Below are positions 1 through 64,000 of a stretch of 64,000 nt of DNA, piece by piece; position 1 is the first letter of the stretch, and each line of letters opens with the position of its first letter. Location: assembly GCA_017554105.1 (NCBI GenBank), contig JAFZIY010000026.1:148228-212227 (forward strand), read 5' to 3'. Under the pieces are notes generated by a model. The model was not told where the DNA came from, did no database searches, and saw nothing but the letters and a program-made list of their open reading frames with translations. The position numbers and the translations under genes are program-made. The stretch is from Prevotella sp. (GTDB taxonomy: Bacteria > Bacteroidota > Bacteroidia > Bacteroidales > Bacteroidaceae).

Positions 1-844
1 TGTCAACGAATGGCAGTCCCATCACCTTCGGATGCTGGCGCAGCCACCAGATGTCTGCCTTGTTTCCTGCCAGGCGCGTGCAGTGTATGCGGCTCTGCTG
101 ACCAGCACCGATACCTATTGCCTGTCCGTCCTTGACATAGCATACGCTGTTGCTCTGCGTGTATTTCAGTGTTATGAGCGCTATGATGAGGTCGCGGCGT
201 GCTGCCTCGCTGAAAGTCTTGTTCTTCGTAGGGATGTTCTCGAAGAGAGCGGGGTCGTCGAGACGAATCTCGTTGCGTCCCTGCTCGAAGGTGATGCCGA
301 AACACTGCTTTGTCTCCACAGGTGCAGGAACATAGTCAGGGTCTATCTTTATCACGTTATACGTTCCCTTGCGCTTCTCACGCAATATCTGCAATGCCTC
401 CTCGGTATAGTCGGGCGCGATGACACCATCGCTGACCTCACGCTTCAGCATCGTTGCCACCGCAGCGTCACAGGTGTCGCTAAGAGCCACGAAGTCACCA
501 TACGAACTCATACGGTCGGCACCACGTGCACGTGCGTATGCACAGGCTATGGGCGAGAGTTCTATCTTCAGGTCGTCAACGAAATATATCTTCTTCAGGG
601 TGTCGCTGAGTGGCAGTCCCACTGCTGCGCCTGCAGGCGACACGTGCTTGAACGATGCTGCCGCGGGCAGACCGGTGGCGGCCTTCAGTTCCTTCACCAA
701 CTGCCATGAGTTCAGTGCATCAAGGAAATTGATGTAGCCGGGACGACCGTTGAGTACTTCGATAGGTAACTCGCCTTCCTGCATATATATTCTCGAAGGC
801 TTCTGGTTGGGGTTGCAACCATACTTTAATGCTAATTCTTTCAT
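1..844 (-). CDS. AICAR transformylase (stand-alone PurH-like formyltransferase), 3' end beyond window
   Basis: Translating the minus strand from the ATG at 844-842 gives 281 residues running off the window edge. The start [19 protein letters not shown] and the motif [13 protein letters not shown] (Lys66-His67) match the AICAR formyltransferase domain; the Lys-His pair is catalytic in human ATIC. The protein begins directly with this domain, with no IMP-cyclohydrolase domain before it, which fits the short stand-alone enzyme of Bacteroidales rather than bifunctional PurH. The family transfers a formyl group from 10-formyl-THF to AICAR in purine synthesis. A -7-like box (TAACTTCGC) lies at 878-887. 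Certainty is high for the family. The missing C-terminus prevents a length check. Confidence 0.9.
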
Positions 845-877
845 GCTCAATAAAATGTGATTTCTTTCTTTTGAGGG

Positions 878-887
878 TGCGAAGTTA
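878..887 (-). promoter_or_regulatory. -7-like box upstream of the AICAR transformylase gene
   Basis: The minus strand reads TAACTTCGCA, one base off the Bacteroidetes -7 consensus TAnnTTTGC, 34 nt before the start. I see no convincing -33 TTG at the usual distance, so this is tentative. Confidence 0.4.
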
Positions 888-894
888 CAAATAA

Positions 895-928
895 AAAAAC
901 AAAATCCACGATGTTTCGTGGATTTTTT
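895..928 (-). terminator. Rho-independent terminator after the secreted-protein gene
   Basis: AAAATCCACGA and TCGTGGATTTT form an 11-bp stem with a 4-nt loop. On the minus strand a T-rich tract follows. It begins 5 nt beyond the stop codon of the gene ending at 933. Confidence 0.85.
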
Positions 929-932
929 AACG

Positions 933-2051
933 TTAGAAAGTCAACTTATGCCAAATGGGATTCACCTCCCTCACATCACCCAACTTCGCAGTTGCCTTCT
1001 CACCCTCCTCAATAGTCAGTGGCTTGTCACCCTCACGTGAATATTCCACATCCAAGCCTTCTGTCTCCATATTAAACGAGGCATTATAGTAAATGCGGTC
1101 GACGACGTCACTGTTTTGCAGCAGCACATAATTGGCATAGAACGCTCCTGTGCCGGCACTGCCTGCCACGATTACGCCATGATTGGTGATGTTGCCCTTT
1201 ATCTTCCAGTTTTCCGTCGTTATGAGTTTTGGATTTCCCGCACCCATACAGTAGAATGCGCCGTCTGTGTCATCCTCATTGCGAAGCCACAGTTCAGGGA
1301 TGCCGTCCATATCGATGTCAATCAAAGCGAACTTTGTGAAGTCAAAGGGCATCTCACCCACATCCTCCTTATAAAGGTCAATCATATCGGAATAGCCAGA
1401 GAATGCCGTTCCACCGCGCACGAGATTCATTCCATCCCATGTATAGGTTGTTCCAAGTACGTTGTTCCAACCTCCGATATGCTCGTTGACAATCACCTCA
1501 TCACCCTCTTCGGACAGTTTCATCGACATATACCCCACCTCTGTCTCAGGCACAATGCTCTCGGCAAACTCCACCTCCGGGACAAGTTTGCTGTTGTCGG
1601 GACTGAAGTCATAGAATGCCATCACGGACTCAGCGGCATCTGGCGCGCTTATGTTAACGGCGAAGAAGCGGTGCCCGTTGCTGCGAATCCATGTGCGTGC
1701 CTCCATCCACGGCGCTTCGCCGACGCCGATAGACTCCAGGAAGTTGCCCGACTTGCTGATGTTAACGTAAGAGACGGCATCGATGCCGCTGTTCATCTTA
1801 TTGAATTTCTTGGGATTGTCGTTCTTTAGCAGCGCCATGTCTCCTGGCTCTGTGCGCCACACCTCATTGAATGCCCTCACGAGTTGTGTCACCGTAGGTG
1901 CACTGACATTCTTCGGCAATGCTATCTCCTGCGTCTTCCACTTCGCATTGATGTCTGAGAACGACATATACTGTGGATTATTCTGCGCATAAAGTACCTG
2001 TAAGCATACTGTAGCAACAAACAATGTCAATGTAACAGCGATTCTTTTCAT
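933..2051 (-). CDS. Secreted protein of unknown function (372 aa)
   Basis: The N-terminus ([23 protein letters not shown]) is a typical signal peptide with likely cleavage after A-Q around residue 22, so the protein is exported. I do not recognise the family. Near residue 240 the stretch [14 protein letters not shown] resembles the Asp-rich FG-GAP/VCBS-type loop (D-x-D-x-D-G-x-x-E) seen in secreted Bacteroidetes proteins. This may bind calcium, but that is an inference. There is no lipobox and no sorting-type tail. The gene is monocistronic: its own -7 box lies at 2077-2086 and a strong terminator follows the stop. Confidence 0.75.
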
Positions 2052-2076
2052 AAGTCTAAGTTATTTGATTAATTGG

Positions 2077-2086
2077 TGCAAAGATA
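2077..2086 (-). promoter_or_regulatory. -7 box (TATCTTTGCA) for the 933-2051 gene
   Basis: A perfect Bacteroidetes -7 element on the minus strand, 25 nt before the start codon. The -33 region is weak. Confidence 0.6.
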
Positions 2087-2157
2087 GTTCTTTATTTTCA
2101 TATTACATAAGAATCCATCCCATTTTTTGACGGTCGTTACAAGTGGCATGAAAAAAA

Positions 2158-2192
2158 GGCATCCAAAGCGTCATTTCTGAGCCTTGGATGCC
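2158..2192 (-). terminator. Terminator of the aquaporin gene
   Basis: GGCATCCAA and TTGGATGCC arms form a hairpin. On the minus strand seven T residues follow. It lies 27 bp past the aqpZ stop. Confidence 0.85.
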
Positions 2193-2218
2193 ATTTACCT
2201 TGATATTATGTTTAGAAA

Positions 2219-2902
2219 TTACTTCTCTTCTGTGTCAACAGCCTTCCAGATAAGAGCTGCGATAGCACCACCTACTAATGGACCAACGATGAAGATCCAG
2301 AGGTTTGTCAGTGCTGTGCCACCCTGGAAGAGAGCAGGACCGATAGAGCGTGCTGGGTTCACTGATGTTCCGGTGTAACGGATGCAGCAGAGGTGAACTA
2401 GGATAAGGCTCAGACCTATAGCAAGACCTGCGAAGTTGTTTGTTGCACCGTTGGTCTTTGCTGTAGCGCCGAGAACAACGAGAACGAATACGCAAGTGAA
2501 GAAGATCTCTGCAAGCAGACCGCCCAAAGCAGGAATAGTGCCTGCACCGTTAGCCTGAAGGTCGTTAGCACCTGTTCCCTCAAGGCCTGCCGAGGTGGTA
2601 AGAGCATAGAGGATAGCAGAACCAACAATAGCGCCAATTACTTGGAAGAGGATGTACATTCCTGCATCTTTTCCGTTCATACGTCCACTGAGGAACACAC
2701 CAAGAGTGATTGCCGGATTGATATGGCAACCAGAGATGCCACCGATAGTGTAAGCCATTGCTACAACAGCAAGACCGAATGCGATGGCCGTTCCAACTAC
2801 TGTTTCAGGATCGCCGTTATTGCAACCCAAAGACACTGCTGCACCGCAGCCCATGAGAACCAGCACCATTGTGCCAATTGCTTCTGCTAAATACTTTTTC
2901 AT
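2219..2902 (-). CDS. aqpZ: Aquaporin Z (MIP family water channel)
   Basis: This 227-residue integral membrane protein has the six-helix, two-half-helix layout of the MIP family. Both NPA motifs are intact (NPA at 62-64 and 182-184). Arg185 follows the second motif, and His170 in LVHL corresponds to the AqpZ selectivity-filter histidine. Together these favour water over glycerol. The length matches E. coli AqpZ (231). It should act in the inner membrane in osmotic water flux. The gene stands alone, with a consensus promoter about 45 nt upstream and its own terminator. Confidence 0.95.
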   Translation of the reverse strand: MKKYLAEAIGTMVLVLMGCGAAVSLGCNNGDPETVVGTAIAFGLAVVAMAYTIGGISGCHINPAITLGVFLSGRMNGKDAGMYILFQVIGAIVGSAILYALTTSAGLEGTGANDLQANGAGTIPALGGLLAEIFFTCVFVLVVLGATAKTNGATNNFAGLAIGLSLILVHLCCIRYTGTSVNPARSIGPALFQGGTALTNLWIFIVGPLVGGAIAALIWKAVDTEEK

Positions 2903-2949
2903 TTGCTATTATTTTTAAGAGTTAAAACATATTTTTCTAAAAACACAAC

Positions 2950-2981
2950 GCAAATTTAATACTTTTATTGCAAACTTCCAA
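2950..2981 (-). promoter_or_regulatory. aqpZ promoter, -33 TTG / -7 TAAATTTGC
   Basis: The minus strand has TTG at 2981-2979, a 20-nt spacer and TAAATTTGC at 2958-2950. This is the Bacteroidetes sigma-ABfr arrangement and predicts a leader of about 40 nt. Confidence 0.75.
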
Positions 2982-3070
2982 CAAAAATCCAAAAAAAATA
3001 CAAATTTTTCTTTATTTTAGTTTATTTGGAGGGTATTTTAGTTAATTATTTGACTCTTTTGATAACATTT

Positions 3071-4624
3071 TCAATAACAATCGAAGTAATTGAAGTCTGC
3101 AAATGAACCCGGGGCTCTGCCCTGAGTAGCATACATTCCTACTATAACACCTGTAAATCCACCAGCAACCTCAGTGCTTAGGAGCATGCAATCGTGAGAG
3201 GTCAGCGTCTGCCATGAAACACCATCGAAAGAATAGTCGAAGCGATAGCGCTGTTCGTCGGCAACAATGCGCAACTTCACCTTATTATGGTTGCCGATGA
3301 CATACATCTGGTCGTCTTCCATCGACTTCAGTTTAGCATGCAGATGCACCACATAATGGTCGCCATGACGGGCGACGAAGAAGTCCATATGGCCGTCATT
3401 AATCTGATACAGGGACAGACCTGCCGTCTGACCTGGCTTGTAATTGCTGATCTCCACCTCCGTCTCTACCGTCATGCGAGCACTCTCCTGACGTCTTCCA
3501 ACAAAGGTGGGACGGTTGTTCTCGGTCAGCGAACCCGCTCCAAAGAGCCTCAACTTACCATCCTTCTGCTCGTAGTTGCTGACAATGGGATTCTGCAGAT
3601 GCACCCACTCAGGCGATTTAAGGTCTATCTTTCTGTGCTGTTGACGTGGCTTTGCTGCAAATGGTTTCAATGGAAGCGTAGTGGCTTTCATCAAGGTGTC
3701 AATAGGTTCACCGCCGTTCACCACGGGCCATTCGCCCTCTTTCCACTCCACCGGGGCGAGATATGTCTCGCGACCGAGGTGATGATACGAGCCGTTCATA
3801 TGACGATAGGCAAGGAATACTATCCACCATGAGCCGTCAGGAGCCTGCACGAAGTCACCATGACCAGTGCCCTGAACCTGCTTTGTCTGTCCTTTCACAT
3901 TGCAGTTGGTAAGTATCGGGTTGTCGGGATTTGCCTCATACGGTCCGTAGATGTCACGGCTGCGGGCGATGGTAAGCCTATGTGCCAGTTCCGTTCCTCC
4001 CTCAGAGATAAGAAGGTAATACCATCCGTCCTTCTTGTATATATGCGGTCCCTCGGGATAACGCCCGCCAGTGCCTCGCCACAGCGGACGACTCTCTGTG
4101 AGTTGCTTTCCCGTCTTCGGGTTAATCTCACACAACCAGATGCAGTCGCCAGGATTGCTCATCATGTAACACTTGCCGTTCTCCCAGAACAACGACGGGT
4201 CTATGCCATCCTGTTTCAGCCATATCGGTTCGCTCCACGGTCCCTCGGGCTTCTTTGCCGTCACCATGAAATTGCCTCCATTGCCCACATTCGTGGTTAT
4301 CATATACCATAATCCGTCGTGATAACGCAGCGTCGGTGCATATATGCCCTGCCATGAGGTGACGCCTTTCAGCGGCAACTGACTCTCACGCGTCAGCACA
4401 TTGCCCACCTGTTCCCAGTTTACGAGGTCACGCGAATGATATATAGGTACGCCGGGGAAACACATGAACGAGGAGTTCACGAGGTAGAAGTCGTCACCAA
4501 CACGACACACCGATGGGTCCGGATGATAGCCTGGAATGACTGGATTGGCAAAACTCTTCGTCCTCTGCGCCACCATCGGGACAACAAGCATCATAGCAAG
4601 CAATACAAGAAACAGTTTTTTCAT
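3071..4624 (-). CDS. Glycoside hydrolase family 43, secreted (beta-xylosidase / alpha-L-arabinofuranosidase type)
   Basis: The open frame extends upstream, but the start is set at 4622-4624 because it opens a clean signal peptide (MKKLFLVLLAMMLVVPMVAQ) and lies 27 nt from a consensus promoter; this gives 517 residues. The five-bladed GH43 catalytic domain shows the three expected acids: Asp36 in HPDPS (base), Asp142 in GIDPS (pKa modulator) and Glu191 in EGPH (acid). After about residue 320 a second beta-sandwich module follows, of the concanavalin-like kind common in GH43 xylosidases. The substrate is probably a plant hemicellulose oligosaccharide in the periplasm or outside the cell. Exact specificity cannot be read. 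No SusCD pair lies nearby. Confidence 0.9.
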   Translation of the reverse strand: MKKLFLVLLAMMLVVPMVAQRTKSFANPVIPGYHPDPSVCRVGDDFYLVNSSFMCFPGVPIYHSRDLVNWEQVGNVLTRESQLPLKGVTSWQGIYAPTLRYHDGLWYMITTNVGNGGNFMVTAKKPEGPWSEPIWLKQDGIDPSLFWENGKCYMMSNPGDCIWLCEINPKTGKQLTESRPLWRGTGGRYPEGPHIYKKDGWYYLLISEGGTELAHRLTIARSRDIYGPYEANPDNPILTNCNVKGQTKQVQGTGHGDFVQAPDGSWWIVFLAYRHMNGSYHHLGRETYLAPVEWKEGEWPVVNGGEPIDTLMKATTLPLKPFAAKPRQQHRKIDLKSPEWVHLQNPIVSNYEQKDGKLRLFGAGSLTENNRPTFVGRRQESARMTVETEVEISNYKPGQTAGLSLYQINDGHMDFFVARHGDHYVVHLHAKLKSMEDDQMYVIGNHNKVKLRIVADEQRYRFDYSFDGVSWQTLTSHDCMLLSTEVAGGFTGVIVGMYATQGRAPGSFADFNYFDCY

Positions 4625-4650
4625 AAGGAAGACAATATTGATTATGTTTC

Positions 4651-4683
4651 TGCAAAGATACAATAAAAAAGGTGTATGACCAA
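4651..4683 (-). promoter_or_regulatory. Promoter of the GH43 gene
   Basis: On the minus strand TTG (4683-4681), exactly 20 nt, then TATCTTTGCA (4660-4651). Its -33 abuts the T-tract that ends the upstream small-RNA-like unit, so that unit would terminate at this promoter. Confidence 0.8.
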
Positions 4684-4752
4684 AAAAACAATAAAAAAAG
4701 GAGTACCGCCGTACTCCAACCTTGTTAACCTTAAATCTAATACTATGAAAAA
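4684..4752 (-). ncRNA. Candidate small RNA, copy 1 (promoter-hairpin-terminator unit)
   Basis: The minus strand has a full promoter (TTG 4790-4788, 20 nt, TATCTTTGCA 4767-4758). A transcript of about 65-70 nt would follow. It contains an A/T-rich single-stranded part around GTATTAGATTTAAGGTTAAC and ends in a GGAGTAC-GGCG-GTACTCC hairpin plus seven T. It codes for nothing evident. A near copy lies at 4976-5039, and its hairpin shows a compensated G-C swap. Start and end are predicted from the motifs. On the plus strand the same DNA holds only a 7-codon frame. A leader/attenuator without a gene is the alternative reading. Confidence 0.6.
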
Positions 4753-4757
4753 CACGC

Positions 4758-4790
4758 TGCAAAGATAATAACAAATTATCATACTTGCAA
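4758..4790 (-). promoter_or_regulatory. Promoter of small-RNA-like unit 1
   Basis: TTG and TATCTTTGCA on the minus strand with a 20-nt spacer. No reading frame follows it before a terminator. Confidence 0.7.
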
Positions 4791-4975
4791 GAGTTTTTGT
4801 TATAAATTATAAGAAAAATCGATATTAATTGATTTATATCAAGCAAATAAGGTCAAATAAGTTATAAACCCACACTACGACACGTCCCTACTCCACCGTT
4901 TGAAAGCGGAGAAAAACGTCAAGAATAAAGAGTTGCTGATTTGTAAAATCTAGTGTTCTTCGTATTATATGGACA

Positions 4976-5039
4976 TAAAAAAAGGACTACCGCCGTAGTC
5001 CAACCTTTTTGTTAACCTTAAATCTAATACTATGAAAAA
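4976..5039 (-). ncRNA. Candidate small RNA, copy 2
   Basis: Same layout as copy 1, about 290 bp away and in the same direction. It has promoter TTG (5077-5075) / TACCTTTGCA (5054-5045), the same A/T-rich segment, and hairpin GGACTAC-GGCG-GTAGTCC followed by seven T. Relative to copy 1, one stem base and its partner are both exchanged (G-C to C-G) while the loop GGCG is unchanged, so the pairing is conserved. Ends are predicted, not measured. Confidence 0.6.
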
Positions 5040-5044
5040 CACGA

Positions 5045-5077
5045 TGCAAAGGTAATTGTTTCCGCACACAGCTGCAA
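5045..5077 (-). promoter_or_regulatory. Promoter of small-RNA-like unit 2
   Basis: TTG and TACCTTTGCA on the minus strand, 20-nt spacer. Confidence 0.7.
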
Positions 5078-5202
5078 GTATTATAATAAAATAATATCGA
5101 AAATCGTGCATTTCTTGACATAAATCAACTGAACACGTACTTTTTGCGTCAATAAAAATCTAAATCGTTACATTTGTTACGCTTTTTCTAACGAATGCGA
5201 AA

Positions 5203-5254
5203 TATGGGGTATGGGTTGGGTTAAAGGTTATGGGGTATGGGTTATAGGTTATGA
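5203..5254. repeat. Degenerate heptamer-like tandem repeat
   Basis: Alternating GGGTTAT, GGGGTATG and GGTTATG units without coding potential. Similar short-period arrays lie at 13776-13832, 41446-41611 and 41965-42068. Confidence 0.6.
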
Positions 5255-5260
5255 AATAAA

Positions 5261-5298
5261 GTAATAGTTGTTCCCTCCGATGAGGGAACAACTATTAC
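5261..5298 (-). terminator. Terminator of the PEP/pyruvate-binding protein gene
   Basis: A perfect 17-bp stem (GTAATAGTTGTTCCCTC and its complement) with a 4-nt loop lies 25 bp beyond the stop. T-rich sequence follows on the minus strand; eight A residues on its other side also allow use from the plus strand. Confidence 0.85.
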
Positions 5299-5322
5299 AA
5301 AAAAAATTGTGTTCAATTAGCG

Positions 5323-8300
5323 TCAATTTGCGGAGACATCAGTCCTTGGCAGGAGAACGACTCCTTCCTGACTCATGCCGTCCATCATTATCTTCAGCGG
5401 ACTGTCGAAGCGCACATGGCGGACGTACTGCGTCTCCTCGATAGCAGGCATCGAGTCGAGCAGTGCCTGCTGATATACACCGTCACCAGTATAGGCGTTC
5501 ACAGTGAAGTAACCCACTCCGAAACTGGTAAGGTTCTGGAAAAAGTGCGTTCCCTGCGAAGGGTCAACATGATAGTTCTTCAACGCAGCCTCAACAATGA
5601 GTCGTGCCGCAGAGATATGTGGCCACTTGACAGGAATGCCGAGCCAATAGTCGCTGGAGCCCCATCGTCCCGGACCAATCAACACATAGTTCTTGCCCTC
5701 GTCGAGGAACTTATGGTTGATGCGCTCAATATCCTCCGCGATGGCAGGGTTGTTTATTGCCGAGAAGTCCTCACCAGCCTTGACATACACCACATCGACA
5801 ACGTCCTCAGAGATTCCATGTCCCAGTGAGTTGTGTGAGCGCAACAGGCACTTGTCGTCAGGAATTGACTCAAGGTCTTCATCGAGCACCTGCTTTGAGT
5901 CAACTATAGGACGTATCTGCAAGAGGTAGAACTCACCGGTGCGGTCATCGTTTACATTGCATGCAAACTCTATCTCCACAGGCCGGCGCATGCTCTCAGC
6001 ACCGTACTTCATCGATATCTGCAGAATCTCGGGAAGTGGGAAGATGTCGTGCTGCAACACACCGTTCATGCTGATTATTTTGCGTCCTCCCTCGTAATAA
6101 CCGTCACGAATCACCTGGTCGTAGGGGTCGTATGTGGAGGCGATATACCTCAGCGAGCCATCTTTGTCTGCCTCACGGACCTTCAGTTTCAGGATGTTAA
6201 AGCCATCGTCAACCTTGAACTCATGACTCACATTGTCCATGTCAAGGGCATAGAATTTCGTCTGTGTCTCCTTCAACGCTATCTCCATGTCACTCATCTG
6301 CATCACCTGAGTGGGATGATAGGGGCTGACACGCAGCGTCAGACCACCGTCAACGATATACTTACCGAGTCCCAGTGCCAATGACGCTATTCCCTCGTCG
6401 GTTGTCTCGTCACCCACAGGATAGTAGTTGAGCGAGCGCAGCACACCACTGATGTTAGGATAGAAATGCGAGCCATACTGCTTGCCCACAACCTCCTGAA
6501 GTATCACCGCCATCTTCTCCTGGTCGATGACGTTGGACGTGGCGGTCATATATGCCTTGGAGTCGCGGTAGTACACCGAGGCATAAACGCTCTTTATGGC
6601 AGCCGCAAGCATCTGCAACATCTGGTACTTATCTTCAAGATAAGGTATCATATAGGTGCTATAGATACCTGCGAACGGCTGATAATGACTATCCTCCAGC
6701 AGACTCGACGAACGTATCGCGATAGGACTCTTGGTCGCCTCGAAGAAAGTGAAGAAGTCGGCGATATAGGTATCAGGCAACTGTGCACGGAGGAAATGCT
6801 TAAGTATCTCCTCGTCGGGAGCATCGCTCAATGCCACATGATACAGGTTGTTCGACTCCATGAACTCGTCGAAGACATCGGTACAGAGCACCACCGTCTT
6901 GGGAATCATCACTTTGGCATTGTCAAACTGGTTGAACTCCGGGTGTCTCTTGATGACGTTGTCGAGGAATGCCAGTCCACGTCCCTTGCCTCCCAGCGAA
7001 CCGTCGCCGATGCGGGCGAAATGGCTGTAGGAGTCGAAACGGTCGCGACGGAACAGTGCCACCACGCCCTGATTCTTCATGTGACGATACTGTACGATGG
7101 CATCGAAGATTATCTTTCTATGGGCATCCACATCCTGCAACTTATGCCACGTCACCGTTTTCAGGAAGGCTGAAACAGGGAAGATGGCACGTGCCGACAG
7201 CCATCGGCTGACGTGATTGCGCGAGATATGGAACAGCATCGAGTCGTTTGGAATGGTGAAGATATTGTCCTGCAGTTCCTTGAGGTTGCTGATGCGGCGT
7301 ATCTCCTCGCGCGTCACAGGGTCACGGAAGATGAAGTCACCAAAGCCGAAATGCTCTTCGAGGATATGGCGCAGGTCGATGTTCATCTTCTTCGAGTTCT
7401 TATCGACGAACTTAAAGCCCTCTGCAAGCGCACGCTCGCGGTTCTCCGTCTCCGAACTCTCCATTATCAGCGGCAGGTATTCGTCGCGACGGCGTATCTC
7501 CTCGAGCAACTTGAATCCTGCCTCAGGGTCTTTCTCCAGCACATGGGCATCGCGGTCACCGCCCTTCATGGGGAAACGGCAGTCGGAAATGACGCCCAGG
7601 GTGTTGTCGTGGTACTTTTCGTAGAGCGACATTGCCTCCTCGTAGTTACGGGCAAGCACCACCTTTGGGCGTCCGCGCATACGCATCGTGGCACTGTGCG
7701 GGTTTAGTGCCTCAGTGGCGAAGCGTTGGCTCTGCGCCAGTATATAGTTGTAAAGGTTTGGCAGCACGCTACTGTAGAAACGTATGTTGTCCTCCACGAG
7801 GAGAATCATCTGCACTCCAGCCTCCTTGATGTCGTGTTCGATATTCATCTTGTCCTCTATCAGTTTTATGATAGAGAGGATGAGATTGGTGTTACCCAGC
7901 CAGCAGAAGATATAGTCGAAGACACTCATGTCCTCGTTCTCAATGCGGCGGGTGATACCATGACTGAACGGGGTGAGCACGACGCACGGCACATCAGGGA
8001 ACTTTGCCTTCACATCACGCGCCACGGTGAACGCATCGTTATCGGCATTACCGGGCATACAGATCACAAGGTCGATGCTCGTGGATTTCATCACCTGCTC
8101 AGCCTCTTCCGTCGTTGACACCTGCGTGAACGTTGGTGGGTAACGGATGCCCAGTTCTGTGTATTCGTTGAAGATTTTCTCATCCACGCGTCCGTCGTCC
8201 TCCAGTATGAAGGCATCGTAGGGATTCGCCACGATGAGAACGTTGAAGATGCGTCGTGTCATCAGGTTCACAAACGACACATCCTTCAAGATGAACTTGT

Positions 8301-8328
8301 TCCACTGTTGCGGAATATTGTTTTCCAT
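5323..8328 (-). CDS. Receiver-like / PEP-pyruvate-binding (PPDK N-terminal) multidomain protein, 1001 aa
   Basis: Residues about 20-150 and 170-345 look like two receiver-type folds; the second opens with ILLVEDN and has an SDCRFP acidic site. From about 440 to 810 there is a PPDK_N/PEP-synthase ATP-grasp domain: KGRGLAFL near 446, RSSSLLED near 540 and LQIRPI near 803. The swivelling phosphohistidine domain and the PEP TIM barrel of true PEP synthase or PPDK are absent. The last 190 residues, around GPGRWGSSDYW, are unknown to me. It is therefore probably not a complete PEP synthase. A regulatory or phosphotransfer role is an inference. Similar proteins are often labelled phosphoenolpyruvate synthase in Bacteroidales. 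A -7 box lies 25 nt upstream of the start. Confidence 0.8.
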   Translation of the reverse strand: MENNIPQQWNKFILKDVSFVNLMTRRIFNVLIVANPYDAFILEDDGRVDEKIFNEYTELGIRYPPTFTQVSTTEEAEQVMKSTSIDLVICMPGNADNDAFTVARDVKAKFPDVPCVVLTPFSHGITRRIENEDMSVFDYIFCWLGNTNLILSIIKLIEDKMNIEHDIKEAGVQMILLVEDNIRFYSSVLPNLYNYILAQSQRFATEALNPHSATMRMRGRPKVVLARNYEEAMSLYEKYHDNTLGVISDCRFPMKGGDRDAHVLEKDPEAGFKLLEEIRRRDEYLPLIMESSETENRERALAEGFKFVDKNSKKMNIDLRHILEEHFGFGDFIFRDPVTREEIRRISNLKELQDNIFTIPNDSMLFHISRNHVSRWLSARAIFPVSAFLKTVTWHKLQDVDAHRKIIFDAIVQYRHMKNQGVVALFRRDRFDSYSHFARIGDGSLGGKGRGLAFLDNVIKRHPEFNQFDNAKVMIPKTVVLCTDVFDEFMESNNLYHVALSDAPDEEILKHFLRAQLPDTYIADFFTFFEATKSPIAIRSSSLLEDSHYQPFAGIYSTYMIPYLEDKYQMLQMLAAAIKSVYASVYYRDSKAYMTATSNVIDQEKMAVILQEVVGKQYGSHFYPNISGVLRSLNYYPVGDETTDEGIASLALGLGKYIVDGGLTLRVSPYHPTQVMQMSDMEIALKETQTKFYALDMDNVSHEFKVDDGFNILKLKVREADKDGSLRYIASTYDPYDQVIRDGYYEGGRKIISMNGVLQHDIFPLPEILQISMKYGAESMRRPVEIEFACNVNDDRTGEFYLLQIRPIVDSKQVLDEDLESIPDDKCLLRSHNSLGHGISEDVVDVVYVKAGEDFSAINNPAIAEDIERINHKFLDEGKNYVLIGPGRWGSSDYWLGIPVKWPHISAARLIVEAALKNYHVDPSQGTHFFQNLTSFGVGYFTVNAYTGDGVYQQALLDSMPAIEETQYVRHVRFDSPLKIMMDGMSQEGVVLLPRTDVSAN

Positions 8329-8352
8329 ACGTCTATCTTAAAAATGAAGCAT

Positions 8353-8362
8353 GGCAAAGGTA
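8353..8362 (-). promoter_or_regulatory. -7 box (TACCTTTGCC) for the 5323-8328 gene
   Basis: It lies 25 nt before the start codon on the minus strand, with no clear -33 TTG. The neighbouring AAAAAACACT/AGTGTTTTTT hairpin (8377-8402) sits between the two divergent genes. Confidence 0.55.
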
Positions 8363-8436
8363 CAATATAAAAATGAAAAAACACTGCTTTGAGTGTTTTT
8401 TTAAACTCTATACATATTATTATGGCAACTTTTTTG

Positions 8437-8445
8437 TACTTTTGC
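8437..8445 (+). promoter_or_regulatory. -7 box (TACTTTTGC) for the CotH-family gene
   Basis: A Bacteroidetes-type -7 element on the plus strand, 51 nt before the predicted start. The -33 is not evident. Confidence 0.5.
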
Positions 8446-8496
8446 ACCCGCAAACAGACAAAAACATTATAGATTTTTATTTCTCAGTATTATTAC

Positions 8497-11340
8497 ATGA
8501 AAAAACATCAACAGACATTAACAGGCATGAGCATCAGGATGATTATGCTACAGTTCATCCTACTTTTATCGTCGGCAGCCTTGGCACAGAGTAGTGCAGA
8601 AAACAACTATTTGCCAACCTACAACCAAGACGTGACTCTGACAGAGACCAACCTGCCCATCGTGTTCATTGACCTGTGCGGGCAGACCATACCTGACAAG
8701 GGTCAGGGGGAAATCGCAGCACACATGAGAATCATACACAATGGAGACGGACAGATTAACTATAGCGACACCGTGGCCTATCCTAACCAAACGGTGGACT
8801 ACGACGGATGGATAGAAATAAAATACCGCGGAAACACATCGTTCGATGCTTCTGAGAAAAAACCATATTCCATTACAACCCTCAAAAGCAACGTGCTGCC
8901 CAATGATGGAGGTGACAAGAAAAAGGTGAATATTCTCGGCATGGGAAAGGACAACAAATGGGCAGTGATAGCACCATTTGCAGATAAAGTGATGTTCCGC
9001 GACATCCTTTCATACGAACTGGCACGGCCATGGATGGATTTCGTACCTCAAGCAAGACTGTGCGAGTTCGTCATTAACGGCATCTACTATGGCATCTATG
9101 CCATTTCAGAAAGGGTGTCTAAAGGAAAGGACCGTCTCAACCTGCACGACCCAGGCGAGGATGAAGGAGACCTCACCGGCGATTATCTGGTGGAAATTGA
9201 CCGCAGTAACGAGCCGCACTACGAGTCGAAATACCATCCTTGGAGCGATTTCGATGGTAATGAGTTGACTAACATAACCATCAACTATCAGTATAAGAGT
9301 CCAGGCGAGGAAGACTTCGACAATCTGCCAGAAGGAGCAATGGATGAACTGCACAACCAGATAGACCAAATGGAGGATGCCTTCGCCGCAGAAAACTACA
9401 CCGAACTATATCCAGACTATATCGATGTCACCTCGTTCATCGACTACATGTTATCCACCGAGATAAGCATGAACATCGACGGTTACCGTCTCTCCACCAG
9501 CCTTTACAAATACAGTGAGGCGAGGGCACGCAACGAAGGACTCGACTCAAGGTGGAAGATGTCCGTATGGGACTACAACATAGCATGGGGCAATGCCAAT
9601 TATAACGACGGGTACAAGACGAACGAGTGGCAATACGCCTTAAACACGAGGAAACCGGAGGAAGGCGGCGTGCCATTCTATTGGTACAAAATGGTGAAAG
9701 ACCCTGCTTTTATGAGCCAGTTGAAACAACGTTGGGCTGATTACCGACAGTCGAACTATTCAGATGAGAGAATCATGGCGACCGTCGATTCCCTTGCAAC
9801 TCTGCTCACAGAATATGGCGCGGTAGAAAGAAACAATGATGCGTGGTATCTCTTAGAGCGCGAGGTATGGCCCAATGCGTATGTTGGAAATTCTTATGAG
9901 AACGAGATAAATTACCTGAAGGACTGGATACGCAAGCGTCTGAAGTTCATGGACAAGCAGTTGCTCGGAACAAAGCAAGAAGAGACAGAGCCACTGGAGG
10001 TTACCGCGGGGTGGAATGCGGATGTCATTGCCGAGGAAAGACCGGTATCAGAATACACAAACAACTCCATTGATGGAGAAAACAATGTTTTTTATTCCGA
10101 GGCTTTGGATGAATGGAATGACAACAGCGGACTGCCAAACGACGGGATTGTGGTTTCGGTAGCGACGGATGCCACATATCAGTTGGCTCCATACGATGAC
10201 AACAACTGCGTCATGCTCTGCCAAGAAGGAGATAACGCAATGGTGTATTTCAATGACCAGTTCAGTACTAAAGGTATCTATATGCTTGGCACCAGTGGTG
10301 ACGGCGAATCTGAATTGGAAGTGACTGTTTACTACATGGAAGACACGGACGGCGAACTGCACACCGTAACAATTCCCGATTGGTATGTACTGCATGAAGA
10401 ATTAGACGGAACAGAGGCGAGAGGCGCGCTTGGTAGATTTAATCGCTCAGATGATACGGTTTATCCAGACAACAACTTTTGCCTATACGACATCTATGTA
10501 CCCACCAATCCTGACAAAAATATCTATGCGATAGGTCTGACCCAGAAAAGTGACGGTTCGAGAGCAGCGGTGTTTGCTTTATCGAAGATAGTGGAAACGC
10601 TGGACATCATACTACCTGATGACGACAGTAATTCTGAGTTTAAAAACAGCGAGATTGTCACAAAATACAATACAAGCACAGCCGACCAAGTGACACTTAA
10701 AGGACGCACTTTATTCAAGGACAACACATGGAACACGCTCACACTACCCTTCTCACTGACTGACCTTACTGGTACTCCACTCGAAGGCGCCACGATTAAG
10801 ACTTTGGAAAGCTCGTCGTATAACGACGGCACACTGACGCTTAACTTCAGCGACAACCAGACGGAAGTGAATGCCGGGACACCATACATAGTGAAATGGG
10901 AAAGCGGAGAAGACATCAAAGACCCTGTGTTTACCAAAGTGATAATAGACAATAATCTCGGAACAGTGGACACCGAGGCCGTGACATTCGAGGGATTCTA
11001 TTCGCCTTATGTCATCAGCGGAATAAATCGGAAAGTCCTCTATATGGGAGCAGACAACACTCTCTACTATCCAAAATCGGCAATGACAATAGGAGCATGC
11101 CGGGCACTGTTCCACCTGAAGGGTGACATCGTAGCTGGCGACGTATCAAGCAATACAGGTGCAAAGGTCATAGTGATGAACTTCGGTGATGAGACAACCT
11201 CTATCGACATACCGGCAATCATCGATTACAAGACATCTGCAAGCGAAACGTGGTTCACTGTCGACGGACAGAGACTGAATGGCAAGCCGGCAAAGAAGGG
11301 AGTATATATCCACAACGGCAAAAAGACTGTTGTTGAATAG
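8497..11340 (+). CDS. Secreted CotH-family (spore-coat kinase-like) protein with C-terminal sorting-type tail
   Basis: A 947-residue protein with a signal peptide; the core is clearer if translation begins at Met11 (8527), MSIRMIMLQFILLLSSAALA. Residues about 100-480 carry the CotH fold: YRGNTS (110-115), FADKVMFRD, and the metal/active-site segment WDYNIAWGN near 356-364. CotH proteins of Bacillus phosphorylate other surface proteins. Whether this one is an active kinase is not shown. The C-terminal half (about 510-900) is beta-rich. The last 30 residues (TVDGQRLNGKPAKKGVYIHN) resemble a type IX secretion target tail. The gene is single, read divergently from 5323-8328, and closed by a long hairpin. 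Confidence 0.85.
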   Translation: MKKHQQTLTGMSIRMIMLQFILLLSSAALAQSSAENNYLPTYNQDVTLTETNLPIVFIDLCGQTIPDKGQGEIAAHMRIIHNGDGQINYSDTVAYPNQTVDYDGWIEIKYRGNTSFDASEKKPYSITTLKSNVLPNDGGDKKKVNILGMGKDNKWAVIAPFADKVMFRDILSYELARPWMDFVPQARLCEFVINGIYYGIYAISERVSKGKDRLNLHDPGEDEGDLTGDYLVEIDRSNEPHYESKYHPWSDFDGNELTNITINYQYKSPGEEDFDNLPEGAMDELHNQIDQMEDAFAAENYTELYPDYIDVTSFIDYMLSTEISMNIDGYRLSTSLYKYSEARARNEGLDSRWKMSVWDYNIAWGNANYNDGYKTNEWQYALNTRKPEEGGVPFYWYKMVKDPAFMSQLKQRWADYRQSNYSDERIMATVDSLATLLTEYGAVERNNDAWYLLEREVWPNAYVGNSYENEINYLKDWIRKRLKFMDKQLLGTKQEETEPLEVTAGWNADVIAEERPVSEYTNNSIDGENNVFYSEALDEWNDNSGLPNDGIVVSVATDATYQLAPYDDNNCVMLCQEGDNAMVYFNDQFSTKGIYMLGTSGDGESELEVTVYYMEDTDGELHTVTIPDWYVLHEELDGTEARGALGRFNRSDDTVYPDNNFCLYDIYVPTNPDKNIYAIGLTQKSDGSRAAVFALSKIVETLDIILPDDDSNSEFKNSEIVTKYNTSTADQVTLKGRTLFKDNTWNTLTLPFSLTDLTGTPLEGATIKTLESSSYNDGTLTLNFSDNQTEVNAGTPYIVKWESGEDIKDPVFTKVIIDNNLGTVDTEAVTFEGFYSPYVISGINRKVLYMGADNTLYYPKSAMTIGACRALFHLKGDIVAGDVSSNTGAKVIVMNFGDETTSIDIPAIIDYKTSASETWFTVDGQRLNGKPAKKGVYIHNGKKTVVE

Positions 11341-11374
11341 TATTCCTTGGTATCCTCATGGGTATAATGTCATG

Positions 11375-11417
11375 ATGTTGTTTTCGGGAAAACCTTATGT
11401 GTACCCGAAAACAACAT
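11375..11417 (+). terminator. Hairpin terminator after the CotH-family gene
   Basis: A perfect 14-bp stem, ATGTTGTTTTCGGG with CCCGAAAACAACAT, and a 15-nt loop. A T/A-rich tract follows rather than a pure T run, so its efficiency is uncertain. Confidence 0.7.
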
Positions 11418-11433
11418 TATATTATTGTTACTC

Positions 11434-11466
11434 TTGCAGTTATGAAAAATAATTATTATCTTTGCA
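11434..11466 (+). promoter_or_regulatory. Promoter of the RlpA-like gene
   Basis: TTG (11434-11436), 20-nt spacer, TATCTTTGCA (11457-11466): a perfect match to the Bacteroidetes promoter. Confidence 0.8.
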
Positions 11467-11570
11467 GCCCACATAAGATAGTAAATCAAATGTTTAACTA
11501 CTAACCGGCGTAAAGGTTTCCGCCATTTATGTCAGCGGAAAGCTCAGTAAAGCCGACTAACAATAATGTT

Positions 11571-11948
11571 ATGAAAAGATTTTTAAGCATCATCATCCTA
11601 ATGCTCACGCTATGCGTCGCCACAGCTGACGCACAGGAGAAGGGCATCGCAAGTTACTATGGACTGAAAGCACACGGACGCAAGACCTACAGCGGAGAAA
11701 GACACGACGCCTACGGATATGTCTGTGCCCACAAGAAACACCCCATGGGGACCAAACTGAAAGTCACCAACCAGCAGAACGGAAAGAGCGTGGTGGTGAA
11801 GGTGAACGACCGCGGACCATTCCACAAGGGATGGATTGTCGATCTCTCGTGGCAGGCAGCCAAGGACCTGGGCATCCTCTCACAAGGAATAGCACCCGTT
11901 GTCGTTGAGGTTGTGAAAGGAGAAGCAAAGGAAGAAAAGAAGGAATAA
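11571..11948 (+). CDS. rlpA: RlpA-like double-psi beta-barrel protein (septal ring lytic transglycosylase family)
   Basis: An in-frame Met 14 codons upstream exists, but the start at 11571 opens a signal peptide directly (MKRFLSIIILMLTLCVATADA), giving 125 residues. The mature part is a single DPBB domain: GIASYYG, HGRKTYSGE, HPMGTKLKVTN and VNDRGPF are the RlpA hallmarks, and the Asp in NDRGP corresponds to the catalytic acid. There is no SPOR domain and no lipobox, so it is a minimal periplasmic form that should act on peptidoglycan. It ends in a charged Lys/Glu tail. A consensus promoter lies about 100 nt upstream. The 22-bp repeat array begins 16 bp after its stop. Confidence 0.88.
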   Translation: MKRFLSIIILMLTLCVATADAQEKGIASYYGLKAHGRKTYSGERHDAYGYVCAHKKHPMGTKLKVTNQQNGKSVVVKVNDRGPFHKGWIVDLSWQAAKDLGILSQGIAPVVVEVVKGEAKEEKKE

Positions 11949-11963
11949 CAAAAACCGATATTG

Positions 11964-12082
11964 TTACCAGCCGTTGGTAGGGTTGTTACCAGTGGCTGGT
12001 AACCTTGTTACCTGTATCTGGTAACACGATTACCGATGCTTGGTAATGACATTACCAAACGGCTGGTAAGACGATTACCAAA
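11964..12082. repeat. Array of 22-bp palindromic repeats (five full units and a partial)
   Basis: TTACC starts at 11964, 11986, 12008, 12030, 12052 and 12075, an exact 22-bp period apart from one 23. Each full unit carries a palindrome TTACC-N7/8-TGGTA, for example GTTACCAGTGGCTGGTAAC, with the middle bases varying. The period is not a multiple of three, so it is not a coding repeat. There are no CRISPR spacers. It lies between rlpA and gdhA, about 130 bp before the gdhA promoter. Confidence 0.85.
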
Positions 12083-12211
12083 TTGATGTGAAAAGTTGGT
12101 AGAATGCCGACCATGAAGCAGTGGTGGTCATATACATTTACACACCGCAACATGAGCGACAGAAATTGCCTCTGAGAAACACATAAAAAGCGAAAAAAAA
12201 CACGTTTTTAC
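12083..12211. other. Remainder of the rlpA-gdhA gap
   Basis: Between the palindrome array and the gdhA promoter I see no gene, hairpin or further repeat. Confidence 0.5.
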
Positions 12212-12243
12212 TTGGAAGTTTCAAATAAAAAAACTAATTTTGC
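12212..12243 (+). promoter_or_regulatory. gdhA promoter
   Basis: TTG at 12212-12214, 20-nt spacer and TAATTTTGC at 12235-12243, giving a leader of about 50 nt. Confidence 0.75.
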
Positions 12244-12298
12244 TGCAAATACCAGACGATAAGTCAAAGTATAATCCTTAAATAAAAAACACAATACT

Positions 12299-13636
12299 AT
12301 GGAAGTTGAGAAAATAATGCAAGGTCTGGAGCGTAAGCATCCAGGTGAGGCAGAGTATCTGCAGGCAGTGAGAGAGGTGCTGACATCTATTGTTGATGTG
12401 TATAACAAGCACCCTGAGTTTGAAAAAGCAAAACTCATCGAGCGCCTTGTCGAGCCAGAACGCATCACCACATTCCGCGTTCCCTGGGTAGATGACAAGG
12501 GCGAGGTACAGGTGAACATCGGCTACCGCGTGCAGTTCAACAGCGCCATCGGTCCGTATAAAGGCGGACTGAGATTCCATCCTTCTGTTAACCTTTCAAT
12601 CCTTAAGTTCCTCGGTTTCGAGCAGACATTCAAGAACGCACTCACCACCCTCCCCATGGGTGGTGGCAAGGGTGGTTCCGACTTCGCACCGCGCGGCAAG
12701 AGCGACGCTGAGATTATGCGCTTCTGCCAGGCCTTCATGTGCGAGCTTTACAAGGTGATTGGTCCCGACATGGATGTTCCTGCCGGTGATATCGGCGTGG
12801 GCGGACGCGAGATTGGTTATCTCTTTGGAATGTACAAGAAACTGACAAGCCAGTTCCACGGTGCCACACTGACCGGAAAGGGACTGGAATGGGGCGGTTC
12901 TATATTGCGACCAGAGGCAACAGGCTTCGGTGCGCTCTACTTCGTTCACCACATGCTCGACAATGCAGGCATTGACATCAAGGGCAAGACGGTGGCACTC
13001 TCCGGATTCGGAAACGTGGCATGGGGCGCTGCTACCAAGGCAACAGAACTGGGTGCAAAGGTAATTACCATCTCCGGACCTGACGGATATATCTACGACC
13101 CGGAGGGCATCAGCGGTGAGAAGATAGAGTACCTGCTCGAACTGAGAGCAAGCGGAAACGACATCTGCGAGCCATACGCTGAGGAATTCCCAGGTGCCAC
13201 ATTCTATCCAGGCAAGAAACCTTGGGAGCAGAAAGCAGACATCTACCTGCCATGTGCCACACAGAACGAGTTGAACGGTGCCGACGCTGATATGATTCTC
13301 GCCAACAAGCCCGACTGCGTGGCAGAGGTGTCCAACATGGGATGTACGGCAGAGGCTGTCGATAAGTTCATTGCCGCCAAACAACTCTTCGCTCCCGGCA
13401 AGGCAGTGAATGCCGGTGGTGTCGCCACATCAGGACTTGAGATGACTCAGAACTCAATGCGTATGTCATGGAGTGCCGAGGAAGTTGACGAGAAACTGCA
13501 CACCATCATGAAGGGTATTCACGAGCAGTGCATGAAGTACGGTCAGGAAGACGGTTACATCAACTACGTCAAAGGTGCCAACATCGCCGGATTTATGAAG
13601 GTTGCTAATGCAATGATGGCACAAGGAATCGTGTAA
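12299..13636 (+). CDS. gdhA: Glutamate dehydrogenase, NADP-type
   Basis: At 445 residues it has the usual length of the hexameric small (NADP-type) enzyme. The substrate-binding signature GPYKGGLRFHPSV is present, as are PMGGGKGGSDF with the catalytic lysine, PAGDIGVGGREIG, and the Rossmann segment SGFGNVAWGA. The family interconverts 2-oxoglutarate plus ammonia and glutamate in the cytoplasm, the main ammonium-assimilation route in gut Bacteroidales. The coenzyme is inferred from overall similarity to NADP-type enzymes and not proven. It is monocistronic with its own promoter and terminator. The palindrome array upstream could contribute to control. Confidence 0.96.
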   Translation: MEVEKIMQGLERKHPGEAEYLQAVREVLTSIVDVYNKHPEFEKAKLIERLVEPERITTFRVPWVDDKGEVQVNIGYRVQFNSAIGPYKGGLRFHPSVNLSILKFLGFEQTFKNALTTLPMGGGKGGSDFAPRGKSDAEIMRFCQAFMCELYKVIGPDMDVPAGDIGVGGREIGYLFGMYKKLTSQFHGATLTGKGLEWGGSILRPEATGFGALYFVHHMLDNAGIDIKGKTVALSGFGNVAWGAATKATELGAKVITISGPDGYIYDPEGISGEKIEYLLELRASGNDICEPYAEEFPGATFYPGKKPWEQKADIYLPCATQNELNGADADMILANKPDCVAEVSNMGCTAEAVDKFIAAKQLFAPGKAVNAGGVATSGLEMTQNSMRMSWSAEEVDEKLHTIMKGIHEQCMKYGQEDGYINYVKGANIAGFMKVANAMMAQGIV

Positions 13637-13702
13637 ATATGATGGTACAACATTGATCGTCGTACGAATTACACTCTATATTCTAAATGTTTTTAATGTT
13701 AG

Positions 13703-13741
13703 CCTGGGCAAGTCGTGAGATTTGTCCAGGATTTTGTTTGA
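13703..13741 (+). terminator. gdhA terminator
   Basis: CCTGGGCAA pairs with TTGTCCAGG (one G-T wobble) and is followed by ATTTTGTTT on the plus strand. Confidence 0.8.
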
Positions 13742-13775
13742 CAAAAAGACATGCTTTTGGACAGAAAGACATAAA

Positions 13776-13832
13776 TGAGTTAGGAGTTAGGAATTAGGAG
13801 ATAGGAGGTAGGAGGTAAGTGGTATGAGGTAA
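13776..13832. repeat. TTAGGAG-type heptamer array
   Basis: About seven degenerate units (TTAGGAG, TTAGGAA, ATAGGAG, GTAGGAG) in tandem. The same heptamer appears in reverse complement (CTAACTC) at 42018-42068. Confidence 0.65.
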
Positions 13833-13852
13833 GAATAAATAAGGTCTTATAG

Positions 13853-13896
13853 TCCCCCCCAGGGGGGATTATGGGGGGCAGGGGATTAAGGGGGCT
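13853..13896. repeat. C/G-run dispersed repeat
   Basis: CCCCCCCAGGGGGGATTA followed by further G runs. Nearly the same sequence recurs at 43344-43370. Confidence 0.6.
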
Positions 13897-14124
13897 TTCC
13901 CATTTACAAAAACAAGAGAAACTCTTTTAATGATTTCAATCTTTCAGATTATTGTTTGGCGTTGATGTTGCCTGTCTGTAAACGAGTTTACGTCATTCAC
14001 CATCAACACCAACCAACGCATTCCATGCTGTGAAATCAGTAAAAGCAAAAACAACGCTTACGCTAAAAATCGGCTGCGCATAACTATACCACTGTTTTTT
14101 AGGTTTGAAGAACCGGTGTTTTTT

Positions 14125-14257
14125 CCCATGCAAGTAGGTAAAGCCTCGGGAAGAGGCGAAGATGCTAGACAGAAGTTTTTATCTGGAAACTCGTTTCCAA
14201 GGAAAAACAGCTGGATTGAATCTTATAAGGGCTCAAGCCCTTACATACTGACATGGG
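14125..14257 (+). repeat. 131-133 bp dispersed element, copy 1 (plus orientation)
   Basis: Bounded by CCCATG...CATGGG. The right terminal repeat (TACATACTGACATGGG) is intact and the left one is degenerate. The interior has three hairpins: GCCTC-GGGAA-GAGGC, GGAAA-CTCG-TTTCC and AAGGGC-TCAA-GCCCTT. Conserved sequence continues about 20 bp past the right end (AGTTCTTTTAGGTTTTT). The same layout recurs at 43420-43550 and 50307-50439. Confidence 0.85.
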
Positions 14258-14291
14258 AGTTCTTTTAGGTTTTTGTTATTGGGCTAAAAAA

Positions 14292-14326
14292 ACAGAAAGA
14301 CAAATCTTTTCTTTTTGTCTTTCTGT
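14292..14326 (-). terminator. Terminator of the glycine-zipper lipoprotein gene
   Basis: ACAGAAAGACAAA pairs with a T-rich complementary arm; seven T follow on the minus strand. It lies 70 bp after the stop at 14396. Confidence 0.75.
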
Positions 14327-14395
14327 CCTTATTATTTATGTCTTTATGTCTAAACCCCTTATGTCTTTATGTCCAAACATGTCTTTTTGTCTAAA
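14327..14395. repeat. ATGTCTTTATGTC short dispersed repeats
   Basis: Tandem copies of (T)ATGTCTTT(A/T)TGTC. Related copies occur at 13738-13775, 43271-43301 and 50918-50960, always in intergenic DNA. Confidence 0.55.
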
Positions 14396-15229
14396 CTATC
14401 GGCGGCTAGTAGGAACATCGAACTCCGTGATACGTGATGTCACTTGTTCCTTTCCTTGTATTGCACGCACACGGAAGCGAGCACGACCATCCTTCAGTCG
14501 GTTGCCAGCCTGCACCGTTGCGGTATAGCGTATTCCCCGATGTGGCGGGATTCTCTCAACGTGAATCGATGGCGAGATAAATATCTGTCTTGAACCCGTG
14601 GTCTCCTCCACTATCGGCTGAACGTCGTATAACATACGGTCGGAGTTGTTGAACACCTCAAAGATTACCTTCGATGTCTCGCCGGCACGCAGCACGTTGT
14701 CAGTATTGTCGTCCACGAAACGCGCATTGCGAATCTCCAGTTCAGGGTTGAACGTCACGCTCGAGCCACTGCCGTTCTTGTACGTCGGGTCATAGGAACG
14801 GGGGGTAACAGCGCTGTAATGACCATTATAGTCCTGGTCGTTATAGTCGTAGATGCGGTCGTCACCGCTGTTAGTAGGATCAAACCCGCTGTCGTCCATA
14901 CGTCTCTGCTCGTAGTCACGGTTGTCGTATGTGCCGCGTCGGTCGTAACGATAATCATAGTCACGCTGACGACGCTCGCGAGCCTCTTCCCTACGCTCCT
15001 GCTGTGCCTGTTCCGTAGCACTACCCACGGCAGCACCAACCACTGCACCACCAGCCATACCTATGATTGTTCCGATATCACTGCCACGAGGGCCACCAGC
15101 GATTCCACCTATGGCAGAACCAAGAATAGCACCGATGCCTGAGCCCTGATATGCTCCAACACCCGTATATGTGGTGCAGCCGCTGAGTAACAGCGAAGCG
15201 CACGCAACAGTCATTATTACTTTTTTCAT
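14396..15229 (-). CDS. Glycine-zipper lipoprotein (277 aa)
   Basis: The N-terminus MKKVIMTVACASLLLSGC has a lipobox (LLSGC, Cys18), so the mature protein should be lipid-anchored. Residues about 25-75 are a glycine-zipper region (GSGIGAILGSAIGG, GGAVVGAAVGS) of the type that inserts in or spans membranes. A highly charged Arg/Glu/Tyr segment follows. The C-terminal half (about 165-277) is a beta-rich domain around LEIRNARFVDDN and FEVFNNSDRMLYDV. The exact role is unknown. An envelope-structural protein is the likely class. A -7 box lies 34 nt upstream and a terminator downstream, so it is a single-gene unit. Confidence 0.82.
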   Translation of the reverse strand: MKKVIMTVACASLLLSGCTTYTGVGAYQGSGIGAILGSAIGGIAGGPRGSDIGTIIGMAGGAVVGAAVGSATEQAQQERREEARERRQRDYDYRYDRRGTYDNRDYEQRRMDDSGFDPTNSGDDRIYDYNDQDYNGHYSAVTPRSYDPTYKNGSGSSVTFNPELEIRNARFVDDNTDNVLRAGETSKVIFEVFNNSDRMLYDVQPIVEETTGSRQIFISPSIHVERIPPHRGIRYTATVQAGNRLKDGRARFRVRAIQGKEQVTSRITEFDVPTSRR

Positions 15230-15262
15230 GTCTCTTAGGTTTTAGTCCGTTAATGTTTTCGG

Positions 15263-15272
15263 GGCAAAGATA
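15263..15272 (-). promoter_or_regulatory. -7 box (TATCTTTGCC) for the glycine-zipper gene
   Basis: A perfect TAnnTTTGC on the minus strand, with no good -33. Confidence 0.6.
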
Positions 15273-15354
15273 TTCATTTTACCCGAAACGAAAATGAAAA
15301 TTCCCCTATTTTAACATAGGGAAATCCCTAAAGGCCAAACATTTAACATCTATT

Positions 15355-15392
15355 AAAAGCCCCTGACACAATCGTTGTGCCAGGGGCTTTTT
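15355..15392 (-). terminator. Terminator closing the 15.4-20.9 kb surface-protein operon
   Basis: A long stem, AAAAGCCCCTGACACAA against TTGTGCCAGGGGCTTTTT, with a 3-nt loop and one mismatch, 34 bp past the small gene's stop. Confidence 0.85.
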
Positions 15393-15425
15393 AAAGGTTA
15401 AATACGTTACAAGTGTTATAGAAAA

Positions 15426-15626
15426 CTACTTGTCTATTTTCTCTTTCTCTTCATCAGACCACACGTCTTTGATGGGTGCGGCGATTTCTTCGTCATCATT
15501 AACAACGTCATCCGTAGTCTTACCTTCCGGGTCAGCAGGAGTCGGGGATGTTTCAATAACTTCCATTAACTCGGCCCCATAGGGTAAAGCTTCCACTCCT
15601 GGAGCTAGATACTTTCTCTTTTCCAT
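15426..15626 (-). CDS. Small acidic Y-x-x-P protein, partner of the 1746-aa surface protein
   Basis: This 66-residue protein (MEKRKYLAPGVEALPYGAEL...) has no signal peptide. It is strongly acidic, with a C-terminal KDVWSDEEKEK segment. It begins 9 bp after the stop of the giant protein and ends before a terminator, so the two are co-transcribed. The 85-residue protein at 45352-45609 has the same position behind the other giant surface protein and the same pattern (Y-x-x-P-x3-A-x5-E near the start, KD-W-acidic near the end). I know of no function. A chaperone, regulator or processed peptide is only a guess. Confidence 0.75.
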   Translation of the reverse strand: MEKRKYLAPGVEALPYGAELMEVIETSPTPADPEGKTTDDVVNDDEEIAAPIKDVWSDEEKEKIDK

Positions 15627-15635
15627 TAACTAAAA

Positions 15636-18600
15636 CTATTTAACAATTATCTTTTCTGTCTTACCATTCTTATACCTGATGATATTGATACCTCTTACAG
15701 GTTCGTCAACCTTCATTCCGTTGGTTGTGTATATACCTTCTACCTCGTCAGAGTTGATAACGTGAGTGCGGTCTATACCCGTTGCATCTCCATCTTCTAC
15801 GATTGAGAACTCAATCTTAGAATAATCGTCATTGATGGTATTTGCTGTTACCTTGATAATCCAACGATATGGAAGTAATGTAGTAGTAGCATTGTTTGGA
15901 TGCAATGAACCGCCAGAGAGGAAGAACATGTCACCTACACTTCCTGAATACGACTCTCTCGCATACTTGCCATAGAAGTCGTATGAATGGAATGAGGTGG
16001 TTACATTCAAACGAGAGCCTGTATTAGGTGCATACAACTTAGTTCCATCCGCCGTGAACTCATAATTTGAAACAGCATTCTTAGGTTTAACAGTGTATGG
16101 ACGGTTGCCCTTAAGAACTTCACCTTCGCTCATCGGTTCAATGTACAAGTATATCTTGTCATGATCTGCCTCTCCTGCCTCGGCAGCACCAGCAATCATC
16201 TGAATCTTATAGAATGTGAAGTTCTCTGCGTCATCAGCAGTTATCGTGTAGTCCATTGGAACAAACCATGCCTGATGCTTGTTAACTTGAGTAGAACTGA
16301 ACGTACGCTTATATGTTACAGAAGAAACTTTAATGTCTGAAGGAAGATCCATAAATGGATAATCTTCACCATCAATCAATACGTAGACATCATCATCCTT
16401 GCTCTTCACAGCATATGGATAATCAGCCTTTGTCTCCGGATCAGTATTGAACGTTGGAACATATCCCTCTGCACAGTATTCCTCATCAGGTGCCTTAGTG
16501 AAGACTCCGCCAGTAATCTGGATGTCACCTTCTGCGTAATGGCTGTCGGTTACCCATGTAACATCGAACTTACCGTTCTCTATGTTCAGTTTACCACCTG
16601 TAGCCTCAATTGGACCGGTGATTGTTCCCGTCGTGTTGATGTTGACTGTTGGGATATCGTAATTGCTGAACTTGCAAGTGTCAAATGCACGTCCACCTTC
16701 CTTAGCTATAATACTTGTCGATCCAGTGAGGTTAATCGTACCACAGTTGTTAGACAAAGCGTATGCCCAACCTGAAAGTCCTGTTCCATCAATTGTCACA
16801 TCCTCAAGTGTCAGGTTGCTGTAGTTCTGGATCACCATCTGAGCTGTCGGTGATGTAGCCTTCAGCGTACCATTCTTGAAGGTAATATTAGATTCCTTCA
16901 AGAGCTGGAAGCCCTGAGTCTCAGTTCCTGTAGAACCTACAGTCGAACCCGTTACATTATAGGTCAAACCATTGAGGTCGAACGTGATGTTGCTTCCAGA
17001 AGGAACAACCACACCGGTACCACTGATAACACCATCGACTGCGGCTTCCTCAAGCAGAGTAATAGTAGTCTCTGATGTACCTGCTGCTGCAACAGCCTCA
17101 GCAAGTGTCTCGTACTTAACACTACCAATTGCGCAGATATACTCGCAAGGTTTCAACGTGCTAGTGCCGTCGCCGTTGCTTACCCACTTAAAGCCCACAG
17201 GTGCTGCCAGTTCGATAGCGTCGTTCTTAGTGACAGATGCCTTGTCGGAATGGTCGGTCAATGCAGTTGAGCCTCCAGAGGTCAGACTCAAGTTGCCAGT
17301 GATAGTGCCGCCCTCAACTGTCAGGCTCACACCGTCCTTCGGGTCACCGCTACCGGCGTCGAACTCGATGTTGCCGTTAATCACGCTCTCACCTGTCACA
17401 GTAACATTGACAGATGTGTAGCTGCTGTAGCGGCATACGTCGAATGCAAAGCCACCGGCCGGGTTAGCATTGATGGTCGTGCCGTCAATCACAACGTTAC
17501 CATTATTATTAGATAAGGTATATGCGCTGGTGTAGTTCTCGTTGTCAAGCGTCAGCGTCATGCCCTCGAGTGTGAGGTTACTGTAGTTCTGAACAAGAAT
17601 CTTTGCCTTCGTTGAGGTGATGGTACCATTCATGAAGGTGATGGTATTATCCTTCAGGAGCTGGAAGCCGTTCGTTTCGGTACCCGTTGAACCTACTGTC
17701 TCACCGTCCACGGTGTAGGTATAATTGTCGAAGTCCACAGTCAGTCCTGTGGTATACTTACCCTGTGGAACAACAATGCCGTTGCCGGCGCAATCGTCAA
17801 GCAACTTAACGGTCGAACCGTCAGCAGCCGCTGCGAAGGCTGCCTCAAGAGAACCATACTTGTGGGTTGACTCTCCAAGAGTAACCTGAGCTACGTAAGT
17901 TCCGTCCTCAACACTATAAGGTGCACCTTCGACTGCATTGTTCTTAACACCAATCTTGCCTTCTGCAATGAATGGTTCGTAGGTAGTATCAGTAAGGTCT
18001 GCACTGAACTGGCCGCCAGAGATGACAATCTTACCAGTAGCTGAAGCTGCTATGTCCTTCACAATGTCTCCAACATACGTACCACTAACAACATTGATTG
18101 TTCCATTTGTAGCACTTCCGCTCTTACCAAGTTTTACGGCTGAAGCTGCTGTGAAGGTGTTGTCGGTCAGCGTGATGACAGCTGAAGAACCGCTATTTTC
18201 GCGGATACCATAGCCATCAGCACCCTCTGCAGATGTGAAGGTATTGCCAGAAACCGTGAATGTACCAGTACCACCACTCACATTTACGAAGCTTTCGCTG
18301 CTTGTAACAGTACAGTTGGTAATGGAGTTTGCTCCTTCAGAACCTGTCAACTGAGCTAAACTGTGCAGATTGGTACCAGTTACGTCTTTCACTACGAGAT
18401 TGTAGCAATTGCCACCACCAGAAGAAGTCTTAATAGCCACAACATTTAAACCGGTGGATGTACTCGTGAATGAGCAATCGGATATGGTCACATTGTGAGC
18501 GTAATTATTTGTAGGTTTATTATAATAAGGAGTTCCTGCGGTATTTGTGCTAGGTACCAGAATAAATGCATCGGTTCCAGAGCAGAAGTTCGACGTATTA

Positions 18601-20876
18601 CCTTCAAATTTAATGTTCTTAATGTCTAATGTCTCAGTACGTGTAGAACCTCCGTCACCATCGATAATTATCTGACCAGCAACCGTCTTTCCTGCACCGT
18701 CAATAGTCAGGTTAAGACCTGCTTTCTGTTTAACGATTGAATAACCCTCAATATCATCAATCAGCGTGATAGTCACGTCGCCAGACATCTCGTAGGCAGC
18801 ATCGACAGCAGCCTGGAGTGACACATACCCGGTCTCGCCAATCTGAGCAACATAGTGTGGATCTCCAACGGTGAAGTATCCTTCCATGTCTGGAGCAGGA
18901 GTACATACTTTACCCTGAGCTACAAGATCTGCAGCAAGATATTCTTGTGGGAACTCTTCTGAGAAATATCCTCCAGAGATGGCAAGCACTGCTTCATTAT
19001 TCTTTTCTATACTTCCAGTATAAATACCACTCTTCACTTCAATCATAGCTTCATTACCTTGATCATCTCCAGTAGCTGTCAAGACGATTGCGGAACTTGC
19101 TTTGAAGTCATTGTTACCATCAAGCGTAAGGTGAGCCGTAGATGCATCTTTTAAGCGAATCGCATAACTATCACTCACATTAAGGGATGTGAATGAGCAG
19201 TCAGTTACGCTGTAATCACCAGTACCACCTGAAATGTTAATAAAGTTCTTACTTCCAGCAGAACAGTTGTCGAACGATGCGCCTGTTGTTCCTGTTAATT
19301 GTGCAAGACTATGCAGGTTAGTTCCTTCTGTGTTGTCAACAACCAAATTGTAACATCCTGCTCCAGAGGTCGGTTTGATACCGACTACATCTAGGCTACT
19401 TGAAGTACTTGTGAACGAGCAATTCGAAATAGTGATATTATGAGCGTAGTTGTACTTATTCGTATAATACGGTGTACCTGAAGTTTTTGTGCTCGGTACG
19501 AGGATGAATGCGTCTGTTCCAGAGTAGAAGTTCGACTTGTTACCTTCGAACTTGATGTTCTGGATGGTCAGCGTTTCTGTGCCAGAGGCACGTCCGTCAC
19601 CGTCTATGATAATCTGTCCAGCCACGGTCTTGTCATCACCATCGATTGTCAGGTTCAAACCTTCCTTCTGGTGAACGATGGAGTAACCTTCATTATTATC
19701 AATCAGCGTGATGGTCACATTGCCAGTCATCTCATGGGCAGCATCAACAGCAGCCTGCAGTGTTGCATACTTGGCACCGCCCTCTATCTGGGCGACATAG
19801 GATGGCTCTGCAACAGAATAAGTACCATCACCATTATCAACAAGTGTAAAGCCCTCAGCGCAATATTCTTCAGGAACAGGTGTGTTGAAGGTACCGCCAG
19901 ACACTTCAAATGTAGCAGAGGTACCGTTCGTAACGAATGAACATGTTCCTGTTCCGGTTGAGTTGAACTGAACATTGTTCCCCTCGCCTAGTGAAACAGC
20001 GCCAGTGTATGAGGTATTCTCTGGATAAGAAGCGATAGCCTGATCCTGGTCACCGCTATTATTGATTGTTATGTTGGAGTTTGTAACGTTAATTGTTACG
20101 TTGTTGTCTTCCATCATAAATGTGCCGAAAGAATTACTCTCGCCTGAATATTTATTGGTGGAGACAACAGTACAGCCGTCCAAAGTGAACACAGAGCCAG
20201 CCGAGCCAGCTGAACTATCTGGACCCTTAGCATAAATACAAGCCCATCCCTTGATTGTACTATTAGAAATGGTCATGTTGACAGGGTTGAACGTAATGAT
20301 AGCGTAGTAAGCCGTACCATCATTGTTAGTCTGAATAGTGCTGTTGGTGATGTTCACAGTTGCAGCAACAGCCTGGTTGCCACCGATGGTCAGAGGCTGA
20401 GTGTATCCACTTGTCGCTCCATCGGTTTTAAGGATCACATTGTTTAGCGTCAGAGAATTGACATTGCCACGGGTATCGATACAACGTGCACCATTAGCTG
20501 AATTTTCAATAGTGAGATCATTGAAAACCACATCAATTTTGCTTGTTGCATTCATACCAACGCCAAAACCGCGTCCGCCCATCGTTATAACGCGGTTATT
20601 ACCGTTAAATGTAAGTGATTTGGATATAGGCAAACGGCTTGTTCCTGTTACTGCGGAAGACAAGTCTACATCCTGCAACAACTCTATGGTGGCACCCGAC
20701 TCAGCTGCTTCAATGGCTGCCTGCAGCGTTGCATATCCATTATCACCTATCTTTGCGACAGGAGAATCTTCATTTATCCCATTAATCCTAGGGATAGCAA
20801 TAGCTGTGGCACCCACTAAGAGGAGTAGAAGTGAAAGCCACAAATACTTTGAGTGTTTTTGTAATAGATGTTTCAT
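15636..20876 (-). CDS. Giant secreted beta-helix-type modular surface protein (1746 aa)
   Basis: A signal peptide (LWLSLLLLLVGATAIAI, about residues 12-30) is followed by modules that each open with a V-A-x-I-G...Y-x-(S/T)-L-Q-A-A-(I/V) motif, starting near 42, 360, 677, 995 and 1247. The first three spacings are about 318 residues. Modules 2 and 3 are very similar through their length (for example NYAHN-TIS-CSFTST, GTNLHSLAQLTG), so a duplication is likely. The motifs (ITNS/NLTLE/ISGG-type strands) suggest right-handed parallel beta-helix folds of pectin-lyase shape, with no recognisable catalytic set. Residues about 1460-1746 form a separate region ending in a sorting-type tail (GIYTTNGMKVDEP...). 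An adhesin or surface-layer role is inferred. A -7 box lies at 20947-20956. Confidence 0.85.
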   Translation of the reverse strand: MKHLLQKHSKYLWLSLLLLLVGATAIAIPRINGINEDSPVAKIGDNGYATLQAAIEAAESGATIELLQDVDLSSAVTGTSRLPISKSLTFNGNNRVITMGGRGFGVGMNATSKIDVVFNDLTIENSANGARCIDTRGNVNSLTLNNVILKTDGATSGYTQPLTIGGNQAVAATVNITNSTIQTNNDGTAYYAIITFNPVNMTISNSTIKGWACIYAKGPDSSAGSAGSVFTLDGCTVVSTNKYSGESNSFGTFMMEDNNVTINVTNSNITINNSGDQDQAIASYPENTSYTGAVSLGEGNNVQFNSTGTGTCSFVTNGTSATFEVSGGTFNTPVPEEYCAEGFTLVDNGDGTYSVAEPSYVAQIEGGAKYATLQAAVDAAHEMTGNVTITLIDNNEGYSIVHQKEGLNLTIDGDDKTVAGQIIIDGDGRASGTETLTIQNIKFEGNKSNFYSGTDAFILVPSTKTSGTPYYTNKYNYAHNITISNCSFTSTSSSLDVVGIKPTSGAGCYNLVVDNTEGTNLHSLAQLTGTTGASFDNCSAGSKNFINISGGTGDYSVTDCSFTSLNVSDSYAIRLKDASTAHLTLDGNNDFKASSAIVLTATGDDQGNEAMIEVKSGIYTGSIEKNNEAVLAISGGYFSEEFPQEYLAADLVAQGKVCTPAPDMEGYFTVGDPHYVAQIGETGYVSLQAAVDAAYEMSGDVTITLIDDIEGYSIVKQKAGLNLTIDGAGKTVAGQIIIDGDGGSTRTETLDIKNIKFEGNTSNFCSGTDAFILVPSTNTAGTPYYNKPTNNYAHNVTISDCSFTSTSTGLNVVAIKTSSGGGNCYNLVVKDVTGTNLHSLAQLTGSEGANSITNCTVTSSESFVNVSGGTGTFTVSGNTFTSAEGADGYGIRENSGSSAVITLTDNTFTAASAVKLGKSGSATNGTINVVSGTYVGDIVKDIAASATGKIVISGGQFSADLTDTTYEPFIAEGKIGVKNNAVEGAPYSVEDGTYVAQVTLGESTHKYGSLEAAFAAAADGSTVKLLDDCAGNGIVVPQGKYTTGLTVDFDNYTYTVDGETVGSTGTETNGFQLLKDNTITFMNGTITSTKAKILVQNYSNLTLEGMTLTLDNENYTSAYTLSNNNGNVVIDGTTINANPAGGFAFDVCRYSSYTSVNVTVTGESVINGNIEFDAGSGDPKDGVSLTVEGGTITGNLSLTSGGSTALTDHSDKASVTKNDAIELAAPVGFKWVSNGDGTSTLKPCEYICAIGSVKYETLAEAVAAAGTSETTITLLEEAAVDGVISGTGVVVPSGSNITFDLNGLTYNVTGSTVGSTGTETQGFQLLKESNITFKNGTLKATSPTAQMVIQNYSNLTLEDVTIDGTGLSGWAYALSNNCGTINLTGSTSIIAKEGGRAFDTCKFSNYDIPTVNINTTGTITGPIEATGGKLNIENGKFDVTWVTDSHYAEGDIQITGGVFTKAPDEEYCAEGYVPTFNTDPETKADYPYAVKSKDDDVYVLIDGEDYPFMDLPSDIKVSSVTYKRTFSSTQVNKHQAWFVPMDYTITADDAENFTFYKIQMIAGAAEAGEADHDKIYLYIEPMSEGEVLKGNRPYTVKPKNAVSNYEFTADGTKLYAPNTGSRLNVTTSFHSYDFYGKYARESYSGSVGDMFFLSGGSLHPNNATTTLLPYRWIIKVTANTINDDYSKIEFSIVEDGDATGIDRTHVINSDEVEGIYTTNGMKVDEPVRGINIIRYKNGKTEKIIVK

Positions 20877-20946
20877 AAGTTTAGGTTTATTTTTTGAATA
20901 TGATTTTATTTTGTGTATTTGTCAAAAGTGTATTTACTATTTAAAA

Positions 20947-20956
20947 TACAAAGATA
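20947..20956 (-). promoter_or_regulatory. -7 box (TATCTTTGTA) for the 1746-aa protein gene
   Basis: It lies about 70 nt before the start codon, next to a long A tract (20970-20982). The -33 is not clear. Confidence 0.5.
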
Positions 20957-21070
20957 TAGAATTCTTAACAAAAAAAAAAAAAGTGATAGAAAAGCCGTTT
21001 ATTTTAGATTTGTTAATAGGGGTTTGTATTTATTTACAATTGATATATAATTATGTATAGAAGGCAAAAA

Positions 21071-21100
21071 CTTCCGTCCCATTTTAACGAGACGGAAGTT
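21071..21100 (-). terminator. Terminator of the ribosomal alpha operon
   Basis: ACTTCCGTC...GACGGAAGT hairpin, with TTTTTG following on the minus strand, 30 bp after the rplQ stop. Confidence 0.85.
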
Positions 21101-21130
21101 ATCTTATCAAGTATAAACGTCTGACGACGA

Positions 21131-21667
21131 TTACTCTGCCTTTGCTTCTTCTGTTGCAGCTTCCTCTGCGGGAGCCTCAACAGGTGCCTCAGCTGGCTTT
21201 TCCTCTGTCTTTGGTGCTTCTTCAGCAGCAGGAGCAGCCTGAGCCTTTGATGAAGAACGACGTGAACGACGTGTCTTCTTCTCTGCCTTAGGAGCCTTTG
21301 CCATGTTCTCATCGAAGTCTACAAGCTCGATGAAAGCCATCTCTGCACCGTCACCCTGACGCGGACCAATCTTGATAACGCGAGTGTATCCTCCTGGACG
21401 GTCACCAACCTTCTGTGCTACTTCTCCGAAGAGAGTCTTCACTGCCTCCTTGTTCTGCAGATAGCGGAACACAACGCGGCGTGAGTTGGTTGAGTCATCC
21501 TTGCAACGGGTGATCAGAGGTTCAACATATTTCTTAAGTGCCTTTGCCTTGGCTACGGTCGTAGTGATTCTTTTGTGCTCGATCAGCGAGATAGACAAGT
21601 TGGCAAGCATTGCCTTGCGGTGATCAGCAGTACGGCCGAGGTGGTTAAATTTCTTACCGTGTCTCAT
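21131..21667 (-). CDS. rplQ: Ribosomal protein bL17 with long Ala/Glu-rich C-terminal extension
   Basis: Residues 1-120 are a full bL17 ([34 protein letters not shown]), a large-subunit protein near the tunnel exit. Residues 125-178 are a low-complexity tail, first basic ([12 protein letters not shown]) and then Ala/Pro/Glu-rich, which makes the protein about 50 residues longer than the E. coli homologue. It is last in the alpha operon, 38 bp behind rpoA, and is followed by a terminator. Confidence 0.97.
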
Positions 21668-21705
21668 TTTGACTTTTTAATGTTTTTGACCAGTACTTGT
21701 ATCAA

Positions 21706-22698
21706 TTAGTCCTGGTTAAGTTTGTATTTTGAAATGTCGGTTCCAAACTGTAGATTCAGACTCTCGAGCAAATCATCAAGCTCTGAAAGCGATTTCTTAC
21801 CGAAGTTGCGGAACTTCAAGAGGTCGGTCTTGTTGTACTGAACGAGGTCGCCGAGTGTATCTACATCGGCAGCCTTGAGGCAGTTGAGTGCACGAACCGA
21901 GAGGTTCATGTCTACAAGACGTGTCTTGAGGAGCTGGCGCATGTGGAGCACTTCCTCGTCGAACTCCTGGTTGCCCTCGACGTCATTGTTCTCGAGGGTT
22001 ATCTTCTCGTCTGAGAAGAGCATGAAGTGATAGATGAGGATTTTTGCTGCTTCCTTGAGCGCGTCCTTCGGATGTATGGAACCGTCCGTAGTTACTTCAA
22101 GCACGAGTTTGTCGTAGTCGGTCTTTTGCTCGACACGATACGGCTCAACAGCGAACTTGACGTTGCGGATAGGTGTGTAAATAGAATCGATTGGAATTAC
22201 ATTGACATCGGTGCAGAACTCACGGTTCTCATCGGACGGAACGTATCCGCGTCCTTTGTTTATCGTGAGGTCAATCTGCATTGATGCCTTTGAGTCTAAA
22301 TGACAAATCACCAAATCTGGGTTTAACACTTCAAATCCAGTCAGATACTTGCCAATATCACCTGCTGTGAATTCTGTGGAATTCTCTACGGTGATACTAA
22401 CTTTCTCGTTCTCGAATTCTTCTACCACTTGCTTGAAGCGTACTTGCTTCAGATTCAAGATGATGTTGGTGACATCTTCTTTTACACCGGGAACGGATGA
22501 GAACTCATGCTCAACACCAGCAATCTTGATGGTGTTGATGGCATAGCCCTCGAGCGATGAAAGGAGTATGCGGCGCAGTGCGTTACCAATTGTCACACCG
22601 AAGCCTGGCTCAAGAGGACGGAATTCGAACTTGCCGAATTTGTCATTGGCCTCCAACATCACTACTTTATCAGGTTTTTGAAATGCTAATATCGCCAT
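21706..22698 (-). CDS. rpoA: RNA polymerase alpha subunit
   Basis: 330 residues, a normal length. The N-terminal dimerisation domain contains [20 protein letters not shown] flexible linker precedes the C-terminal DNA/activator-binding domain with [19 protein letters not shown] and [16 protein letters not shown]. It sits between rpsD (16 bp upstream) and rplQ, the classic alpha-operon position, so its synthesis is coupled to ribosomal proteins. Confidence 0.98.
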
Positions 22699-22714
22699 TA
22701 ATTTAATGATTTGA

Positions 22715-23323
22715 TTAGTTCTTAGAATACAATTCTACGATTAACTGCTCCTTGATGTTCTCAGGAATGTCGGCACGATCGGGCTTGTGCAGGAACTTAC
22801 CGCTCTTTGAAGCCTCGTCCCACTCGAACCAAGGATACTTGCTATGGTTGAAGCCTGCAAGTGATGCCTCGATTACCTCGAGAGACTTAGACTTCTCGCG
22901 AACGCCTACTACCTGACCTGGCTTCACTGAGTAAGAGGGAATGTTAACTACCTTACCGTCAACTACGATGTGCTTGTGGCCAACGAGCTGACGTGCAGCA
23001 GCGCGTGTAGGTGCTATGCCGAGACGGAACACCACATTGTCGAGACGGCACTCGAGGTTCTGCAGAAGCACCTCACCAGTGATACCGTCAGCCTTGGCTG
23101 CCTTCTCGAACATGTTACGGAACTGACGCTCGAGCACTCCATAAGTGTATTTAGCTTTCTGCTTCTCTGCCAACATGACCCCATACTCCGACATCTTGCG
23201 ACGGCGGTTCTGGCCATGCTGTCCAGGAGGGAAGTTTCTCCTGGACAAAACTTTGTCTGCGCCGAAGATGGCTTCGCCAAATCGACGTGCAATTTTTGAT
23301 TTCGGTCCAATATATCTTGCCAT
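22715..23323 (-). CDS. rpsD: Ribosomal protein uS4
   Basis: 202 residues. It starts [17 protein letters not shown] and has the S4 RNA-binding domain ([30 protein letters not shown]). It is a primary 16S-binding protein of the small subunit. In E. coli uS4 represses the alpha operon; no equivalent leader structure is identified here. Confidence 0.98.
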
Positions 23324-23388
23324 AATACTAAAAAAATAATTTTCTGAAATTCTGAATAATCCGAATAATCTGAATATTCTGAGTTTAA

Positions 23389-23775
23389 TTATACTCTACG
23401 ACGCTTTGGAGGACGGCATCCATTGTGTGGAAGCGGAGTAACGTCGATAATCTCGACAACCTCGATTCCTGCAGTATGGATGGCACGGATAGCACTCTCA
23501 CGACCGTTACCCGGACCCTTAACATATGCCTTTACCTTGCGAAGGCCAAGGTCGTAAGCAACCTTAGCACAGTCCTCTGCTGCCATCTGTGCAGCGTAAG
23601 GAGTGTTCTTCTTAGAACCACGGAAGCCCATCTTACCGGCAGAAGACCAAGAGATAACCTGTCCCTCGCCGTTAGCCAATGATACGATGATATTATTGAA
23701 AGAGCTGTGTACGTGAAGCTGACCAAGTGCGTCAACCTTCACATTTCTTTTCTTTGCGACTGTTTTCTTTGCCAT
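23389..23775 (-). CDS. rpsK: Ribosomal protein uS11
   Basis: 128 residues with [13 protein letters not shown] and the C-terminal [13 protein letters not shown] signature. It is a platform protein of the 30S subunit. It lies 38 bp after rpsM and 65 bp before rpsD; that second gap holds short TCTGAAT-type repeats. Confidence 0.98.
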
Positions 23776-23813
23776 AACTGTAAACTTTTAACTGTTAACT
23801 GTAAACTAAAAAA

Positions 23814-24194
23814 TTACTTCGTGGCCTTCTTCTTGTTTGCAACAGTCTTCTTCTTACCTTTACGTGTACGGGCATTATTCTTGGTGCTCTGACCGCGTAC
23901 TGGAAGACCATTACGATGACGTACTCCACGATAGCAACCAATATCCATCAGTCGCTTGATATTCATTTGGACCTCACTGCGGAGATCACCTTCTACCTTG
24001 AATTCAGCGCCGATTACTTCACGGATCTTGGCTGCCTGATCGTCCGTCCACTCGTTGACCTTGAGTTCACGGCTCACACCAGCTTTATCCAATATCTTTG
24101 CTGAACTACTTCGACCTATACCGTAGATATAAGTCAATGCGATTTCGCCACGCTTATTCTGGGGCAAATCTACTCCAACAATTCTTATTGCCAT
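23814..24194 (-). CDS. rpsM: Ribosomal protein uS13
   Basis: 126 residues. [20 protein letters not shown] and [17 protein letters not shown]-type motifs identify it. The basic tail ([16 protein letters not shown]) contacts tRNA and the head of the 30S subunit. A -7 box 58 nt upstream suggests that an internal promoter serves rpsM to rplQ. Confidence 0.98.
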
Positions 24195-24251
24195 TGTTTT
24201 TGAAAATGTAAAAAATAAAAGTGTTAAATTTCGAAATTCCGCTAAAAAGCA

Positions 24252-24261
24252 TGCAAAGGTA
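24252..24261 (-). promoter_or_regulatory. -7 box (TACCTTTGCA) upstream of rpsM
   Basis: A perfect -7 element in the 110-bp rpmJ-rpsM gap. There is no TTG at 19-21 nt, so promoter activity is only probable. Confidence 0.55.
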
Positions 24262-24304
24262 AGAAGAAAATTTCAAATTCCCACCTTTTTATGCTTATTT
24301 AACT

Positions 24305-24421
24305 TTAACCCTGACGAAGTTTGAATTTAGGGTTCTTCTTGTTGATAACGTACAGACGACCTTTGCGACGTACAATCTTGCAGTCGGGAGTGCGCTTCTT
24401 TAATGATGCTCTTGTCTTCAT
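24305..24421 (-). CDS. rpmJ: Ribosomal protein bL36
   Basis: A 38-residue reading frame ([20 protein letters not shown] ... KFKLRQG) between infA and rpsM, the canonical place. Only the Cys at position 14 remains of the four zinc ligands in classic bL36, so this is a zinc-independent (C-minus) form. It lies 12 bp downstream of the infA stop. Confidence 0.95.
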
Positions 24422-24433
24422 ATCTCTCTGAGT

Positions 24434-24652
24434 TTATTTGTATCTAAATACTATTCTGCCCTTGGTAAGGTCGTATGGACTCATCTCCACCTTTACCTTA
24501 TCGCCAGGCAATATCTTGATGTAGTGCATTCTCATCTTGCCTGAGATGTGCGCAATGATGGGCACACCGTTCTCGAGTTCTACACGGAACATGGCGTTCG
24601 AGAGAGCCTCGATAATCGTTCCGTCTTGTTCTATTGCACCTTGTTTTGCCAT
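24434..24652 (-). CDS. infA: Translation initiation factor IF-1
   Basis: 72 residues, a full S1-type OB-fold: [29 protein letters not shown] and [18 protein letters not shown] are IF-1 hallmarks. It binds the 30S A site during initiation. It lies between map (22 bp) and rpmJ (12 bp) in the spc/alpha junction. Confidence 0.98.
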
Positions 24653-24674
24653 ATAAGTACTTTTGTTGTTCTGT

Positions 24675-25463
24675 TTATTTAATGTTTTCTATTTCGTCAA
24701 ACGATGATAAAATCTCTGCCTTTCCCTGCCTGATGGCTATGGTATGCTCGAAATGTGCTGCGGGCTTGCCGTCGCGGGTGCGTATTGTCCAACGGTCAGG
24801 CATCATGTATATGTTCCTGTCGCCCATGGTAATCATCGGCTCTATGGCTATGCACATGCCTGCCTTCAACATTACTCCGTTGCCGCGTCGACCGTAATTT
24901 GGCACTTGCGGGTCTTCGTGCATTTCACGGCCTATGCCGTGTCCTGTCAACTCGCGTACCACTCCGTAGCCTTCTTTCTCGCAATGTTCCTGAACAGCAC
25001 TACTTATATCACCGAGGTGTCGGCCTGCCACGGCATTCCCAATGCCCAGATAGAGTGCCTCGCGGGTTGTCCTGAGAAGTTTCTTAACCTCTTCTGAGAC
25101 CTCGCCGACACAGAACGTATAGGCTGAGTCGCCGTTGAAGCCGTCGAGAAGTGTGCCGCAGTCGATGGAGATTATGTCTCCGTCCTTGAGCACCGTCTCG
25201 TTGTTTGGCACCCCGTGCACCACTGCATCGTTTACCGAAGTGCAGATGCTTGCCGGGAATGGTGCTCCATAGGGATTAGGGAAATCCTTGAACGTTGGTA
25301 TTGCCCCGTGATCACGAATGAACTCATCGGCAATCTTGTCCAACTGGAGCGTGGTGACACCTGGTTTTATATGTTTAGCTAATTCGCCGAGCGTTTTGCC
25401 AACAAGTTGGTTAGCTCGGCGCATTAGCTCGATTTCATCTTCTGTCTTTAGAAATATCTTCAT
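24675..25463 (-). CDS. map: Methionine aminopeptidase type I
   Basis: 262 residues. The metal ligands are visible in order: [19 protein letters not shown] (two Asp), [12 protein letters not shown] (His) and AIEPM (Glu), with the final Glu in FEHTIAI. It removes the initiator Met from nascent chains. The location directly after secY and before infA is common in Bacteroidetes and many other bacteria. Confidence 0.97.
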
Positions 25464-25481
25464 CTATAAAACAGAAAATAC

Positions 25482-26819
25482 TTAGTAGGCTGCTACACCG
25501 CCATGCTGACGCTTGGTGCCCGAGTTGAGCAGACCGTCATAGTGACGCATGAGCAGGCGGCTCTCTATCTGTTGCAGTGTGTCGATTACCACACCTACAA
25601 GAATCAGCAGTGAGGTACCTCCGAAGAACTGTGCGAAAGAGTCCTGCACGTTCAAGTAGCCTGCAAGAGCTGGCATAATGGCGATGAACGCAATGAACAG
25701 AGAGCCTGGCAATGTGATGCGTGACATCACGGTGTCGATGAACTCTGCGGTTGGCTTACCTGGCTTTACACCTGGAATGAAACCATTGTTGCGCTTCATG
25801 TCCTCTGCCATCTGAGTAGGATTCAACGTGATAGCTGTATAGAAATAGGTGAATGCAATGATGAGGATTGCGAACACCAGGTTATACAGGAAACTACGGT
25901 GATCCATAAGGTTACGCATTACGTATCCTGGCTCGCTGATGTAGTTGATAATTGTCAGCGGGATGAACATCAAAGCCTGAGCAAAGATGATAGGCATCAC
26001 GTTGGCAGCGAACAACTTCAGTGGGATGTACTGACGTGCACCACCATACTGCTTGTTTCCTACGAGCCTCTTGGCATACTGAACAGGCACCTTGCGTGTA
26101 CCCTGAACGAGGAGGATGGCAAGACAAACTACGACATACAGAATGAGAATCTCGATGATGAACATCACCAATCCACCACCTGTGATGGCAGTGAATCGAG
26201 AGCTCACCTCCTGGATGAACGCCTGTGGAAGACGGGCGATGATACCAATCATAATGATTATCGAGACACCATTTCCAATGCCCTTATCTGTTATGCGCTC
26301 TCCAAGCCAGAGAATGAACATACTGCCGGCAGCAAGAATTATCGTACCAACGATGATGAAATAATTCCATGAGATACCGGTAGCAAGTGCACCAGCTGAC
26401 TGTACACGGAGGTTGATGAGGTAAGAAGGAGCCTGGAACAGGAGAATACCTACGGTGAGGATTCTGGTGTACCACTGTATCTTCTTACGTCCACTCTCAC
26501 CTTCACGCTGCATCTTCTGGAAATAAGGCACAGCGACAGCGAGCAACTGCATAACGATAGAAGCCGAGATGTACGGCATGATTCCCAGCGCGAAGATTGA
26601 AGCGTGGGAGAATGCTCCACCTGAGAATGCGTCGAGGAGGGACATCAAACCACCAGCTGTCTGTGAATGCAGGTTCTCAAGCTCGGCAGGGTTGATGCCG
26701 GGAAGCACCACGAACGAGCCGAAACGATAGATTGCAATAAACAGGATGGTGATGAGGATACGCTCGCGCAGATCCTCTACCTTCCAGCAATTCTTCAGGT
26801 ACTCAATAAACTTTTTCAT
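25482..26819 (-). CDS. secY: Protein translocase subunit SecY
   Basis: 445 residues with about ten transmembrane helices. Hallmarks include FIAIYRFGSFVVLPGINP, FSGGAFSHASIFALGIMPYISASI and the cytoplasmic-loop segment RITDKGIGNGVSIIIM. It is the channel of the Sec translocon with SecE (62071-62262 in this window). It is followed by map and preceded by rplO (6 bp), the spc operon order. Confidence 0.98.
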   Translation of the reverse strand: MKKFIEYLKNCWKVEDLRERILITILFIAIYRFGSFVVLPGINPAELENLHSQTAGGLMSLLDAFSGGAFSHASIFALGIMPYISASIVMQLLAVAVPYFQKMQREGESGRKKIQWYTRILTVGILLFQAPSYLINLRVQSAGALATGISWNYFIIVGTIILAAGSMFILWLGERITDKGIGNGVSIIIMIGIIARLPQAFIQEVSSRFTAITGGGLVMFIIEILILYVVVCLAILLVQGTRKVPVQYAKRLVGNKQYGGARQYIPLKLFAANVMPIIFAQALMFIPLTIINYISEPGYVMRNLMDHRSFLYNLVFAILIIAFTYFYTAITLNPTQMAEDMKRNNGFIPGVKPGKPTAEFIDTVMSRITLPGSLFIAFIAIMPALAGYLNVQDSFAQFFGGTSLLILVGVVIDTLQQIESRLLMRHYDGLLNSGTKRQHGGVAAY

Positions 26820-26825
26820 TTAAGA

Positions 26826-27272
26826 TTAGATTATATTTGTGTTACCACCTGCTGCCTTTATAGCCTCTTCAGCAGTTTTAGAGAAAGCGTTAGCTTCAAC
26901 GTCGATCTTTGCTTTCAGTTCGCCGTTGCCAAGAACCTTAACAAGCTCCTTACCGTTGGTCAATCCCGCCTCAACAAGCTCCTTGATACCGATCTTTGTG
27001 AGGTTCTTCTCCTCTGCGAGCTTCTGAAGAGTTGACAGGTTCACTGCAAAGTACTCCTTGTGGTTGATGTTCTTGAAGCCTGACTTCGGAACACGGCGCT
27101 GCAGTGGCATCTGACCACCCTCGAATCCAATCTTTCTCTTATAACCAGAACGAGCCTTGGCACCCTTGTGTCCACGGGTTGAAGTGCCACCCAGACCTGA
27201 GCCTGGACCGCGACCGATACGACGGCGAGAGTGTGTAGAGCCTGCTGCTGGCTTTAAACTATTTAATTTCAT
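26826..27272 (-). CDS. rplO: Ribosomal protein uL15
   Basis: 148 residues. It starts [20 protein letters not shown] and continues [21 protein letters not shown], the Gly/Arg-rich uL15 N-terminus; [17 protein letters not shown] also fits. It is a late-assembly 50S protein, directly upstream of secY. Confidence 0.98.
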
Positions 27273-27306
27273 AATTTATTGACTGTTTAAACGTTAGACT
27301 GTTTGT

Positions 27307-27483
27307 TTACTCTACGATGGTTACCAGATGGTGAACCTTGCGTATCATTCCACGGAGAGAGGGAGTGTCCTCGCGCTCTACAACCTGAGAGATTCTGTGC
27401 AGACCGAGCGACTCGAGAGTACGTTTCTGGTCGATGGGAGCACCAATCTTGCTTTTAATCTGCTTGATTTTTACTGTTGCCAT
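27307..27483 (-). CDS. rpmD: Ribosomal protein uL30
   Basis: A 58-residue frame (MATVKIKQIKSKIGAP ... RTLESLGLHRISQ ... VHHLVTIVE) in the rpsE-rplO gap, matching uL30 in sequence and length. It ends 34 bp before rplO and starts 19 bp after rpsE. Confidence 0.95.
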   Translation of the reverse strand: MATVKIKQIKSKIGAPIDQKRTLESLGLHRISQVVEREDTPSLRGMIRKVHHLVTIVE

Positions 27484-27502
27484 ACTAAAAACCTCCTAAG
27501 TT

Positions 27503-28018
27503 TTAACCGTTAAACACTTTGTTCATATCAATGCCGCGCATTCCTGCTACAGTATATGCATCGCGTACCTGGCTCAGTGCCAGGATAGTAGCCTTAACCA
27601 GATTGTGAGGGTTAGAAGAACCCTTGCTCTTAGCGAGCACGTCCTTAATACCAACACTCTCCAGAACGGCACGCATAGCACCACCGGCAACAAGTCCGGT
27701 ACCGGCAGCTGCCGGCTTCAGGAATACTTGAGCACCGCCGAAGCGAGCCTCTATCTCATGAGGAATAGTGCCCTTCAGCACTGGAACCTTAACAAGGTTC
27801 TTCTTTGCAGCCTCTGTACCCTTGGCGATGGCAGAGGTAACTTCACCTGCCTTGCCCAGTCCCCAGCCGATAACGCCATTGCCGTCGCCGACAACAACGA
27901 TTGCTGCGAATGTGAAGGTGCGACCACCCTTTGTTACCTTTGTAACACGGTTAATAGCAACCAGACGGTCTTTCAACTCAACGTCACTATTTATCTTAAC
28001 TTTATTATTCATTGCCAT
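27503..28018 (-). CDS. rpsE: Ribosomal protein uS5
   Basis: 171 residues. [21 protein letters not shown] and [20 protein letters not shown] belong to the dsRNA-binding-like N-domain, and [25 protein letters not shown] to the C-domain. It is a 30S protein at the mRNA entry site. Met1 or Met3 could be the start. Confidence 0.98.
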
Positions 28019-28027
28019 AATAATCTT

Positions 28028-28372
28028 TTAGAAATTAAGTCCACCTTTACGGGCACCGTCTGCCAATTCCTTAACACGTCCGTGATAGAGATATCCATTA
28101 CGGTCGAACACAACCATAGAGATGCCTGCCTCCTTTGCCTTCTCAGCGAGCATTTCGCCCACCTTGGCTGCCTGCTCCTTCTTAGGGAGTTTCTCCAAGC
28201 CCAGTGAAGAGGCGGAGCAAAGAGTCTGACCAGTCAAATCATTGATAACCTGTGCGTAGATCTGCTTGTTGCTGCGGAAAACGCTCAGGCGGGGACGCTC
28301 AGCAGTCCCGTTCACGTTCTTGCGAATTCTGAACTTTATCTTAATTCGTCTTTCTACTTTCTTTGTTGTCAT
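28028..28372 (-). CDS. rplR: Ribosomal protein uL18
   Basis: 114 residues. [29 protein letters not shown] and [19 protein letters not shown] are the uL18 termini. It binds 5S rRNA in the central protuberance. Spacing is 9 bp to rpsE and 20 bp to rplF. Confidence 0.98.
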
Positions 28373-28392
28373 AATAGTAAAATCAATTAAAA

Positions 28393-28959
28393 TTACTTAG
28401 CAGAAGCCGACTTACCAGACTTTCTGCGGATAACCTCGCCTTTGAACAGGATACCCTTGCCCTTGTATGGCTCAGGCATACGGAAAGAACGAATTTTAGC
28501 ACATATGAGTCCGAGCAACTCCTTATCGCAAGACTCTAATATAATCTGAGGGTTCTGGTTACGCTCCGACTTTGTCTCAACCTTTACTTCCTTTGGAAGC
28601 TGGAGGAAAATCGGGTGGGTGTAACCGAGCTGGAACTCGATGATATTACCCTGGTTAGAAACGCGGTAACCCACACCTACGAGCTCAAGTTCCTTCTTGT
28701 AGCCTTCGCTTACGCCGACAACCATGTTGTTAACGAGCGCACGGTACAGACCATGGAACGCGTTTTTCTGCTTGTAGTTAACCGGGCTATTCTCATCAAC
28801 CTCGAAAACTATCTGACCATCTTCCATCTTCATGATGATAGAAGAATCTACCTTCTGTGAAAGTTCACCCTTTGGACCCTTTACGGTAACAATACCGTCG
28901 TTCTGAGTAATGGTAACTCCTGCAGGGATAGCTATTGGCAATTTACCTATTCTTGACAT
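28393..28959 (-). CDS. rplF: Ribosomal protein uL6
   Basis: 188 residues. [15 protein letters not shown] and VKGPKGEL begin the first of two uL6 folds; [24 protein letters not shown] ends the second. It lies at the factor-binding side of the 50S subunit. Confidence 0.98.
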
Positions 28960-28975
28960 CTTAAGCCCTCCCTAA

Positions 28976-29371
28976 TTAATAAACGTAGCAAAGAACCTCA
29001 CCGCCAATCTTCTGGGCAGCAGCCTCTTTGTCAGTCATTACACCTTTAGACGTGGATATGATTGCGATACCCAGTCCGTTAATTACTCTCGGCATGTCCT
29101 TGTAACCAGTGTACTTGCGAAGACCTGGTGTTGACACTCTCTTGAGGACGCGGATGGCGTTCTCCTTTGTCTTGGGATTGTACTTCAGGGCAACCTTGAT
29201 AGTACCCTGAGGACCGTCATCCACGAACTTGTAGTTCAGGATGTAACCCTTCTCGAAGAGGATCTTGGTGATCTCTTTCTTCAAGTTTGAAGCTGGTACT
29301 TCCACAACACGGTGATTAGCCATGATTGCGTTTCTCAACCTCGTCAGATAATCTGCTATTGGATCTGTCAT
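28976..29371 (-). CDS. rpsH: Ribosomal protein uS8
   Basis: The family start MTDPIADYLTRLRNAI fixes the ATG at 29371 although the frame is open 13 codons further; this gives 131 residues. ISTSKGVMTDKEAAAQKIGGEVLCYVY is the uS8 C-terminus. In E. coli uS8 is the spc operon repressor. No matching mRNA site is identified here. Confidence 0.97.
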   Translation of the reverse strand: MTDPIADYLTRLRNAIMANHRVVEVPASNLKKEITKILFEKGYILNYKFVDDGPQGTIKVALKYNPKTKENAIRVLKRVSTPGLRKYTGYKDMPRVINGLGIAIISTSKGVMTDKEAAAQKIGGEVLCYVY

Positions 29372-29430
29372 AAAATATAAAATGTTAATTAATCGGGACT
29401 GCCCCGACAATATTAAAAACTATTTCTTTC

Positions 29431-29733
29431 TTACCAGCTTGCCTTCTTTACTCCAGGGATGAGACCTGCCGAAGCCATCTCACGGAACTGGATACGAGAA
29501 AGACCGAACTGGCGGATATATCCCTTTGGACGACCTGTTATCTTGCAACGGTTGTGCAGACGGATAGGATTGGCGTTCTTAGGGATGCTCTGCAATTTGC
29601 GAGCTGCCTCGTAAGCTTCTGAAGGATCCTCAGTAGTAGCGATGATCTTCTTCAGGGCTGCACGTTTCTCAGCATAGCGAGCCACGAGTTTGGCGCGCTT
29701 CACCTCGCGGGCCTTCATTGATTCTTTTGCCAT
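29431..29733 (-). CDS. rpsN: Ribosomal protein uS14 (zinc-free long form)
   Basis: 100 residues. [21 protein letters not shown] is the uS14 core. The C-x-x-C zinc pairs of the short form are absent, so this is the C-minus long type. It lies 5 bp after rplE and 59 bp before rpsH. Confidence 0.97.
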
Positions 29734-29738
29734 ATCTC

Positions 29739-30293
29739 TTAATCTTTTTTAGCGTTCTTGAATGGAAGACCGAAAGCCTTGAGCAGTGCAAAACCTTCCT
29801 CGTCGGTCTTGGCCGATGTAACGAAGGTGATGTTCATACCCTGAATACGGTCGATAGTATCAATGTTAATCTCTGGGAAGATGATCTGCTCCTGAATACC
29901 AAGAGTGTAGTTGCCACGTCCGTCGAACTTGCTCTCGATACCCTTGAAGTCGCGGATACGAGGAAGAGCCACGCGCACGAGCTTCTCAAGGAACTCATAC
30001 ATACGCTCACGGCGCAGTGTAACCATAACGCCGATAGGCATCTTCTTACGGAGCTTGAAGTTTGCTATATCCTTCTTAGAATAAGTAGCAACAGCCTTCT
30101 GTCCGGTAATTGCAGAAATCTCATTGATGGCTACGTCAACAATCTTCTTGTCCTGAGTAGCGTCACCCAGACCCTGGTTAACAACAATCTTCTTAAGTAC
30201 AGGAACCTGCATCTTAGAAGTGTAGTTGAACTGCTTCTCAAGTGCCGGAGCGATTTGCTCGTTATACACTTTCTTTAATTGTGCTGTATCCAT
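29739..30293 (-). CDS. rplE: Ribosomal protein uL5
   Basis: 184 residues. [35 protein letters not shown] and PRIRDFKGI are conserved uL5 blocks. It binds 5S rRNA. Its ATG overlaps the rplX stop by one base (TAATG), indicating translational coupling. Confidence 0.98.
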
Positions 30294-30613
30294 TATTTGA
30301 TTTCCTCCCCTGACTTTTTAGCGATGCGAACCTTCTTGCCATCCTCGTTGATCTTGATGGCTACACGGGTGGCCTTGCCACTCTTAGGATCGATCAGACT
30401 TAAATTTGAGATATGTATGGGTGCCTCAATCTTGATGATGCCTCCCTGAGGGTTCTTGGCGCTCGGCTTTGTGCTCTTGGAAACCATATTCCAGCCTTCC
30501 ACGATAGCCTTCTGCTCTTTAACCAAGACTTTGAGGACCTTACCCTTCTGACCTTTGTCCTTGCCAGCGAGGATGATTACCTCATCACCTTTCTTTATAT
30601 GTAACTTCGTCAT
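30293..30613 (-). CDS. rplX: Ribosomal protein uL24
   Basis: 106 residues with a KOW motif ([20 protein letters not shown]). It initiates 50S assembly. It overlaps rplE by one base and lies 23 bp from rplN. Confidence 0.98.
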
Positions 30614-30636
30614 TACTTATTTACCTTTTAAAATTA

Positions 30637-31002
30637 TTAAAGAACCTCAGGTGCGAGAGACACGACTTTCATGTTCACGGCACGGAGCTCACGTGCTACA
30701 GGACCGAAGATACGGCTGCCGCGGAGCTCACCGGCATTGTTCAGAAGCACACAGGCATTGTCGTCGAAGCGGATGTAAGAGCCATCAGCACGGCGTACTT
30801 CCTTCTTTGTGCGAACAACCAAAGCCTTTGATACTGCACCCTTTTTAACGTCACTTGTAGGAATAGCGTTCTTGATAGCGACTACTATGATGTCGCCCAC
30901 GCTTGCATAACGGCGGCGGGTTCCACCTAACACGCGAATGCAGAGAGCCTCGCGTGCGCCGCTGTTGTCAGCTACTGTAAGTCTTGATTCAACTTGTATC
31001 AT
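30637..31002 (-). CDS. rplN: Ribosomal protein uL14
   Basis: 121 residues. [20 protein letters not shown] and [19 protein letters not shown] identify it. The C-terminus [16 protein letters not shown] is complete. It is an intersubunit-bridge protein, 2 bp behind rpsQ. Confidence 0.98.
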
Positions 31003-31004
31003 AA

Positions 31005-31262
31005 TTACTTAGCTTTTTCGATTATTGAAACTAATCTCCACCTCTTAGTCTTAGAAAGAGGACGGGTCTCCATGATAAGCACTGTATCGCCTACATTTGC
31101 CTCATTCTTCTCGTCATGTGCATGATACTTCTTGGTCTTCTGCACAAACTTACCGTAGATCGGGTGCTTCTCCTTGAACTTGGATGCAATAACAATGGTT
31201 TTATCCATCTTGTTGCTGATAACGACACCCTGTCTTGTTTTTCTTAAATTTCTTGTTTCCAT
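31005..31262 (-). CDS. rpsQ: Ribosomal protein uS17
   Basis: The family N-terminus [14 protein letters not shown] places the start at 31262, giving 85 residues. A Met three codons upstream, right after the rpmC stop, is possible. [21 protein letters not shown] and [14 protein letters not shown] are typical. It is an early 16S-binding protein. Confidence 0.95.
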
Positions 31263-31273
31263 CTGGACCATTG

Positions 31274-31468
31274 TTATTTATTAAGTTCTCTCTGATGTAA
31301 TTCAGTCTTCATACGTGCTATGTCACGACGAACGAGCTTAATCTGAGATGGGTTCTCCAGAGGAGTGATTGCATGGTTAAGCTTCATCTGGTGAAGTTTA
31401 GCAACCTCAGCGTCGATGCGCTCTTGGAGCTCTTTGGTCTCGAGTTCTCTAATTTCCTTGTTTTTCAT
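31274..31468 (-). CDS. rpmC: Ribosomal protein uL29
   Basis: 64 residues, all helical: [22 protein letters not shown] and [12 protein letters not shown]. It lies at the polypeptide exit site. Spacing is 5 bp from rplP. Confidence 0.97.
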
Positions 31469-31473
31469 CTTTC

Positions 31474-31902
31474 TTAAGCGTTTTTATCGTAATCACGTCT
31501 AACAACAAACTTTGTCTTAACAGGCAGTTTCTGAGCACCAAGGCGGAGTGCCTCCTTGGCAACGTCGAAAGGAACGCCCTCTACTTCGAAGAGAATGCGA
31601 CCCGGTGTGACCGGAGCCACCCAACCAGCGGGATCTCCCTTACCCTTACCCATGCGGACATCGGCAGGCTTGCGGGTGATTGGCTTGTCCGGGAAGATGC
31701 GAATCCAGACCTGACCTTCGCGCTGCATGTAACGGTTGATGGCAACGCGGGCAGCCTCTAACTGTCGGCTGTCGAGCCACTTGGCGTCAAGAGTCTTGAT
31801 GCCGAAGGAGCCGAAAGCCAGCTGTGTACCTCTGTGGGCGTTGCCTTTGTTGCCACGTCCATCTTGAGGTCTTCTATATTTTACTCTTTTTGGCTGTAAC
31901 AT
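31474..31902 (-). CDS. rplP: Ribosomal protein uL16
   Basis: 142 residues. [21 protein letters not shown], the Arg-rich [21 protein letters not shown] and [15 protein letters not shown] are hallmark segments. It sits near the peptidyl-transferase and A sites. Confidence 0.98.
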
Positions 31903-31916
31903 GATGATTCCTTAAT

Positions 31917-32651
31917 TTAACGGTTATTGTTTCTCTTGCGATTACCGCGACCACCGGGGCGGCCACCATTGTTACCACGTCCGCCATTGCCCTTCTCCTG
32001 AGAGAAGTTAGGAGCGAGGTCACGATTCTCGTAAACTTCGCCGCGGCAAATCCAGACCTTAATGCCCAGCAGGCCAACCTTTGTCAGGGCCTCAGCCTGG
32101 CAGTAATCGATATCGGCACGGAATGTGTGCAGTGGGGTACGACCCTCCTTGTACATCTCCTTGCGTGCCATTTCAGCGCCGTTCAGACGGCCAGTGATTT
32201 GAACCTTGATACCCTCGGCACCTGCGCGCATCGTGTTGGCGATAGCCTGCTTGATGGCGCGGCGGTAAGCAATCTTACCCTCCACCTGGCGAGCGATGTT
32301 GTTAGCAACGATTGTTGCGTCGAGCTCAGGTTTCTTCACTTCATAGATGTTAATCTGAATCTCCTTATCATAAAGTTTCTTCAGTTCTTCCTTCAGTTTG
32401 TCAACGTCTTGACCACCTTTACCAATAACGATACCCGGACGGGCAGTGCAGATGGTAATAGTCACCAGCTTCAGTGTACGCTCGATAACGATGCGTGACA
32501 CCATAGCCTTCTCCAGACGCTTGTTCAGATACTTGCGGATTTGCTGGTCTTCAACCAGGTTGTCACCGAAGCTTTTACCTCCGAACCAGTTCGAGTCCCA
32601 ACCGCGGATAATACCCAGGCGGTTGCTTATTGGATTAACTTTCTGTCCCAT
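31917..32651 (-). CDS. rpsC: Ribosomal protein uS3 with Gly/Arg/Asn-rich tail
   Basis: 244 residues. A KH domain ([21 protein letters not shown]) and the C-domain ([25 protein letters not shown]) are intact. The last 30 residues ([20 protein letters not shown]) are low-complexity and resemble an RGG tail. It forms part of the mRNA entry channel. It lies 14 bp upstream of rplP. Confidence 0.98.
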
Positions 32652-32659
32652 TCTGCTTA

Positions 32660-33064
32660 TTAATTTTCTTCGTTAGGTTTAGTATCTACAAATACTGTCA
32701 CGTGGTTGCTGCGCTTGCGGATGCGGTAGCCGCGGCCCTGTGGTGCCGGACGCATACGCTTCATTGTGACGCCTTCATCAACAAAGATACGAGTTACGAA
32801 CAGCTCGCCGTCCTCGGCCTTGCGATCGTTCTTCGTCTCCCAGTTTGTGATGGCAGAGCGGAGCAGCTTCTCAACGTCGATGGCTGCCTTCTTCTTTGAG
32901 AATCGGAGTACGCCGAGAGCACGGTTCACTTCCATGCCGCGTACCATATCTACGACATAGCGCATCTTGCGTGGCGAAGAGGGAACCCCATTCAGCTTAG
33001 CAAAAGACAATGTCTTAAGGGCTTCTTTTCTATTTTCAGCCGCTAATCTTTTTCTTTTTCCCAT
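32660..33064 (-). CDS. rplV: Ribosomal protein uL22
   Basis: 134 residues. [21 protein letters not shown] and the extended loop [22 protein letters not shown] are typical; this loop lines the exit tunnel and is a macrolide-resistance site. No insertion is visible in it. Confidence 0.98.
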
Positions 33065-33099
33065 TATTGTTCCTGTTTAAAATGGTTTCTTGCCCTGCA

Positions 33100-33366
33100 T
33101 TATTTCTTATTACCTGCATGGCCGCCGAAGCGACGTGTTGGGGCAAACTCTCCGAGCTTGTGACCAACCATGTTCTCAGTAATGTAAACAGGGATAAATT
33201 TATTTCCGTTATGAACTGCAACAGTATGTCCCACGAAATCGGGGGAAATCATTGAAGCTCTGGCCCATGTCTTAACGACAGTCTTCTTGCCACTCTCATT
33301 CATTGCGAGAACTTTCTTCTCGAGCGACACGTTGATATATGGACCTTTTTTTAATGAACGACTCAT
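33100..33366 (-). CDS. rpsS: Ribosomal protein uS19
   Basis: 88 residues. [19 protein letters not shown] and [13 protein letters not shown] are the family termini. It is a head protein of the 30S subunit, with 35 bp to rplV. Confidence 0.98.
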
Positions 33367-33387
33367 AATTTACTTCAGTTTACTTTG

Positions 33388-34212
33388 TTATTTACTTGCT
33401 CTTGCAATAATGTACTTGTTAGAATGCTTCTTAGGTGCACGTGTCTTCAGACCCTTAGCATACAAGCCCTTGCGTGAACGTGGATGTCCACCGCTCTGGC
33501 GGCCTTCACCACCACCCATTGGGTGATCGTGTGGGTTCATTACAACACCGCGGTTGTGAGGACGACGACCCAACCAGCGTGAGCGACCAGCCTTACCAGA
33601 CTGCTCGAGTGCATGGTCGGCATTACCTACAACACCAACAGTTGCCTTGCAGGCAGAGAGAATCTTGCGAGTCTCGCCTGAAGGAAGCTTAATCACACAA
33701 TAACTGCCTTCACGAGAAGTAAGCTGAGCAAAGTTACCAGCCGAACGAACCAGTTTGGCACCCTGACCAGGACGAAGCTCAATGTTATGAACCACAGTAC
33801 CTACAGGGATGTTAGCAAGAGGAAGAGCATTACCTACCTCAGGAGCAGCATCTGCGCCTGAAAGAAGCTTTGCACCTACCTCAAGTCCGTTAGGAGCAAT
33901 AATGTAACGTTTTTCACCATCAGCATAGAAAAGCAATGCGATGCGAGCCGAACGGTTCGGATCGTACTCGATTGTCTTTACTGTTGCTGGAACACCATCT
34001 TTCTCTCGCTTGAAGTCGATGAGACGATACTTCCGCTTGTGACCGCCACCAATGTAGCGAACAGTCATCTTACCGGTGTTGTTTCGTCCACCGGTAGCGC
34101 GTTTTCCGAATACGAGAGACTTCTCTGGCACGGATGCAGTAATATCCTCGAACGTGCCAATAATCTTGTGTCTTTGACCCGGAGTAACGGGTTTTAATTT
34201 ACGTACTGCCAT
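33388..34212 (-). CDS. rplB: Ribosomal protein uL2
   Basis: 274 residues. [22 protein letters not shown] near the start and [21 protein letters not shown], including the conserved His, near the peptidyl-transferase-proximal end. Normal length and position between rplW and rpsS. Confidence 0.98.
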
Positions 34213-34219
34213 TTCTTAT

Positions 34220-34513
34220 TTAAATATTGCTATAAAAATCAATAGTGTCGCCCTCCTTAAGAGTAACGATTGCCTTCTTAAACGCTGCCTTCTGACCACG
34301 AATCAGGCCTGCCTTGGTATAGCGGCTTGAACGCTTGCCAGCGTAGCGCATCGTGTTTACGTCAACCACTGTAACGTTATACAGACTCTCAACCTCGCTC
34401 TTTATCTCGAGCTTGTTGGCCTCAGGTTTTACGATGAAGCCGTAGCGGTTAGGGCGCTTGTCTGTAATCTTGGTCATCTTCTCAGTAACCAATGGTTTGA
34501 TTATAAATGCCAT
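34220..34513 (-). CDS. rplW: Ribosomal protein uL23
   Basis: The start at 34513 (MAFIIKPLVTEKMTKI) fits the family better than the Met five codons upstream; this gives 97 residues. NRYGFIVKPEANKLEIKSEVE and VNTMRYAGK are conserved. It is the docking site for trigger factor and SRP at the tunnel exit. Confidence 0.96.
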   Translation of the reverse strand: MAFIIKPLVTEKMTKITDKRPNRYGFIVKPEANKLEIKSEVESLYNVTVVDVNTMRYAGKRSSRYTKAGLIRGQKAAFKKAIVTLKEGDTIDFYSNI

Positions 34514-34528
34514 GTCTGTATCTCCCAA

Positions 34529-35158
34529 TTACTTAGTTAAAACTTCGTCGATAGCCTGCAAAGAACTCTCAGCGATGACGAGAACGTCAGCGTTGAGAAT
34601 CTTGTAAGTGTTGATTGCCGAAGCGGTCATCACTTCTGCTTTCTGCAAGTTACGAGCCGACAAATATACATTTTTCTCAACTTTTGGCAAAACGAGGAGT
34701 ACCTTCTTGTCGTCAACTTTAAGATTTTTAGCAATGTTTATGAAATCTTTAGTTTTTGGAGCCTCCATAGAGAAGTCTTCAACAACGACAATAGCCTCTT
34801 CCTGAGCCTTGTATGAGAGAGCGCTCTTACGAGCGAGAACCTTCACTTTCTTGTTAAGCTTGAAACCGTAGTCACGTGGCTTCGGGCCGAATACGCGGCC
34901 ACCACCCTTAAGCAGCGGAGAGTTGATGTCACCGCGACGTGCACCACCGCTACCCTTCTGACGGATGAGCTTGCGTGTAGAACCTGTGTGCTCGCTGCGT
35001 TCCTTAGCCTTTGCCGTACCCTGGCGCTGGTTAGCGAGGAACTGCTTCACGTCGAGATAAATGACGTGATCGTTAGGTTCAATTCCGAAGATAGATTCGT
35101 TTAACGTAACCTTTCTTCCGGTCTCCTGACCTTTGATGTCTAATACGTTAATTTCCAT
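34529..35158 (-). CDS. rplD: Ribosomal protein uL4
   Basis: 209 residues. [30 protein letters not shown] is the tunnel loop, and [16 protein letters not shown] follows it. In E. coli uL4 represses the S10 operon through its leader. A leader hairpin upstream of rplC (35813-35861) would be the place to look. Its ATG shares one base with the rplC stop. Confidence 0.98.
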
Positions 35159-35772
35159 TACTTGTTAATTATTACGGTTGAACCATTGCAGCCAGCAACG
35201 CTACCCTTCACGATGAGAAGGTTGCTTTCTGGTAATACCTTTAACACTCTGAGGTTCTGGGTAGTAACCCTGTCACCTCCCATTTGGCCGCCCATGCGCA
35301 TGCCCTTGAACACCTTTGCAGGGTAAGAACAAGCACCGATAGATCCCGGCTTGCGGGCGCGGTCGTCCTGACCGTGTGTACTCTGACCCACACCGCCGAA
35401 TCCGTGACGCTTCATAACACCCTGGAATCCCTTACCCTTAGAGGTACCAACAACGTCAACAAAAGCTGCGTCGCTGAAGATTTCCACAGTGATGGTGTCT
35501 CCGAGGTTTAGCTCCTCGTCAAACTTGAACTCGGCCAAGTGGGCCTTTGGTGTCGTACCGGCCTTCTTGAAGATTCCCAGCATAGGCTTGGTAGTATTCT
35601 TCTCCTTAGCCTCGCCGAAACCTAACTGAACAGCCTTGTAACCGTCCTTTTCAACGGTCTTCACTTGAGTAACAACACAAGGGCCAGCTTCGATAACAGT
35701 GCACGGCACATTCTTACCGTCGGCACTGAAAACGGAAGTCATTCCGATTTTCTTTCCTAATAATCCTGGCAT
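35158..35772 (-). CDS. rplC: Ribosomal protein uL3
   Basis: 204 residues. [12 protein letters not shown] opens it; [32 protein letters not shown] and [12 protein letters not shown] are the core and peptidyl-transferase loop. Here it is the first gene of its transcript. rpsJ, normally just upstream, lies 1.7 kb away with its own terminator, and rplC has a consensus promoter and a leader of about 175 nt. Confidence 0.98.
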
Positions 35773-35953
35773 TTCTGTTAAAAATTAAATGATAATATTG
35801 TGAATTCTTTTCTTTTAAGTGCTTTCCTACACCGCTAACGCTCACACAACAGCACTTAAAAAAGAACTCCCCACTTCTTCCCACTTGAAGGTTAAGTTGT
35901 TCTAAATCAGCGTATTGATAGCGTCAAACCAGCGCAATACTCACTTTAGCGGA
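35773..35953 (-). promoter_or_regulatory. Long 5' leader of the rplC-led ribosomal operon
   Basis: The predicted transcript from the promoter at 35954-35986 has a leader of about 175 nt. It contains an 11-bp stem, TTTTAAGTGCT (35813-35823) with AGCACTTAAAA (35851-35861), and a weaker GTATTG/CAATAC pair further up. It is a candidate autoregulatory site. No direct similarity to the E. coli S10 leader is claimed. Confidence 0.5.
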
Positions 35954-35986
35954 TGCAAAGGTACACATTATTAATGACATCGGCAA
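35954..35986 (-). promoter_or_regulatory. Promoter of the rplC-led operon
   Basis: On the minus strand TTG (35986-35984), exactly 20 nt, TACCTTTGCA (35963-35954). One of the best matches in the window. Confidence 0.8.
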
Positions 35987-36055
35987 CTGCACATCCTTCA
36001 AAAACTAAACTTTTAAGATTTTTTATACTTTCAAACCGACGTCAAGCATAAAAAA

Positions 36056-36076
36056 GGGAGACGCATATCGTCTCCC
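36056..36076 (-). terminator. Terminator of the first PepSY-like gene
   Basis: GGGAGACG and CGTCTCCC form an 8-bp stem with a CATAT loop, then a T run on the minus strand. The second PepSY-like gene has the identical hairpin at 36741-36761. Confidence 0.85.
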
Positions 36077-36099
36077 ACTCTTTTTCACCACTCTTGCAC

Positions 36100-36531
36100 T
36101 TAGTCATCAATGTCGATAAGTACTCCTCGGTGGTTGAACTTCAATTCGATGTCGTTAGACAACTCAACCTCGAAGCCATAGCCCTTCCTTTCGATCTTGG
36201 TAACAACACATCCAGGGAAATGACCATTTACATAAGCACCGATTGACTCCGACATACAGTCACCAGGCATATTCCCCGTAGAATATGTTTCTATCTTCTT
36301 CAGGCTGCCATCCCTCCAGAACTCTATCTTCGTCCCGTCGTCCAGACGGCACTCATAAGAATCCCAGTCTCTCTCGGCATAGACGATACTCCTGCCCTTA
36401 AAATGATTATACACATAATTCTTTGACACTGCGGGAAGTTGTTCCACTGGTATTGGTATGTCATCTGCAAATGCAGCAGTTGACACCATCATGCACATAA
36501 GTGCTGCAAGAAATAACTTAATTGGTTTCAT
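36100..36531 (-). CDS. Secreted PepSY-like (BLIP-like) protein, copy A
   Basis: 143 residues with a signal peptide (MKPIKLFLAALMCMMVSTAAFA|DD). The mature part has two similar halves of about 60 residues (YNHFKGRSIVYAERDWDSYE...GTKIEF and NGHFPGCVVTKIERKGYGFE...IELKF), the PepSY-like/BLIP-like fold of Bacteroidetes secreted proteins. It is a close paralogue of the next gene (shared IPVEQLPA, YECRLDDGTKIEF, VELSND-ELKFNH). Function is unknown; inhibitor-like binding of an enzyme is possible. It has its own promoter and terminator and interrupts the rpsJ-rplC order. Confidence 0.88.
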   Translation of the reverse strand: MKPIKLFLAALMCMMVSTAAFADDIPIPVEQLPAVSKNYVYNHFKGRSIVYAERDWDSYECRLDDGTKIEFWRDGSLKKIETYSTGNMPGDCMSESIGAYVNGHFPGCVVTKIERKGYGFEVELSNDIELKFNHRGVLIDIDD

Positions 36532-36576
36532 AGTCGTAAGGATTAAAAATTAAACATTTGTTCCTTTATCTCTGAT

Positions 36577-36607
36577 GCAAAAATAAAGCGATTTCCCCTT
36601 GCTGCAA
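36577..36607 (-). promoter_or_regulatory. Promoter of PepSY-like copy A
   Basis: TTG (36607-36605), 19-nt spacer, TATTTTTGC (36585-36577) on the minus strand. Confidence 0.65.
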
Positions 36608-36740
36608 TATATTATCGTGTTTTTCCGTTTAACTTGTTGAGACATATTGTGTAATTATAGACAAAACCGTGATAAAGCATAGATTTCTGTCGCAAAAGGA
36701 TATGGAGAAAGTGAAAAGGATGCCTCATAACCATAAAAAA

Positions 36741-36761
36741 GGGAGACGCATATCGTCTCCC
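36741..36761 (-). terminator. Terminator of the second PepSY-like gene
   Basis: The same hairpin and T run as at 36056-36076, consistent with duplication of gene plus terminator. Confidence 0.85.
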
Positions 36762-36784
36762 TTCCTTTTGGACCTCTTATGAAC

Positions 36785-37216
36785 TTAGTCATCCATTCCT
36801 ATCAGTGTGCCCTGATGGTTGAATTTCAGTTCGAGGTCGTTCGACAACTCAATGTCATAACCATAGCGCTCCTTTTCGATCTTGGAGATCATACAGTTGC
36901 CATAGTTTGTCTTTACATACTGCTTGATGACTGCAGGTACAAGTGCGGTTGGCACTGCGCTCATCCTGTTGCGGTCCACCTTTTTCCAATCGCCCTTGGA
37001 AGTAAACTCTATCTTTGTTCCATCATCCAGACGGCACTCGTAAGAATTCCAGTCCTTCTCTGCATAGAGGATTTTCTTTCCCTGGAAATTATTCGTTACA
37101 AACGTCTTAGCCGAAGCTGGAAGTTGTTCTACTGGTATTGGTCTGTCGTCTGCAAGTGCTACATTTGACACCATCATACATACAAACGCTACAAATAATG
37201 ACTTGAAAGTTTTCAT
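36785..37216 (-). CDS. Secreted PepSY-like (BLIP-like) protein, copy B
   Basis: The start at 37216 (MKTFKSLFVAFVCMMVSNVALA|DD) gives a signal peptide and exactly 143 residues, the same as copy A. Both half-repeats are present (TNNFQGKKILYAEKDWNSYE and KTNYGNCMISKIEKERYGYD). The paralogues differ throughout, so the duplication is not brand new, yet the terminator hairpins are identical. A TATCTTTGCA box lies at 37261-37270. The role is unknown, probably periplasmic. Confidence 0.87.
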   Translation of the reverse strand: MKTFKSLFVAFVCMMVSNVALADDRPIPVEQLPASAKTFVTNNFQGKKILYAEKDWNSYECRLDDGTKIEFTSKGDWKKVDRNRMSAVPTALVPAVIKQYVKTNYGNCMISKIEKERYGYDIELSNDLELKFNHQGTLIGMDD

Positions 37217-37260
37217 AATTCTTATATTTTTAAAATTATACATTTGTTTGTTTTTTCTGA

Positions 37261-37270
37261 TGCAAAGATA
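37261..37270 (-). promoter_or_regulatory. -7 box (TATCTTTGCA) for PepSY-like copy B
   Basis: A perfect -7 on the minus strand. The nearest TTG is only 16 nt further up. Confidence 0.6.
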
Positions 37271-37431
37271 GGAACAGTTTCTACTGCAACATAGAAATAA
37301 TACTTTTTTTTGATTATGTTGTTGCGACTGAGGGCGACATTTGCGACATAAAAGGGAAAGTGCCTGAAAAACTGTCGCAAATAGGATTATCTAAGTGATA
37401 CAATTCCCTTCCATGGGTGGAGACAAAAAAA

Positions 37432-37459
37432 AGAGGATACGCCTTTTGGCGCATCCTCT
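37432..37459 (-). terminator. Terminator after rpsJ
   Basis: AGAGGAT-x-CGCC / GGCG-x-ATCCTCT stem (one mismatch), TTTT loop, then eight T on the minus strand, 24 bp past the rpsJ stop. It separates rpsJ from rplC. Confidence 0.85.
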
Positions 37460-37482
37460 CTATGAAATGGTATGAATGAGTA

Positions 37483-37788
37483 TTATACCTTGATTTCAAC
37501 CTCAACACCACTTGGGAGGTCGAGTTTCATCAGCGAATCCACGGTCTTTGATGTAGCGCTATAAATGTCGATAAGACGCTTGTAGTCGCTCAGCTGGAAC
37601 TGCTCACGTGCCTTCTTGTTGACGAAGGTAGAACGGTTCACGGTGTAGATACGCTTGTGAGTAGGAAGTGGAATAGGACCGCTAACGATAGCGTCTGTGG
37701 CCTTCACTGCCTTCACGATTTTCTCTGCTGACTTGTCAACCAACTTGTGGTCGTAGCTCTTCAGCTTAATTCTGATTTTCTGACTCAT
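37483..37788 (-). CDS. rpsJ: Ribosomal protein uS10
   Basis: 101 residues. [43 protein letters not shown] and [12 protein letters not shown] are the family blocks. It is a 30S head protein and the NusE factor of antitermination. It follows fusA and is closed by a terminator, so here it belongs to the str transcript and not to the S10 one. Confidence 0.98.
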
Positions 37789-37825
37789 TGTGTAAAATTT
37801 AATAAATTAATAATTTAATAATTAT

Positions 37826-37882
37826 AATGTAAATGGTGAGTCGCTAAAGAGTCATTTGCTCAGCGACTCCCATTCTTACATT
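37826..37882 (-). promoter_or_regulatory. Imperfect 20-bp hairpin between fusA and rpsJ
   Basis: GAGTCGCT pairs with AGCGACTC, extended by AATGTAAATGG against CCATT-TTACATT. No T run follows. A processing or attenuation site is possible. Confidence 0.5.
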
Positions 37883-37908
37883 TTATCATTTTTCGTTGCG
37901 CGAAGCGC

Positions 37909-40035
37909 TTATACGAGATCTACGCGACCCTTAATCTCCTCGAGCACAGCCTTGGCGATGCTTGAAGAAACAGGAGCGTGATGGTCATATTCCATAGAAC
38001 TGGTAGCGCGTCCGGAAGTGATGGTACGCAGAGCGGTAACATAACCGAACATCTCTGCCAGTGGAACCATAGCCTTCACGATGCGTGCACCGCTGCGGGC
38101 CTCTTCCATTCCTTCTACCTGACCACGACGCTTGTTCAGGTCACCGATTACGTCACCCATGTTCTCCTCAGGGGTAACAACCTCAAGCTTCATCACTGGC
38201 TCCATGAGCACTGGACCTGCCTTAACGCATGCGTTCTTGTAAGCGCTGCGGGCTGCAAGCTCGAATGACAGCTGATCAGAGTCAACGGGGTGGAACGAAC
38301 CGTCAATCAAAGTTACCTTCAGTGAGTCAACAGGATAACCACCGAGGATACCATTCTTCATTGCGTCCTCGAAGCCCTTCTGCACTGCAGGGATGAACTC
38401 CTTAGGAACGTTACCGCCCTTAACCTCGTTAACAAACTGCAGGCCACCGTTCTCCTTGATGTCCCAGTCGTCGTCAACAGGACCAACGTTAACAATGATA
38501 TCAGCGAACTTACCGCGACCACCCGACTGCTTCTTGTAAACCTCACGGAGGTTAACCTCCTTGGTGATGGCCTCCTTATAGTTAACCTGTGGCTTACCCT
38601 GGTTACACTCAACCTTGAACTCACGCTTCAGACGGTCGATGATGATGTCGAGGTGGAGCTCACCCATACCAGAGATAACGGTCTGACCGCTCTGCTCGTC
38701 GGTATGTACGGTGAATGTTGGGTCTTCCTCTGCCAACTTGGCAAGACCATTGTCGAGCTTGGCGATGTCAGCCTGGCTCTTTGGCTCTACGGCGATAGAA
38801 ATCACAGTGTCAGGGAATGTGATGCTCTCGAGGATGATTGGGTGATTCTCGTCACAGAGAGTGTCACCGGTACGGATATCCTTGAAGCCTACACCTGCGC
38901 CGATGTCACCAGCGTCGATGCTGTCCATTGGCTGCTGCTTGTTAGAGTTCATCTGGAACAGACGGCTCACGCGCTCCTTCTTGCCAGAACGTGTGTTGAA
39001 GACATAAGAGCCTGCCTCCACCTTACCAGAATAAACACGGAAGAACACCAGACGACCAACATATGGGTCGGTAGCAATCTTGAACGCAAGTGCTGATGTA
39101 GGATCATCCTCTGACGGCTTGCGGTCTTCCTCGTCGCCAGTGCTTGGGTTCTCACCTACGATAGCAGGTGTGTCAAGTGGTGACGGAAGGAATGCACAAA
39201 CATAGTCGAGAAGAGTCTGAACACCCTTGTTCTTGAAAGAAGAACCACAGAGCATAGGAGTGCACTCCATTGCGAGAGTACCCTTGCGGATTGCTGCGAT
39301 GAGTTCCTCCTCGGTGATTGAGTTAGGATCGTCGAAGAACTTCTCCATCAGAGCCTCGTCGAACTCAGCAGCGGCCTCAACGAGCTTGTCGCGCCACTCC
39401 TGTGCCTCGTCCTTAAGGTCATCGGGAATCTCATCAACCTCAAACTCTGCACCCTGGGTCTCGTCGTGCCAGATGATAGCCTTCATCTTCAGCAGGTCAA
39501 CAACACCCTTGAAAGTCTCCTCCTGTCCTATAGGAATAACCAATGATACAGGATTTGCACCCAGAACATCCCTCATCTGCTGCAAAACGTCATAGTAGTT
39601 GGCACCAGAGCGGTCCATCTTGTTTACATAGCCCAGACGTGGCACGTTATACTTGTCTGCCTGGCGCCATACAGTCTCACTCTGAGGCTGCACACCACCT
39701 ACTGCGCAGTATGTAGCGACAGCACCATCGAGCACGCGCAAAGAACGCTCAACCTCAGCGGTGAAGTCAACGTGTCCCGGAGTGTCGATAAGATTGATCT
39801 TGAACTGCTTGTCGTTATAATGCCAATAACATGTGGTAGCCGCAGAAGTGATGGTGATACCACGCTCCTGCTCCTGAGCCATCCAGTCCATGGTAGCTGC
39901 GCCGTCGTGAACCTCGCCCAGTTTGTGAGTCTTTCCAGTATAATAAAGGATTCGCTCAGACGTTGTCGTCTTACCGGCATCGATGTGAGCCATGATACCG
40001 ATGTTGCGAGTCAAATGTAAATCTTGTTTTGCCAT
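37909..40035 (-). CDS. fusA: Elongation factor G
   Basis: 708 residues, five-domain EF-G. GTP-binding motifs are [15 protein letters not shown] (G1), DTPGHVDF (G3) and NKMD (G4). Domain IV and V segments ([29 protein letters not shown]) are intact. It drives translocation. It lies between rpsG and rpsJ, the standard str order, so it is the housekeeping copy. Confidence 0.98.
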
Positions 40036-40045
40036 TGTATTTTCT

Positions 40046-40178
40046 ATTTTTGCCCCCTAAGTTAGGGGGTTAGGGGTCTGAACATTTGCTCTCTCCCTTT
40101 TGTTTCATATTATCCTTAAATCTTTAAACCAAACAGAGGTCTGTGTTCAGACCCCCATCCCCCTGACTCAGGGGGCTA
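40046..40178. repeat. Long imperfect inverted repeat between rpsG and fusA
   Basis: The left arm (40053-40082: CCCCCTAAGTTAGGGGG, then GGGGTCTGAAC) is matched by a right arm (40142-40175: GTTCAGACCCC, then CCCCCTGACTCAGGGGG). Each arm also folds on itself. Such C/G-run sequence recurs elsewhere in the window. Confidence 0.7.
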
Positions 40179-40183
40179 ATATA

Positions 40184-40660
40184 TTAGAAACGGAAGTGAG
40201 CGAATGCACGGTTAGCCTCAGCCATGCGGTGCATGTCCTCCTTACGCTTGAATGCACCACCCTGATTGTTGTAGGCATCCATGATCTCTGCAGCGAGCTT
40301 CTCTGACATGCTCTTGCCACCACGCTTGCGAGCGAAAAGGATAAGGTTCTTCATCGATACGCTCTCCTTGCGGTCAGGACGAATCTCAGTAGGTACCTGG
40401 AAAGTAGCACCACCGATACGACGACTCTTTACCTCCACCTGTGGGGTAATGTTGTCGAGTGCCTGCTTCCATATCTCCAGAGCGGGCTTCTCCTCGTTCT
40501 GCATCTTGGCAGCAACGATATCAAGTGCACCGTAGAAAATCTCATACGACGTGTTCTTCTTTCCGTCGTACATCAGATGGTTAACGAACTTTGACACCTT
40601 AGTGTCGTTGAATCTTGGATCCGGCAGGATCACACGCTTCTTTGGTTTTGCTTTTCTCAT
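40184..40660 (-). CDS. rpsG: Ribosomal protein uS7
   Basis: 158 residues. [42 protein letters not shown] and [20 protein letters not shown] are diagnostic. It is the primary binder of the 16S 3' domain, and in E. coli the translational repressor of the str operon. The 148-bp gap to fusA carries a long inverted repeat. Confidence 0.98.
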
Positions 40661-40889
40661 TTTATTATTTACTATTTACATTCTGCATGGGGCTGTTCTT
40701 TCTGTTCTTCAACGTCTTCTCCAAGACATTTACTCAACCTTTTCAACAATTGCCGACTTTCATCGGTTTTCCTCCAGCAAAACTAATTAAAATCTATATC
40801 TTTTTGGACGGTAACGTCCGTCTCGACGTTTCTTTAAAACGGGGCCAGCCCCAAGCCATCTCCGGCTTTAGCCTGGCCACCGGTCTTTT

Positions 40890-41270
40890 TTACTTCTTCT
40901 GCTTTGGACGCTTAGCACCATACTTTGAACGGCGCTGTGTGCGGTTTGCTACACCAGCGGTATCAAGAGTACCGCGAACGATGTGATAGCGCACACCTGG
41001 AAGGTCCTTAACACGGCCACCGCGAACGAGCACGATAGAGTGCTCCTGCAAGTTGTGGCCTTCTCCTGGAATGTAAGAGTTAACCTCTTTCTGGTTTGTA
41101 AGACGCACACGCGCAACCTTGCGCATTGCGGAGTTAGGCTTTTTAGGAGTCGTAGTGTAAACACGTACGCAAACGCCACGACGCTGTGGGCATGAGTCCA
41201 AAGCGGGTGACTTGCTCTTGTCTACGAGCACCTTTCTGCCTTTTCTTACCAATTGTGAAATTGTAGGCAT
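40890..41270 (-). CDS. rpsL: Ribosomal protein uS12
   Basis: 126 residues. [49 protein letters not shown] and [12 protein letters not shown] are present. The lysines equivalent to E. coli 42 and 87, where streptomycin resistance arises, are wild type. It is a decoding-site protein and first gene of the str operon, with a -7 box at 41356-41365. The 229-bp gap to rpsG contains no gene that I can see. Confidence 0.98.
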
Positions 41271-41355
41271 TGTTTTACTTTTTTTGAATTATATATTTAT
41301 TTTCGTTATTTTCAGCACGTTACGGACTTCCACTTACAAACAATCCGTTTTGGGG

Positions 41356-41365
41356 TGCAAAGGTA
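41356..41365 (-). promoter_or_regulatory. -7 box (TACCTTTGCA) of the str operon
   Basis: A perfect -7 on the minus strand, about 85 nt before rpsL. The -33 is weak. Confidence 0.6.
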
Positions 41366-41445
41366 CAAAGAATATTCCTAAACACCTAATAATATATAAC
41401 GGGAATTATCCCGCGACAACATTATTTAACAAATTATAACTGTTA

Positions 41446-41611
41446 GTTGACGAGTTGACAAGTTGACGAGTTGACAAGTTATATCTTTAGGTAACAAGAA
41501 TGCAAGTAAAAAGTTGACGAGTTGACAAGTTGACGAGTTGCTTGAACTGTATATAGTTCCTGAAGCCAAAGCAATTAACTCGTCAACTTGTCAACTCGTT
41601 TACTTGTCAAC
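41446..41611. repeat. Octamer repeat clusters, two direct and one inverted
   Basis: GTTGACGA and GTTGACAA alternate in four units at 41446-41480 and again at 41513-41540. The complementary AACTCGTCAACTTGTCAAC cluster at 41577-41611 can pair with either one and ends 5 bp before the DUF3467 stop codon, so it may also act as that gene's terminator. Confidence 0.75.
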
Positions 41612-41616
41612 TAAAA

Positions 41617-41943
41617 TCACGCCTCCGGCTTTCCGTTGCCGAACGGGGCGATGGTGCGAGGCTGCTGGTTCGGTATCTGAATCTTTCCGAACTGCGACTC
41701 ATAGCGCATGATGTTCTCCTGCAGTGCCATGAGCAGACGCTTGGCATGCTCTGGAGCAAGAATCACGCGACTGTTGATACGTGCCTTGGGAACACCAGGA
41801 ACGATCCGGGCAAAGTCAAGAACAAAATCACTGCTTGAATGTGTTATCACAGCGAAATTTGCATACTGGCCCTGAGCCACTTCCTGTGGCAACTCCACCT
41901 GGAGCCCACCCTGCTGGTTGTTGTTCTGATTGTTATCTGCCAT
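41617..41943 (-). CDS. DUF3467 protein
   Basis: 108 residues. A Gln/Asn-rich head (MADNNQNNNQQGG) is followed by the DUF3467 core: ANFAVITHSSSDFVLDFARI, GVPKARINSRVILAPEHAKRLLMALQENI. The function of the family is unknown. In Bacteroidetes I recall it sitting next to rpoC and rpsL; here rpsL is its neighbour but rpoC is 9 kb away, beyond accessory DNA. No signal peptide, so cytoplasmic. Confidence 0.9.
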   Translation of the reverse strand: MADNNQNNNQQGGLQVELPQEVAQGQYANFAVITHSSSDFVLDFARIVPGVPKARINSRVILAPEHAKRLLMALQENIMRYESQFGKIQIPNQQPRTIAPFGNGKPEA

Positions 41944-41964
41944 ATCTATTGAATTTTGAATTTC

Positions 41965-42066
41965 GAAGGTTGAAGGTTGAAGGTTGAGAGTTGAGAGTTG
42001 AAGGATAGATGAATTATTCTAACTCCATAACTCCTAATTTCTAATTCCTAACTCCTAACTCCTAAT

Positions 42067-42068
<2 letters not shown>
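41965..42068. repeat. Heptamer arrays between trpS and DUF3467
   Basis: (A)AGGTTG/AGAGTTG units at 41965-42007 and CTAACTC/CTAATTT units at 42018-42068. The latter run up to the trpS stop codon. Confidence 0.65.
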
Positions 42069-43206
<1,138 letters not shown>

Positions 43207-43343
43207 AATGCGGTCGCCGCAAATTAACGTTAACTCTCCGCAAATACTCGCGAATAAAACGATAATTCTGACATAAAGACATGTTTAGACAGAAAGACAA
43301 AAAGTATTACGATTCCCCTAATTCCATACACTTGGTAAAGAAG

Positions 43344-43402
43344 TCCCCCCCAGGGGGGATTAAGGGGGGCTTCTCTGCGGGAGAGGGGAAGGGGGTGAGG
43401 CT
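43344..43402. repeat. C/G-run repeat and CTCTGCGGGAGAGGGG repeat
   Basis: CCCCCCCAGGGGGGATTAAG resembles 13853-13896. The following TCTCTGCGGGAGAGGGGA part recurs at 50461-50491 in the same absolute direction. Confidence 0.6.
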
Positions 43403-43419
43403 GTTTTCTCTGTTTTTTG

Positions 43420-43550
43420 CCCATGTCAGTATGTAGAGCCTCGGGAAGAGGCGAAGATGCAAAACAGAAGTTTTTATCTGGAAATACATTTCCAAGGAGA
43501 AACAGCTGGATTGTATCTTATAGTGCAGTAAGCACACATACTGACATGGG
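43420..43550 (+). repeat. 131-133 bp dispersed element, copy 2 (plus orientation)
   Basis: Perfect 16-bp terminal inverted repeats, CCCATGTCAGTATGTA and its complement. Inner hairpins: GCCTC-GGGAA-GAGGC, GGAAA-TACA-TTTCC and GTGC-AGTAA-GCAC. It ends 63 bp before the first hip operator. Confidence 0.88.
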
Positions 43551-43613
43551 AGTTCTTTTAGGTTTTTTGTATCCATATTTGCGTATGATTCGTGTCTATT
43601 CGCAGAGGAAAAA

Positions 43614-43629
43614 TCACAATTTATTGTGA
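43614..43629 (+). promoter_or_regulatory. HipB operator 1 (TCACAA-TTTA-TTGTGA)
   Basis: A perfect 16-bp palindrome just upstream of the -33 of the hip promoter. It is matched by a second copy 61 bp downstream. Confidence 0.65.
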
Positions 43630-43635
43630 AAATGC

Positions 43636-43667
43636 TTGGAAGATAAAAAGAAAAACACTACTTTTGC
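43636..43667 (+). promoter_or_regulatory. hipBST promoter
   Basis: TTG (43636-43638), exactly 20 nt, TACTTTTGC (43659-43667). The predicted start site gives a very short leader of about 13 nt. Confidence 0.78.
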
Positions 43668-43674
43668 AGAAAAA

Positions 43675-43690
43675 TCACAATAGACTGTGA
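43675..43690 (+). promoter_or_regulatory. HipB operator 2 (TCACA-ATAGAC-TGTGA)
   Basis: The same half-sites as operator 1. It overlaps the GTG start codon of hipB, so binding here would block transcription start or early elongation. Confidence 0.6.
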
Positions 43691-43884
43691 ATACGAAAGA
43701 AATAGGACGCGTTATAAAGACCAGACGCCAGTCGCTGGGGGTAAACCAACAGACACTGGCAGATCTGTCTAATATCGGTATCAACACCTTGGTCGCTATA
43801 GAGCGCGGTCAGGGCAACCCTAAGTTGGAGACCCTGTTGGCAATTCTCGACACACTGGGTTTGCAGATGGACATACATTTATGA
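43687..43884 (+). CDS. hipB: HipB-like antitoxin / repressor (XRE family)
   Basis: 65 residues from a GTG start; no in-frame ATG exists until near the end. It is a single helix-turn-helix domain: IGRVIKTRRQSLGVNQQTLADLSNIGINTL with VAIERGQGNPKLETL. It should bind the two palindromes that frame its promoter and repress the operon. It lies 14 bp upstream of hipS. The order hipB-hipS-hipT matches the tripartite HipBST system described in enteropathogenic E. coli. Confidence 0.88.
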   Translation: MNTKEIGRVIKTRRQSLGVNQQTLADLSNIGINTLVAIERGQGNPKLETLLAILDTLGLQMDIHL

Positions 43885-43898
43885 TAGTTGAATAAGGA

Positions 43899-44219
43899 AT
43901 GAGACAGTGCGAGGTATATATTAATAAGGTGAAGGCAGGAATACTTACCGAGACGGATGACAACAGGTATGTTTTTCTGTATGACGGGGCGTATCTGGAG
44001 AGTCCTGATAGCACGCCGGTAAGCCTCACAATGCCGTTGAGGCAGGATCCTTATTGTTCCGACTCCCTTTTTCCATTCTTCTTTAACATGCTTTCAGAGG
44101 GAGAGAACCGCCACGTGCAGGCGCAGCTGCTTCATCTGGATCCTGAAGATGATTTCGGTATCATGCTTGCCACAGCACAGTGTGACACCATCGGTGCGGT
44201 AACCATTAAACCAATTTGA
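43899..44219 (+). CDS. hipS: HipS-like protein (HipA N-terminal subdomain as a separate protein)
   Basis: 106 residues corresponding to the N-terminal subdomain 1 of HipA (CEVYINKVKAGILTETDDNRYVFLYD, SLTMPLR, PFFFNMLSEGE). In the E. coli O127 HipBST system this small protein is the antitoxin that neutralises the kinase; that role is transferred here by analogy. Its stop overlaps the possible TTG start of the next gene and lies 5 bp before the ATG. Confidence 0.85.
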   Translation: MRQCEVYINKVKAGILTETDDNRYVFLYDGAYLESPDSTPVSLTMPLRQDPYCSDSLFPFFFNMLSEGENRHVQAQLLHLDPEDDFGIMLATAQCDTIGAVTIKPI

Positions 44220-44224
44220 CGAAT

Positions 44225-45220
44225 ATGGAACAAGTAAAACGCTGCCCGTCAACGTTGGCCTATGGCTATTCCAGCTATTGTCCGTATGCCGTCAAAACAG
44301 TGTTTGGCGGTATACCTGTCTCTCACATCCTCACTTTCGACAGTCCCTCGTCAGAAGAGCGGGAGGCCCGTGAGGCCATGAACAACCAAGGACGCATATC
44401 ACTGTCGGGAGTACAACCCAAATTCTCCATGATTATAGGCGATGACAATACCTTACGCTATACCCATGAAGGAGAGCAAGGGCGCTATATCATGAAACCA
44501 GCCCCAACGTCATATCACATTTTCGAGAAGCAGTATTGTGCTGCCAATGAGCATCTGACCATGCAGATAGCATCACAGGTGTATGGAATCGAGACGGCTC
44601 CTAATGCAATGGTGTTTTTCAAGAATGGCGAGTCTGCTTATATAACGCGGCGCTTTGACTTCGACGGCGACAACAAACTTGCACAGGAGGATTTCGCCTC
44701 GCTGATGGGACTCACGAAGGCCAATGGAGGCAGCGAGTATAAATATACCAACGGCAGCTATGAGGAATGTGCGGAAATCATCAACCGTTATGTCAAGGCA
44801 GCACGGATAGACATCATGCGCCTTTTCCAGATAGTGCTTTTCAACTTCATAACACTTAATGATGATGCCCACCTGAAGAACTTCTCTCTTATCCACCGCG
44901 ATGGAGAATATCGTCTGGCACCTTCCTATGACCTCATGAATACCTCGCTTCACTTGGCGACACCACGTATATTTGCCCTCGACCATGGTCTTTTTAGAGA
45001 AGGTATGGTAATGACTGACACCCATACTGTTGACCGAGGCGATTTCGTGGAGTTTGGAAGGCACATAGGACTGACAGAGCGTGTCATCAGTCGCCAGATT
45101 GATTTTTTTGCAACAGAGCACCCCAAGACATCGGAGTTGATAACAGCCTCGTTCCTTTCAGAGTCATTAAAAAATAGATACCTAAACGGGATGAGACAAC
45201 GTTGCATAATGCTTCAGTAG
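44225..45220 (+). CDS. hipT: HipT-like Ser/Thr kinase toxin (HipA C-terminal part)
   Basis: 331 residues from the ATG at 44225; a TTG at 44216 overlapping hipS is possible. Kinase features are intact: the Gly-rich loop segment RISLSGVQPKF, the catalytic loop NDDAHLKNFSLIH and the metal-binding APSYDLMNT. The loop has Ser59-Leu-Ser61, corresponding in place to the Ser-Ile-Ser autophosphorylation motif reported for E. coli HipT. HipT targets TrpS in that system, and trpS is the divergent neighbour here. Target identity in this organism is an inference. No terminator clearly its own, but a hairpin lies at 45296-45327. Confidence 0.87.
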   Translation: MEQVKRCPSTLAYGYSSYCPYAVKTVFGGIPVSHILTFDSPSSEEREAREAMNNQGRISLSGVQPKFSMIIGDDNTLRYTHEGEQGRYIMKPAPTSYHIFEKQYCAANEHLTMQIASQVYGIETAPNAMVFFKNGESAYITRRFDFDGDNKLAQEDFASLMGLTKANGGSEYKYTNGSYEECAEIINRYVKAARIDIMRLFQIVLFNFITLNDDAHLKNFSLIHRDGEYRLAPSYDLMNTSLHLATPRIFALDHGLFREGMVMTDTHTVDRGDFVEFGRHIGLTERVISRQIDFFATEHPKTSELITASFLSESLKNRYLNGMRQRCIMLQ

Positions 45221-45248
45221 ACAATTCCCTGTTTACAGTTTACAAAAG

Positions 45249-45287
45249 CCCTGTCCCTCCCCTACGGGGGGAGGATAGGAGGGGGCC
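45249..45287. repeat. CTCCCCTACGGGG dispersed repeat, plus copy
   Basis: GTCCCTCCCCTACGGGGG followed by GAGGATAGGAGGG. The reverse complement recurs at 50728-50757, on the other side of the 1365-aa surface-protein operon. Confidence 0.65.
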
Positions 45288-45295
45288 AGAAAAAA

Positions 45296-45327
45296 ACTGG
45301 GGCACATCTTAATAGGAGTGCCCCAGT
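45296..45327 (-). terminator. Hairpin between hipT and the small Y-x-x-P gene
   Basis: ACTGGGGCAC pairs with GTGCCCCAGT, loop 12 nt. Seven T follow on the minus strand, so it ends the surface-protein operon. It may also stop hipBST transcription from the other side. Confidence 0.82.
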
Positions 45328-45351
45328 TCTCATACTTATTGTGAATGATGA

Positions 45352-45609
45352 TTATACTTCATCATAAATCACGTCATCGTCCCAGTCCTTACTACGGTTA
45401 CCACCACCGCCAGTACCCTGACCATGACCGCCATACGGGTCAATATCGGGATCGTTGTAGTCCATTACTGAAGGAGGCAATATCTTTCCATCCTTAACAT
45501 CAACAGGACCACCGCCGAGGTTACGTGCCGACTCACTCTTTGAGAGCATAACCGATTCCATTTTGCAGGTCACAGCAACCATTTCCGGTTTGATATATAT
45601 GCGTTTCAT
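45352..45609 (-). CDS. Small acidic Gly-rich Y-x-x-P protein, partner of the 1365-aa surface protein
   Basis: 85 residues (MKRIYIKPEMVAVTCKMESV...). No signal peptide. A leader-like first 27 residues is followed by a Gly-rich part (NLGGGPVD, GGHGQGTGGGG) and an acidic end (KDWDDDVIYDEV). It starts 20 bp after the giant gene and ends before a terminator. The pattern and position match 15426-15626. Function is unknown. The layout (conserved start, variable Gly-rich end) superficially resembles a precursor peptide, but no maturation enzyme lies nearby. Confidence 0.75.
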   Translation of the reverse strand: MKRIYIKPEMVAVTCKMESVMLSKSESARNLGGGPVDVKDGKILPPSVMDYNDPDIDPYGGHGQGTGGGGNRSKDWDDDVIYDEV

Positions 45610-45629
45610 TCAGATATTTCCTTTCTCAA

Positions 45630-48600
45630 TTATTTAACAACATATTTCTTTCCGTTCACGATATAGATGCCCTTTGCGAGTCCCTTCAGTGAGTTACCCA
45701 TATAAACACCATTTGCATTGTAGATATGCAACTCTTCGTTAACAGGAGTCTCTATCAATTCACTGATTCCGTTTACCTCAGAATACTCAGAGTAGTTTGT
45801 GGCACCGAAGTCCATGGTAAACTGCTTTGCACCAGCGACACCCGAACCTACTGGGAAGTCATCGCAATCAACATAATCAGTAACGTTGTCGGTCTTGTTG
45901 TTAGGATTGAATACCCAACGTGCCGGGTCGTTCATTGACGTAGCTTGGTGAATTTCCAAATCTGTGTCGAAGTTCGGGCAGATGATACCTGTCTCGTTGT
46001 TCCAGTTCCAACCATCCTTATCAAGTACGTGACTGTACCAGAAAGTAGCGCGATTCTTCTCGCTGTCCCAACCAAGGAAGTAGCAGTACTGCGGCATAGC
46101 AGACTTGTATAATGTTCCGACAAATGTATATTGGAAATCATCGGAAACCTTATAGTTCACATTCTTGCCATTATACTTTATCGTTCCTCCACTGTTATAT
46201 GTGAATGACGAACCGTCCTTGTTAGTAATAATCTTGCTATCTACAGTGTTTTCTGAAACAGCACCTGTAGCATCGTAACCCACAACGAATGCAGGAACAG
46301 TGTATTCACCGTTATAAATCATCTGGAACTGCTTACCGGCAGAAATATCCTGAGAATCCTTCAGACGCTGGTAAAGGTCGGGGTCCTGATTCTTATAAAT
46401 GTCGAACTGGCGTATGAAACTACCAGATTCTGCCACCAAGTTCGGACGAATCAGATAAGGAACACCTGCATGCAAGATTACTGGGTCATCAGCCAATTCT
46501 GAGGCACTCCACTTAACCTGTTCACTGATTGTACCATGTACAATGCCTTCACCCTCTCCCATTTGCTCTTTATATTCCATGAGGTTCTTCGAGAACATAA
46601 GGGTAATCTTCTGGTTTTCCACATCACGGATTACGTACATCAGCTTGCTCAGATATGGAATCTTCTTTTCAAATCCCTGACGGTCGTAACCGAAGAACTT
46701 GATCAGGTCTGAGTACTTCAGGTCGTAAGGCTCGCAGATTGTCCACCAGTCGTTATCGCTAATCCAAGAACGCAGCGGCTCAAATGGAATCTTAGAGTTA
46801 TGAGCAGTAGCTGCCAGCACGAACTGATGCCAACCACGGTAGTCGTTCTGTTTGCTATAGGTAATCTCAGTAGCAGATACGTAATCTTCAGTACCAGGAC
46901 AATAGCGAGGCTCGGTGCTTTCGTCTATATCTGCATTGAAGAGACGATAAGAGCCAGCTATGTAGTTCTTCGTATAATGCTGCACACCGTCATCGTCTGG
47001 GCTGACAGCCGTTCTATAACTTAAGGCATAGCGGGTCTCACCAGCATCGGTGGCTGCATCGTATACATGATATGTACCTGCTGGAGTTCTGCTATACAGC
47101 TGGTCATTGACACCTGTGAAATAGTCTGTAACTTCTGATGAATAGAGAGCAAAAGACTCACTTATCTTATACAAATCATTTTGGTGGTCATTAACATCAT
47201 TGGTAGATGTACATTGCGCATAACCTGTTATCGTTCTGCTGTAATGGTCACCATTATTCCATTGTTCTTCAAATTGTGTTTGGAACCAAGTAGGAACTGT
47301 TTGACTTGTATAATAATTTCCATAAATATTGACATATTCACCATTGACATTATCTACAACATAATCAGCAATGGGATAGTAATATTGTGTAACATCATAA
47401 TTACCATATATTTCAGCAGGTGCAGCCGTTTTTGCGAACGGATGATAGTACGTACCATTTGCATCCTCAACATAGTTGAAGTCCTGCACGTAGTTGCCAG
47501 TTGCACTCTCGGTATATTGACGAACTAAATCGCCAGAAGGATCTTCATCATAAGTATAGTCCTGAACATAGATTCCATCATTACAAGAATCATATCCTTC
47601 CACCTGCTTGCGGCTATAACGCTCAAGTGCATCGTCAGCAGAACCTGCATACTCACGGAATTGCAGTGCATTTACAAAGTTTGGAGCGGTTCCAGTTGTA
47701 GTCATTTCCAACACATAGGCTCCATTGTCGTCACGGACATAGACGTAGTTCGACGTGGTGGATACTGCTTTCGGATAGAGTTGATAGTCACGTCTTTGCA
47801 AAGTCCAGTAGTCTGCCAAATCGGATGGTTTCGTGTATCCACCGGGCTGATTGAGATCGCTCATAGTAACATCGTAGAACGTATTATTCGCCTTGACAAA
47901 ATCAGGATCTTCATCGGGGTTGTTGGTGTAGAAATTATTAGCTATACCCTGACCGTTCGAAGTGTCATGTCCATCGGTTCCGCAGATATCGCCATACCAT
48001 CCACCTGCTGTTCCCAATGTCTTTTCATTGTTGTACCAAGTTCTTTCGGTATTCCATGCACCCCACAGATAACCATAGGTTCCCTGAGCGTGAGCCGTCT
48101 CAAACTCGGTCTGTGTGGGGAAGTAAAGCATATTGCCGTTACCATCGCGCTCACCTGTTGCGATGTTGTAGTCACGTGAAGGATCAGTGTAGCGCTGTGT
48201 CTGAGGTGTACCAGTAGTACGCGGATAGTGCAGCACAGCCATCATCTGATAACCACTCATAGTATATGCATCGCGAGTAATGATTTTCACACCATCCTCT
48301 TCTTTGATGGCATCATTAGCAATCGTGTTGTTGGCATGATAAAGCACACTATTAAATCCATCCACATGGCACTCAGGTGCTGTTTCGTTGAGCACATACA
48401 CATCCCTTACATTAACAGATGAAGCAAATGCATGACGCTCAATCAGTCGAAGGTTTGGCGGCAGGGTAATGGTGCCGTAAGTAAAACTATTGTTATCACC
48501 ATCCTCGAAGTCAATATTCTCTGGGTCTGTGGGGTCTGGGTTAACCTTATACTTCAGCGTGACATTGTCGCCATCCACGAAGTATGCACCGTTGTCATAC

Positions 48601-49727
48601 TTTGTCGTAGCATCGGGACCAGTAGTCCAGACATAATTAATCGTCGTACCAGAACCAGCAAATGCACGAGTCTTGATATATTCAATGTTACCAGGGATGC
48701 AGATCTGATGGAGATAGCCACTGTTAATGTTCAAATAATCGGCAGGTACTGTCTTAAAGCGTGGGTCTTCTGGCATCCATACCTCACGAAGGAAAGTTAC
48801 CTGAATACCACAATAGCCCACAACGATGTCGGTTGCATACTCATCAGGAACGTATCCGTCTTTAAGGTCGATTACATAAATCTGGTTACAACCTTGAAGA
48901 GCTCCTTTCTGGGCTCCACCAGAATAGAGTAAGCCACCCTCTGTGTTCTTGTTTGCACCTGTAGCAAGTGGAGCATTTTCATCGGCAATGCCGTTGATGA
49001 TGTAGTGTCCGTTCTCGTCATAATTACCTTGATTAGAGATATCCTTTGCACAGAAGTTACCCATCACGTGGAGATAACGCAGACGCGAGCAATCGCCACC
49101 ACCAAGATATACTTTGTTTCCTAACGTTGCAGGATCCTCTGATTCCATGTTTCCATCTGGTCTTTTCTTTATGAAATAGGTACGCTGGATACCATCTGCC
49201 AAAGAACCAGCCTCATCTATATAAGCAATCAGTGTGGCATCGCCACCTTCACCATTATTAGCTCCTGCCTTTGTATCGCTGGTGCTAAAACAAACCTTGA
49301 ACGCAGCGTTGTTCTTGTAGGCCTCGCCTAAAGTCTTCACCTGCTGTTTCGTCAAGTCATAAGGCAGGATGATGTAGCTGACATAAGAATTGCTAAACGA
49401 ATAATCTGTCAGTTTTGCCCTAGTAAGATTAATGGTGTTTACATTCAGCCCGTTTAAAGCTGTAATGTCTTCAGAGCTAAGGGTAACAATTGCATCAGGT
49501 CCCTCAGTTTCAAGAAGAAGATACTGGAAAGATTTACCGGAATTCTGAGCTTCAGCAATGGCAGCACTCAAATGACCAGTTTGACCAATCTTAATCTTTA
49601 ATACGGTTTCTGTTCCTGCACTGGTACCTTGGTCGTACTCAACCTTGTACTCATCACCAGGAGCCGCCCATGTCCCTATCGAACACATGAGCATCACAAA
49701 GAACAATAAAAGTTTTCTTTTCATCAT
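45630..49727 (-). CDS. Giant secreted surface protein, BspA-like/LRR start, Tyr-rich centre, sorting tail (1365 aa)
   Basis: Signal peptide MMKRKLLLFFVMLMCSIGTWA. Residues about 60-450 contain BspA-type leucine-rich features (LNGLNVNTINLTRAKLTDY, IPGNIEYIKTRAFAGSG, LIERHAFASSVNVRDVYV). Residues about 640-960 hold many degenerate Tyr/Asp-rich units (YVQDYTYDED, GNYVQDFNYVED, DNQLYSRTPAGTY). The C-terminus, IYNANGVYMGNSLKGLAKG then IYIVNGKKYVVK, looks like a type IX sorting tail. A surface adhesin is the likely class. Transcribed with the small gene behind it. A -7 box at 49981-49990 implies a leader of about 250 nt. Confidence 0.85.
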   Translation of the reverse strand: MMKRKLLLFFVMLMCSIGTWAAPGDEYKVEYDQGTSAGTETVLKIKIGQTGHLSAAIAEAQNSGKSFQYLLLETEGPDAIVTLSSEDITALNGLNVNTINLTRAKLTDYSFSNSYVSYIILPYDLTKQQVKTLGEAYKNNAAFKVCFSTSDTKAGANNGEGGDATLIAYIDEAGSLADGIQRTYFIKKRPDGNMESEDPATLGNKVYLGGGDCSRLRYLHVMGNFCAKDISNQGNYDENGHYIINGIADENAPLATGANKNTEGGLLYSGGAQKGALQGCNQIYVIDLKDGYVPDEYATDIVVGYCGIQVTFLREVWMPEDPRFKTVPADYLNINSGYLHQICIPGNIEYIKTRAFAGSGTTINYVWTTGPDATTKYDNGAYFVDGDNVTLKYKVNPDPTDPENIDFEDGDNNSFTYGTITLPPNLRLIERHAFASSVNVRDVYVLNETAPECHVDGFNSVLYHANNTIANDAIKEEDGVKIITRDAYTMSGYQMMAVLHYPRTTGTPQTQRYTDPSRDYNIATGERDGNGNMLYFPTQTEFETAHAQGTYGYLWGAWNTERTWYNNEKTLGTAGGWYGDICGTDGHDTSNGQGIANNFYTNNPDEDPDFVKANNTFYDVTMSDLNQPGGYTKPSDLADYWTLQRRDYQLYPKAVSTTSNYVYVRDDNGAYVLEMTTTGTAPNFVNALQFREYAGSADDALERYSRKQVEGYDSCNDGIYVQDYTYDEDPSGDLVRQYTESATGNYVQDFNYVEDANGTYYHPFAKTAAPAEIYGNYDVTQYYYPIADYVVDNVNGEYVNIYGNYYTSQTVPTWFQTQFEEQWNNGDHYSRTITGYAQCTSTNDVNDHQNDLYKISESFALYSSEVTDYFTGVNDQLYSRTPAGTYHVYDAATDAGETRYALSYRTAVSPDDDGVQHYTKNYIAGSYRLFNADIDESTEPRYCPGTEDYVSATEITYSKQNDYRGWHQFVLAATAHNSKIPFEPLRSWISDNDWWTICEPYDLKYSDLIKFFGYDRQGFEKKIPYLSKLMYVIRDVENQKITLMFSKNLMEYKEQMGEGEGIVHGTISEQVKWSASELADDPVILHAGVPYLIRPNLVAESGSFIRQFDIYKNQDPDLYQRLKDSQDISAGKQFQMIYNGEYTVPAFVVGYDATGAVSENTVDSKIITNKDGSSFTYNSGGTIKYNGKNVNYKVSDDFQYTFVGTLYKSAMPQYCYFLGWDSEKNRATFWYSHVLDKDGWNWNNETGIICPNFDTDLEIHQATSMNDPARWVFNPNNKTDNVTDYVDCDDFPVGSGVAGAKQFTMDFGATNYSEYSEVNGISELIETPVNEELHIYNANGVYMGNSLKGLAKGIYIVNGKKYVVK

Positions 49728-49980
49728 AAACTATTTGTTAGTACTGTAATAATCTAGTATAGGCTGCGACAATGTCGCCGTTTGATTGCGTTGTATTGGC
49801 ACGTAGTTTGAGTCGTTAAGTATAATTGCTCGCACGTACCTTATATATATTATGTTGGCAGTATGGAAAGGAATAGTTTTTATGTCTTGAATAATAACGC
49901 TTATGGGAATTGCGATATATTCATCTACCCCAAATACTGTCTCTTTTGGTCTTCAATAAGTTTCAAATATACAAATCGGT

Positions 49981-49990
49981 TGCAAATGTA
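49981..49990 (-). promoter_or_regulatory. -7 box (TACATTTGCA) for the 1365-aa protein operon
   Basis: It matches TAnnTTTGC on the minus strand. The nearest TTG is 24 nt further up, so support is moderate. Confidence 0.5.
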
Positions 49991-50306
49991 CAAAGTTTAA
50001 TTTAAACTGAAAAGCAAATCGAGGAATAAATATCAATTTATAGATTAATTAACATTTATTTAACGAACGGCAACGTTTTTATAAAAAAACATAACAATTC
50101 TTCCTCCGATAAATACCTTTACTCCTCCGCTAATTATCGCTAATTACACGCAAATATATATTATCTTATTAGCGTGGAGACTTTTTAACGTAAATGACCG
50201 TGAATAATACGTCAATAACCGGAAATAATTAATGTATATTTACGTTTCATTTACGACAATTTACGTTTTCTCCGCTAATTAAAAATAACAAAAACATTAA
50301 AGAACT

Positions 50307-50439
50307 CCCATGTCAGTATGTAAGTGCTTAAAGCACTATAAGATTCAACCCAGCTGTTTTTCCTTGGAAACGTATTTCCAGATAAAAACTTCTGTCTTGC
50401 ATCTTCGCCTCTTCCCGAGGCTCTACATACTGACATGGG
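50307..50439 (-). repeat. 131-133 bp dispersed element, copy 3 (minus orientation)
   Basis: Perfect 16-bp terminal inverted repeats. Read on the minus strand, the hairpins are GCCTC-GGGAA-GAGGC, GGAAA-TACG-TTTCC and AGTGC-TTTAA-GCACT. Inverted relative to copy 2, so the two bracket hipBST and the surface-protein operon. Confidence 0.88.
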
Positions 50440-50460
50440 CAAAAAAAAGAGAAAAAGCCC

Positions 50461-50491
50461 CTCTCTGCGGGAGAGGGGATGGGGTGAGGCT
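50461..50491. repeat. CTCTGCGGGAGAGGGG repeat
   Basis: Nearly identical to 43371-43401, beside another copy of the dispersed element. Self-complementary CCTCTC/GAGAGG core. Confidence 0.6.
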
Positions 50492-50594
50492 TTTTGCAAA
50501 AATATACATGTTAAACAAGCATATTAATACTGTTTTAAACGCTGTTTCTAAGTCATTTATATCGAATGGGTTACAAAAGGCATAAAAAACGGGG

Positions 50595-50660
50595 AACAAA
50601 GTTAATAACATTGTTCAACAAAGTTAATAAGATAGTCGAACAAAGTTAATAACATTGTTA
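50595..50660. repeat. Three tandem 22-bp units
   Basis: Units start at 50595, 50617 and 50639 with AACAAAGTTAATAA. The outer two are identical but for the last base. Inner palindromes are GTTA-A-TAAC and TTGTT-C-AACAA. Same period as the array at 11964 but different sequence. Confidence 0.8.
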
Positions 50661-50727
50661 AGCGATTTGATATCTCTTGCAAAATGGTTAGCGACAAAGC
50701 ATCATATAAGCGTATATTCATGCGGCT

Positions 50728-50757
50728 CCCTCCTATCCTCCCCCGTAGGGGAGGGAC
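50728..50757. repeat. CTCCCC dispersed repeat, minus copy
   Basis: CTCCCTCCTATCCTCCCC followed by CGTAGGGGAGGGAC, the reverse complement of 45249-45287. Confidence 0.65.
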
Positions 50758-50800
50758 TTTTTCTCTTTTTTTGTAAATTAAGTGATTTCAACGAATTCTA

Positions 50801-50900
50801 TGTAGGGGCGAACCCCTGTGTTAGCCCGTATTGTCACAATAATTCATGTTCTCACGTTATCTTCTGTTCATTTGGGCTAACACGGGGGTTCGCCCCTACA
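50801..50900. repeat. 100-bp element with 27-bp terminal inverted repeats
   Basis: The left arm starts TGTAGGGGCGAACCCC and ends TGTTAGCCC (50801-50827). The right arm (50874-50900) is its complement with one mismatch in 27. The 46-bp A/T-rich centre has no frame. It looks like a short non-autonomous repeat element. Confidence 0.8.
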
Positions 50901-50965
50901 ATTCTAAACGTAAAACATGTTTTTGTCTTTATGTCTAAAACATGTCTTTATGTCTAATAAAAAAA

Positions 50966-50991
50966 GGAGACAACTACATGTAGCTGTCTCC
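50966..50991 (-). terminator. rpoC terminator
   Basis: GGAGACA...TGTCTCC stem with an inner CTACATGTAG palindrome; T run on the minus strand, 40 bp past the rpoC stop. Confidence 0.85.
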
Positions 50992-51030
50992 TTTAAATAT
51001 TTGAGTGAATAAAAAACTCTTGTTATGGAG

Positions 51031-54000
51031 TTATTCCTCCTCTTCTTCCTTCACTGCGAAGTCGAGAACATTCTTCTTGTTGGCCTGCATGCGCTCGTAG
51101 TCCTCGCGCGAACCAACAACGAGTTTGTCGAACTCGCGGAGTCCGGTACCAGCAGGTATCAGGTGACCGCAGATAACGTTCTCCTTCATTCCGTCGAGGT
51201 AATCTATCTTTCCGCGGATGGCTGCCTCGTTGAGCACCTTCGTGGTCTCCTGGAATGATGCGGCTGACATGAAGCTCTTTGTCTGCAGTGCGGCACGGGT
51301 AATACCCTGGAGAATCTGCGTTGAGGTAGCAGGCACGGCATCACGCACCTGAACGGTACGCAGGTCGCGGCGCTTCAGCATAGAGTTCTCATCGCGCAGT
51401 TTACGAGCAGAGATAATTTGTCCTGCGTGGAGTGTCTCGCTGTCGCCTGGGTCCTCAACATACTTCTTACCCCAGATACGGTCGTTCTCCTCTGCGAAGT
51501 CAAGTTTGTCAACAATCTCCTGCTCAAGGAATGTGGTGTCGCCTGGGTCGTTGATCTGCACCTTGCGCATCATCTGACGTACGATGATCTCGAAGTGCTT
51601 GTCATTGATCTTCACACCCTGCAGACGATAAACGTCCTGCACCTCATTAACGATGTATTCCTGCACTGCGGTAGGACCCTTGATGGCAAGGATGTCGTTA
51701 GGAGTGATGACACCATCGGAAAGTGGTGTACCAGCGCGAACGGCGTCGTGCTCCTGTACCAGTATCTGCTTAGAGAGTGATACGAGGTACTTACGCAGTT
51801 CTCCTGTCTTTGAAGTGATGATGATCTCGCGGTTACCACGCTTCACCTTACCCATTGTCACCTCACCGTCGATTTCGGAAACCACAGCAGGGTTGCTTGG
51901 ATTACGAGCCTCGAAGAGCTCGGTTACACGTGGAAGACCACCGGTGATATCACCACCCATATTCACGGTACGCGGTATCTTGACAAGGGTGGTACCCGTT
52001 GCCACTGTCTGTCCGTCCTCTACGATAACGTGTCCTCCCACAGGGAAACTGTATGTTCCAACAACATTGCCATTGGCATCGATGATGTCACAGGTAGGAA
52101 CGCGGGTGTGGTCTTTCGACTCTATGATGATCTTCTCTGTCAGACCCGTTGTCTCGTCGGTCTCAGCCTTATACGTAGTACCCTCGATAACGTTCTGGAA
52201 ACGCAGTGTACCTGCATATTCGGTAACGATAACGGCGTTGAATGGGTCCCACTTAGCGATGAGGTCACCCTTCTTCACCTCTGTCTTGTTCTCGAAGTAG
52301 AGAGAAGAACCGTATGGCACAGGCATGGTAGAGAGTTGTATTCCTGTATTAACATCGATGAAGCGCACCTCAGCGAGTCGGCTCACTACCATCTGACAGT
52401 TTACCTTACCGTTCTCACCATTCTCCTCGAATGGTACGGTACGTATTTCCTCGAACTCAATACGGCTGTCACTCTTTGCCACGATACTTGCGTTAGCGGC
52501 AGCGTTACCTGCCACACCACCGGCGTGGAACGTACGAAGTGTAAGCTGTGTACCCGGCTCACCGATAGCCTGAGCAGCGATGACACCGACAGCCTCACCC
52601 TTCTGTACCATGCGCTGGGTAGCGAGGTTACGTCCGTAACACTTCATGCAGACACCCTTCTTGCTCTCGCAAGTGAGCACTGAACGAATCTCGACCATCT
52701 CGATAGGAGACTCCTCGATGGCACGTGCTATAGGCTCGGTGATTTCCTCACCGGCACCTACGAGAAGTTCACCTGTGTTAGGATTGGTGATGTCGTGAAC
52801 AGAAACACGACCGAGGATGCGCTCATAGAGAGTAGAGATAACCTCCTCACCGTTCTTCAACTCGGTGCACTCCAGTCCGCGCAATGTGCCGCAGTCCTCT
52901 TCTGTGATGATGACGTCGTGGCTTACATCGACAAGACGACGGGTAAGATAACCAGCGTCGGCAGTCTTCATAGCGGTGTCGGCAAGACCCTTACGGGCAC
53001 CGTGAGTAGAGATGAAGTACTCGAGCACTGACATTCCCTCCTTGAAGTTAGAGAGAATAGGGTTCTCAATGGTACCACGTCCCTCAGCACCTGCCTTCTG
53101 TGGTTTTGCCATCAGACCACGCATACCTGCGAGCTGCTTGATCTGGTCCTTAGAACCACGGGCACCGGAGTCGAGCATCATATATACGGCGTTGAAGCCC
53201 TGGTCGGCCTCGGTCATCTGCTTGAGCAAGATGTCACCAAGACGGTTGTTGACGTGAGTCCAAGTGTCGATAACCTGGTTGTAACGCTCGTTGTCGGTGA
53301 TGAATCCCATGTTATAGTTGTCCTTGATGGCCTGCACTTCATCGTTACCCTTCTGCACCAGTTCTTCCTTCTCCTTCGGGATGATGATGTCGTCGAGGTT
53401 GAATGAGAGTCCTGCAAGGTATGCCATACGGTATCCGAGGTTCTTGATTCCATCGAGGAACTCGCATGCCTCAGCAAAACCTACCTTGTTGATAACGTCG
53501 GCAATGATGTCGCGGAGCGACTTCTTGGATATCACCTTGTTCACGAAGCCCACCTCGTCAGGTATGATACCGTTGACGATGACACGGCCAACAGATGTCT
53601 CAACCATGTGGTTGATGAAGTTTCCATTCTCGTCGATGTCCTTTACGACAACCTTAACCTGAGAGTGGAGGTCGCACTTGCCCTCGTTGTTGGCGATGAT
53701 TGCCTCTTCAGGACCGTAGAACGTGAGTCCCTCACCCTTTGCACCCGGACGTATCTTAGTGATGTAGTAGAGTCCGAGCACCATGTCCTGTGAAGGCACG
53801 GTGATAGGTGCGCCATTGGCAGGGTTAAGGATATTGTGGCTCTGAAGCATCAGCAACTGTGCCTCGAGGATAGCCTCATTGCTCAGTGGGAGGTGAACAG
53901 CCATCTGGTCACCATCGAAGTCGGCATTGAACGCAGTACATGCCAATGGGTGCAACTGGATTGCCTTACCCTCGATGAGCTTTGGCTGGAATGCCTGAAT

Positions 54001-55362
54001 ACCGAGACGGTGAAGTGTAGGAGCACGGTTGAGGAGCACTGGGTGTCCCTTCATTACGTTCTCGAGGATGTCCCAGATCACCGGTTCACGGCGGTCAACA
54101 ATCTTCTTTGCACTCTTCACGGTCTTCACGATACCGCGCTCGATGAGCTTGCGGATAATGAATGGCTTGTAAAGTTCGGCAGCCATGAGTTTAGGCAGAC
54201 CGCACTCGCCCATCTTCAACTCAGGACCTACAACGATTACCGAACGTGCAGAATAGTCAACACGCTTACCGAGGAGGTTCTGACGGAAACGTCCCTGCTT
54301 ACCCTTGAGGGAGTCAGACAGTGACTTGAGAGGACGGTTGCTGTCGCTCTTCACTGCTGAAGACTTGCGTGAGTTGTCGAACAATGAGTCGACAGCCTCC
54401 TGCAACATACGCTTCTCATTACGGAGAATCACCTCAGGAGCCTTTATCTCAACGAGTCTCTTCAGACGGTTGTTACGGATGATGACACGACGGTAAAGGT
54501 CGTTGAGGTCGGATGTGGCGAAACGACCACCATCCAGCGGAACAAGCGGACGCAACTCTGGAGGAGTGACGGGGATAATCTTCAGGATCATCCACTCCGG
54601 CCTGTTGATGTCCTTGCTCTGACGGAAAGCCTCAACCACCTGCAGACGCTTCAGTGCCTCAGTCTTACGCTGCTGTGAAGAGTCGGTATTGGCGAGGTTG
54701 CGCAGTTCATAGGAGAGTGAGTCGAGGTCGAGACCCTGAAGCAGGTCGTAGATAGCCTCTGCACCCATCTTGGCAATGAACTTGTTTGGATCGGAGTCCT
54801 CAAGATACTCGTTGTCCCTTGGAAGATTGTCCACGATGTTTATGTACTCGTCTTCTGAAAGGAGGTCGAACTTATGAGAACCTACTACCTCGTCTCCCTC
54901 GGCATCCTTCTTTCCTTCCATCACACCTGGCTGAATCACTATGTACTTCTCATAATATATCACAGCGTCAAGTTTCTTGGTAGGAACGCCAAGGAGATAG
55001 CCAATCTTATTGGGCAGACTGCGGAAATACCAGATATGTGCCACTGGCACCACCAGTTCGATGTGTCCGGTGCGCTCACGGCGAACCTTCTTCTCGGTCA
55101 CCTCGACACCACATCGGTCACACACGATGCCCTTGTAACGGATACGCTTATACTTGCCGCAACCGCACTCATAGTCCTTGGTAGGACCGAAGATGCGCTC
55201 ACAGAAAAGACCGTCACGCTCTGGCTTGTATGTACGATAGTTTATTGTCTCTGGCTTGGTAACCTCGCCATAACTATTTTCAAGGATTTCCTCCGGCGAA
55301 GCAAGACCGATGGTAATCTTCGTAAAATTATTCTTTATCTTTGAATCTTTCTTGAAAGCCAT
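51031..55362 (-). CDS. rpoC: RNA polymerase beta' subunit
   Basis: 1443 residues. N-terminal zinc site [21 protein letters not shown], active-site [15 protein letters not shown] with the three Mg-binding aspartates, and the bridge/trigger region ([21 protein letters not shown]) are intact. The second zinc site is [15 protein letters not shown]. It starts 43 bp after rpoB. It ends the operon with a strong terminator; accessory DNA follows where rpsL-linked genes would be expected. Confidence 0.98.
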
Positions 55363-55405
55363 ATTTCTGAATTGTCAATTATCAATTATCAACTATCAAT
55401 TAACA

Positions 55406-58400
55406 TTAGTCGAGGGTTACACTGAGACCAAGACCGCGGAGCTCATGGAGGAGCACGTTGAGTGACTCAGGAATACCTGGAGTAGGCATTGCCTCGCCCT
55501 TAACGATTGCCTCGTAAGCCTTGGAACGGCCCACAACATCATCAGACTTGATGGTCAGGATTTCCTGAAGCACATGGCTGGCACCGAATGCCTCGAGTGC
55601 CCAAACCTCCATCTCTCCGAAACGCTGTCCACCAAACTGTGCCTTACCACCGAGAGGTTGCTGAGTGATGAGAGAGTACGGACCGATGGAACGTGCGTGC
55701 ATCTTGTCTTCCACCATGTGTCCGAGCTTAAGGAAGTAGGTGATACCAACGGTAGCAGGCTGGTCGAAGCGCTCTCCTGTCTCACCATCATAGAGATGGG
55801 TTGAGCAGAGACGTGGCAGTCCTGCCTTGTCGGTCCATTCCTGCAGGTCCTCAAGCTTAGCACCGTCAAAGATTGGTGTAGCGAACTTCACACCGAGACG
55901 CTTGCCGGCAGCACCGAGGATAGCCTCGAAAATCTGACCAAGGTTCATACGTGAAGGCACACCCAGAGGGTTAAGTACCAAGTCAACAGGACGACCATCC
56001 TCAAGGAACGGCATGTCTTCCTGACGTACCACCTTGGAAACGATACCTTTGTTACCGTGGCGACCGGCGAGCTTGTCACCCACACCGATCTTACGTTTCT
56101 TGGCAACATACACCTTAGCCATCTGAAGGATTCCTGATGGCAGCTCGTCACCGATAGAGATGGCGAACTTACGGCGTTTGTTCTCTGCATCAAGCAGCTT
56201 ATACTTCTTGATGTAGTTCATGATAAGAGCCTGGATGAGCTGGTTCTTGTGCTCGTCATCGGTCCAGTTGTTGCTCTGGATTCCGTCGTACTCAAGATTC
56301 TTCAGCACGGCAACGGTAAACTTGCTGCCCTTGGTGATTATCTCGGCTCCTGTATAGTCGGTAACGCCCTGTGACACCTTGTCCTCGGTGAGTGACATCA
56401 GTTTGTCAACGAGGATGTCCTTCAGGTCGTCTATCTTTGCCTCATACTCTTCGTCTATCTTAGCGAGGATAATCTTATCCTGCTGCTTCGACTGACGTGT
56501 CTTGATGGCACGTGAGAAGAGTTTCTTGTCGATGATGACACCGCTGAGCGATGGGTTAGCCTTCAGTGAAGAGTCCTTCACGTCACCAGCCTTGTCACCG
56601 AAGATGGCACGGAGGAGCTTCTCCTCTGGCGATGGGTCGCTCTCTCCCTTAGGAGAAATCTTACCGATAAGGATGTCGCCCGGCTCAACGCGTGCACCGA
56701 CACGGATAATACCGTTGTCGTCGAGGTCTTTTGTTGCTTCCTCGCTTACGTTTGGAATGTCAGCAGTGAACTCTTCCATACCACGCTTTGTCTCACGAAC
56801 GTCAAGAGAATACTCGTCAACATGAACTGAAGTGAGTACATCGTCGCGTACCACGCGCTCGTTGAGCACGATAGCATCCTCGTAGTTGTAACCCTTCCAA
56901 GGCATGTAAGCCACGAGGAGGTTACGTCCGAGTGCGAGTTCTCCGTTCTCGGTAGCATATCCCTCAGTAAGGATGTCGCCCTTCTTCACACGCTGACCCT
57001 TGTCACAGATAGGACGAAGGTCGATGGTCATGTTCTGGTTGGTACGACGGAACTTTGGAATGCGGTATTCCTTGAGTGCCGGCTCGAAGCTTACGAACTC
57101 CTCATCCTCCGTACGGTCATAGAGAATACGGATTGTGGTAGAGTCAACATACTCGATGACACCGTCACCCTCGGCAGTAATCATGGTACGAGAGTCCTCG
57201 CAAACCTGCTTCTCAATACCGGTACCAACGATAGGTGCCTCGTTGTGAAGCAGTGGCACTGCCTGGCGCATCATGTTAGAACCCATCAGCGCACGGTGGG
57301 CATCGTCATGCTCAAGGAATGGAATCAGTCCTGCAGCGATAGATGCTATCTGCTGTGGCGAAACGTCCATGAGGTCAACATCATTAGGATCGGCAACAGG
57401 GAAGTCGGCATCCTGACGACACTTAACGTATGTGCGGATGAACGTACCGTCGTCGTTCAGCGGTGCGTTACCCTGACCGATGATGTGGTCTGCCTCCTCC
57501 TCTGCGGTGAGGTAAACAACATCCTCGTTCTTCAGGTCAACAACACCATCCTTCACCTTGCGGTAAGGAGTCTCGATGAATCCGAGCTCGTTGATCTTTG
57601 CATAGACGCAGAGTGACGAGATAAGACCGATGTTAGGTCCTTCAGGAGACTCGATAGGACAAAGACGACCATAGTGTGTATAGTGAACGTCACGAACCTC
57701 GAAGCCGGCACGCTCACGGCTCAGACCACCAGGACCGAGAGCGGAGAGACGACGCTTGTGAGTAACCTCGGCAAGCGGGTTGGTCTGGTCCATGAACTGA
57801 GAGAGCGGGTTGGTTCCGAAGAACGAGTTGATGACGCTCGAAATAGTCTTGGCATTGATAAGGTCTGTCGGCTGGAACACCTCGTTGTCACGAACGTTCA
57901 TGCGCTCGCGAATGGTGCGGCTCATACGTGCCAGACCTATCGAGAACTGGTTGGACAACTGCTCACCTACGGTGCGCACGCGGCGGTTAGAGAGGTGGTC
58001 GATGTCATCGACAGTAGCATTTGAGTTAACCAGCTGTATGAGATACTTGATAATCTCTATGATGTCTTCCTTGGTAAGGATACGAACGTCCATGTCGGTA
58101 TCCAGGCCAAGTTTCTTGTTTATTCTGTAACGGCCCACGTCGCCAAGGTCGTAACGCTTGTCTGAGAAGAAGAGGTTGAGAATCACCTCACGCGCACTAG
58201 CATCATCGGCAGGATCGGCATTGCGGAGCTGACGATAGATGTAGAGGATAGCTTCCTTCTCTGAGTTACTTGGGTCCTTAGCAAGCGTGTTGAAGATTAT
58301 CGCAAACTTAGAGGCTGCCTCCTCGTCCTTATGCAGGAGGATGGTAGAAGCGCCACTCTCCAGAATCTCGTCAACGTTCTCCTTGGTAATCACGGTCTCA

Positions 58401-59218
58401 CGATCCATCATCACCTCGTTACGCTCGATGGATACTACCTCACCAGTGTCCTCGTCAACGAAATCCTCATTCCAACTCTTAAGAACACGAGCTGCAAGTT
58501 TGCGGCCGATGGCTTCCTTCATGTTCTTCTTGTTTACCTTCACCTCCTCGGCAAGACCGAAAATCTCAAGGATGTTCTTGTCGGTCTCATAGCCGATGGC
58601 ACGCAGAAGAGTCGTAACGGGCAACTTCTTCTTACGGTCGATGTAGGCATACATCACGTTGTTGATGTCAGTGGCAAACTCAATCCATGAACCCTTGAAC
58701 GGGATGATGCGCGCACTGTAAAGCACTGTTCCATTAGCATGAACGCCCTGTCCGAAGAACACGCCCGGCGAGCGGTGCAGCTGTGAAACGACGACGCGCT
58801 CGGCACCATTGATTACGAATGTGCCGTTACTTGTCATGTATGGGATATTGCCAAGGTAAACGTCCTGCACGAATGTGGGGAAATCCTCATGCTCCGGGTC
58901 GGTGCAATAAAGTTTCATCTTAGCCTTCAATGGCACACTATAGGTCAGGCCGCGCTCCAGACACTCGTCTATGGTGTAGCGTGGCGGGTCAATGAAATAG
59001 TCAAGGAACTCGAGTACGAAGTTGTTGCGGGTGTCTGCAATGGGGAAATTCTCAGCGAACACCTTGTACAGTCCGTCGTTCTTGCGCTCCTCAGGTGGTG
59101 TGTCCAACTGCAAGAAGTCTCTGAAAGACTTTAATTGCACGTCAAGAAAATCCGGATATGGCATCGGATTCTTCACGCTTGCAAAGTTTACTCTGTTATC
59201 AACGATTTTTGAAGCCAT
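55406..59218 (-). CDS. rpoB: RNA polymerase beta subunit
   Basis: 1270 residues, usual Bacteroidetes size. The rifampicin region reads [20 protein letters not shown] followed by SALGPGG, with the Asp, His and Ser resistance positions unmutated. The C-terminus ([21 protein letters not shown]) is complete. A 111-bp gap with an attenuator-like hairpin separates it from rplL. Confidence 0.98.
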
Positions 59219-59269
59219 CTATTAAAAAATAATGTTTGGTTTGAAAAAATGCCTAATAAGACAAGAAAA

Positions 59270-59302
59270 GGTTAAGACCCCCCTACTTAGGAGATCTTAA
59301 CC
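59270..59302 (-). terminator. Attenuator-like hairpin between rplL and rpoB
   Basis: GGTTAAGA...TCTTAACC stem followed by TTTTC on the minus strand. It is probably a partial terminator that lowers rpoBC expression relative to L7/L12. Confidence 0.7.
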
Positions 59303-59329
59303 GTTATAGTTAGAATGTGTTTGTCTGAA

Positions 59330-59707
59330 TTACTTCAGCTCTACCTTGGCACCAGCCTCTTCGATAGCCTTCTTCAGGTTCTCAGCCTCGTCCTTAGAGA
59401 GACCTTCCTTAAGTGTTGAAGGAGCACCGTCTACGAGATCCTTAGCCTCTTTCAGACCAAGACCGCAAGCCTCCTTAACAGCCTTTACTACCTGCAGCTT
59501 AGCTGCGCCAACCTCAGCGAGAACAACATCGAAAGATGTCTTCTCCTCAGCTGCCTCAGCTGCACCAGCAGCAGGACCAGCAGCTACTGCAACGGCTGCA
59601 GCAGCAGGCTCAATTCCGTACTCGTCCTTCAGGACTGTTGCCAACTCGTTTACTTCTTTTACTGTAAGGTTTACCAACTCTTCAGCAATAGCTTTAATAT
59701 CTGCCAT
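59330..59707 (-). CDS. rplL: Ribosomal protein bL12 (L7/L12)
   Basis: 125 residues. The N-terminal dimer helices ([21 protein letters not shown]), an Ala-rich hinge and the C-domain ([42 protein letters not shown]) are complete. It forms the stalk that recruits translation factors. Confidence 0.98.
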
Positions 59708-59756
59708 TTTTATTTAAAGATTTTAATTGTTTTTTAATGTTATGTTTATTGGTCGC

Positions 59757-60272
59757 TTATTTGTTACGCTCAGCGATAGCGTCAAGCAGTCCGTGGATCT
59801 TGCCACCGGCATTCAATCCAGATACAACGTTCTTGATTGGAGACTGCAGCAGTGCCACAACGTCTGCAATAAGTTCGTTCTTGCTCTTGATGTGAGAGAG
59901 CTCATCCAGCTTGTCAGCACCAACGAAGATGCCTTCCTCAGCATAGGCTGCCTTGAGGGCAGGAATGCCAGCCTTTGCATACTCCTTCAACATCTTGGCA
60001 GGCTTGTTTGCCACGTTAGTGAACATAACAGCCGTATTGCCCTTCAGTGTGTCGTATAAAGGTTCAAAATCAATCTCTGAAGCCTCGAAAGCCTTGTGGA
60101 GAAGAGTGTTCTTCACAACGACCATCTTGATTTCATTCTTGAAGCACTTGCGACGCAGGTTGCTAGTATCCTCTGCGTTCAGACCGGTAACGTCTACCAG
60201 GTAGAAGTGAGGATATTTCTTCAGCTGCTCACCAAGTTCTACAATAATAGTATCTTTTACTTCCTTTTTCAT
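59757..60272 (-). CDS. rplJ: Ribosomal protein uL10
   Basis: 171 residues with the RNA-binding N-domain (YPHFYLVDVTGLNAEDTSNLRRKC, VVVKNTLLHKA) and the helical stalk base. It anchors bL12. The gap to rplA is only 20 bp, so no long uL10 leader is present. Confidence 0.98.
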   Translation of the reverse strand: MKKEVKDTIIVELGEQLKKYPHFYLVDVTGLNAEDTSNLRRKCFKNEIKMVVVKNTLLHKAFEASEIDFEPLYDTLKGNTAVMFTNVANKPAKMLKEYAKAGIPALKAAYAEEGIFVGADKLDELSHIKSKNELIADVVALLQSPIKNVVSGLNAGGKIHGLLDAIAERNK

Positions 60273-60292
60273 TGTTTTCCGTACTTTAAGTG

Positions 60293-60985
60293 TTATTCAA
60301 CTGTCTTTGGATCAACCTTGACACCTGCACTCATAGTGCTTGAAAGGAAGATACTCTTGATATATGTACCTTTGGCAGCAGCAGGCTTCAGTTTAATAAC
60401 GGTATTGATAAACTCCTTAGCGTTTCCGTAGATCTGCTCAGGTGTCATAGTAACCTTACCGATTGACGTGTGGATGATACCAGCCTTGTCAACCTTGAAG
60501 TCAATCTTACCTTGCTTTATTTCCTTCACTGCCTTAGCAACGTCCATAGTAACAGTACCACTCTTTGGGTTTGGCATCAAGCCACGAGGACCGAGGACAC
60601 GTCCCAGAGGTCCTACCTTACCCATGCATGAGGGCATTGTAATGATAACATCTACATCTGTCCAGCCACCTTTTATCTTTTCGATATACTCGTCAAGACC
60701 AACGTAATCAGCACCTGCCTCCTTGGCAGCAGCTTCTGCGTCTGGTGTACAAAGGCAGAGCACGCGGGTAACCTTACCAGTACCGTTCGGCAGCGATACG
60801 ACGCCGCGAACCATCTGGTTAGCTTTGCGCGGGTCAACGCCCAAGCGTACATCGATATCAAGAGAAGCCTCAAACTTGGTAGTAGTGATTTCCTTTACCA
60901 GTTTAGCGGCCTCCATCAAAGAGTATGCTTTCCCTGCTTCAACCTTATCGGCAACTGCTTTCTGATTTTTTGTCAGTTTACTCAT
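60293..60985 (-). CDS. rplA: Ribosomal protein uL1
   Basis: 230 residues. [24 protein letters not shown] and [21 protein letters not shown] are the uL1 signatures. L1-stalk protein and, in E. coli, repressor of the rplKA operon. It lies 27 bp behind rplK. Confidence 0.98.
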
Positions 60986-61012
60986 TTTCTTTAAAATTGA
61001 AGTTATTAAAAT

Positions 61013-61450
61013 TTATCCAGGGAAGTCCCCTTTTACAGTGATACCCATACTGCGAGCTGTGCCGGCAATGAGCTTCATGGCTGACTCCACTGTGAAACAG
61101 TTGAGGTCGGTCATCTTATCCTCTGCAATAGTCCTAATCTGATCCCAGGTTACGGAAGCAACCTTCTTACGGTTAGGTTCAGAAGATCCACCCTTTACCT
61201 TTGCAGCCTCCATAAGCTGAACTGCTGCTGGCGGGGTCTTGATAATGAAGCTGAATGACTTGTCGGTGTAGTAAGTGATAACAACAGGAAGAATCTTACC
61301 TGCCTTATCCTGGGTTCTGGCGTTGAACTCTTTGCAGAATCCCATAATGTTAATACCTTTCGAACCAAGAGCTGGTCCTACTGGGGGAGAAGGATTCGCA
61401 GCGCCACCTTTAATCTGTAATTTGATTAATCCAGCAACTTCTTTAGCCAT
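61013..61450 (-). CDS. rplK: Ribosomal protein uL11
   Basis: 145 residues. [30 protein letters not shown] is the N-domain that contacts thiostrepton and Rel[13 protein letters not shown] ends it. It lies 64 bp after nusG. Confidence 0.98.
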
Positions 61451-61514
61451 TTCTTTTGTTAATTAAAAAAGTGATTTTAATATAAAAAGAACATGATTGC
61501 CCGTAACAGCGCAC

Positions 61515-62057
61515 TTATTCTTTTTCGACTTGCATAAAACCAAGTTCCAACGGAGTGTTTCGTCCGAAGATCTTGACCATAACTTTCAGCTTATGCTTCT
61601 CGGTATCCACCTCTTCGATGTTGCCGCTGAAGCCACTGAACGGACCGTCTGTAACCTTGACAGCGTCACCAACCAAGTAAGGAACGATAACCTCTTCCTG
61701 AATCTCGGTCTCGTCGGCAATGCCAAGCATACGGTTAACTTCAGACTCGCGTACTGGTGAGGGATTATCCAAACCGCCAAGGAAACCCAAGACGTTAGGC
61801 ATGAAACGCAGTGTGTGAGCAACGTCGCCCTTCAACTCCGCCTCAACAAGAACGTAGCCAGGGAGAGCAATTTTCTCCTTGACAACACGCTTCTGTCCAC
61901 GCAGAGAAGAATGCTTCTCCATCGGTATTACTACCTGAGAAACATACTTTGAAAGGAGCTCGTTGTGTTTCAACTCGGCCTCGATGTATTCCTTCACCTT
62001 AGCCTCCTTGCCACTCACGGCGCGAAGCACATACCATTTTTTACCTGTCTGAGCCAT
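61515..62057 (-). CDS. nusG: Transcription elongation/antitermination factor NusG
   Basis: 180 residues. The NGN domain (KWYVLRAVSGKEAKVKEYIE, PGYVLVEAELKGDV) is followed by a KOW domain (GDAVKVTDGPFSGFSGNIEEV). It couples RNA polymerase to Rho and the ribosome (uS10). It follows secE by 13 bp. Confidence 0.98.
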   Translation of the reverse strand: MAQTGKKWYVLRAVSGKEAKVKEYIEAELKHNELLSKYVSQVVIPMEKHSSLRGQKRVVKEKIALPGYVLVEAELKGDVAHTLRFMPNVLGFLGGLDNPSPVRESEVNRMLGIADETEIQEEVIVPYLVGDAVKVTDGPFSGFSGNIEEVDTEKHKLKVMVKIFGRNTPLELGFMQVEKE

Positions 62058-62070
62058 CTTCCTTAAACGA

Positions 62071-62262
62071 TTAACCTGGATAAACCATACTCATAACCCA
62101 TTTGAACAACGAGTCCATGGCGAACACCACCAACGCAATGACTAGGGAAGCAGATAATACAACCATTGCGGTGTGGGTAAGTTCGGCACGTGTTGGCCAA
62201 GTAGTCTTATGCGCAAGTTCGTCGTAACAAGTCTTGCAATAATTTACTATTTTCTTGAACAT
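62071..62262 (-). CDS. secE: Protein translocase subunit SecE
   Basis: 63 residues with one amphipathic helix (CYDELAHKTTWPTRAELTHT) and a single transmembrane segment (AMVVLSASLVIALVVFAMDSLF), the short bacterial SecE form. It partners SecY. It lies between tRNA-Trp and nusG, the conserved tuf-trnW-secE-nusG order. Confidence 0.95.
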   Translation of the reverse strand: MFKKIVNYCKTCYDELAHKTTWPTRAELTHTAMVVLSASLVIALVVFAMDSLFKWVMSMVYPG

Positions 62263-62281
62263 ATTATCTTTCTTTTCTTGG

Positions 62282-62354
62282 CACGGGAAGGAGGACTCGA
62301 ACCCACGACCCTCGGTTTTGGAGACCGATGCTCTACCAACTGAGCTATTCCCGT
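62282..62354 (-). tRNA. tRNA-Trp (CCA)
   Basis: 73 nt fold as a full cloverleaf: acceptor ACGGGAA/TTCCCGT, anticodon arm TCGGT-CTCCAAA-ACCGA with anticodon CCA, T-loop TTCGAGT and discriminator G. CCA is not encoded. It sits between tuf and secE. Confidence 0.97.
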
Positions 62355-62358
62355 AGAT

Positions 62359-62384
62359 AAGCCCCCGCCCTGAAGCGGGGGCTT
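62359..62384 (-). terminator. GC-rich hairpin after tuf
   Basis: AAGCCCCCGC/GCGGGGGCTT stem, loop 6 nt, just upstream of tRNA-Trp. T-richness is weak on the minus strand, so it may be a partial terminator or RNA-processing site. Confidence 0.6.
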
Positions 62385-62444
62385 GTTTTATCTAGTTGTT
62401 CTAGTGATTCTAGATAATCTAGATGCTCTGGAGAGACTATTGAA

Positions 62445-63629
62445 TTAGTCCTCGAACACCTCTGTGATCTGACCTGAACCTACGGTACGTCCACCCTCGC
62501 GGATAGCGAAACGGAGACCCTGGTTCAAAGCAACAGCGTAGATGAGCTCAACGGTGATCTCTACGTTATCACCAGGCATTACCATCTCAACGCCTGCAGG
62601 CAGAGTGATCTCACCTGTACAGTCCATTGTACGGAGGTAGAACTGTGGACGATACTTGTTTCCGAATGGAGTATGACGGCCACCCTCTTCCTTCTTCAGT
62701 ACGTAGATAGAAGCCTTGAAGCGCTTGAATGGCTTGATCTGTCCTGGATGGCAGAGTACCATACCACGCTTGATCTCGTTCTTGTCGATACCACGGAGAA
62801 GCAGACCAACGTTGTCACCAGCCTGACCCTCGTCAAGGATCTTACGGAACATCTCAACACCTGTTACAACAGACTTCTTATCCTCACCGAGACCGAGAAG
62901 CTCAACCTCGTCACCTACGTGGATAACACCAGTCTCGATACGACCAGTAGCAACAGTACCACGACCAGTGATTGAGAATACGTCCTCAACTGGCATCAAG
63001 AATGGCTTGTCGGTAGCACGTGGAGGCTCCTGAATCCACTCGTCGCAAGTGTTCATCAGCTCCATTACCTTCTCTTCCCACTTTTCAACGCCGTTGAGTG
63101 CACCAAGTGCAGAACCGCGGATGATTGGGGTGTCATCTTCAAACTCATACTGAGCGAGGATCTCCTGAACCTCCATCTCAACGAGCTCGAGCATTTCCTC
63201 ATCCTCAACCATATCACACTTGTTCAGGAAAACAACCAGACGAGGAACGTTTACCTGACGAGCGAGGAGGACGTGCTCACGTGTCTGAGGCATAGGACCG
63301 TCAGTAGCAGCAACAACGAGGATAGCACCGTCCATCTGAGCAGCACCAGTTACCATGTTCTTTACATAGTCGGCGTGTCCCGGACAGTCAACGTGAGCGT
63401 AGTGACGCTTAGCGGTCTCGTACTCAACGTGAGCGGTGTTAATAGTGATACCACGCTCCTTCTCCTCTGGAGCGTTGTCAATCTGGTCGAAAGACTTAAC
63501 CTCTGAAAGACCCTGCTTTGCCAATACGGTAGTGATGGCAGCGGTCAAAGTAGTCTTACCGTGGTCAACGTGACCGATAGTACCAATGTTTACGTGCGGT
63601 TTGGTACGCACAAATTGTTCTTTAGCCAT
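62445..63629 (-). CDS. tuf: Elongation factor Tu
   Basis: 394 residues. GTP-binding motifs [26 protein letters not shown] and NKCDM. Domain II and III blocks, including [12 protein letters not shown] and [14 protein letters not shown], are complete. It delivers aminoacyl-tRNA to the A site. It lies downstream of a tRNA cluster, with no copy near fusA in this window. Confidence 0.98.
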
Positions 63630-63702
63630 AGCTTTACATTTATTTAATTAATGAATAATCGCGTATTTTCTGCTTCACACGGTTAATACAAAAAACCAGT
63701 AG

Positions 63703-63774
<72 letters not shown>

Positions 63775-63780
63775 ATTTTG

Positions 63781-63853
63781 AGCGGAAAACGGGGCTCAAA
63801 CCCGCGACCCCCAGCTTGGAAGGCTAGTGCTCTATCAACTGAGCTATTTCCGC
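63781..63853 (-). tRNA. tRNA-Gly (TCC)
   Basis: 73 nt: acceptor GCGGAAA/TTTCCGC, anticodon arm CTAGC-CTTCCAA-GCTGG with anticodon TCC, 6 bp upstream of tRNA-Thr. Confidence 0.96.
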
Positions 63854-63925
63854 ATAACGGCATTTTGTCTTCGCCTCGTCCTTTTGAATCCGGCTTGAAC
63901 AAAATTCCGCAAAATTCCACTGATG

Positions 63926-64000
63926 TGGGTGGTGATGGATTCGAACCACCGAAGTCGAAAGACAACAGATTTACAGTCTGCCCCATTTGGCCGCTCTGGA
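63926..64000 (-). tRNA. tRNA-Tyr (GTA), 5' end beyond window
   Basis: The 3' 75 nt are visible: anticodon arm with loop CTGTAAA (GTA), a long variable arm (GTCTTTCGAC) typical of class II tRNAs, T-loop TTCGAAT and 3' acceptor ACCACCC with discriminator A. The first bases lie outside. Confidence 0.93.

Follow-up and report, generated by a model that had tools for sequence, protein, structure and literature searches.

Dispersed intergenic repeats in Prevotella as the probable end module of a small mobile-element family encoding a GxxExxY nuclease

Three copies of a 131-133-bp repeat are scattered over a 64,000-nucleotide stretch of a Prevotella draft genome (hereafter the window), and the question they raise is what kind of element they belong to. 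A sequence-only reading had placed them at 14125-14257 (+), 43420-43550 (+) and 50307-50439 (-), and had proposed a MITE-like element, a REP/RAYT-type repeat or a mobile RNA gene. Sequence search bore out the number, lengths, positions and strands of the copies, and collecting further copies from the same genome (3.12 Mb, draft), as that reading had advised, gave eight, three of them in the window. The hairpins it had described are also present, namely an invariant GCCTC/GAGGC hairpin, a GGAAA/TTTCC hairpin with a variable loop, and a third hairpin in which a G-C pair changes to T-A. The terminal inverted repeats held for copies 2 and 3, where both ends are exact over 15 bases of ACATACTGACATGGG, but not entirely for copy 1, whose left end has three mismatches to it. 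With up to three mismatches, ACATACTGACATGGG is found eight times in the window versus 1.7 expected; five of these matches are mismatch-free and lie at the ends of copies, and one is the left end of copy 1. An internal 18-mer of the repeat occurs three times in the window, versus 0.08 expected.

In all three window copies, the terminal repeats pair as the stem that closes a four-way junction, or cloverleaf, with RNA fold z-scores of -5.3, -10.7 and -10.7 for copies 1 to 3 and none of 200 shuffles folding as well. Beyond the right end of this module runs a conserved T-rich tract of about 20 bp, located at 14258-14277 (+) for copy 1 (AGTTCTTTTAGGTTTTTGTT; according to boundary counts, the shared sequence ends about here), 43551-43570 (+) for copy 2 and 50287-50306 (-) for copy 3. 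No Rfam family matched the window modules above its gathering score; at E<=10 nothing came close to a gathering score (ar14, which overlaps most of the element, had 18 bits versus 58.8), and 20 loci with relatives gave no match either. Another cloverleaf-like tile of the window, at 40996, was set aside; by eye we take it to be ribosomal-protein coding sequence. Decaying pieces of a protein gene are disfavoured as a source of the repeats, since stems covary and copy lengths differ by single bases.

Copy 1 proved to be the right half of a unit of about 370 bp. Its left half is an inverted four-way-junction module on the minus strand (13924-14045), which belongs to another subfamily with stem CTTTTACTGATTTC and is unrelated in sequence to the right module; the segment 13922-14047 folds at -40.0 kcal/mol, with three hairpins within the closing stem. 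On its outer side lies an A/T-rich tract, ACAAAAACAAGAGAAACT (13906-13923, -), the inverted counterpart of the right-end tract, and a similar outer tract ends all 20 paired units listed. The inner segment between the modules (14046-14124, no strand assigned) contains a hairpin at 14102-14114 and a T-run ahead of the right module. A left module of the same kind adjoins six of the eight copies in the genome; beside copies 2 and 3 it was searched for and none was detected. The sequence-only reading thus saw half of the unit, having missed the junction's closing stem, the right T-rich tract and the module at 13924-14045.

Selection on structure, which that reading had suggested, is borne out. Both-side changes occur in 16 of 54 pairs versus 8.6 in shuffles, and widely divergent relatives with unrelated stems retain the fold, the closing-stem (that is, terminal-repeat) sequence varying between subfamilies while complementarity is preserved. 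In a 34-sequence alignment across subfamilies, the closing stems of one subfamily cannot be aligned with those of another, which leaves RNAalifold with only 15 pairs, 13 of them showing both-side changes. A pattern for the core recovered 90 stretches, nearly all from Prevotella or other Bacteroidales, and a structure model tested on 80 of these loci matched in all 80, the match at the pattern site being partial in seven (L114, L121, L124, L125, L140, L164 and L170). The pattern gave no hit in viral contigs, pattern scans of genome and viral contigs for exact paired ends gave none, and a similarity search of plasmids and phages returned no relatives. Among 273 pairs of copies at least 85% identical, the commonest boundaries fall at -11 (56) and at +18/+19 (79). 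The fold, its conservation and the dispersal of copies with common ends are therefore plain observations.

Such conservation could also reflect an RNA. The module may be transcribed, for instance as a partner of a nuclease, a terminator or a stabiliser, and spread as a mobile RNA gene, a possibility that we hold only tentatively and that is compatible with our preferred explanation. Among 55 representatives less than 80% identical, which include a few doubtful copies (e.g. L059:6579 and L156), the plus strand forms the four-way junction in 47 and is more stable than the minus strand in 51, with 186 G-U pairs versus 106. This bias is partly compositional, as shuffles account for -4.85 of -8.19 kcal/mol, but the excess over shuffles is significant. 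The apical loops, which we take to be of the CUUG/UNCG-like class, and the T-rich tract that follows the stem in relatives too, point the same way. Against an RNA stand the lack of an Rfam match, a plus-strand advantage that is also seen with DNA parameters (53 of 55), and the arrangement of neighbouring gene strands (38, 29, 25 and 25), which shows no preference.

The surroundings of the copies bear on a further reading, in which they are cis-acting sites (terminators or insulators) that the host maintains and conserves at certain genes. Placement is intergenic, with two copies within an ORF of at least 120 aa and 117 scored between genes, and on the outer side gene 3' ends face the element at median distances of 84 and 121 bp; this nearness to 3' ends and the stem followed by a T-run would suit such elements. 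However, few neighbour families recur, since of the 198 neighbour clusters 160 have a single member, and both an empty orthologous site and a swap of modules at one site are found (see below). We consequently rejected a conserved host regulatory site, and regard host-maintained elements of any such kind as very improbable.

The largest of the 198 neighbour clusters is a GxxExxY gene family, with 20 of 271 entries corresponding to 14 distinct genes, six of which were counted from both sides. Five of the six widest inverted module pairs enclose such a gene; one wide pair (L106) encloses another gene instead, presumably ABC-transporter-like. In the genome under study, the gene does not sit within one unit but has a complete miniature unit on either side, the two in direct orientation, and window positions 13897-14277 match an adjoining unit over 382 bp at 87%. 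A model named R1, built from 14 copies and performing best at near subfamilies, matched (E<=1e-3) near 14 of 35 loci examined out of 46 matches to the GxxExxY profile PF13366, versus 2 of 30 examined out of 71 for PF05635, another multicopy family, which is also represented in these Prevotella genomes. As the 40-genome searches scored at most 8, 2 or 10 candidates per genome, their counts are lower bounds.

The association is concentrated in one GxxExxY clade, clade A, whose lower limit of 197 bits was set after results were seen (L304, below it at 192 bits, has junction flanks too) and whose query consisted of eleven rows, all of them genes found near modules. R1 matched beside 15 of 19 clade A genes, the other four being visible by fold, versus 1 of 11 sister genes. 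Among the seven of these 19 loci that were newly found, R1 detects four (one partially) and folding shows the other three. Of 20 matches beside clade A genes, 17 face outward and 3 do not. In a model-free test of flanks, clade A was represented by 17 of its 19 loci (contig ends cut the other two), the sisters by 10 of 11, the canonical group by 17 genes and PF05635 by 22 of 30 loci: cloverleafs were found in 22 of 34 clade A flanks, versus 3 of 44 for PF05635, 10 of 142 window tiles, and only 6 of 34 flanks of canonical 128-aa GxxExxY genes. Four of the 17 clade A loci lacked a cloverleaf in this test, although R1 matched them. In L044, a truncated copy, the 3' end of the gene and the module remain, at 90% identity to the intact L091. 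Occurrence of the GxxExxY gene between outward-facing modules is thus the rule. Outside the genus, R1 had no match in 30 GxxExxY loci of the phylum; GxxExxY loci of other Bacteroidota have different flanking repeats. Of the 148 genomes of the phylum that were sampled, 73 contain PF13366, frequently more than once, and in 13 of 25 cases tested the gene is adjoined by other repeats, either inverted or direct.

By profile score, the protein encoded in the genome under study belongs to the GxxExxY/PDDEXK_3 family (PF13366, 100.7 bits, cut-off 22; TIGR04256, 99.9 bits, cut-off 35), and is a predicted PD-(D/E)XK nuclease. Residues E43, D83, E93-x-K95, Q107 and Y111 are invariant in sets of 7 and 11 sequences; we take them to form the PD-(D/E)XK active site, and QxxxY to be the RecB/Cas4 hallmark. 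The predicted structure (pLDDT 91.7) matches the PD-(D/E)XK fold, which is also that of the Cas4/RecB/lambda-exonuclease group and of Holliday-junction resolvases, the latter giving only middling matches; identity to SSO0001 is 17% to 22%, and fold alone gives no function. When a profile of the nuclease was run against PDB sequences, there was no match. In the available text of the literature searched, no role is given for GxxExxY genes; the name turns up once in each of two papers, and the mention consulted does not concern mobility. The link of this family to structured ends and to insertion is, as far as we are aware, new.

The evidence for movement comes from one site. Comparison with a third species, in which this site is empty (L314, 1602|1603), shows a 972-bp nuclease unit in L083 (3016-3987) to be a precise insertion. 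The 7-bp sequence ACTTCGT is on both sides of the insertion and in single copy in the empty site; it may be a terminal homology rather than a target duplication. This was the one empty site among six junctions tried with at most two candidates per genome; at the junction at 1260, rows crossing by at most 11 bases fall within a microsatellite and do not count as empty sites. A search among the loci themselves gave none; its one spanning row is spurious, produced by a copy at the edge of a locus. In two species carrying the L083-site insertion, the gene is 99% identical while both four-way-junction ends are unalignable (53% and 44%), therefore both modules were replaced. The search for further ortholog pairs left this as the single locus with a swap: it returned two copies of the genome under study with similar flanks, 94% alike, and three other rows that are overlapping flanks of pairs.

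These observations bear on the proposal of a MITE-like element, and on a stricter version of it in which the repeats would be non-autonomous, a conventional but unseen transposase would move them in trans and the GxxExxY gene would be a passenger. In spirit the proposal stood: copies are dispersed and intergenic, share common ends, form miniature paired units and have one clean empty site, and the wide L106 pair does hold another gene. The terminal repeats, however, are not of the constant transposase type, because their sequence changes between subfamilies with complementarity kept, which would prevent a single transposase from recognising them as terminal repeats of the ordinary kind. Moreover, the draft genome contains no further pair of CCCATGTCAGTATG ends (up to two mismatches), and the recurrent gene is a nuclease of the same clade across many species, which differs from the MITE of an IS, where coding relatives encode a transposase. 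We consider the stricter version, with a conventional transposase, unlikely.

As for a matching transposase or RAYT, the recurrent gene among the neighbours of the modules is a nuclease. REP/REPIN-type repeats, which a RAYT (HUH) transposase mobilises, are similarly short, palindromic, intergenic and solo or paired, and in the REPtron, according to the available text of PMC3733652, a single gene is flanked by its own REP repeats. The likeness of layout ends there: the flanked gene here is PD-(D/E)XK and not HUH, GTAG is present in only four of the eight copies and is not constant among relatives, and the ends are exchangeable junctions of about 120-135 bp versus the 20-40-bp hairpins described in that text. 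On these points the REP/RAYT assignment is not supported, and we give it hardly any weight.

The explanation that we favour, and consider likely, makes the repeats the right-hand end module of an apparently undescribed family of small mobile elements encoding a GxxExxY nuclease. A full unit would comprise an outer A/T-rich tract, an inverted four-way-junction module, an inner hairpin, cargo, a second inner hairpin, a four-way-junction module and an outer T-rich tract, the cargo being either a short spacer, as in the miniature unit at 13906-14277, or the GxxExxY gene. The nuclease would recognise the junction in its folded state, be it single-stranded DNA, an extruded cruciform or RNA, and cut it at the base or close by; the unit would then enter intergenic DNA through repair or recombination by the host. 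Recognition would depend on shape and a conserved apical core rather than on stem sequence, which would make end modules exchangeable between copies. Solo modules may be remnants or separately moving ends.

Other small elements offer partial parallels. Integron attC sites, whose R/L boxes an integrase recognises, came into consideration on account of the exchange of modules. ERIC is a MITE-like intergenic repeat of comparable kind. ERIC/RU-type repeats resemble ours in being about 130 bp long (RU-1 is 127 bp in the available text of PMC2759123), intergenic and of low copy number, but the Prevotella family has an inverted partner module, a nuclease-encoding version and stems unconserved between subfamilies. 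Likewise, the 23S rRNA intervening sequences with S23p (PF05635) are, in the text available of PMC4990558, small selfish inserts with one tiny gene; unlike clade A genes, PF05635 genes here are rarely near junction modules.

A bolder reading, which we put somewhat short of even chances, is that of a new class of mobile element in which a lone GxxExxY nuclease reads a four-way-junction end by shape, with transposase-free movement, interchangeable end cassettes and dispersed solo cloverleafs. Given the presence of PF13366 in about half of the genomes sampled and the other repeats beside its genes, such movement could be how the whole family lives in general. If true, GxxExxY proteins would be the enzyme of an undescribed class of mobile elements with swappable ends recognised by their fold, differing in design from IS, REP/RAYT and integron systems, and could account for unexplained intergenic repeats in Bacteroidota. 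The cassette-like exchange of ends at one site points to an undescribed way of gene movement.

The three copies at 14125-14257 (+), 43420-43550 (+) and 50307-50439 (-) lie exactly where the sequence-only reading had placed them, and the collection of all genome copies that it advised gave eight in the source genome (3.12 Mb, 32 contigs), by DNA search and by structure model alike. All eight have a common plan: a closing stem holds three branches, namely a short hairpin, a long central arm that has internal loops and ends in a conserved apex, and another hairpin, an arrangement that is, as modelled, a four-way junction or cloverleaf. The terminal inverted repeats described earlier are present, but they are in fact the closing stem (about 16 bp) of this junction. 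The element is almost a palindrome, so that the structure model matches it on either strand in the source genome.

The structure is under selection, as had been proposed from the three copies: both sides have changed in 16 of 54 pairs, versus 8.6 (s.d. 1.8) in shuffles. The suggested covariance model and covariation test were based on the eight copies aligned to six relatives found in four further genomes; covariation reached 41 cells, in excess of both shuffles (12.8) and slid structures (at most 12). The resulting model, R1, matches at least 29 of the 398 genus genomes searched, including subfamilies with quite different closing stems that keep the common plan and, at the apex, a conserved core close to TTATCTGGGAGCTTGCTCACAAGGAAAA. 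A search with this core alone in a species-genome collection returned 90 stretches, almost all of them in Prevotella or Bacteroidales records, with two in records that bear Clostridia-type titles; R1 matched all 80 core loci submitted to it, a few of them partially. The 162 listed copies reduce to 154 distinct ones and to 55 representatives at less than 80% identity, for which the four-way junction is the minimum-energy fold in 47 (+ strand) and 42 (- strand).

Copy 1 is one half of an inverted pair, whose left partner had been missed. A 382-bp match at 87% identity (window 13897-14277) relates this region to units elsewhere in the source genome, and its left module, at 13924-14045 (-), gives on folding another four-way junction, whose stem is unrelated to that of copy 1. 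This left module type adjoins six of the eight copies; in the window, no left module was found in the flanks of copies 2 and 3. Of the 154 copies, 132 had sufficient flank to be scored; an adjacent cloverleaf was found for 61 of these on the inner side and for 30 on the outer side. Inverted, outward-pointing pairs are frequent: the units examined include 19, of which 13 are spaced by 85-262 bp and six by 628-870 bp. Whole pairs also recur at separate sites of one genome (L094, twice, and L095; 91.5-93% identity over 436-455 bp).

The modules are dispersed with common ends. Across 273 copy pairs of at least 85% identity, the common sequence most often spans -11 to +18/+19, and the T-rich tracts on both sides are therefore part of the repeat. 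Two copies lie within an ORF of at least 120 aa and 117 were scored as intergenic, the latter without strand preference (38, 29, 25 and 25 in the four gene-strand arrangements). Five of the eight copies (L001, L002, L003, L006 and L007) have upstream of them, just inside the right module, a second dispersed palindrome, close to GCCTCACCCCATCCCCTCTCCCGCAGAGAGGGGC and of either orientation (for example, window about 43340-43400 and 50455-50485). Iterated ACGTAAAT-type repeats follow several modules (window 50176-50281; flanks of locus L188) and, inverted, also flank a GxxExxY gene of the source genome that has no R1 module nearby. Elsewhere in the window, two adjacent copies of the Bacteroidetes FopS sRNA (RF04319, Rfam, both above gathering score) lie at 4690-4755 and 4974-5042 (-), and a HipA N-terminal domain gene (TIGR03071, 97 bits) at 43899-44216 (+), just downstream of copy 2, may be a toxin-antitoxin locus.

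The elements are linked to one clade of nuclease genes. Neighbour genes (271 entries) fell into 198 clusters, 160 of them singletons; the largest holds 20 entries representing 14 genes, with 19 of the 20 entries on the inner side of the module, and the three members scanned by profile are PF13366 PDDEXK_3 / TIGR04256 GxxExxY. Such a gene is enclosed by five of the six wide inverted pairs, the sixth (L106) enclosing a gene that we take to be ABC-transporter-like. In a sample from 17 element-bearing genomes plus the source genome, R1 matched (E<=1e-3) within 1.5 kb of 14 of 35 GxxExxY loci, versus 2 of 30 loci of the control family PF05635, another family of small proteins with several copies, sampled from the same set of 18 genomes; for 30 GxxExxY loci from other parts of the phylum the count was 0. 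A genus search with a profile of the element-linked proteins gave R1 matches at 15 of the 19 loci scoring at least 197 bits (clade A, a limit drawn after the results had been seen) and at 1 of 11 sister genes scoring 186-195 bits. By folding, the remaining four clade A loci carry four-way junctions of unrelated sequence (L282, the same locus as L203; L290; L298; L299).

A model-free test of flanks (a closing stem with at least 11 of its 13 pairs formed, three branches inside it, and low energy) found cloverleaves in 22 of 34 flanks for clade A, 3 of 20 for the sisters and 6 of 34 for GxxExxY genes of the canonical 128-aa type; among the controls, 3 of 44 PF05635 flanks and 10 of 142 tiles of the window scored, two of these ten tiles being real copies. 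With a cruder criterion, that the left and right flanks match at all, 25 of 30 Prevotella GxxExxY genes scored; other ORFs did so in 2 of 25 cases within the same loci and in 7 of 99 within longer stretches. R1 matches adjoining clade A genes point outward in 17 of 20 cases; an exception in the source genome is a GxxExxY gene that has a complete miniature unit on each side, the two units being in direct orientation. Locus L044 holds a truncated copy in which the gene's 3' end and a module remain, 90% identical to an intact unit (L091) elsewhere in the same genome. Outside the genus, GxxExxY genes of the same phylum (L222-L251) often lie between iterated-motif repeats such as CACAGAG/CTCTGTG, and left and right flanks match for 13 of 25 such genes versus 3 of 30 other ORFs. 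One region (L058 and L059; G132:C38:1-33000) is densely packed with modules, with GxxExxY and PF05635 genes and with pieces of these genes, and lies beside what we take, by appearance, to be polysaccharide genes.

At one site a nuclease unit has been precisely inserted. When the joined flanks of six copies were searched against 398 genomes, one row among the matches listed spanned a junction. In this empty site (L314, genome G279), positions 1-1602 and 1603-2257 align without loss to both sides of a 972-bp insert in genome G121 (L083, 3016-3987; flanks 88% and 87% identical), and likewise to those of a 968-bp insert in genome G216 (L069). The insert contains the nuclease gene and both modules, and falls within the final codons of a reading frame, to which it supplies a new stop. 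The 7-bp ACTTCGT, single in the empty site, stands on both sides of the G121 insert (one base differs on the right in G216) and may have arisen by duplication or reflect terminal homology.

The G121 and G216 inserts occupy the same site, and yet their end modules differ. Identity is 95% in the left flank, 99% in the inner parts and gene and 92% in the right flank, but 53% (left) and 44% (right) over aligned bases of the modules, with switches at the module edges. At this single locus, sequence comparison shows both modules replaced by other subfamilies; a search for other pairs found no further usable orthologs. The inner part also has a higher identity than the host flanks, as though it had been copied recently from one lineage to the other.

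In the full-text literature searched, the name GxxExxY occurs in two papers, with a single mention in each; a passage in one of them, PMC8934634, reports a GxxExxY gene as neighbour of a CRISPR reverse transcriptase. The same literature held no mention of PDDEXK_3 by name, and searches on Prevotella intergenic repeats, MITEs, four-way junctions, cloverleaf repeats and PF05635-type inserts returned nothing on these elements among the matches listed, subscription journals and preprints lying outside the search; relative to that literature, the elements appear to be new.

As for the recognised form, the + strand is predicted to be more stable than the - strand in 51 of the 55 representatives, a bias that is in part compositional (shuffles -4.85 versus -8.19 kcal/mol; excess p=4.8e-6). 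The bias persists when DNA parameters are used (53 of 55), and it therefore argues for recognition of a single strand and not for RNA specifically. RNA may be the recognised strand, or a partner of the nuclease. The nuclease would recognise the junction by its shape and core and would cut near its base, and host repair would insert or exchange units.
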